Below, piece after piece: positions 1 through 32,747 of a stretch of DNA of 32,747 bases (within the stretch, counting starts at the first letter, position 1; the number at the start of each line of letters is the position of its first letter). The stretch is from Bacteroides sp. (GTDB taxonomy: Bacteria > Bacteroidota > Bacteroidia > Bacteroidales > Muribaculaceae). The stretch lies in contig JAMPBC010000012.1 of assembly GCA_023666905.1 (NCBI GenBank), positions 1 to 32,747 on the forward strand, written 5' to 3'. The notes beneath the pieces were generated by a model that saw only the letters and a program-made list of their open reading frames with translations, made no database searches and had not been told where the DNA came from. The position numbers and the translations under genes are program-made.

Positions 1-490
1 GCCACAACATTCTAAAAATGAACTCCTCATCATATTCTGAATAAACCATGCCATGTGTGAATATATATTTGTTGTCTTGCAGAAATTTTGTAAAATCATC
101 ATCATTATATTTCTCACAGATGTTGTGAAGGGGTAGTCTGTAAATAAATTCTTCTTTCCCCATGCTGTCAATTCTTGTATATGGCTCTTTAAGGTGATAA
201 CTACTGCTGAAGCTGCATAATTCTCCTTGAGGAGTTGTAAAAATCTTGGCGGTGATTTTATGGCCTTTAAGAAGCTTGAAATCATCATCGCCCAAATAAT
301 TTCGCAATGCAACGGCAAATTGAAATTCATTTTGAAATGCATATGTAAGTTCCCGTGAGAAGTTAAGCTGCCCTGCGGCCGGGATAACACCTGCGAAAAA
401 AAATGTAAGAAGAATGACAAAAAGCTTGTTTCTTATTTTTTTAGAAATTGCTTCATCAATTTTATTATGGAATACTGCGGTACTTGACAT
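1..490 (-). CDS. Secreted hypothetical protein, C-terminus cut by window edge
   Basis: An open frame of 163 codons runs from an ATG at 490 off the left edge. After about 20 polar and basic residues comes a hydrophobic stretch (KLFVILLTFFFAGVIPAAG, about residues 23-41) that looks like a signal peptide or membrane anchor, so the product is probably exported. I do not recognise the rest, which is rich in aromatic and acidic residues. The start lies inside the preceding gene, whose stop is at 433, giving a 58-nt overlap in another frame and suggesting translational coupling. Base composition is AT-rich like the Rhs tip upstream and unlike the other genes here. Position directly after an Rhs tip suggests an immunity or accessory protein, but only context supports that. 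Confidence 0.6.
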   Translation of the reverse strand, partial: MSSTAVFHNKIDEAISKKIRNKLFVILLTFFFAGVIPAAGQLNFSRELTYAFQNEFQFAVALRNYLGDDDFKLLKGHKITAKIFTTPQGELCSFSSSYHLKEPYTRIDSMGKEEFIYRLPLHNICEKYNDDDFTKFLQDNKYIFTHGMVYSEYDEEFIFRMLW

Positions 491-1143
491 GATTTAAGAT
501 ATTCTGGACCTGGATCGAAAGTTTTGTAATAATTTATAAATTCCGGGAGCTGATTGTAATATTGCCTCGGGAAGGTGGTATTCTGATTGTCATTGATATA
601 TGAAATTAAGAGTTTTATTGTGTCTTCATTATTTGCTATTGTGAAGGTTTGAGATAAACCATCTATCTCCGTACCTTGATCTACTGATAAAGTAGAGAAG
701 AGTTTGGCTTCATATTCTAAATTTGCATCTTGAGAACCATATTCGGATATGTTTACATTCCGGTAAGCATGGAAAAACTCTTCAGCCGAAGTAAAATTGG
801 TAATTTGTTTATCTTGTTCACTATCAACAATCACTTGGAACTCAATGTTATAATTGCCATTTTTGTCAATGATAAAAGCTCCGCCTTTCGCTATCACATC
901 AAAAGAAATTTTATCAGATAATTTAATGGTGAGTATTTTATCGAAATAGTCTAACTCCTCATATAGAAAATTGAATAATTCAGAATTGTTTCTGAAATTA
1001 TTTATTTCTTTGTTGAATAATTCCAACTCTTCTGGAGACAGGTTTTCTACATTGATTTTCATTCCTGTAGGGTCGGTGAAGTTGATAGGGTCGCCGGCAC
1101 AGTATGAGTAGGGAGAAATTGGACTTAAGTAAGGCATGGACAA
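433..1143 (-). CDS. Orphaned Rhs C-terminal tip (core end plus variable, possibly toxin, domain)
   Basis: The first 28 residues contain SPYSYCAGDPINFTDPTGM, the conserved end of the Rhs-associated core (consensus SPY.YC.NNPI...DP.G). About 210 residues of variable tip follow. The tip has EEFFHAYR (about residues 121-128) and, some 14 residues on, LEYEAK; this recalls the E..H and downstream Glu pattern of small metallopeptidase-like tips, though a full HExxH is absent. In Rhs and polymorphic toxin systems the region after this core is the exchangeable effector. The start is uncertain: TTG at 1143 or ATG at 1137. The frame stays open up to 1251 and there encodes more core-like sequence (FSQPDPLAGA), so this is the end of a once longer protein. 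The rest of the core is missing upstream. AT-rich compared with the remainder of the window. Whether it is still expressed is unknown. Confidence 0.6.
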   Translation of the reverse strand: MSMPYLSPISPYSYCAGDPINFTDPTGMKINVENLSPEELELFNKEINNFRNNSELFNFLYEELDYFDKILTIKLSDKISFDVIAKGGAFIIDKNGNYNIEFQVIVDSEQDKQITNFTSAEEFFHAYRNVNISEYGSQDANLEYEAKLFSTLSVDQGTEIDGLSQTFTIANNEDTIKLLISYINDNQNTTFPRQYYNQLPEFINYYKTFDPGPEYLKSCQVPQYSIIKLMKQFLKK

Positions 1144-1166
1144 TCGGTTGCCGGAATGGATGTCGG

Positions 1167-1579
1167 TCAGAGCGCCGGCCAGGGGGTCGGGCTGCGAGAA
1201 GCAGTGCGCGGGAGTGAGGCGGCGGGTGTGGTGGCCGGTTGTTCGCTTGAATTATCCCATGTGTATTGTTCGGCAGGGCGCCCCATGTGCATGACGGCGG
1301 CAGGATAGCCTTCGAGTGTGTCATTGCAATAGTGTCGCCTCTCAGTTCAAACAAAGTCCATTCAGTGCCGCGATTCTCCAACATTAATGAATCCCCGACA
1401 AAGCGATAAGACCATGATGTTCTTGCGCCATATTGTTGAAGTTGGGACAAATCGATGTAACAGTCATTTATTTCTACCGGATCGTTGGAAGTGGAACTGA
1501 AGCCCTCAAGAAGTTGCTCCCGCTGCTGATGGCATAGGGGTGAAACGAGCGTTAATAATATGAGGATGAGCGCCGTCAT
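1167..1579 (-). pseudogene. N-terminal remnant of an Rhs-family protein, frameshifted and internally deleted
   Basis: An ATG at 1579 opens a frame with a signal-like start (MTALILILLTLVSPLC) and then DCYIDLSQLQQYGARTSW and LFELRGDTI, which resemble the N-terminal region of Bacteroidales Rhs proteins (pattern ..DL..L.QYSG..PW...F.GD....). Around 1315-1335 the likely continuation moves to another frame, reading EGYPAAVMHMGRPAEQYTW and then NSSEQP, until a stop at 1167. From about 1251 the third frame carries the end of the Rhs core, which continues into the tip gene at 433-1143. The long YD-repeat body expected between these parts is therefore gone, apparently through deletion. Family assignment rests on pattern recognition from memory. 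A sequencing error could explain the frameshift but not the missing core. Confidence 0.55.
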
Positions 1580-1708
1580 GGTTTATGGGGCACAATGTAC
1601 GCAAAATTTTTGGATTGGCAAGGAGTTTTTTTAGATAACAGTGAATAATTAATAGATAACAGGGAATAGGTAATGGGTGATGGGCAGGGTTAAAATGTGT
1701 TAATATTG

Positions 1709-5808
<4,100 letters not shown>

Positions 5809-5834
5809 GAGCGCTTGCGTGCAGGAGGTTGAGG

Positions 5835-7568
5835 TTACTTTTGTCCGGGAATCTTGATGCTCTTTATGAGGAGCTGGATGGATGTTGTGGCGCTCTGGTG
5901 TTTGTTGTCCTCGATGGTGTAGCAGATGTCGAACGGTTTGCGTGCATGGATATAGGGGAAATATTGAGCCATGTTGAATGCAATTCCGTTGAACACTTTG
6001 CCGGAGGTGTCGTCGACAAGCTCGAACTTTATGTGCTCCAGGTTTTTGCCCACCAGTTTGCTTGTGCCGAAGTCCATGACGCCTCGGGTGCAGAACACCG
6101 GTTTGGCGTTACCGGGCCCGAAGGGGTTGAAGCGGTGCAGGGTGCTGATGAAGGTGGGGGTTATTTGCGAGAATGTGATGTAGGCATCGATGTCAAGCTG
6201 TGGCTGGAGTTGCTCGGGGAGAATGTTGTCCTTGACATACTGCTCGAAGCGCTTGGTGAATTCGGGGATGTTCTCCTCTTTGAGGGAGAGCCCTACGGCG
6301 TAGGGGTGTCCTCCGAAGTTTTCAAGCAGGTCGCGGGTGGAGTCCACGGCTTTGTAAATGTCGAATCCCTGCACTGAGCGGCTTGAGCCGGTGGCCAGGC
6401 CGTTGGTGAGGGTGAGCACCACGGATGGCTTGTAGTAAAGCTCGGTGAGGCGGGAGGCCACTATGCCTATGATGCCTTTGTGCCAGTCCTTGTTGTAGAT
6501 CACGATTGATTTGCGGTCGGTGAGCATTTCGCCATGTTTTTCAAGGATGGCGTTGGCTTCCTCGGTTATACGCTTGTCAAGTTCTTTACGGTCCTTGTTG
6601 TACTGGTCAATGGCTTTGCCCTTTTCGTAGGCATCGTTCACGTCGCGGGCCACCAGAAGCTCCACAGCTTCAGCACCGCTTTGCATGCGGCCGGAGGCGT
6701 TGATTCGGGGACCTATTTTGAAAATCACGTCGCTGATGCTTATTTCCTTGCCCATGAGGCCGCAGATGCGAATTATGGCGCGCAGGCCCATGTTGGGGTT
6801 GGAGTTGAGCCGGCGCAGTCCGTGGTAGGCCATTATGCGGTTTTCGTCGACCATGGGTACGATGTCGGCCGCAATGCTCACGGCCACCAGGTCAAGCATG
6901 CCTTCGAGGTCGTTGGTGGGGATGCCGTTGCTCAAGGCGAAACCCTGCATGAACTTGAAACCCACGCCGCAGCCCGAGAGGTGCGGGCAGGGGTAGGGGC
7001 TGCCTTCGAGTTTTGGGTTGAGAATGGCCACGGCCGGGGGCAGCTCTTCGTCGGGTACGTGATGGTCACAGATAATGAAGTCGATTCCAAGGCTTTTGGC
7101 GTAGGCAATCTCTTCGTTAGCCTTGATGCCGCAGTCAAGGATGATGATGAGTTTCACTCCCTGCTCGGCGGCCATGTCAATGCTGCGGAACGACACGCCG
7201 TAGCCCTCGTCGTAGCGGGTGGGGATGTAATAGTCAATGTTGGAGTAGTATTGGCGAAGATATTTGTACACCAAGGCCACGGCCGTGGTGCCGTCCACAT
7301 CATAGTCGCCAAACACCATGATGCGTTCCTTCCTTCCCATAGCTTTGTTGAGCCGCCCGACGGCCTTGTCCATGTCGGGCATCAAAAACGGGTCGTGCAA
7401 GTCCTTGAGCGAGGGGTGGAAAAACTTCCTTGCATCGTCAAGTGACCGTATGCCCCTCTCCACCAGTAACTGACTGATGGGCGGGCAGTTTGAAAATTCT
7501 TTAGCTAACTGCGATTCTGATTGTTGCTCTTCGTAAGTAAGGGGTGCATAATTCCATTTACTTGTCAT
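5835..7568 (-). CDS. recJ: Single-stranded-DNA-specific exonuclease RecJ
   Basis: A 577-residue 5'-3' single-strand DNA exonuclease acting with RecQ in RecF-type recombination and in repair. DHH-family motifs are in order: FGDYDVDG (86-93), DCG (145-147), CDHH (167-170), and a later HLSGCGVGFKF region that fits motif IV. The DHHA1 domain follows, with GSSRSV and GGHPYAVGLS, and then a C-terminal OB-like region ending in KSIKIPGQK. Length fits bacterial RecJ. The start ATG at 7568 follows a 322-bp non-coding stretch that probably holds the promoter for recJ-recQ. No manganese-binding residue appears to be missing. Confidence 0.95.
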   Translation of the reverse strand: MTSKWNYAPLTYEEQQSESQLAKEFSNCPPISQLLVERGIRSLDDARKFFHPSLKDLHDPFLMPDMDKAVGRLNKAMGRKERIMVFGDYDVDGTTAVALVYKYLRQYYSNIDYYIPTRYDEGYGVSFRSIDMAAEQGVKLIIILDCGIKANEEIAYAKSLGIDFIICDHHVPDEELPPAVAILNPKLEGSPYPCPHLSGCGVGFKFMQGFALSNGIPTNDLEGMLDLVAVSIAADIVPMVDENRIMAYHGLRRLNSNPNMGLRAIIRICGLMGKEISISDVIFKIGPRINASGRMQSGAEAVELLVARDVNDAYEKGKAIDQYNKDRKELDKRITEEANAILEKHGEMLTDRKSIVIYNKDWHKGIIGIVASRLTELYYKPSVVLTLTNGLATGSSRSVQGFDIYKAVDSTRDLLENFGGHPYAVGLSLKEENIPEFTKRFEQYVKDNILPEQLQPQLDIDAYITFSQITPTFISTLHRFNPFGPGNAKPVFCTRGVMDFGTSKLVGKNLEHIKFELVDDTSGKVFNGIAFNMAQYFPYIHARKPFDICYTIEDNKHQSATTSIQLLIKSIKIPGQK

Positions 7569-7890
7569 TTATGTAGTTCATTTTTTATTTTTCGCTAAGC
7601 GGAACAATCCCGAGGTCCGTAGGCGGGACGGCGAGGTTGTGGAGGGGAAGGGGAGGAGCGATTCCAATGCCGGAATGTGTCGCTGTGGGGGAGAGAGCCG
7701 GAGGCAGTTGCCTTCTGAACGGACACTATTTCAGCATTTCCGCAAAATTAGCAAAAAAATCGCAAAATTCATCCTGCAATGTATTAAATTATGTTGCATG
7801 CGGGATTGCCACGGCTCTAAATTTTAAATGAAAGAGCCGTTAGATAATAGAGAGGGGCGGGTATGAAAGCTTATATAAAAGGGATTAGCC
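7569..7890. other. Intergenic region between ispF and recJ
   Basis: About 320 bp without a convincing gene. The part at about 7610-7700 is G-rich on the plus strand (for example GGAGGGGAAGGGGAGG). Further on is an AT-rich part containing two copies of CGCAAAATT at 7741-7749 and 7761-7769, spaced 20 nt start to start. On the minus strand CAAAATTA (7743-7750) reads TAATTTTG, a possible -7 box for recJ, but I see no TTTG at the right -33 distance. Short plus-strand frames here have low-complexity translations and no family features. Confidence 0.5.
7811..7840 (-). terminator. Weak stem-loop downstream of ispF
   Basis: ACGGCTCT (7811-7818) pairs perfectly with AGAGCCGT (7833-7840) around a 14-nt AT-rich loop, 50 bp after the ispF stop. 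No U-run follows on the minus strand, so intrinsic termination is uncertain. It could instead be part of the recJ leader if transcription starts upstream of it. Confidence 0.35.
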
Positions 7891-8403
7891 TCACGCCTGA
7901 TTGGCCGGAGTTCGGGCAATGAGGGCTGAGGCAAGGGCTGCGATGCCTTCGCGGCGACCGGTGAATCCGAGTTTCTCAGTGGTGGTGGCTTTGACGCTAA
8001 CGCGGTCAATGGCGATGCCAAGATCGGCAGCCAGGCATTGGCGCATATTTTCTATGTAAGGGGCAAGCTTGGGAGCTTGGGCAATGATGGTTACGTCGAT
8101 ATTGCCAATTGCGAATCCGGCCGTGGAGAGCAGATCCGCCACATGGCGCAGAAGCAGCCGCGAGTCAATGCCTTTGTAGCGTGGGTCGGTGTCGGGAAAA
8201 TGATGGCCAATGTCGCCCATGGCTGCGGCTCCAAGCAGGGCATCGCAAAGCGCATGAATGGCTACATCGGCATCGCTGTGTCCGGCCAGTCCCATTTCCG
8301 AGGGGATTTCCACTCCGCAAAGCCACAGCTTGCGGTCAGGTGCGAATGCGTGGACATCAAAACCGTTTCCGGTGCGAAAGTCGGGTAGGATGGGGCTTAC
8401 CAT
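7891..8403 (-). CDS. ispF: 2-C-methyl-D-erythritol 2,4-cyclodiphosphate synthase
   Basis: The 170-residue enzyme of the MEP (non-mevalonate) isoprenoid pathway converts CDP-methylerythritol 2-phosphate to methylerythritol 2,4-cyclodiphosphate with release of CMP. The metal site GNGFDVHAF (Asp and His) is near the N-terminus, followed by [22 protein letters not shown] and [11 protein letters not shown], all hallmark IspF sequences. The C-terminal substrate loop reads [21 protein letters not shown]. Length is slightly above the usual 155-160 because of an N-terminal extension ([11 protein letters not shown]). It lies 21 bp after porV and is likely co-transcribed with it. Confidence 0.96.
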
Positions 8404-8424
8404 GAGAATGAATGTGCAGGGGTG

Positions 8425-9642
8425 TTAACGGCGGCCAAAGAGGTCTTTGAGGCCGTCCATATCGAATGTGAGTGTGAAACGAAGGGTTTGGTCTAGGGGT
8501 GAGGTCTGTGCGGTGGCCAGCATGTAGGAGGCGTCAAGGCGGAGCACGTTGAGCGCGAAGCCGGCACCGATGCCAAAGTACTGGCGGTTGCCTTTCATTG
8601 CGTTCTCATAGAAGTAGCCGGCGCGGAGGAAGAACTGCTGGTTGTAGTTGTACTCGGCACCAAGCGACCATGTTATCTCTTTTAATTCCTCGGAGAATCC
8701 GCCGGGGGCGTCGGTGAACGATTTGAAAATACCGGTGATTGGCGACATGTTTTCCCAGTCCTCGAGTGCCTGATTGTACTCGCGTTCCACCTCAAGCTCG
8801 CTTTTGTCGTCGCCCTCGAAGTCCTTAAGGCGCGGGCGCGTTGGCACCAACAGTTTGTTGGCGTCAAGTGACAGAGCCAGTGTGTGATAATCGGCCAGTG
8901 GGAAGGCGAAGGTGGTACCGATGCGGAGGTTGGTGGGGAGGAATGCGGGGTCTTCGCCGTTGTTATAGGAGATTTTGGTACCGATGTTTGAAATGTTCCA
9001 ACCCCATGACCACTGGCACTCGTTTCGGCCTATGATGGGGAAGGTGGTGTAGTAGCCTGAGATGTCGGCTGAGAATGCCGACGCTCCTGCCGATTGGTCG
9101 CCGGCATAAGAGTCGGAGAAGCCAAGGTCTGAATAGATGTAGCGGAACACCACGCCCATTGAAAATTTTTCAGACAATTTGCGGGAGTAGCCCACGTCGA
9201 CCGACATTTCGTAGGGGTTGAGCGTTTGCGCGGCCTGCGAATTGTCCGGGAAGCTGGAGGTGACTTCGCCCAGCGAGAAATAGCGGAGCGAAGCCGATAG
9301 GGCCTGATTGTCGTTTGAACCGAGTTTCCAGTAGCCCGACAGGTCGGCCAGGAAGATGTCATTGACAAGTTTGCGGAGCCATGGGGTGTAGTTCAGCGCT
9401 ACGGCACCTTTGCTGTAGGCGAAGGCGTATTTCGAAGGGTTCCAGTATTGCGAGTTGGCGTCAGGGTCGGTAGCTGCGCCAAGGTCGCCCATGGAGGCTC
9501 CACGGGCGTCCGGTGCAATATTAAGGGAGTTTGTTCCGGTTTGAATGGGGTTAAAATCGTCCTTAGAGTCGGCCATGGCAGTCAAAGCGGCTGTCAGAGC
9601 CACGGCGAGGAGAGCCGGACGGAGTTTCTGATTTATTGTCAT
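8425..9642 (-). CDS. porV: Type IX secretion system outer membrane protein PorV
   Basis: An outer membrane beta-barrel of 405 residues that carries T9SS cargo to the sortase PorU at the cell surface. I place the start at the ATG at 9642, giving a clean signal peptide (MTINQKLRPALLAVALTAAL); an in-frame ATG at 9669 would add nine residues before it. The mature N-terminus has NSLNIAPDARGASMGDLGAA and SQYWNPSKYAF, typical of PorV/LptO, followed by alternating amphipathic strands and an aromatic-rich barrel ending in TLRFTLTFDMDGLKDLFGRR. A loop rich in acidic residues (about 265-300) is probably external. The sortase gene porU is not adjacent. It implies that the organism exports proteins through T9SS. 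Confidence 0.9.
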   Translation of the reverse strand: MTINQKLRPALLAVALTAALTAMADSKDDFNPIQTGTNSLNIAPDARGASMGDLGAATDPDANSQYWNPSKYAFAYSKGAVALNYTPWLRKLVNDIFLADLSGYWKLGSNDNQALSASLRYFSLGEVTSSFPDNSQAAQTLNPYEMSVDVGYSRKLSEKFSMGVVFRYIYSDLGFSDSYAGDQSAGASAFSADISGYYTTFPIIGRNECQWSWGWNISNIGTKISYNNGEDPAFLPTNLRIGTTFAFPLADYHTLALSLDANKLLVPTRPRLKDFEGDDKSELEVEREYNQALEDWENMSPITGIFKSFTDAPGGFSEELKEITWSLGAEYNYNQQFFLRAGYFYENAMKGNRQYFGIGAGFALNVLRLDASYMLATAQTSPLDQTLRFTLTFDMDGLKDLFGRR

Positions 9643-9715
9643 GGAAAACGTTTGCGTATTATTCAACATTACTAATAACTCAAAAACGCTTCATTTATTG
9701 CATGACAATGACAAA

Positions 9716-10888
9716 TCAGACGCAGAGGCGGTATATTTCAGTGGTTTCTCTGGCCGTGAGCGGATAGTATCCGCCAATTGTTTCACCTTTGTTTTCGTGG
9801 AGTTTTTTAACGAGCAGTTCAATGTCCGGGTTGTCAATGCCAAGCTCGGCAAATGTTACCGGCAAACCAAGTGATTTGAAAAACTGCTTGAGGCGTTTAA
9901 CTCCTTCAAGAGCCGTTTCTTCATCGCTGCCGGCTGAGGTTACTCCAAGAACGCGGCGCGCCAGTTGGGCTACCTTTGCCGGAGCGTGGGTGGCCATGAA
10001 GGTTATGAAAGCGGGGAACACAACTGCCAGTCCGGCTCCGTGGGTAACGTCGTACACGGCGCTGATTTCATGTTCCATGAAGTGGGACACCCAGTCCTCT
10101 TTCCGGCCGGTTCCACACACACCGTTGTGGGCCAGCGTGCCGCTCCACATTATGTTGGCACGGGCTTCATAGTCGGCGGGGTTTGCCATGACTTTGGGAG
10201 CCTCCTCCATAATGGCCATTAGCACGCCCTCGGCCACGCGGTCAGTTATCTCCACATTTTTAGTGGGGGAGAAGTAGCGCTCGAGAATGTGGGCCATCAT
10301 GTCGGCAATGCCGGCCGCGGTTTGCTCGGGAGGGAGCGTGAAGGTGAGCTCGGGATTCAGGAGTGCAAATTTGGGCCGGAGCCAAAAGTCGGTGCGCAGA
10401 CTTATTTTGTGCATGCCATTGAGCAGGGTAATCACTGAATTTCCGGAACCCTCGCTTCCGGCTGCGGGGATTGTGAGCACCACGCCTACCGGCAGAGCGG
10501 CCTGAACTGTGGCTTTTCCTGCCCAGAAGTCCCAGAAGTCGCCCTGATAGGGCACTCCGGCGGCAATTGCCTTGGCGGTGTCGATGACTGAGCCGCCGCC
10601 AACGGCGAGAAGGGTGTCGATGTTCTGCCTGCGGCACAATTCAATGCCTTCACGCACTTTGGGGTCGGTGGGATTGGGCTGGATGCCGCCGAGCTCAATG
10701 TGGGCAATTCCGGCTTGATCAAGCTGACCGAGCACGCGGTCAAGCAGGCCGCTGCGCTTCACGGAGCCACCGCCGAACACCACCATCACGCGGCGCGCGC
10801 CGATTGCTTCAAGTTCAGAGGCGGCGTGAAGTTCGGCTCCACGACCGAACACATATTTTGTGGGAGTGCAATAAGTGAAATTTTCCAT
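9716..10888 (-). CDS. Iron-containing alcohol dehydrogenase, butanol dehydrogenase/YqhD type
   Basis: A 390-residue cytoplasmic group III alcohol dehydrogenase. The start is set at the ATG at 10888, directly before the conserved NFTYCTPTKYVFGRGAE; in-frame codons further upstream lie inside the preceding gene. The Rossmann domain shows VVFGGGSVKRSG and LLAVGGGSVIDTAKAIA (nucleotide binding). Likely metal ligands are the Asp and His in IADMMAHILERYF, His in SHFMEHEIS and His in DVTHGAGLA. Such enzymes reduce aldehydes with NADPH. It is the last gene of the sialic acid operon, 4 bp after the creatininase-family gene. Its substrate there is unknown: it may detoxify an aldehyde or act on a sugar-derived carbonyl. 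Confidence 0.88.
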   Translation of the reverse strand: MENFTYCTPTKYVFGRGAELHAASELEAIGARRVMVVFGGGSVKRSGLLDRVLGQLDQAGIAHIELGGIQPNPTDPKVREGIELCRRQNIDTLLAVGGGSVIDTAKAIAAGVPYQGDFWDFWAGKATVQAALPVGVVLTIPAAGSEGSGNSVITLLNGMHKISLRTDFWLRPKFALLNPELTFTLPPEQTAAGIADMMAHILERYFSPTKNVEITDRVAEGVLMAIMEEAPKVMANPADYEARANIMWSGTLAHNGVCGTGRKEDWVSHFMEHEISAVYDVTHGAGLAVVFPAFITFMATHAPAKVAQLARRVLGVTSAGSDEETALEGVKRLKQFFKSLGLPVTFAELGIDNPDIELLVKKLHENKGETIGGYYPLTARETTEIYRLCV

Positions 10889-10892
10889 GACG

Positions 10893-11660
10893 TTATTTGT
10901 ATAAATCAGGTTGGCAAAGATCATAGATAACCTGTGCAAATGCTTCGGCGCAAACGCGTGCGAAGCGTGCGCCTTTTTCGGCAGTGGCCAGTGCCGGGTC
11001 GCCAATGCCGGTGTCGGTGCTCATGCGGCTCCAGTTGCGTGGAAGCCATGCCACTCCACGGCCAAGGGCCTCGCCCTTGAAGCCTCCGTTGCCGCCGTGT
11101 CCGGCTTCGTCCAGATTGACGAGCTCGGGGTGGTAGTGCATCATAACCGAGGTTTCAAGTTCGTCGGCATGGTCGCCCGGCTGGTCAAAGTATTCTTTGG
11201 CAGGAGCGGCCCGATACCACTCGCCGGCAGCAATGAGCATTGTGGGGAGGTCAACGGCCAAGTCGCGAATCATATTTTTAAAGGTGTTGCCTCCGTGGCC
11301 GTTGACTATGACGAGCCGGTGGAGCCCCTGGTGGTCAAGTGACGAGGCTATGTCGGTGAGCACGGCGCGCTGGGTGTCGTATCGGTAATGGATGCAGAAG
11401 GGGAGCTCACGCTGCCCGGGATTTTGCGATCCCAGAGGCATGGGAGGAAGCACCATTGCGTTAATGCCGAATTTCTCACGGGCAATGACAGCCGCATCCA
11501 CGGCAATGTCGTGGCTGAGAATGGCATCGGTGAGGTAGGGGAGGTGCAGATTGTGTGGTTCGGTAGCTCCCCAGGGAAGCAGTGCAATATCGTAGTTGAG
11601 CTGTCGGGCTGTGCCGTAGTTGCTTATGCTCAGGTCAATTGTCTTGAGAGATGTTTCCAT
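10893..11660 (-). CDS. Creatininase-family amidohydrolase
   Basis: A 255-residue cytoplasmic metal-dependent hydrolase of the creatininase superfamily. The metal-binding N-terminal motif is GATEPHNLHLPYLTD (Glu34, His36, His39, Asp45), followed by VIVNGHGGN and the HADELETS motif that supplies a further Glu. Members include creatinine amidohydrolase, formamidopyrimidine hydrolases and the peptidase MftE; the shared theme is hydrolysis of cyclic or linear amides. The true substrate cannot be read from sequence. The start ATG lies inside the preceding fusion gene (26-bp overlap), and the stop is 4 bp from the alcohol dehydrogenase start, so it is tightly embedded in the nan operon. That points to a sialic-acid-related amide or lactam, or a side reaction. 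Confidence 0.85.
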   Translation of the reverse strand: METSLKTIDLSISNYGTARQLNYDIALLPWGATEPHNLHLPYLTDAILSHDIAVDAAVIAREKFGINAMVLPPMPLGSQNPGQRELPFCIHYRYDTQRAVLTDIASSLDHQGLHRLVIVNGHGGNTFKNMIRDLAVDLPTMLIAAGEWYRAAPAKEYFDQPGDHADELETSVMMHYHPELVNLDEAGHGGNGGFKGEALGRGVAWLPRNWSRMSTDTGIGDPALATAEKGARFARVCAEAFAQVIYDLCQPDLYK

Positions 11661-14600
11661 TGATTTTTATTGTTTCAAAAGTGCGGATGCGGGGCTTGAG
11701 TTCGCCTCCAAAAAGAATGAATTGGCCATTGGCAACGGGGATGGCCGCTGCTCCGGCACGGGCTTGCAGAGGGGAGGTGGGGCCTGCGGTCCAGCTGCCG
11801 GTAGAGGGGTTGAAAATGTAGACCGTCGGGTTGAACGCATACCATGGAATGGGATGGTTGAGATAGTCGGGCGCTTGATTGATGAGTGCTGCAAGGAACA
11901 CATCTTTGTTCACACCACCGCTCACGGCAATGTTGCCGGTGGAGAGGGTTGCAGCTACGCCGCCGCCCGTGGCCACCGGTTCACCCGAGGTGGTTTCCGG
12001 GCCGGGAATTTCGGTCCATTTGCCTGTGGCGGGGTCGTACATCAGTCCGCCAAGCTCAAGGGTGGGTTCGTGGCCATTGTGCCGTCCGGCAAAGCCTCCC
12101 CAGAGATAGAGCTTTCCGTTTGCGGCTGCCATGACCGGCTGCACACGGGGATTGCCCGGCATTGAGCCGAGTTTTTTCCAGCCTTTTGAAAGGTTGTCGA
12201 GGTCCAGGGCATAGAGGTTGCGCGAGGGAGTGCCGTCAACGTTACCTCCGGCCGCATATATTATGGAGCCTATTGCGGCCGCGGCCAAATTGTCGATGGT
12301 TTTGGGGAGCGGGGGGAGCGGTTCCGTTTCGGTGGCCGATTTCAACAGCGTGACTTCAGTTGTGGCACCTTCAGCGGTGGTGCCTCCAATCAACACAACG
12401 CCTTGCGCGGTTGTTACCGAGGCTCCGTAGGCAACAGGTTCGGCAAGCGAACCGATGCGGGTTAGTTGCAGTGTGGCAGGGTCAATGCTGTAGATGCCTT
12501 GATAGAATTTTTTTTGTGCGTCGGGCCCTAAGGGGTCGTCGCAAGGAAAATTGCAGCCGCCTGCCACAATCAGTTGCCCGGAGGGGAGCTTTCCGGCAAA
12601 GGCTGCAGAAACGCCCCGGTTGTAGCCGGGTTCCAATTCATAGAGTTGGTTCATGTTGTCAATGGATGTTTTGAAAGTTGAAAGAGGAAGCTCCTCGCCA
12701 TTCACCACGTTGGCACGGGTGAAGGGTTGCCAGCCGTAGCGCACGTGGGTTGGACGGGGCACGGCGGCGTTGGGTTGCAGTATTATTGTGGAATCGTTGA
12801 CAATGGTGGCTTCGGCCCGGTGGTAAACACCGGAACGGTTGGCCATTTCAAAGGTTATGGGTGCTGTGCCGGTTGATGTGGCGAGTCCGCGTGAATTGGT
12901 AAAGGTCAGCGCTACGGAGCCATTGGCTGCGGCAGTAGCCTTTGCGAGTACGGGTCCCGTGGGGATAACGCCGGTCATACCATAAACATTATGCAGTGCC
13001 TGACGGGCCAGACGGTGTCCAATCCAGCGTTTGTGGGTGGGATGAACGTCGAGCGAGTCGCCATAGTCGGAGCTTACGGCCATGTACACACCGGGCATTT
13101 CGGAAGCCATGCGCCGCTGGCTGTCGCGGAAAGCGGGCCACGAGGGGCGGTCAATGCTGCTCAGTTGAACAAAGCACACGGGGAGGTCGGGCCGGCGGAA
13201 CTCTTTGCGCCAGCTCTCCACAAACATTGGGAAGAGCTGCTCGTGGAGTTCCACATTGTGGGCGTTTGACTCGCCCTGATACCAGATTACACCGGCAATG
13301 TCGGGGCTGCCCAAAGGACGGATGCCTGCTGAAAAGAGGTAGCTCGGTTCATAAGGATGACGATGGGGGGCAGGAGCATTTTTGTCGGCGCGACCTTGCG
13401 CCCACTTCTGCACATAATCATTCCCGCGCCAGTTGACGAGTATTTCAGGCATGTTGGCTTCAAGAGTGTTCACATCAATCCAGGCCTCACACGGGGCGCC
13501 GCCAACGGCGTTGCTTATTATGCCCACCGGCACTTGAATGGAGTCGCGCAACAGCCGGGCGAAATGGTAGGCAATGGCCGAAACCGGAGCAATTGATTCG
13601 GCAGAGGCTGCTTTCCATGTGGCCGGACGGAAATGCTCAAGACGGTCAGTTGCGTCAAGCACCGAGTCGGGCCACGCAACATTGTCAGTGCGGGCAATGG
13701 GACGCATGTCGAAGAAACGCAGCAGCGAATCGTTGGCGTTAGCCATGGTTTCATGTGCAGTGAAGGTTGCCGCGATTGGAAACTCCATGTTACTTTGTCC
13801 GGATGCAATCCACACTTCACCGGCCGCAATGTCGGTGAGGTTCAGGGTGGTTGCTCCGTCGGTAACAGTCATGGTGTAGATTCCGTCGGCAAGCGGAGCG
13901 GTGTTCACACTCCATTGGCCACGGTTGTTGGCGCGTGTGGAATAGGGAACGCCGTCGAGTGTGAGCGTTATGTCAGCGCCGGCATTGGCAGTGCCGGAAA
14001 TGGTGAGCGGCCGGTGGCGTTGGAGCACCATGCCGCTTTGGTAGACGGGAGGAAGTTTCAGACCGCCGTAGTTGCCTGTTATGCCGCTATAAACGGTTTC
14101 GGCCAGAATGTTGTAGCCTTCGGCATTGGGGTGTACGGCGTCGGGCATAAGATTTTGGCGGTCGCGCAGCGGAGCATCGAAGTCAATCAGCTCCACGCCT
14201 TTATTAAGCGCAATCGCTTCAATTGCGTCCTGTTCAAGCAGTCGCCAATCGCGAGTGCCGGTGCGGAACCGGTGGTGTTTGGCTCCAATGGGGGTGAGGC
14301 GAGCCATGAGAATACGCACTGCGGGGTTGGCGGCCCGGAGGCTGTCAATCAGAGCGGAATAATCGGTGATGAATTCATCGCCGTAGTTTGGCCAGTTGCG
14401 AGGGTCGGTGTCGTTTACACCGAGGTGAATCACGGCAATGTCAGGCTTCATGTCCAGGGCTTGGCGGAATTCGGGAAGAGCGAAGTAGGGGTTGTGGCCT
14501 TTGCGCAGAAGGGTTGCTCCGGAGTGGCCGAAGTTGCCCACCTCGTAATCGGGTCCAAGCATCCGGGCCAGGCGCGAGGGGTAGGATTGCAGGTCGCGTT

Positions 14601-14724
14601 GGTCATCGGGGAGTCCGTAGCCGTAGGTTATGCTGTTGCCCACGCAGGCCACTTTTATTTTAGCCCCGCAGCTAAATGAAGCGACCATGGCCACGAGGGC
14701 CATGATCGTTATTCTCAGGTTCAT
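11635..14724 (-). CDS. Three-domain fusion: SGNH hydrolase, sialate O-acetylesterase, Kelch N-acetylneuraminate epimerase
   Basis: A 1029-residue exported protein with a signal peptide (MNLRITIMALVAMVASFSCG, possibly lipoprotein-like at Cys19). Domain 1 (about 23-215) is an SGNH esterase: GNSITYG (Ser31), HLGVNDT, and DAVHP (Asp195, His198). Domain 2 (about 222-690) is a sialate O-acetylesterase: GQSNM (Ser311), NAVGGAPCEAWI, WYQGESN and DVHP (Asp559, His561). Domain 3 (about 695-1020) is a Kelch beta-propeller with repeated GG..Y/F motifs (GQLIVAGGCNF, VVLIGGTTAEG, IIYAAGGNVDG, KLYLWGGFAGRHNG, QFILFGG), as in NanM-type N-acetylneuraminate mutarotases. Together these would de-acetylate sialic acid and convert alpha to beta anomer in the periplasm before uptake. 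It lies 8 bp after the lyase gene. Fusion of all three in one chain is notable. Confidence 0.88.
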   Translation of the reverse strand: MNLRITIMALVAMVASFSCGAKIKVACVGNSITYGYGLPDDQRDLQSYPSRLARMLGPDYEVGNFGHSGATLLRKGHNPYFALPEFRQALDMKPDIAVIHLGVNDTDPRNWPNYGDEFITDYSALIDSLRAANPAVRILMARLTPIGAKHHRFRTGTRDWRLLEQDAIEAIALNKGVELIDFDAPLRDRQNLMPDAVHPNAEGYNILAETVYSGITGNYGGLKLPPVYQSGMVLQRHRPLTISGTANAGADITLTLDGVPYSTRANNRGQWSVNTAPLADGIYTMTVTDGATTLNLTDIAAGEVWIASGQSNMEFPIAATFTAHETMANANDSLLRFFDMRPIARTDNVAWPDSVLDATDRLEHFRPATWKAASAESIAPVSAIAYHFARLLRDSIQVPVGIISNAVGGAPCEAWIDVNTLEANMPEILVNWRGNDYVQKWAQGRADKNAPAPHRHPYEPSYLFSAGIRPLGSPDIAGVIWYQGESNAHNVELHEQLFPMFVESWRKEFRRPDLPVCFVQLSSIDRPSWPAFRDSQRRMASEMPGVYMAVSSDYGDSLDVHPTHKRWIGHRLARQALHNVYGMTGVIPTGPVLAKATAAANGSVALTFTNSRGLATSTGTAPITFEMANRSGVYHRAEATIVNDSTIILQPNAAVPRPTHVRYGWQPFTRANVVNGEELPLSTFKTSIDNMNQLYELEPGYNRGVSAAFAGKLPSGQLIVAGGCNFPCDDPLGPDAQKKFYQGIYSIDPATLQLTRIGSLAEPVAYGASVTTAQGVVLIGGTTAEGATTEVTLLKSATETEPLPPLPKTIDNLAAAAIGSIIYAAGGNVDGTPSRNLYALDLDNLSKGWKKLGSMPGNPRVQPVMAAANGKLYLWGGFAGRHNGHEPTLELGGLMYDPATGKWTEIPGPETTSGEPVATGGGVAATLSTGNIAVSGGVNKDVFLAALINQAPDYLNHPIPWYAFNPTVYIFNPSTGSWTAGPTSPLQARAGAAAIPVANGQFILFGGELKPRIRTFETIKINGNISQDN

Positions 14725-14732
14725 GGTTGAAA

Positions 14733-15650
14733 TCAGAGTTTGTTGCAGCGACAGAAGAAGTCAATGGCGTCCAGTTCGGCTTTCATGGCGGTTTCCTCTT
14801 CGTCGGTCATGTTCCGGAATGGAACGCGGTTGGGGCCGAGGTCAAGGCCAATGAGTTTCATAATGCGCTTGCCGGCCACAATGTTGCCGCGGTAATGGCA
14901 AATGACGTTGATAACTTCCTGGGCATAGTTCTGGTGCTCGCGGGCGCCTTCAATGTCGCCGTGGTTCCAGCAGTCGATAATGGCGTTGAGCTCGCGGCCG
15001 TTGTAGTTGGTGGTACCGCCAATGCCGCCCTGGGCGCCACCCATTGCGAGCGAGGGGAGAATTGTTTCATCTTGTCCGTGGAGCATGTCGTACTTGCCGT
15101 TTTTGTAAAGGCGGCATTGGTTGTACTCGTAAATGCTCTCGTAAGTGTACTTGATTCCGGCGAAGTTGGGGACGCGTCCGTCGACGGCTTCAAGCAGCTT
15201 GATCATGGGCAGATAGGCTCCGTTGAAAGCGGGAATGTGGTAATAGTAGAACGGAAGTTCGGGAGCGCCCGAGGCAATTTCCTCAATGTATTTCACGAGT
15301 TCCTCCACGCGGTTGATTTTCGGGAAGGGGGGAGCCATGGCTCCGATTCCCCATGCGCCTATTTCGGCAGCGTGGCGGGCAAGTTCGCGGGCATCGCGTG
15401 TGCAGCAACTGCCCACATGAACAATCACCTTAAACCCTTCGGGGGCACATTTAACCCACTCTTCGGCAATGGCTTTGCGTTCGGCAGTGGTGAGCATGTA
15501 GCCCTCGCCCGATGAGCCGTTGATGAACACGCCAACAAGGCCGTTAGCCACCAGCATGTTGCAATAGGCCGGGATTGGTTCCAGATTTATGTCGCCGTTA
15601 GGATGAAACGGTGTGAAAGGTGCATCGATGAGTCCTTTGATTTTTTCCAT
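14733..15650 (-). CDS. nanA: N-acetylneuraminate lyase
   Basis: A 305-residue class I aldolase of the DapA/NAL family that splits N-acetylneuraminate into N-acetylmannosamine and pyruvate in the cytoplasm. Visible family features are the carboxylate-binding GSSGEGY (45-51), the catalytic tyrosine in FYYYHIPAF (Tyr137) and the Schiff-base lysine in FAGIKYT (Lys167). GQDETILPSLAMGGAQGGIG matches the sialate lyase branch, which binds the glycerol side chain through Asp and Glu at this place, rather than dihydrodipicolinate synthase. It lies between the transporter (35 bp upstream) and the esterase-epimerase fusion (8 bp downstream). No ManNAc epimerase or kinase is within the window, so later steps must be encoded elsewhere. 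Confidence 0.93.
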   Translation of the reverse strand: MEKIKGLIDAPFTPFHPNGDINLEPIPAYCNMLVANGLVGVFINGSSGEGYMLTTAERKAIAEEWVKCAPEGFKVIVHVGSCCTRDARELARHAAEIGAWGIGAMAPPFPKINRVEELVKYIEEIASGAPELPFYYYHIPAFNGAYLPMIKLLEAVDGRVPNFAGIKYTYESIYEYNQCRLYKNGKYDMLHGQDETILPSLAMGGAQGGIGGTTNYNGRELNAIIDCWNHGDIEGAREHQNYAQEVINVICHYRGNIVAGKRIMKLIGLDLGPNRVPFRNMTDEEETAMKAELDAIDFFCRCNKL

Positions 15651-15685
15651 TTCTGTTTTAATATGTTTTGTTGTAAAATAAATTC

Positions 15686-16981
15686 TTATACTTCAGCTGT
15701 AATGGCTTCCATGTTGGTTTCTTCCTCCATGTCCTTGTCGTCGTATTTGGGACGGAGCACTGTGAGTTGCAGCGCGAGAGCCACAAGGAGAATGCCTCCC
15801 ATCAGGGCAAAGCACATGCCCAGGCCAACCGATTCGGCCAGTCCACCAAGCAGTTGGGTGGTAATGGCCCCCATAATCACTCCCAGCGAGTTCATGAAGC
15901 CGTAGGCCATGGCACGCTGGCGCGATGAAACAAACTGGCAAAGAATGGGCATGTTGTTGGCATCGAACATGCCGTAGCCCACTCCAAAGAACAGTCCGGC
16001 CATTATTGAGAGCCATGCATTGTGGGCCAGGCCGATGAACACCAGAGCCGGAATCATCATGGCCAGGCCTATGGCACTGGTGAAAATGCGTCCGCGTACA
16101 TTGCGCTTGACCCAACGGTCGCTTATGGGGCCGCCAATCATTACGCCTATGAAGCTTGACAGGGCAATGGTGAGTGTGGCCATGGGGCCGGCCCAATCCA
16201 TGCTCAGGTTGAGGTTTTCGTGGAAAAGGGTGGGGAGCCAGTTCTTTGTGGCCCAGCCCGGAATGGAGCTGGTGGCGAAGAAGAACAGAATTACCCAGAA
16301 TGCAATGCTGCTGAACACCACGGCAAATGATTGAATCATCGATTCCTTGTTGCGGGCAGGGGCGGCTTTGCCTGCGGGTTTGGCTGCGGTACCGTGGCCC
16401 GGCTTTTCATGAAGCAGGAATATGAGTACCAGAGCGTAGGCCACGCCGATAATGCCGAACCAATGGAACGTGGCTTGCCAGGACCATGTGGTGGCCACCA
16501 GCGAGCCGAATCCGCCCAAAGCCTGGCCGCAATAAAGGCCGGTCATGTGCAGGCCAATGGCAAGGGAGCGTCCTTTGCCGGTGAAAAAGTCGGCAATCAG
16601 CGACAGGGCCGATGGAATGTAGAGCGCTTCACTGATGCCCATGATGCCGCGCAGCCACATGAGCTGGTGGAAGTCGTTGCAGTAACCCATGGCAAAAGTG
16701 ACGCCTGACCACACGGCCAATGAGCCTACAATGAGCCATTTGCGGCTTATGCGGTCGGCCACGGCACCCGAGAACGGGCTTGCAATGCCGTAGACCCAGA
16801 GGAAAATGGCCATCAAAGCGCCAAAGGCTTCGGCATTGTGAAGGGCCGGAATGTCAAGGGCAATGTTGCTTTGCATTGTTGAAAGCATCTGCCGGTCCAT
16901 ATAGTTGAGCAGGGCCACCACCCAGAGCAGGGCCACCACCAACCATGGATAGAAACTTCTTTTGGTCAGGTTTTGTGACAT
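15686..16981 (-). CDS. nanT: MFS transporter, probable sialic acid permease
   Basis: A 431-residue inner membrane protein with about 12 hydrophobic helices. Major facilitator motif A appears after helix 2 as GAVADRISRKW, and the LNYMDRQMLS start of helix 1 is typical of the anion:cation (ExuT/NanT-like) symporter branch. A central cytoplasmic loop (about 205-220, KPAGKAAPARNKE) separates the two six-helix halves. Substrate is assigned only by its place as first gene before the lyase and esterase-epimerase; Bacteroidetes NanT proteins belong to this superfamily. The start at 16981 follows a leader of about 70 nt from a TAnnTTTG box. Confidence 0.8.
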   Translation of the reverse strand: MSQNLTKRSFYPWLVVALLWVVALLNYMDRQMLSTMQSNIALDIPALHNAEAFGALMAIFLWVYGIASPFSGAVADRISRKWLIVGSLAVWSGVTFAMGYCNDFHQLMWLRGIMGISEALYIPSALSLIADFFTGKGRSLAIGLHMTGLYCGQALGGFGSLVATTWSWQATFHWFGIIGVAYALVLIFLLHEKPGHGTAAKPAGKAAPARNKESMIQSFAVVFSSIAFWVILFFFATSSIPGWATKNWLPTLFHENLNLSMDWAGPMATLTIALSSFIGVMIGGPISDRWVKRNVRGRIFTSAIGLAMMIPALVFIGLAHNAWLSIMAGLFFGVGYGMFDANNMPILCQFVSSRQRAMAYGFMNSLGVIMGAITTQLLGGLAESVGLGMCFALMGGILLVALALQLTVLRPKYDDKDMEEETNMEAITAEV

Positions 16982-17055
16982 GGTTTATTATCTTTGTTTT
17001 AGTTATGGTACCGGATTTGAGGTGCGGGGGTAGCACAGCGGTGTTTATCCCCTCG

Positions 17056-17063
17056 CAAAGATA
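17056..17063 (-). promoter_or_regulatory. -7 box of the nan operon promoter
   Basis: CAAAGATA on the plus strand reads TATCTTTG on the minus strand, an exact TAnnTTTG match and the same octamer as before the GH97 gene. The nearest TTTG upstream (minus strand of 17079-17082) is 15 nt away, shorter than the usual 19-21. Transcription would start near 17050, about 70 nt before nanT. Confidence 0.5.
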
Positions 17064-17126
17064 AGCAAAATTTTTTGCCAAAACTTCATTTTTTTGGTTG
17101 ATTTATGCCACCACCTCACAAATATA

Positions 17127-17157
17127 AAGGCACCCTGCGGTGGAAGCAGGATGCCTT
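17127..17157 (-). terminator. Rho-independent terminator of the rubrerythrin gene
   Basis: AAGGCACCCTGC (17127-17138) pairs with GCAGGATGCCTT (17146-17157) over 12 positions with one C/A mismatch and a 7-nt loop. On the minus strand a T-rich stretch follows the stem. It lies 51 bp after the rubrerythrin stop, and separates that gene from the nan promoter. Confidence 0.8.
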
Positions 17158-17208
17158 GCAGAAGTTATTTATGGCAAATGATAATGTTCAGTTCCGGAGT
17201 GTCGGCGG

Positions 17209-17793
17209 TTATTCATCGTAAATGTCCAGTGCCATGTAGTGCTGGTAGGGGTGGTTACATGCGGGGCAGATGTCGGGAGGAGTGGTGCCTTCATAGATGT
17301 AACCGCAAACCAGACATTGCCAAAGAATGGGTTTGTCACGTTTCCAAACGGTGCCGGATTGAACCTGATCAATGTATTTCACAAAGCGGTCGTGGTGGCG
17401 CTGCTCTACTTTTGCAATGGAGGCGAAGCGTTCAGCGATAACGGGGAATCCTTCGGCCTCGGCCACTTTGGCTGCATTGGTGTAAAATTCCACACCTTCG
17501 GCCAACTCTTCGGCAGCGGCAATCTGCAAGTTCTGAAGAGTGGTGCCGATGACGCCGGCATCGTAGGTGCCCGTTGCGGGAACTTTGCCACCTTCAAGGA
17601 ACTTGAAGAACACTTTGGCGTGGTGCAGCTCATTGTCGGCTGTTTCGCTGAAAATGCGCTGAATGGGGAAATACTGCTCCTTGCCTGCCTGCTGGGCGTA
17701 GAATGTGTAGCGGGTGTAAGCTGTTGACTCAGCTATGTATGACTCCACGAGAAGTTTCTCTGTTTGTGTGCCTTTGATACTTTTTGCTGACAT
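17209..17793 (-). CDS. rbr: Rubrerythrin
   Basis: A 194-residue cytoplasmic non-haem iron peroxidase that reduces hydrogen peroxide in anaerobes. The ferritin-like four-helix domain carries two diiron-binding repeats: Glu in LLVESYIAES and ExxH in DNELHHAKVFF, then Glu in AAEELAEGVEFY and ExxH in KVEQRHHDRF. The C-terminal rubredoxin domain has a CLVCGYIYEG and CPACNHP pair binding one iron. Length is standard. It is a single-gene unit, with a hairpin terminator before it (17848-17877, belonging to the glycerophosphodiesterase operon) and one after it. I see no clear TAnnTTTG box in the short upstream gap. Confidence 0.96.
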   Translation of the reverse strand: MSAKSIKGTQTEKLLVESYIAESTAYTRYTFYAQQAGKEQYFPIQRIFSETADNELHHAKVFFKFLEGGKVPATGTYDAGVIGTTLQNLQIAAAEELAEGVEFYTNAAKVAEAEGFPVIAERFASIAKVEQRHHDRFVKYIDQVQSGTVWKRDKPILWQCLVCGYIYEGTTPPDICPACNHPYQHYMALDIYDE

Positions 17794-17847
17794 AGTAAAT
17801 GGTGATTAATGTGTTAGAGGTTATTAGGTTTTCAGATTGGAAACAAT

Positions 17848-17877
17848 CAGGCCCCCGTGAATGTTCACGGAGGCCTG
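17848..17877 (-). terminator. Terminator of the phosphoesterase-GH31-glycerophosphodiesterase operon
   Basis: CAGGCCCCCGTGAA (17848-17861) and TTCACGGAGGCCTG (17864-17877) form a near-perfect 14-position inverted repeat with one C/A mismatch; the apical pairs probably open into a loop. A TTGTTT stretch follows on the minus strand. It starts 28 bp after the glycerophosphodiesterase stop. Confidence 0.75.
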
Positions 17878-17904
17878 TGAAAAGATGGAGGTCAATAAAT
17901 TTTA

Positions 17905-18732
17905 TTACTTTTTCTTGTTTTTCTTGATTTGCTTTTTAGCCGGGGTCTCGGCTTTGGCGGGAGTCTCGGCAATGATGCGCTGCAGGGTCACGGGATCGTT
18001 AGTGGTGATGTAGTCAACGCCCTGTTCAATGCACCATTGCATATCCTCGGGGGCGTTCACGGTCCAAACGTTCACTTCCAGCCCCAGGTCGTGGCACTGC
18101 TGAATCCATTCAGGGTGTTTGCGCATTGTTTTGAGCGAGTAGTCAATGCCGCGGCCTTTGGCATGCTTGATTTGTGCAGGCACATAGTCGCCTGAAAGAT
18201 AATACACGGCGGTGCCTTTGGGAGCTTTCTTAATGATTTCTCTGAAACCATCGCGTGAAAAGGTAATGTAGTCTGTGCGGTCGGCCAGTCCGTATTGGTC
18301 AATGAGTTTTACAATCTTGTCAATGGCGGCTATTTCGCGTTTGCGTGAGTCGTGTGTTTTGAGTTCGCACACAAGGCGCATATCCTTGTTGGGAAGTTTG
18401 GCTGCTTCGGCCAGATATTGGTCGAGAGTGGGAATGGTTTCACCGTTCGAGAGTTTCTCCTTAAGCACGGTTTGTGAGGGGGTGTTCTGTATTTCCACCC
18501 CGTTGATGTCGGCATCGTGGTTCACGAAGAGCACACCGTCCGGGCTCATCCAAACGTCAAATTCCGAGGCGAAGCAGCCCACGGAGTCGGCTTTCTGAAG
18601 TGATGCAATGGAGTTTTGTGCCGAGCCGGGGGTGTCCCAGAAACCGCGGTGGGCGATGACTTTGGGCTGGGCCACGGCGGCGCTGATGCAGGCTGTGAGT
18701 GCCATGGCTGAAAGAATTGTCTTGATTCGCAT
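17905..18732 (-). CDS. Secreted glycerophosphodiester phosphodiesterase
   Basis: A 275-residue GDPD-family enzyme that hydrolyses glycerophosphodiesters to sn-glycerol-3-phosphate and an alcohol. The signal peptide (MRIKTILSAMALTACISAAVA) places it in the periplasm or, if Cys15 is used, on a membrane. The catalytic HRG is in VIAHRGFW, metal ligands are in SEFDVW, and the second catalytic His is in FVNHDAD. The usual ENT after HRG is QNS here, a form I recall as common in Bacteroidetes paralogues. CELKTH, also a metal-site motif, and the late VWTVN are present. The tail is lysine-rich (KKQIKKNKKK). Third gene of its operon, 20 bp after the GH31 gene. It would supply the substrate of the GlpT and GlpABC proteins encoded nearby. 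Confidence 0.9.
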   Translation of the reverse strand: MRIKTILSAMALTACISAAVAQPKVIAHRGFWDTPGSAQNSIASLQKADSVGCFASEFDVWMSPDGVLFVNHDADINGVEIQNTPSQTVLKEKLSNGETIPTLDQYLAEAAKLPNKDMRLVCELKTHDSRKREIAAIDKIVKLIDQYGLADRTDYITFSRDGFREIIKKAPKGTAVYYLSGDYVPAQIKHAKGRGIDYSLKTMRKHPEWIQQCHDLGLEVNVWTVNAPEDMQWCIEQGVDYITTNDPVTLQRIIAETPAKAETPAKKQIKKNKKK

Positions 18733-18752
18733 GATTATGATATGGGTTATGG

Positions 18753-21008
18753 TTAAATGTCGTATTCAATGGTGAGTTTTCCGGTCAGGGGCATTGCCGG
18801 CACGTTCACTGACTGGATGCCGGTGGCGGGGTCGGCAGCTGTGGTGCGTTTCTTTCCGTTCACCTTAACCGTTGTGGCTTTGGTGAGCGTGGGAAGCTGC
18901 AGGGTGTAGGAACGTGATTTCACGCGCGACGGGTAGCTGCCCTTTGCCGGGTGTACGGTCACCGTGGTGTGGTTGCCGCGGCGAGTGTAGTTCAGGTCGG
19001 TTGTTGAGTATATTCCCTTGGTATAGTCAAGCGTAGTGCCGTCGTCCTCGTAAAGGGTAAATGTGTTGTCGGCATCGGTTTCCGAGGGGTAAATTCGCAT
19101 AATGAGATGGGTGAGGGGCTCTGTGGCGGGCCGGGCGGTGTAAGGCTGAAGCGGAAGCACCCATCCGCCACGAACGTACATGGGAAATTCATCGATGCTT
19201 TTGGCAATCTGCCTGGTCTGGCCACCCTGCTGAGGCTGATGGGTGAAGAAGTCGTACCACACTTCTCCCTCGGGGAACCACACTTTCTGTTCGGCAACGA
19301 GGTCCGCTCCGGTACCGGGTGAAGTGATGGGGGCGGCCATAATCAGGGGGCCGAAGGTGAATTGTTGCGGCTGGTGGAACGATTCGGGCTGTGTGCCGTA
19401 GTCAATGAACATGGAGCGGTTCAGCGGCACCATGGTGTTGTGGGTTTCCCACACGCAGGAGTAGATGTAGGGCATCAGCTGTGAGCGCAGGTGATACATG
19501 CGGCGCATGGCGCCCGTGAATTTCTCGCCTGAAATCCAGGGGCGGCGGTCCAATCGGGCATCCTTTGTGGAGTGCACGCGCAGAGCAGCCGACAGGGCAC
19601 CGAATTGAGTCCAGCGGGTGGTGAGCTCGGGGTTGGGTTCGCCTCGGAATCCACCGATGTCGTGGGCCCAGTAATAGCATCCGCCCTGGCCGGAGCATGC
19701 GGTGAGTTTAACCTCGAATGCCAGTATGGGCCAGTTGCTTTGGGCGTCGCCGGAAAATTGGATGGGGTGGCGATGGTCGCCCCAACCGCCCCAACGGCTG
19801 TAGCCGGCACCGCGTTGGCCTTTGGCTTGAGAGTCGCGATAGTAAAGTTCGTTGAGCCACTGCAAGGTGGTGGACTGATGTCCCGGCACTTTGGGATAGA
19901 GATAATTTTGCTGCCAGTCGAGCCACCAGAAGTCAACGCCCATATCCTCGCTTGGCCGGTGGGCATGGTTGAAGAATGCCGCCATGTAAGCGGAATCGGC
20001 CGGATTGAACAGAGGTACGTCGGAGCCGGTGTGTCCAAGCTCGGCAATGAAAGCGGAATATGAATCCTCGTGCGGACGCACACCGTCGTGGGGATGGTCG
20101 TTGAGCGAAACGGTCACTCCGCGATTGTGGCATGAGTCAATCAGGGCTTTGGGGTTCGGGATGAGTTCCTTGTTCCAACTGTAGCCGTTCCAGCTCAGAT
20201 TGCCGTTGTGGCCTGTGCCGGTAGTGGCATTGTTGGTGTGCCAACCCATGTCGAACACAATGTTGTCAAGCGGAAAGTCGTTTTCATCGTAGCCGCGCAC
20301 AATGTCAAGAAATTCGTCGGCGGTGTAATCCCAGTATCGGCAGTACCACACGCCGTGGATGTATTTTCGGGTCATTGGCACGCGGCCTGATATGGCACCG
20401 AGGCTTGACAATGCGGCGCGAAAATCATTGCCGTATATGAAACAGTACTGGTCCTGAATGTGATTGGCGGTGTTTCGGGGCTGAATCCAGCCGTTGACGA
20501 GCAGGTCCGATTGGCCATCGTCAATCATGTACCATCCATCCTTTGAAAGGATGCCGTCGTTCATGGGAATTTCGGCTGTCACGCGGTCAAGTGTCTCAAT
20601 TGGGCCGCCAAGGTTGTTCTTGGTTATGAAGCGGTTGGTGAATTTCTTCTCTTTGCCGTTGTGGGTGTAGAACACGTTGAGGTTAGCGGTGGAGAAGGGG
20701 AATCCGTCGTTGTGGTAGCGGATGCGCAGGGCCGGGGTGGTTATTTCAACCCAATTATTGGGGAGTTCGGTCACTGTGATTTGCGCGGTGTCCAGCATCG
20801 AGGAGCGGTCGTAGGCAAAAATGGTGGGCTCGTCAATGAAGTTGCTGTCGCGTGAGTGTTCCAGGCGCAGCAGCGTGGGGGTGATTATGCTGAGCCTGTT
20901 GCGGCCGAACACCAAGGGGTTCGACTTCTCAACGGCACTTGCCGGAAGTGTGAGGCCTGAGATGAGTGTGAGGCCGCACAGCAGCCATTTGGGGAGATTT
21001 TGTTTCAT
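18753..21008 (-). CDS. GH31 family alpha-glycosidase, secreted
   Basis: A 751-residue protein with a signal peptide (KWLLCGLTLISGLTLPASA) and GH31 layout: N-terminal beta-sandwich (about 25-220), catalytic barrel (about 230-560) and C-terminal sandwich domains. FWWLDWQQN contains the nucleophile (Asp364) and FSGDAQSNW the acid/base (Asp421); both are present, so it should be active with retention. The WLDWQQ motif departs from the WxDMNE of classical alpha-glucosidases and recalls the GH31 branch that includes alpha-N-acetylgalactosaminidases; that link is from memory and unproven. HDIGGFRG is also conserved. It overlaps the phosphoesterase gene by 4 bp (ATGA), so translation is coupled. It would remove alpha-linked sugars in the periplasm. 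Confidence 0.88.
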   Translation of the reverse strand: MKQNLPKWLLCGLTLISGLTLPASAVEKSNPLVFGRNRLSIITPTLLRLEHSRDSNFIDEPTIFAYDRSSMLDTAQITVTELPNNWVEITTPALRIRYHNDGFPFSTANLNVFYTHNGKEKKFTNRFITKNNLGGPIETLDRVTAEIPMNDGILSKDGWYMIDDGQSDLLVNGWIQPRNTANHIQDQYCFIYGNDFRAALSSLGAISGRVPMTRKYIHGVWYCRYWDYTADEFLDIVRGYDENDFPLDNIVFDMGWHTNNATTGTGHNGNLSWNGYSWNKELIPNPKALIDSCHNRGVTVSLNDHPHDGVRPHEDSYSAFIAELGHTGSDVPLFNPADSAYMAAFFNHAHRPSEDMGVDFWWLDWQQNYLYPKVPGHQSTTLQWLNELYYRDSQAKGQRGAGYSRWGGWGDHRHPIQFSGDAQSNWPILAFEVKLTACSGQGGCYYWAHDIGGFRGEPNPELTTRWTQFGALSAALRVHSTKDARLDRRPWISGEKFTGAMRRMYHLRSQLMPYIYSCVWETHNTMVPLNRSMFIDYGTQPESFHQPQQFTFGPLIMAAPITSPGTGADLVAEQKVWFPEGEVWYDFFTHQPQQGGQTRQIAKSIDEFPMYVRGGWVLPLQPYTARPATEPLTHLIMRIYPSETDADNTFTLYEDDGTTLDYTKGIYSTTDLNYTRRGNHTTVTVHPAKGSYPSRVKSRSYTLQLPTLTKATTVKVNGKKRTTAADPATGIQSVNVPAMPLTGKLTIEYDI

Positions 21009-22540
21009 AATGCCGTTGTTTCAGGATTGCGTAACGATTCTGTGTAAATGTTTCCGAATGGGTCTGTTGCCCTCACGGTGATTGATTTCCAGCCGTCGGC
21101 GGGAGTGTATAGGAACATGTGGTCGTTGATGTCGGCCGGTTTGGAGCCGCCGTGATTGGCGGGGAGTTTTCCGTTGACAAGGGCTTTGCGCACCGAGGGG
21201 TCCCAGCAACGTCCGCCCACTTTTTCGGGAATGAGGCGTGCATCGGCCGGGAGTGGCTTGAATTCGCCACCGTCTTCGCTCACTTCCACGTTCCAATCGG
21301 TGTGCCAACAGAAAATGTTGATGAGCACTTTGTTGTAGGGAGTGCCCTCGGGCACATCGGGATTCCAGAGCACCGCCTCAGCCGGGGCGTAGAGCTTCAT
21401 TTGATAGGAGCGGGGAAGTCCGGCTCCAACATAATATTTGTTCACAAGCTCCGGACCGTCAAATTCCAGAACGCCCACACCACGGGGTGAGCCGTCGTTG
21501 CAAATCGGATACCAGTATGCACCCATGGCGGCGCCGAGGGTTGTTTCGGTGATGTTGGGGGCTATGGTGGTGGTGAACTGATAGTGGGTGTGGCCCGATA
21601 GAATCTCAACACGTTTGAATGGTTTGAGCAGGCTGTAAAGCGTGTCGCTGTTGGCCAACGTCCAACCCGGGGCGTTGCGGCGCGATGTGGGGATGTGTAG
21701 GCCAAGGATTATTGTTTTGTCGTGCGGCACGTGTTCCAGGTCTTTTTTCAGCCACGCAAGTTGCTGATCGGTTATGCGCCCTGCGTAGTCGTTGCGGTTT
21801 TTCTTGCCGCTGTAAAGAATGTCGTCAATTGCAACAATGTGGCATGAGCCAATGTTGGCCGAATAGTAGGTGGGGCCTAAGTTGTTGCGGAATTCGCGGT
21901 CGCTTTCGGTGTCGTTGTGCACCTTCTCGTTGTGGTCATGATTGCCGATAACCGAAAAAACCGGTATGCCGAGCCGGGCTGTTTCGGAGGCATATTTGGA
22001 ATAAAGCCGGGGCGCGTTCCACACCACGTCGCCCAGTGTGATTCCGTACGTGTTTTCGGGCAAGCTATCGGTGAGCCGTTTTATCTGCGGCATGACAATG
22101 CCGGCATAGTCAAGGGTGTCGCGCACGCCAATCTGCGGGTCGGCTATGGCAAGAAGGGTCCAGCGTTCTTTCACCGGGGCCGATTTCAGTGCAAAATCAT
22201 GTTGCGAAGGGGCAAGGGTGTCGGTTATTTCGCTGTAAAATTTGGGCAGACCGTTTTCAAGGGGCACCTCGCAGTTGGCCGGAACGGACACGAATACGTG
22301 TTGACGCCCGTGGGAAGGAAGCTGGTATTCGCCTAGCTTGTCGGTTGTTACAATGTGAACGCCATCGCTTACCACCACTCCTTGGCGTGGCTTTCCGTCA
22401 ACGGTTACGCGACCGGTGACTGTCATCCCCTTGCGGGGATTTATTTTGGAGTTGGAGGCGTTGACTGCCAGACAGGAAAAGAGTAGACCGGCCGCAATGA
22501 GGGCTGTTTTACAAAGACGGGTTGCTATTTGTGAAGTCAT
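21005..22540 (-). CDS. Secreted calcineurin-like phosphoesterase with N- and C-terminal beta domains
   Basis: A 511-residue protein with a signal peptide (about residues 1-28). An N-terminal carboxypeptidase-regulatory-like domain (about 38-110, VTGRVTVDGKPRQGVVVSD) precedes the metallophosphoesterase fold: ADPQIG, GDVVW, GNHDH, GLHIP and GHTHYQ supply the usual dinuclear metal ligands. A C-terminal domain of about 150 residues follows, matching the MetallophosN/MetallophosC arrangement of Bacteroidetes enzymes. The bond cut is unknown; such folds hydrolyse phosphomonoesters or diesters. First gene of an operon with a GH31 enzyme and a glycerophosphodiesterase, which makes a phosphodiester of a glycosylated glycerophosphate a reasonable guess. 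Its promoter shares a 17-nt element with that of glpA. Confidence 0.88.
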   Translation of the reverse strand: MTSQIATRLCKTALIAAGLLFSCLAVNASNSKINPRKGMTVTGRVTVDGKPRQGVVVSDGVHIVTTDKLGEYQLPSHGRQHVFVSVPANCEVPLENGLPKFYSEITDTLAPSQHDFALKSAPVKERWTLLAIADPQIGVRDTLDYAGIVMPQIKRLTDSLPENTYGITLGDVVWNAPRLYSKYASETARLGIPVFSVIGNHDHNEKVHNDTESDREFRNNLGPTYYSANIGSCHIVAIDDILYSGKKNRNDYAGRITDQQLAWLKKDLEHVPHDKTIILGLHIPTSRRNAPGWTLANSDTLYSLLKPFKRVEILSGHTHYQFTTTIAPNITETTLGAAMGAYWYPICNDGSPRGVGVLEFDGPELVNKYYVGAGLPRSYQMKLYAPAEAVLWNPDVPEGTPYNKVLINIFCWHTDWNVEVSEDGGEFKPLPADARLIPEKVGGRCWDPSVRKALVNGKLPANHGGSKPADINDHMFLYTPADGWKSITVRATDPFGNIYTESLRNPETTAL

Positions 22541-22574
22541 TTAATGATTGGTTTAGAGTCAAGCTCTTATCAAA

Positions 22575-22633
22575 GCGAAACGTTTAAGGTTTCATTTCGC
22601 AACAAAAGTAGGCATTAAATGCTAATTCACAAA
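22575..22633 (-). promoter_or_regulatory. Promoter and candidate operator of the phosphoesterase operon
   Basis: On the minus strand TTTG (22630-22633) and TACTTTTG (22603-22610) are separated by 19 nt, a textbook Bacteroidetes promoter with a start near 22597. From the -7 box the sequence TACTTTTGTTGCGAAAT is identical to that at glpA. GCGAAA and TTTCGC (plus-strand 22575-22580 and 22595-22600) form an inverted repeat with a 14-nt spacer over the start site, a good place for a repressor. Confidence 0.75.
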
Positions 22634-22645
22634 GAAAAAGTGGAA

Positions 22646-23422
22646 TTATTTGTCGTCGACCGGCACAATCTTCAACTCAATGCCCAGGTCTTCGATGGAC
22701 TGTGCAATGGGTGCCGGGATGTGGGAGTCGGTGATAATTGTGTCCACTTCGGTAATGTTGGCGATTTTGCTGAATCCGCGGCGGCGGAATTTGGATGAGT
22801 CGGCCAACACGATGGTTTTCTGTGCCGTGCGCATCATTGCGCGGTTCAGTTCAGCCTCGCGAATGTCTGTTGTGGTGATTCCGAAATCAATGTCGATGCC
22901 GTCCACTCCAATGAACAGTTTGCTGCATGAAAATTCACATAGGGGGCTTTCGGCAAACTTGCCCACCACTGAGAGGGAGCTATGGCGAATGCTACCCCCA
23001 AGTTGCACAAGGTCAATTTGTTCATTTGTTCCAAGCAGTTGCGACACGGCCAGCGATGCGCTAATCACGGTGAGGCGATGAACCGGCATTATGCAGCGGG
23101 CAAAGGCAAGCAGCGTGGTCCCGGAGGCAATGATTATGGAATCGTCGCGGGTTATGAGCCTTGCGGCCTCGCGCCCAATCAGCTCTTTTTCGGAACGCTG
23201 CAGCTTCTCCTTCTCGCTGATTGAGCGATTGTTGATGTAGGGGTTTATCAACACGGCCTTTCCGTGGCTCCGGTAGAGCTTGTTGGCTGCTTCGAGTTCG
23301 GTGAGGTCCTTTCGGATGGTCACTGCCGATACGTCGAGCAACATGGAGAGGCTTGAAACAGGAATGGATTCGTGACGCATCAGTGTGTCCAGAATCAACT
23401 GATGGCGTTCTTCTTTGGTCAT
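22646..23422 (-). CDS. DeoR-family transcriptional regulator, GlpR-like
   Basis: A 258-residue cytoplasmic DNA-binding regulator. The N-terminal DeoR helix-turn-helix is clear: RHQLILDTLMRHESIPVSSL then LDVSAVTIRKDLTELE, with the conserved RSHGKAVL turn. The C-terminal sugar-phosphate sensor domain shows SGTTLLAFA, LGGSIR, FIGVDGID and VLADSSKF, all typical of DeoR-family effector domains. I choose the ATG at 23422 because the next in-frame ATG at 23446 lies at or before the predicted transcription start. It sits between the phosphoesterase operon and the divergent glp operon. By position and by the shared promoter element it probably represses both and is released by a phosphorylated intermediate such as glycerol-3-phosphate; that is inference. 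Confidence 0.9.
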   Translation of the reverse strand: MTKEERHQLILDTLMRHESIPVSSLSMLLDVSAVTIRKDLTELEAANKLYRSHGKAVLINPYINNRSISEKEKLQRSEKELIGREAARLITRDDSIIIASGTTLLAFARCIMPVHRLTVISASLAVSQLLGTNEQIDLVQLGGSIRHSSLSVVGKFAESPLCEFSCSKLFIGVDGIDIDFGITTTDIREAELNRAMMRTAQKTIVLADSSKFRRRGFSKIANITEVDTIITDSHIPAPIAQSIEDLGIELKIVPVDDK

Positions 23423-23450
23423 TGAGCTGTGATTGGTTCGGTTCATAGTG

Positions 23451-23482
23451 CAAAATTATGTAAAATCATTTTAGTTTACAAC
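23451..23482 (-). promoter_or_regulatory. Promoter of the DeoR-family gene
   Basis: On the minus strand TAATTTTG (23451-23458) matches TAnnTTTG. Twenty nt upstream is GTTG (23479-23482), a three-of-four match to TTTG. The transcript would start near 23445, giving a leader of about 22 nt before the ATG at 23422. Confidence 0.5.
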
Positions 23483-23504
23483 ATTTTAAGATTAAAAACG
23501 AAAT

Positions 23505-23537
23505 ATGTTGCACCCAATGAGGCGAATGATGCAACGT
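23505..23537. repeat. Inverted repeat between the divergent deoR-like and glpA promoters
   Basis: ATGTTGCA (23505-23512) and TGCAACGT (23530-23537) pair at seven of eight positions across a 17-nt spacer, with symmetry TTGCA/TGCAA. The same TGTTGC core recurs at the glpA and phosphoesterase start sites. A regulator-binding site is possible, since it lies upstream of both divergent promoters. Confidence 0.4.
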
Positions 23538-23561
23538 AATTATAATATAATTACCAAATAA

Positions 23562-23624
23562 TTTGGTTTTTCAACAAAACCTTATTACTTTTGTTGCGAA
23601 ATAAAAACAGTAGCAAAACGAAAC
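23562..23624 (+). promoter_or_regulatory. Promoter and candidate operator of the glp operon
   Basis: TTTG (23562-23565) and TACTTTTG (23586-23593) are 20 nt apart, an exact Bacteroidetes promoter. The start should be near 23600, with a leader of about 94 nt. GCGAAA (23596-23601) and ACGAAAC (23618-23624) form a direct repeat with a 22-nt step just over and after the start site. The stretch 23586-23602 is identical to the phosphoesterase promoter. Confidence 0.8.
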
Positions 23625-23693
23625 CAATCACTCTCCTTTTCGTAATCTCCACCCTCTTACCATCGGCCCGATGATGACATAGGGCACATTGCA

Positions 23694-25403
23694 ATGGATA
23701 AAAATAAACCAACACCCCATTACGACGTGATTGTGGTGGGTGCCGGAGCTACAGGTGCCGGCACAGCCCGCGACTGCGCCATGCGTGGTCTTAAGGTGCT
23801 TCTGGTGGAGCGGTTTGATTTCACGGCCGGTGCCACCGGTCGTAATCACGGCCTGCTTCACAGCGGAGCCCGATATGCAGTCACTGACCAGGAATCGGCT
23901 TCGGAATGTATAAAGGAAAACATGATTCTGAGGCGTATAGCAAGCCACTGTGTGGAAGAAACCGGCGGTCTGTTTGTGACGCTCCCGGACGATGACCTGG
24001 ATTATCAGGCCACTTTCGTTGAATCGTGCCGCAAGGCCGGAATCAACGCCGAGATAATTGATCCCGAGCAGGCCAAGAAGATGGAGCCTGCTGTTAACCC
24101 CGAGATTATAGGGGCGGTGAAAGTGCCCGACGGGGCGGTTGACCCCTTCCGCCTTACCACCGCCAATGCCATAGCTGCCCGCAGAAACGGTGCTGACATT
24201 CTTACCTATCACGAGGTGGTGGCGCTGAACATTTCGCAGGGCCGGGTTACCGGTGTTACATTGCGCGACCAGCGTACCGGCCAAGAGAAGCGCATCGATG
24301 CCAAGTTGGTGGTGAACGCCGCCGGCATCTGGGGCCAAGGCATTTGCAAACTGGCAGGCATAACGGTGAATATGTTTCCTGCAAAAGGCGCGCTGCTCAT
24401 TTTCGGGCATCGCGTCAACAATATTGTGATAAATCGTTGCCGCAAGCCGGCCGATGCCGATATTCTTGTGCCCGGCGACACAATTTCGCTTATCGGTACA
24501 ACGTCCAGCCGTGTGCCTTACGACGAGGTGGATAACATGGAGGTGACGCCTCAGGAGGTGGACATTCTGCTGCGCGAAGGGTGCCGGATTGCTCCCTCGC
24601 TCGCCTACACCCGCATTCTCCGGGCATACGCCGGCGTGCGTCCGCTCGTGGCTGCCGACAACGATCCCTCGGGGCGCAGCATCAGCCGAGGAATTGTTTG
24701 TCTTGACCACGCCACCCGCGACGGGCTCGAGGGCTTCATAACCATCACCGGCGGCAAGTTGATGACTTACCGCCTTATGGCCGAATGGGCAACTGACCTC
24801 GTTTGCCGCAAATTGGGCGTAGATGCCGAATGTCAGACGGCCGAAGTGCCTCTGCCCGGTTCCGACCAATCGGACAAGGATGCCCCGGTTAGCCGTGGCA
24901 AGCATCACATCATCGAACTGCCCACCGATCAGAAAGCCGCTCAGGGTCGACACGGTTCCCTTACATCCGACATTGAGTTTGCTCGCGAAAACGAGGCTCT
25001 TGTTTGCGAATGTGAGGAGGTGTCGGTTGGCGAAATCCGCTATGCTATCCGCGAGCTTCACGCCAACAATCTTGTGAATCTTCGCCGGCGCACCCGTCTG
25101 GGCATGGGCACATGTCAGGGTTGCCTTTGCGCCTGCCGTGCAGCCTCCATTCTTGGAAATGAGCTTGGCGACCGTCCGCATGCTCTGCGCGACTTGTGTA
25201 AATTCCTTAACGAACGCTGGAAGGGCATGCTGCCTGTGGGATGGGGTCAGACGCTTGTGGAGGCCCAGTTCTCATCGTGGCTCTATCAAGGTGTGTGCGG
25301 CATTGACCCGGCACGGCTTCCACAACCCGACGGACACACTCCAACAACTCCCACCAGTGCCGCCGAAACCAATTCATCCACCAACACCGAGGCAAAATCA
25401 TGA
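23694..25403 (+). CDS. glpA: Anaerobic glycerol-3-phosphate dehydrogenase subunit A
   Basis: The 569-residue FAD-binding catalytic subunit oxidises sn-glycerol-3-phosphate to dihydroxyacetone phosphate. The N-terminal dinucleotide fold is VVGAGATGAGTARD (GAGATG at 16-21), followed by GATGRNHGLLHSGARYA, diagnostic of this oxidoreductase family, and later ITGGKLMTYRLMAEWATD. The C-terminal BFD-like [2Fe-2S] domain has CECEEVS and GTCQGCLCACR, as expected for GlpA and absent from aerobic GlpD. The tail after about 540 is low in complexity (rich in Pro, Thr, Ser). First gene of a six-gene operon; its last codons overlap glpB by 4 bp. It acts with GlpB and GlpC at the inner membrane, probably feeding menaquinone. 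Confidence 0.96.
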   Translation: MDKNKPTPHYDVIVVGAGATGAGTARDCAMRGLKVLLVERFDFTAGATGRNHGLLHSGARYAVTDQESASECIKENMILRRIASHCVEETGGLFVTLPDDDLDYQATFVESCRKAGINAEIIDPEQAKKMEPAVNPEIIGAVKVPDGAVDPFRLTTANAIAARRNGADILTYHEVVALNISQGRVTGVTLRDQRTGQEKRIDAKLVVNAAGIWGQGICKLAGITVNMFPAKGALLIFGHRVNNIVINRCRKPADADILVPGDTISLIGTTSSRVPYDEVDNMEVTPQEVDILLREGCRIAPSLAYTRILRAYAGVRPLVAADNDPSGRSISRGIVCLDHATRDGLEGFITITGGKLMTYRLMAEWATDLVCRKLGVDAECQTAEVPLPGSDQSDKDAPVSRGKHHIIELPTDQKAAQGRHGSLTSDIEFARENEALVCECEEVSVGEIRYAIRELHANNLVNLRRRTRLGMGTCQGCLCACRAASILGNELGDRPHALRDLCKFLNERWKGMLPVGWGQTLVEAQFSSWLYQGVCGIDPARLPQPDGHTPTTPTSAAETNSSTNTEAKS

Positions 25404-26662
25404 AATACGATACCATTATAATAGGAGGCGGACTCAGCGGACTTGTGGCCGGTGTGAAGCTTGCCTCGCAAAACCGGAAGGTGGCCATTGTGACCTCCGG
25501 CCAAAGTGCCCTTCACTTCTCGTCGGGTTCTGCTTCGCTATTGAGTCGTAATGAGCAGGGCGAGGTTATTACTAACCCGCTTGAAGAGATGGCTAAACTT
25601 CCCGACTCGCATCCCTATAAGAAAATAGGCACCGACCGCATCGCGCCTTTGGCTCATGAGGCAATGAAGCTCCTCAACAGTGTGGGGGTGAAGATGGAAG
25701 GACACGTTGGGCATTGCCGCTATCGCCTCACACCAATGGGCATGTGGGAACCGACCTGGATGTCGCTCGAGGAGCTTGCATCGTGCGAGCATCCTTCAAC
25801 CTGCCCTTGGCGCAAGGCGGCCATAGTGAATTTCAACGGGTATCTTGACTTTTTCCCCGAATATCTTGCCGACGGACTCTCGCGCATGGGAATCAAGGCC
25901 ACCTGCCATGTGGTTACGCTTCCGGAACTGGCGCGCCTGCGCAAAAGTTGCTCGGAGATGCGTGCCGCTTCCATTGCAAAAGTGCTTCGCGGCGAGGTGC
26001 TTGAAGCTCTCGGGGCCGAGCTGCTCCGCGTTGCCGGCGATGCCGATGTGATTCTGCTCCCGGCCGTTGTTGGCCTCAAGTCCAATAATGAGGTTCAGCA
26101 ACTCACCGATTTGGTGAACAAGCCCGTGCGTTTTGTGCCGGTTATCCCCATGTCGGTGGTGGGCGTTCGCAGCGAGTTCATGTTCCGACACCGCTTCGAA
26201 CAGCTCGGCGGCACATACCTGTTGGGCGACAGTGTGAAAAAAGGTCTGTTCCAAAACGGACATCTCCACGCAATCCACACCGTGAATCTGGGTGAGGAAA
26301 CTCCTCTGGAAGCCGATCATTTCATACTTGCCACCGGCAGCTTTTTCAGCCAGGGACTTGTGGCCAAACCTGACACCATTGAGGAACCGGTGTTCGGACT
26401 GGATGTCGACCAGACAGCCGAGCGCACCGAGCGTTACAGCAAAAACTTTTTCGACGCTCAGCCTTATATGCGGTTCGGAGTGCACACTGACTCGGAATTC
26501 CGCGTAAGTCTCAATGGGGAAACCATCGATAACCTTCGGGCTGTAGGTGCCATTCTTTCGGGAGCGAATCCGCTCAAGGAGGGCTCCGGAGCCGGCATTG
26601 CCATGCTCACGGCACTTGAAACAGCTAACCGCATTCTCTCACTTAGCAACAATCCAAGCTGA
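25400..26662 (+). CDS. glpB: Anaerobic glycerol-3-phosphate dehydrogenase subunit B
   Basis: The 420-residue flavin-binding subunit of the GlpABC complex. The start is the ATG within the ATGA overlap with glpA. The N-terminal FAD motif is IIIGGGLSGLVAGVKLA, followed by TSGQSALHFSSGSASLL, conserved in GlpB. The C-terminal FAD-contacting part has LRAVGAILSGANPLKEGSGAG and a FILATGSFFSQGLVA segment. Length is close to that of E. coli GlpB. It is thought to pass electrons from GlpA to the iron-sulphur subunit GlpC, whose gene starts with a 1-bp overlap at the glpB stop. Confidence 0.95.
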   Translation: MKYDTIIIGGGLSGLVAGVKLASQNRKVAIVTSGQSALHFSSGSASLLSRNEQGEVITNPLEEMAKLPDSHPYKKIGTDRIAPLAHEAMKLLNSVGVKMEGHVGHCRYRLTPMGMWEPTWMSLEELASCEHPSTCPWRKAAIVNFNGYLDFFPEYLADGLSRMGIKATCHVVTLPELARLRKSCSEMRAASIAKVLRGEVLEALGAELLRVAGDADVILLPAVVGLKSNNEVQQLTDLVNKPVRFVPVIPMSVVGVRSEFMFRHRFEQLGGTYLLGDSVKKGLFQNGHLHAIHTVNLGEETPLEADHFILATGSFFSQGLVAKPDTIEEPVFGLDVDQTAERTERYSKNFFDAQPYMRFGVHTDSEFRVSLNGETIDNLRAVGAILSGANPLKEGSGAGIAMLTALETANRILSLSNNPS

Positions 26663-27903
26663 TGGAATTACAAGTATCCAACATAAGCCCCAATAACCTC
26701 GAACAGTGCATAAAGTGCACCATTTGCACTGTTTACTGCCCTGTTCTTTCAGTTAATCCTGACTATCCGGGACCCAAGCAGGCCGGCCCCGACGGTGAAC
26801 GCTATCGCTTGAAGGATCCCGAATTTTACGACAAAGCCCTCAAAATGTGCCTCAATTGCAAGCGTTGTGAGGTGGCTTGTCCGTCGGGCGTGAAAATTGG
26901 CGACATCATTCAGATGGCCCGCATAAAATATGACCACCACACGCCGCCGTTGCGCGACCGCATGCTCGCCTCCACTGACGAGATGGGAAGCATGGCCACG
27001 CTGGTTGCCCCCATTGTCAACACCATGCTGCGGCTGTCGCCCGTGAAGGCGGTGATGGATGCCACGGTTGGAATTGACAAGCACCGAACATTCCCGGCAT
27101 ACGCATCGCGCACATTCACCAGCTGGTTCAAGCACAAAGCTCCGGACCAGTCGCAATTCAAGAACCGGGTGAGCTACTTCCACGGTTGCTATGTGAACTA
27201 CAATAATCCCTCGCTGGGACGCGATTTTGTTTCGGTGATGAACGCAATTGGTTACGGTGTGGACCTTCTTGAAAAAGAACGTTGCTGCGGCGTTGCCAAA
27301 ATTGCCAATAAGCTCATTAAGCAAGCCACGCGCGACGCCAAAACCAACATTGCCTCCATCACCAAGGCTGTCGATGCCGGTAACATGGTGCTCGGAACAA
27401 GCTCCACATGCATCTTCACCATGCGCGACGAGTATCCCCACCTGCTCAACGTTGACAACTCCAACGTGCGCTCATCCATTTCGCTCGCTACAAAGTTCAT
27501 TCACGAACTTGTCGATTCCGGCAAGGTGAAGCTCGTGTTTCGCCCTGACTTCAAGTTGCGGCTCACTTACCACATTCCCTGCCACATGCAGCGCATGGGT
27601 TGGGCCATCCATTCACTTGAACTGCTGAAAATGATTCCCGGCGTGGAGCTGGTTCCCATTGAATCGTCATGTTGCGGAATTTCCGGCACCTATGGATTCA
27701 AAAAGGAAAACTACCGTACCTCGCAGGCCGTGGGGAAAGAGTTGTTCGACTCCATTCTGGCCGCCAATGTGGATGTGGTTGCAACTGACTGCGAGACATG
27801 CAAATGGCAAATTGAAATGTCAACCGGCGTCACCGTCGAAAACCCCGTGACCATTCTGGCTCATGCGCTTGACCTTGAAGCCACTCGTAAAGCAAATAAT
27901 TAA
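26662..27903 (+). CDS. glpC: Anaerobic glycerol-3-phosphate dehydrogenase iron-sulphur subunit C
   Basis: The 413-residue electron-transfer and membrane-anchoring subunit. Two ferredoxin-type [4Fe-4S] motifs are near the N-terminus: CIKCTICTVYC (Cys16, 19, 22, then Cys26) and CLNCKRCEVACP (Cys63, 66, 69, then Cys73). Two CCG domains follow, with YFHGCYVNYNNP plus ERCCGVA and HIPCHMQRMG plus ESSCCGISGTYGFKKE, as in heterodisulphide-reductase-like proteins. The ATG at 26662 overlaps the glpB stop by one base. With all three subunits intact, the operon should give a working respiratory dehydrogenase suited to fumarate respiration. Confidence 0.95.
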   Translation: MELQVSNISPNNLEQCIKCTICTVYCPVLSVNPDYPGPKQAGPDGERYRLKDPEFYDKALKMCLNCKRCEVACPSGVKIGDIIQMARIKYDHHTPPLRDRMLASTDEMGSMATLVAPIVNTMLRLSPVKAVMDATVGIDKHRTFPAYASRTFTSWFKHKAPDQSQFKNRVSYFHGCYVNYNNPSLGRDFVSVMNAIGYGVDLLEKERCCGVAKIANKLIKQATRDAKTNIASITKAVDAGNMVLGTSSTCIFTMRDEYPHLLNVDNSNVRSSISLATKFIHELVDSGKVKLVFRPDFKLRLTYHIPCHMQRMGWAIHSLELLKMIPGVELVPIESSCCGISGTYGFKKENYRTSQAVGKELFDSILAANVDVVATDCETCKWQIEMSTGVTVENPVTILAHALDLEATRKANN

Positions 27904-27916
27904 CCAATCAATACCA

Positions 27917-29461
27917 ATGAGTAAAGAAAACATTTTCGCCGGCTGGGATGCACCCACGGTTAAACGATTCAAGCAATGGCAGATGCGAACCATCCTTGTG
28001 TCCATGATTGGATATGCCATTTATTATTTTGTACGTAAAAACTTTTCAGTTGCCATGCCCGGACTCACCGCGCAATATGGCATCACGAATACCAGTTTCG
28101 GTATAATCATAGGTATAGGTTCATTGATTTATGGTTTCTCCCGCTTTATCAATGGATTTGTGGTTGACAGGGCCAGCTCGCGCCTTGTAATGGCCGTTGG
28201 ATTGCTGCTGTGTGCCGCCACTAACTTCTGCTTTGGTTTCGGCGTCAACATCAGCGGCATGATTGTCGGTGGATATGAAGGCCCCGATTTTGTTAACATG
28301 CTCATACTGGTGATGGGTGTCACCAGTATTCTTAACCAATACTTCCAAGGTATCGGTTACCCACCGTGTGCGCGCCTGCTCCCCTCATGGATTCACCCGT
28401 CGGAACTTGCCACCAAAATGTCAATCTGGAACACATCGCACTCCATCGGTGCCGGCGCAGCTGTGCTTGCCTGCGGTTTCATCATGGGACAGATGGGTCA
28501 GGACCTCAGTGGAAATCCCGAGATAATCGACACCATTGCCCGTAACCTTAAGCTTGACCCCTCCAATGCCGATAATCTCAAAACCATTATGGGTTACGCA
28601 AGCCACTGGGATGCATGGCGCTGGTGCTTCTGGCTCCCCGGCTGCCTTGCTGTGGTTGGCGCTATCTGGCTTTATGTGGGATTGCGCGACGACCCCCGCT
28701 CAGTTGGCCTCCCCGAACTCCCCGGCACAAACACCGGTAAAAAAACCGGCAAAGATGGTAAAAAATCGGCCTCACACTCCAAGTTCCTCAAAGCCATGGT
28801 TTGGACCAACCGCTGGATTTGGACACTTTGCATTGCCAATGTGTTCGTTTACGTGATGCGCATGGGTATTCTTGACTGGGGTCCCAAGTTCCTCACCGAG
28901 GCTCGCGGCATGTCCATTGAAATGGCCGCCACCTCTGTGGCCATCTTTGAAATCTGCGCCATTGTGGGCACAATCATTGCCGGTTGGTCAACCGACCATA
29001 TTTTCAAAGGCAAAGCCCACCGCATGTGCCTCATTTGCATGGTGGGTGCCGTGTTGTTCATGTCGCTTTTCATCTTCATTACCGGAATTCCCACCGGATT
29101 CTCCATTGCACTGCTCGCCATGGCCGGTTTCTTCATCTATGGTCCTCAGGCTCTGATTGGTATCGCATCGGCTAACCATGCCACCAAAGATGCATCGGCC
29201 ACAGCCAACGGCCTTGCCGGAATTTTCGGTTATGTAGGTTCGTTCCTCTCGGCAATCGGTATCGGTTTCATCGCCGACCATTACGGCTGGAACACCGTGT
29301 TCTTCCTTATTATAGGTGTGGGTGTGCTCGGTGCCATCACATTCCTCACAATGTGGGCCGCTCCCCGCGACGGTTACGCCCGCTCCAACGCCTTCTATGC
29401 CAAACAGCAGGAAGAAGAGGCAATGGCTGAAGCCGGTGACCTTAACGACACTGACCTTTAA
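27917..29461 (+). CDS. glpT: Glycerol-3-phosphate transporter, MFS organophosphate:phosphate antiporter
   Basis: A 514-residue inner membrane protein with 12 predicted helices. The start at 27917 gives MSKENIFAGWDAPTVKRFKQ, after which YFVRKNFSVAMPGL matches the OPA-family helix 1 signature (YxxRxNxS.A.P). Helix 2 is followed by GFSRFINGFVVDRASSRL, corresponding to the loop that carries the family motif in GlpT and UhpT. The middle loop (KKTGKDGKKS) splits the two halves. Several glycine-rich and aromatic helices fit GlpT; UhpT or PgtP specificities cannot be excluded from sequence, but position after glpABC strongly favours glycerol-3-phosphate. No periplasmic signal peptide. Thirteen bp after glpC. 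Confidence 0.9.
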   Translation: MSKENIFAGWDAPTVKRFKQWQMRTILVSMIGYAIYYFVRKNFSVAMPGLTAQYGITNTSFGIIIGIGSLIYGFSRFINGFVVDRASSRLVMAVGLLLCAATNFCFGFGVNISGMIVGGYEGPDFVNMLILVMGVTSILNQYFQGIGYPPCARLLPSWIHPSELATKMSIWNTSHSIGAGAAVLACGFIMGQMGQDLSGNPEIIDTIARNLKLDPSNADNLKTIMGYASHWDAWRWCFWLPGCLAVVGAIWLYVGLRDDPRSVGLPELPGTNTGKKTGKDGKKSASHSKFLKAMVWTNRWIWTLCIANVFVYVMRMGILDWGPKFLTEARGMSIEMAATSVAIFEICAIVGTIIAGWSTDHIFKGKAHRMCLICMVGAVLFMSLFIFITGIPTGFSIALLAMAGFFIYGPQALIGIASANHATKDASATANGLAGIFGYVGSFLSAIGIGFIADHYGWNTVFFLIIGVGVLGAITFLTMWAAPRDGYARSNAFYAKQQEEEAMAEAGDLNDTDL

Positions 29462-29502
29462 AAGTGAACATGCTTTAAGAGTAAAATCATAATCCATAAG
29501 AA

Positions 29503-30372
29503 ATGACAACTCCAACCTGCAACACATATCTCTCGCCAATGTCGGCCGACGAATTGCGTCAGGCTTGTCGCAAAATCAAGCATGTGGCGCTTGACATGGA
29601 CGGGACCATATACATGGGTTCACACCTGTTCCCATTCACTCAGGATTTCCTTGCCATGTTGCGCGAGAACGGAATAGGTTACTCGTTCCTCACCAACAAC
29701 CCTACCCGGAGCATAGCCGACTATCTGGCCAAGCTTGAGAAAATGGGCATAGAGGCCTCGACCGACAATATGTACACCACCGCCGTAGCCACTATCGATT
29801 ATCTCAAGGCTAACATGCCGGATGTGAAACGACTTTTTGTGGTGGGCACGCCCAGCATGAAGGCCGAATTCGAACGCGCCGGCTTTGAGCTTACCAAACC
29901 TTCGGCCGACGATATGCCCCAGGCGCTTGTGGTGGCCTTCGATACCACTCTGGAATATGAGCGCCTTTGCCATGCCTCGTGGCTGGCCGCCCAGGGTGTT
30001 CCTTACATTGCCACGAACCCGGACCGCGTTTGCCCCACCAATCTTCCCACGGTGCTTGTGGACTGTGGCTCACTCTGTGCCTGCATTGAACATGCCACAT
30101 CGCGCAAACCCGACATTGTGATTGGCAAGCCTAACCCCGACATGCTTTCGGGCATCCGCTTCCGCCACGGACTGCAAGCCGATGAGATTGCAATGTGCGG
30201 CGACCGCATCTACACCGACGTGGCCATGGCCCGCAATGCCGGAGCCCTCGGGGTGCTGGTGCTTTCCGGCGAAACCACCCTTGATACGGCTTTGAACTCC
30301 GACCCGCAACCGCCCATCACTGCCAAGAACATTCTTGAATTTGGCAAACTCCTTGTTGAATCAAAGAAATAA
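29503..30372 (+). CDS. HAD-superfamily IIA phosphatase, NagD/phosphoglycolate-phosphatase-like
   Basis: A 289-residue cytoplasmic phosphatase. Motif I is LDMDGTIYMG (Asp31 and Asp33 as nucleophile and acid), motif II is FLTNNPTRS, the lysine motif is GKPNPDML, and motif IV is CGDRIYTDVAMARNAG. The cap inserted between motifs II and III is the C2 type of NagD and PGP. Some members of this group (mammalian PGP, mycobacterial Rv1692) dephosphorylate glycerol-3-phosphate. Given its place in a glp operon, 41 bp after glpT and 19 bp before an alpha-galactosidase, glycerol-3-phosphate or a galactosylglycerol phosphate is the most sensible substrate guess. Confidence 0.88.
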   Translation: MTTPTCNTYLSPMSADELRQACRKIKHVALDMDGTIYMGSHLFPFTQDFLAMLRENGIGYSFLTNNPTRSIADYLAKLEKMGIEASTDNMYTTAVATIDYLKANMPDVKRLFVVGTPSMKAEFERAGFELTKPSADDMPQALVVAFDTTLEYERLCHASWLAAQGVPYIATNPDRVCPTNLPTVLVDCGSLCACIEHATSRKPDIVIGKPNPDMLSGIRFRHGLQADEIAMCGDRIYTDVAMARNAGALGVLVLSGETTLDTALNSDPQPPITAKNILEFGKLLVESKK

Positions 30373-30391
30373 ATTCAAAACCGCATTTGCC

Positions 30392-32587
30392 ATGAAAAAG
30401 TTACTGGCTTTGTTTATCAGCCTCGCCGTGCCCGCAATGGCGCTTCAGGCCGAAAACGTGAAGGTGGACACACCTTCATCCTCACTCGTTTTGCAAGCTG
30501 ACAAGGGCAAGAAACTCAAACACCTCTATTATGGTGGCCGAATTTCCGATGCCGATGTGAAAAATCTCCGTTCGGCCGGAGCTCCCAACCTGTCGGCCTA
30601 TCCCGACTATGGGGTGGACCCCTCCAACGAACCGGCCATTGCGGTTCGGCATGCCGATGGAAACATGACCCTGGACCTGGTGGTGGAAGATGTTACCAGG
30701 TCACAATCAAATGGCGGTGAGCTGACCACCATCCATCTGCGCGACTCGCACTATCCTTTCAACGTTGATGTGAACTATCGTACATATCCCGGTCTTGATG
30801 TGGTTGAGACCTGGACCGAGATTTCTCACAACGAGAAGAAGCCGGTAACGCTCAATAGGTTTGCATCGGGCTATCTACCCGTGCGCTATGGCGATGTGTG
30901 GCTCTCTAATTTCTATGGCTCGTGGGGCAACGAGGCTCGTCTGGATTGCCAGCCGCTGGCCCATGGCATGAAGGTGATTAAGAACCGCGACGGCGTGCGT
31001 AACTCGGCAACCGCCCACAGCGAAGTGATGTTTTCGCTTGACGGCAAACCGGCCGAAAACCACGGCCGGGTTATCGGTGCCGCTCTTTGCTACGACGGCA
31101 ACTACCGTTTGGCCATTGACACCGATGCCGGAAACTATCATCATTTCATTGCCGGAATAGATGAAACCCAATCGACCTACAACCTCAAACCCAAAGAAGT
31201 GTTCACAACTCCCGTGTTGGCTCTTAGCTATTCCAACGAGGGGCTTGGCGGTGTGAGCCGCAGCTTCCACAAGTGGGGCCGCGAAAAGCGCATGGCACAT
31301 GGCAACGAACTCCGCCCCGTGCTCCTTAACAGCTGGGAAGGTGTTTACTTTGACATCAAGGAACCGGAAATGGACCAGATGATGGCCGACATTGCCGCTA
31401 TGGGTGGCGAGCTGTTCGTTATGGACGATGGCTGGTTCGGCGTGAAATATCCCCGCAACAATGACACCCAGGGCCTGGGCGACTGGACAGTTGATACCCG
31501 CAAACTCCCCGGTGGAATCAACGGGTTGCTTGAGTCAGCCAAAAAGCATGGCGTGAAGTTCGGCATTTGGATTGAGCCTGAAATGGTGAACAAGGGGAGT
31601 GAACTCTATGAGGCTCACCCCGAATATGTGGTGAAGGCCCCTAATAGGGACTTTACTTACGGTCGTGGCAAAAGCCAAATGGTGCTTGACCTTTCCAACC
31701 CCAAAGTTCAGGACATTGTGTTCACGATTGTCGACACGTTGATGACCAATTACCCTGACATTGCCTACATTAAGTGGGATGCCAACATGCCAATCCGTAA
31801 TCACGGGTCGCAATATCTGTCGGCCGACAACCAAAGCCATCTGTTCATTGACTATCATCGCGGGCTTGCCAAGACGCTCGACCGTATTCGCGCCAAATAT
31901 CCCGATGTGCTTATCCAGGCATGCGCCAGCGGTGGCGGCCGCGCCAACTGGGGTGTTCTTCCCTGGTTCGACGAGTTCTGGACCTCGGACAACACCGACG
32001 CTCTCCAACGCGTGTACATCCAGTGGGGCACATCATACTTCTACCCTGCAATAGCCATGGCCTCGCACATCTCGGCAGCTCCAAATCACCAGACACAGCG
32101 CACCATGAACCTGAAGTATCGTACTGACGTGGCCATGAGCGGACGCTTAGGCATGGAAATCCAGCCGCAAAACATGACCGAGGCTGAGCGTGAGCAGTGC
32201 CATAAGGCCATTGAGGAATACAAGGCCCATATCCGTCCGCTGGTACAGCAGGGCGATCTTTACCGACTGCTCTCGCCATACGATGGTCTTGGCGCCGCAT
32301 CGTTGCTCTACGCCGCTCCGGACAAGGATTCGGCCGTGTACTTCTGGTGGAAAACCGAGGCATTCCGCAACAAGCAGTATCCCCGTGTGAAAATGGCCGG
32401 ACTTGACCCTGAAAAGGTTTACAAAGTGACAGAAATGAACCGCATTGACCGCGCACCACTCAAATTTGAGGGTAAGACGTTCAGCGGACGTTATTTGATG
32501 GATAACGGACTTGAAATGCCTGTTAATCTCAATGCCGATGGCAGGGACGAATGGGCATCGCGAGTGCTTCTGCTCACAGCTCAATAA
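30392..32587 (+). CDS. GH36 family alpha-galactosidase, secreted
   Basis: A 731-residue protein. The start is the ATG followed by a signal peptide (KKLLALFISLAVPAMALQA); an in-frame ATG at 30335 lies within the HAD gene and is rejected. An N-terminal beta-supersandwich (about 25-310) precedes the barrel, with LFVMDDGWFG, FGIWIEPEMV, the nucleophile in YIKWDAN (Asp463), ACASGGGR and the acid/base in WTSDNTD (Asp533). These are classical GH36 residues for release of terminal alpha-galactose with retention. The final about 100 residues form a beta domain. Last gene of the glp operon, followed by a strong terminator at 32665-32696. Its place suggests removal of alpha-galactose from a glycerol-containing compound. 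Confidence 0.93.
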   Translation: MKKLLALFISLAVPAMALQAENVKVDTPSSSLVLQADKGKKLKHLYYGGRISDADVKNLRSAGAPNLSAYPDYGVDPSNEPAIAVRHADGNMTLDLVVEDVTRSQSNGGELTTIHLRDSHYPFNVDVNYRTYPGLDVVETWTEISHNEKKPVTLNRFASGYLPVRYGDVWLSNFYGSWGNEARLDCQPLAHGMKVIKNRDGVRNSATAHSEVMFSLDGKPAENHGRVIGAALCYDGNYRLAIDTDAGNYHHFIAGIDETQSTYNLKPKEVFTTPVLALSYSNEGLGGVSRSFHKWGREKRMAHGNELRPVLLNSWEGVYFDIKEPEMDQMMADIAAMGGELFVMDDGWFGVKYPRNNDTQGLGDWTVDTRKLPGGINGLLESAKKHGVKFGIWIEPEMVNKGSELYEAHPEYVVKAPNRDFTYGRGKSQMVLDLSNPKVQDIVFTIVDTLMTNYPDIAYIKWDANMPIRNHGSQYLSADNQSHLFIDYHRGLAKTLDRIRAKYPDVLIQACASGGGRANWGVLPWFDEFWTSDNTDALQRVYIQWGTSYFYPAIAMASHISAAPNHQTQRTMNLKYRTDVAMSGRLGMEIQPQNMTEAEREQCHKAIEEYKAHIRPLVQQGDLYRLLSPYDGLGAASLLYAAPDKDSAVYFWWKTEAFRNKQYPRVKMAGLDPEKVYKVTEMNRIDRAPLKFEGKTFSGRYLMDNGLEMPVNLNADGRDEWASRVLLLTAQ

Positions 32588-32664
32588 ACAACATCACCCA
32601 ACAACCCGTTTCAACCATTGCGGGATAGGCATATTGCTCCGCGTGGTTTGATACTCAGAAGGGG

Positions 32665-32696
32665 GAAGGCGGCGAACCTAATGGTCCGCCGCCTTC
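32665..32696 (+). terminator. Terminator of the glp operon
   Basis: GAAGGCGGCG (32665-32674) pairs perfectly with CGCCGCCTTC (32687-32696), and inner ACC/GGT pairs extend the stem. A short TTT follows at once. It lies 77 bp after the alpha-galactosidase stop. The remaining 50 bp to the window end show no gene. Confidence 0.88.
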
Positions 32697-32747
32697 TTTA
32701 AGAAGTTGTTTGACAGAAGCGCCCCGAATTTTTAACATTGGCATATA

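Follow-up and report, generated by a model that had tools for sequence, protein, structure and literature searches.

The window analysed here, a stretch of 32,747 nucleotides from a Muribaculaceae genome, holds at positions 17905–32587 an operon encoding a secreted metallophosphoesterase (MPE), a secreted GH31 glycosidase and a secreted glycerophosphodiester phosphodiesterase (GDPD), a DeoR/GlpR-type regulator and, on the opposite strand, a glp operon comprising glpABC and genes for a GlpT-type transporter, a HAD-IIA phosphatase and a secreted GH36 glycosidase (Table 1). An earlier note on this DNA had placed these genes side by side, and each of them was confirmed by Pfam and NCBIfam. Packing within the operons is tight: GH31 and MPE overlap by 4 nt and 19 nt separate HAD from GH36, whose start was taken as an ATG within the open reading frame at 30335–32587.

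Table 1 Features of the locus, with positions in the window and the matches on which each call is based
Feature	Positions	Strand	Evidence
GDPD, secreted glycerophosphodiester phosphodiesterase	17905..18732	-	PF03009 81 bits, cut-off 23.6; best PDB relative 3no3
GH31, secreted; nearest solved relative an alpha-1,3-glucosidase	18753..21008	-	PF01055 171 bits; 7wj9 E 9e-109
MPE, secreted metallophosphoesterase; MetallophosN/Metallophos/MetallophosC	21005..22540	-	PF16371, PF00149, PF16370 over cut-off
Promoter and putative DeoR operator of MPE-GH31-GDPD operon	22566..22610	-	exact 17-nt element, then TGAAAC-N8-TTTCGC
DeoR/GlpR-type regulator	22646..23446	-	PF00455 156 bits, PF08220 52 bits
Promoter and putative operator of glp operon	23586..23625	+	17-nt element, then AAACGAAAC
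glpA, anaerobic glycerol-3-phosphate dehydrogenase subunit A	23694..25403	+	TIGR03377 778 bits, cut-off 553
glpB, subunit B	25400..26662	+	TIGR03378 405 bits, cut-off 174
glpC, subunit C	26662..27903	+	TIGR03379 581 bits, cut-off 280
GlpT/PgtP/UhpC-type organophosphate transporter (MFS)	27863..29461	+	TIGR00712 272 bits, cut-off 633; 1pw4 GlpT E 2e-61
HAD-IIA phosphatase	29503..30372	+	TIGR01460 128 bits, cut-off 100; 1vjr best
GH36, secreted, alpha-galactosidase-like	30392..32587	+	PF02065 377 bits; AgaB 4fnq E 5e-114

The three adjacent glpABC genes each score above their own curated equivalogue cut-off. This is not the case for the transporter, previously called GlpT: its likeness to the GlpT structure 1pw4 bears out the transporter type, but the score falls well below the NCBIfam glpT equivalogue cut-off (272 against 633 bits), and its sequence is that of a predicted organophosphate antiporter resembling GlpT, PgtP and UhpC. 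Pfam finds both the HTH and the sensor domain in the DeoR protein, which passes none of the NCBIfam equivalogue cut-offs. Relatives of the HAD-IIA protein include the glycerol-3-phosphate phosphatases 4i9f and 7po7, and its substrate is possibly glycerol phosphate.

By a simple heuristic, the N-termini of MPE, GH31, GDPD and GH36 are hydrophobic, and lipobox-like sequences are seen in MPE (LFSC) and GDPD (LTAC); periplasmic and lipoprotein locations both fit. GH36 has the N, barrel and C domains of its family over cut-off (PF16875, PF02065 and PF16874). The GD, GNHDH, H and GHxH motifs of MPE, presumably its metal site, are invariant across 15 aligned sequences, and the MPE profile matches purple acid phosphatases and Rv0805, with a weak hit to 2zo9/3d03 (E 0.006). 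As for GH31, we take 7wj9 to be the Lactococcus lactis enzyme LlGH31_u1, to which the D-to-A variant 7wjc points likewise. The two proteins are identical at 166 of 487 compared columns (34%), although LlGH31_u1 has no reported signal peptide, is a hexamer and sits in a sugar-transport cluster (PMC9061262). The catalytic pair and the main subsite residues are kept in the window GH31: in the alignment, residues matching D341, D394, H280, Q343 and F391 are identical, Y99 is replaced by F and H427 falls in a gap. With its catalytic Asp pair and glucose-binding residues retained, the window enzyme is predicted to be an alpha-1,3-glucosidase of the GH31_u1 type.

Both operons are preceded by a 17-nt element, TACTTTTGTTGCGAAAT, in exact copies at 23586–23602 (+) and 22610–22594 (−), as the earlier note had reported. 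Its first 8 nt fit TAnnTTTG, which we take to be the Bacteroidetes −7 box, and part of the element is thus likely to be promoter. In the window genome, the first 16 nt (the 16-mer) occur in exact form at these two places only, with one further copy carrying 1 mismatch inside an unrelated ORF. Across 16 genomes and allowing at most 1 mismatch, the 16-mer gave 17 matches against 1 for a backwards-read control pattern; all 13 exact matches lie upstream of glpA, HAD or MPE, and the two that lie elsewhere each carry 1 mismatch. Exact 16-mers are on separate contigs in genomes G144 and G175, so that the promoter element is common to operons that are not linked. The 16-mer is absent from 6 of the 16 genomes, including the GH31-bearing G194, G104 and G131. 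The MPE operon promoter could also be aligned with the promoters of six relatives. Half of the glpA regions (32 of 64) have a DeoR gene, which in most cases is transcribed away from glpA, and we infer that the regulator binds the shared element. A bipartite pattern, TGAAACN{5,8}TTTCGTT, proved half specific as a regulon finder and was dropped as stand-alone evidence: among 13 genomes there were 17 matches, of which 7 lie at MPE or lip promoters, 9 elsewhere or unassigned and 1, judged by coordinates, upstream of an MPE of the second type in G008, and its backwards control gave 10.

In relatives, MPE-GH31, with or without GDPD, stands at the end of a SusC/SusD locus; in G173, G194, G036 and G102 the order is lip-lip-SusC-SusD-MPE-GH31-GDPD, divergent from glpA and beside DeoR. 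The two operons are linked in five Muribaculaceae genera. In a sample of 198 genomes, glpA is found in 11 of the 12 with a GH31 orthologue (identity at least 69%) versus 48 of the 186 others (Fisher 7e-6, with no correction for kinship), and all 11 genomes carrying both have a GDPD within one operon or the other. In the GH31 tree the 12 orthologues from Muribaculaceae group together (100/98), but the MPE-linked label needs two changes, so that the tree does not establish a single origin of the MPE-GH31 linkage. Order-wide, GH31 was found at E 1e-200 in only 2 of 393 genomes, one being the window's own; a phmmer search of 40 kb around GH31 in the second genome, G431, gave no homologue of glp, MPE or GDPD. 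The claim that the two operons belong together is upheld by their linkage, by their co-occurrence when unlinked and by the element that both share in two genomes where they are unlinked. Against the earlier note, most glp operons of the family are without the glycosidases: GH36 is present in 7 of 64 glpA regions.

A chance neighbourhood of the two operons is ruled out by the shared element and the co-occurrence. It is also very unlikely that this is a locus for branched alpha-glucan (dextran) that merely happens to adjoin glp: the operons still share the promoter element and co-occur when unlinked, and no GH66 dextranase was matched among the Pfam-scanned proteins. The likeness that suggests it is to FjDexUL, a branched-dextran locus of Flavobacterium johnsoniae that targets lactic acid bacterial products and combines SusC/SusD, GH31, GH97 and a GH65 kojibiose hydrolase; unlike the window locus, however, FjDexUL has a GH66 dextranase, no glp gene is among its eight listed genes and its description mentions no phosphoesterase (PMC10316084).

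The alpha-glycosidases differ by lineage, as do teichoic-acid decorations. The unit of B. faecalis (Bacteroides), in which GDPD and glpA lie 3.5 kb and 7.8 kb from GH31, adds a GH89 alpha-N-acetylglucosaminidase; GH31 of this type was found in 3 of 80 Bacteroides genomes. Another Bacteroides genome, G632, has a GH65 that scores 860 bits against the kojibiose-hydrolase cut-off of 800, together with a second MPE, a GDPD and a GlpT/PgtP-like transporter. GH89 is also found in G038 and GH97 in L006. Other loci fit less well. G608, one of the three Bacteroides genomes with GH31 of the B. faecalis type, has a GH36-GH31-sulfatase-like locus, and neither MPE nor GDPD was hit in the 40 kb examined. GH31 of G131 has no adjoining MPE, and in L004 and L006, which lie outside the 198-genome sample, GH36 follows HAD with no GH31 within the fetched locus. 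In G104 and G131 the locus continues past glpT-GDPD as a sulfatase-like/SusC locus (sulfatase identified by eye), which suggests a different substrate there. No glycosidase was seen with the MPE and three GDPDs of L012, nor with the MPE-GDPD-esterase genes of the isolate Heminiphilus faecis AM35, whose glp operon (L010) is without GH36. GH2-like ORFs were noted by eye close to glp in L007 and L010 and, in G102, about 2 kb past the unit.

DeoR, glp, GDPD and MPE occur in several relatives in which no glycosidase was seen, and this is in keeping with another function, the scavenging of small glycerophosphodiesters (glycerophospho-choline, -ethanolamine, -glycerol or -inositol) from dietary or host phospholipids, with the glycosidases as passengers for dietary alpha-galactosides and alpha-glucosides. 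The window genome, which is without SusC/SusD of the relatives' type, would also suit small substrates. We consider this unlikely, however: the glycosidases are embedded tightly in both operons, GH36 lies within the glp operon in exactly 7 of the 59 glpA genomes of the sample, the same seven that have GH31 within 15 kb (in G117, G102, G173 and G038 it is a second GH36 copy), other lineages bring other alpha-glycosidases (GH97, GH89, GH65) and several have SusC/SusD. Because relatives add SusC/SusD and further alpha-glycosidases, a sugar-bearing glycerophosphate, as the earlier note had proposed, is preferred over plain phospholipid head groups.

SusC/SusD would also be in keeping with a capsule, exopolysaccharide or rhamnose-rich wall polysaccharide bearing glycerol phosphate side groups, and lactobacillus surface polysaccharides are reported to carry glycerol phosphate substituents (PMC12413058). 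Such a target is distinctly unlikely, since GH31 and GH36, like GH97, GH89 and GH65 of the relatives, are mainly exo-acting alpha-glycosidase families and no endo-glycanase or lyase family was matched among the scanned unit proteins. A SusC/SusD pair is present in the units of G173, G102, G194, G036, G104, G144, G175, B. faecalis and G632. None lies at the window locus, which is therefore related to polysaccharide utilisation loci (PULs) without being one, and the closest SusD in the window genome reaches only 37% identity over 118 aa. SusC is not enriched near glpA (11 of 64 regions versus 5 of 37 control regions, picked by contig number from glpA genomes and including 5 under 7 kb).

The stereochemistry of the glycerol phosphate bears on which glycosylated polymer is used. 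GlpABC oxidises sn-glycerol-3-phosphate. Wall teichoic acid is reported to be built from this enantiomer and lipoteichoic acid from sn-glycerol-1-phosphate (PMC7086022), so that wall teichoic acid fits directly and lipoteichoic acid only after an inner cut. In addition, the exo-acting GDPD GlpQ is described as unable to degrade intact lipoteichoic acid and as stopping at glycosylated units (PMC7086022), so that glycosidases would be needed. The proposal of lipoteichoic acid is thus supported in part: glycosylated glycerophosphate is favoured, but that polymer in particular is not established, and in its intact form it is a poorer match than wall teichoic acid built on sn-glycerol-3-phosphate. 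One glycosylated polymer, poly(6-kojibiosyl-alpha1-glycerol 3-phosphate), is reported as the wall teichoic acid of L. plantarum (PMC9396385).

The absence of glpK had been put forward as a sign that glycerol-3-phosphate is the input. This stands for the window genome (92% complete), in which no glycerol kinase (TIGR01311) was found, but not for the class: of 11 genomes with the locus, 7 encode a glycerol kinase above the cut-off elsewhere. Without the kinase, free glycerol would not reach GlpABC in the window organism, which counts against use of galactosyl- or glucosylglycerol and glyceroglycolipids (deacylated DGDG or lipoteichoic anchors, for example) with glycerol-3-phosphate coming from elsewhere, as do the two phosphodiesterase families of the unit. 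Gal(alpha1-2)Glc(alpha1-3)DAG anchors do exist and match the GH36/GH31 pair (PMC3089915), and some relatives have GH2-like ORFs close to their loci; even so, we regard glyceroglycolipid use as very improbable.

Known systems share parts of this arrangement. In E. coli, glpTQ and glpABC provide an exported glycerophosphodiesterase, GlpT import, GlpABC oxidation and a DeoR-family regulator, as in the window, but they act on deacylated phospholipids and lack glycosidases, MPE and SusC/SusD. We know of no alpha-glycosidase or SusC/SusD unit attached to the GlpQ/PhoD teichoicases of B. subtilis. Much as proposed for the window locus, these are described as pairing a GDPD that frees glycerol-3-phosphate from polyglycerolphosphate with another phosphodiesterase, an endolytic one able to cut wall teichoic acid when it is glycosylated; their target, however, is the cell's own wall (PMC7086022). 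The MPE of the window carries MetallophosN/C domains, which may set it apart from them.

Taken together, these results on balance favour a regulon under DeoR control through which the organism eats alpha-glycosylated polymers or oligomers of glycerol phosphate, the likeliest being teichoic acids of Gram-positive gut neighbours. Substrate, order of cuts and enzyme activities are all predicted. Teichoic acids would be shed by these neighbours and, being without SusC/SusD of the relatives' type, the window organism presumably takes up short fragments. MPE would cut phosphodiesters outside the inner membrane, probably within the chain, GH31 and GH36 would rid the glycerol units of their alpha-glucose and alpha-galactose and GDPD would next free glycerol-3-phosphate at the bared ends. 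After import through the GlpT-type antiporter, GlpABC would convert glycerol-3-phosphate to dihydroxyacetone phosphate, passing electrons to quinone, while the HAD phosphatase may clear excess or wrong-enantiomer glycerol phosphate.

More tentatively, Bacteroidales may have a dedicated teichoic-acid system, in which a core of MPE, GDPD, GlpT-type transporter and GlpABC under one DeoR regulon is joined by lineage-specific alpha-glycosidases (GH31, GH36, GH97, GH89, GH65), in some cases with an esterase, that match the decorations of Gram-positive prey. No description of a teichoic-acid locus in Bacteroidota was found among the titles and abstract openings of the open-access papers that our searches listed, which is not proof of absence. 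If the proposal is correct, gut Bacteroidales eat the wall polymers of their Gram-positive neighbours, a route of cross-feeding. Teichoic acids are immune-active and rich in phosphate, so that the locus would alter what the host sees and would also redirect phosphate and glycerol-3-phosphate. The promoter element common to both operons opens the regulon to experiment, and from its own set of glycosidases one could predict the decoration that each strain is able to eat.

Domain scans recovered each gene named in the earlier note. On the minus strand a DeoR-type regulator is followed by genes for a metallophosphoesterase (MPE), a GH31 and a glycerophosphodiester phosphodiesterase (GDPD), spaced by one 4-nt overlap and one 20-nt gap; on the plus strand the order is glpA-glpB-glpC-GlpT-type-HAD-GH36, with 19 nt between HAD and the GH36 start. 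The GlpABC proteins score above their cut-offs and the transporter, at 272 bits, below the GlpT equivalogue cut-off of 633. By a simple heuristic, MPE, GH31, GDPD and GH36 carry apparent export signals. Compared by GlpA, the window is closest to assemblies of Paramuribaculum and of other Muribaculaceae. The lack of glpK, previously read as support for glycerol-3-phosphate (G3P) as the input, holds for the window genome (92% complete), in which glycerol kinase (TIGR01311) was not found, but not generally: seven of 11 locus-bearing genomes searched encode one above cut-off. The window genome is without a SusC/SusD outer-membrane import pair of the type found in relatives, and uptake there would presumably be of short fragments. 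A PorV-type protein encoded in the window suggests that the organism may possess type IX secretion. The window also holds a sialate-like cluster; its NanA-like protein lies far below equivalogue cut-offs and thus the substrate may not be Neu5Ac.

Coordinates of the locus and of features in the window and in fetched loci (L numbers; G numbers denote genomes)
Feature	Sequence	Position	Strand	Observation
Locus	window	17905-32587		
GH97	window	1725-3905	+	Closest to retaining alpha-galactosidases, 291 bits, below 800 cut-off
PorV-type protein	window	8425-9669	-	
Sialate-like cluster	window	9716-16981	-	MFS transporter, NanA-like lyase, 1029-aa GDSL + SASA + NANM-type fusion, creatininase-like protein, iron alcohol dehydrogenase
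Three tandem GDPD genes	L012	234-2590	-	After MPE, beside DeoR and glpABC; no glycosidase seen on contig
glp operon and continuation	L204 (G104)	4311-15856		Radical-SAM-like, sulfatase-like, SusC, two large unknown proteins (SAM and sulfatase named by eye)
glp operon and continuation	L205 (G131)	2382-13844		As L204

The 17-nt element noticed earlier is likewise real, with exact copies of TACTTTTGTTGCGAAAT upstream of both glpA and MPE in the window. We sought the 16-mer TACTTTTGTTGCGAAA, allowing one mismatch, in 16 genomes and found 17 matches in 10 of them, against one for the pattern read backwards; it was not found in the other six, which include the GH31 carriers G194, G104 and G131. The 13 exact matches, together with two of the four that have one mismatch, are all placed upstream of glpA, HAD or MPE; the remaining two are elsewhere, one within an ORF. 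Both G144 and G175 carry the element on two contigs, ahead of glpA and HAD on the first and ahead of an MPE-lip-lip-SusC-SusD-MPE-GH31 unit (lip, lipoprotein gene) on the second. An alignment of seven MPE/lip promoters, drawn from four genera, reads TAnTTTyGTTGCGnnnTGAAAC-N7/8-TTTCG, and the window, L002, L003 (the locus of G117) and L004 each have AAACGAAAC, the reverse complement of GTTTCGTTT, in the promoter of glpA. The promoter patterns tried were not found in the two Bacteroides units described below. From its position and type, the DeoR protein would bind at the shared element.

Searching 198 Muribaculaceae genomes with GH31 (E up to 1e-120) matched 19, and 12 of these, the window's own included, hold an orthologue at least 69% identical. 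We read the surroundings of all 12, up to 20 kb each (the window and L003 serving for two). MPE immediately precedes GH31 in 10; G038 has a second MPE type within the cluster, and no MPE was found at GH31 in the stretch read in G131. SusC and SusD lie ahead of MPE in G102, G173, G104, G144, G175, G194 and G036 and within the cluster in G038, the short contig of G167 holds SusD without SusC, and neither is present at the locus in the window or G117. A SusD of this type (at least 59%) occurs in eight of the 198 genomes, all eight with a GH31 orthologue. GH31 paralogues (47-50%) in L096, L097, L098 and L100 sit with SusC and repeated endonuclease/exonuclease/phosphatase-like proteins, and in two of the four with GH97; these loci perhaps target another phosphodiester-linked glycan.

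The glpA gene is found in 59 of the 198 genomes, at 64 places, and all 64 neighbourhoods were read (the window, L003 and 62 fetched loci); because many contigs are short, absences here are softer than presences. GH36 follows HAD in G000, G117, G036, G102, G173, G194 and G038, exactly the seven of the 59 with GH31 less than 15 kb from glpA. GH36 of any kind is common (55/198 genomes), and in G117, G102, G173 and G038 the glp-operon GH36 is a second copy. Outside the sample, GH36 also comes after HAD in L004 and L006, where no GH31 was seen in the locus; GH36 is present in L014 too, and a SusD-MPE-GH31 piece lies on another contig of that genome. When the 64 glp regions were compared with 37 control stretches, GDPD (9 regions), GH36 (7), MPE (6) and GH97 (2) were found near glpA and never in controls. 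GH31 matched three glp regions and one control, with one glp match and the control match at only 22-24% identity; the remaining linked GH31 genes fall just outside the compared regions. SusC (11 of 64 versus 5 of 37) is therefore not enriched. The GH31 unit is more than 1 Mb from glp, or on a separate contig, in G104, G131, G144 and G175; even so, glpA occurs in 11 of the 12 genomes with the GH31 orthologue and in 48 of the 186 without it (Fisher 7e-6, uncorrected for kinship). GDPD follows glpT in the four unlinked genomes and adjoins GH31 in the other seven having both GH31 and glpA, so that one or other operon includes GDPD in all 11. The earlier interpretation can be extended to a putative conserved regulon comprising the two operons.

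Accessory enzymes vary among relatives. In L006 a GH97 that is 75-76% identical to that of the window separates glpC from glpT, and GH36 is followed by a member of the endonuclease/exonuclease/phosphatase family. A PHB-type esterase, a plausible candidate for removing D-alanine esters, follows GDPD in G102 and G173, precedes glpA in L006 and, in Heminiphilus faecis, comes after MPE-GDPD. GH89 is last in the Bacteroides faecalis unit and also lies within the G038 cluster. The unit of Bacteroides G632 reads GH31-SusC-SusD-MPE-lip-GH65-MPE-GDPD-GlpT/PgtP-like-GH31, its GH65 scoring 860 bits, above the NCBIfam kojibiose-hydrolase cut-off of 800, and being closest to PDB entry 7fe3. GH2-like ORFs, recognised by eye, are located about 2 kb past the unit in G102 and also close to glp in both L007 and L010.

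The recurring core comprises phosphodiesterases, G3P import and G3P oxidation, and the variable part alpha-glycosidases assigned to families active towards glucose, galactose and N-acetylglucosamine. This gene content would match the make-up of teichoic acids, which are glycerol-phosphate chains with species-specific sugars. The substrate of GlpABC is sn-glycerol-3-phosphate, and wall teichoic acid therefore fits directly, whereas lipoteichoic acid (LTA), the example offered in the earlier note, would need an inner cut, which MPE could supply. The nearest solved relative of the window GH31 is, we assume, LlGH31_u1, whose key residues the window enzyme keeps. Published studies describe LlGH31_u1 as preferring nigerose, with kojibiose at 13% of nigerose efficiency (PMC9061262), and report L. 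plantarum wall teichoic acid as poly(6-kojibiosyl-alpha1-glycerol 3-phosphate) (PMC9396385), alpha-glucose on B. subtilis wall teichoic acid (PMC7086022) and galactose on Listeria LTA (PMC5836110). In G104 and G131 glpT-GDPD continues into a sulfatase-like/SusC locus, a caution that units linked to glp may act on more than one substrate. The proposal of a glycosylated glycerophosphate is better framed for alpha-glycosylated glycerophosphate polymers in general than for LTA in particular; that such polymers are the target of the locus, wall teichoic acid first among them, is partly supported.
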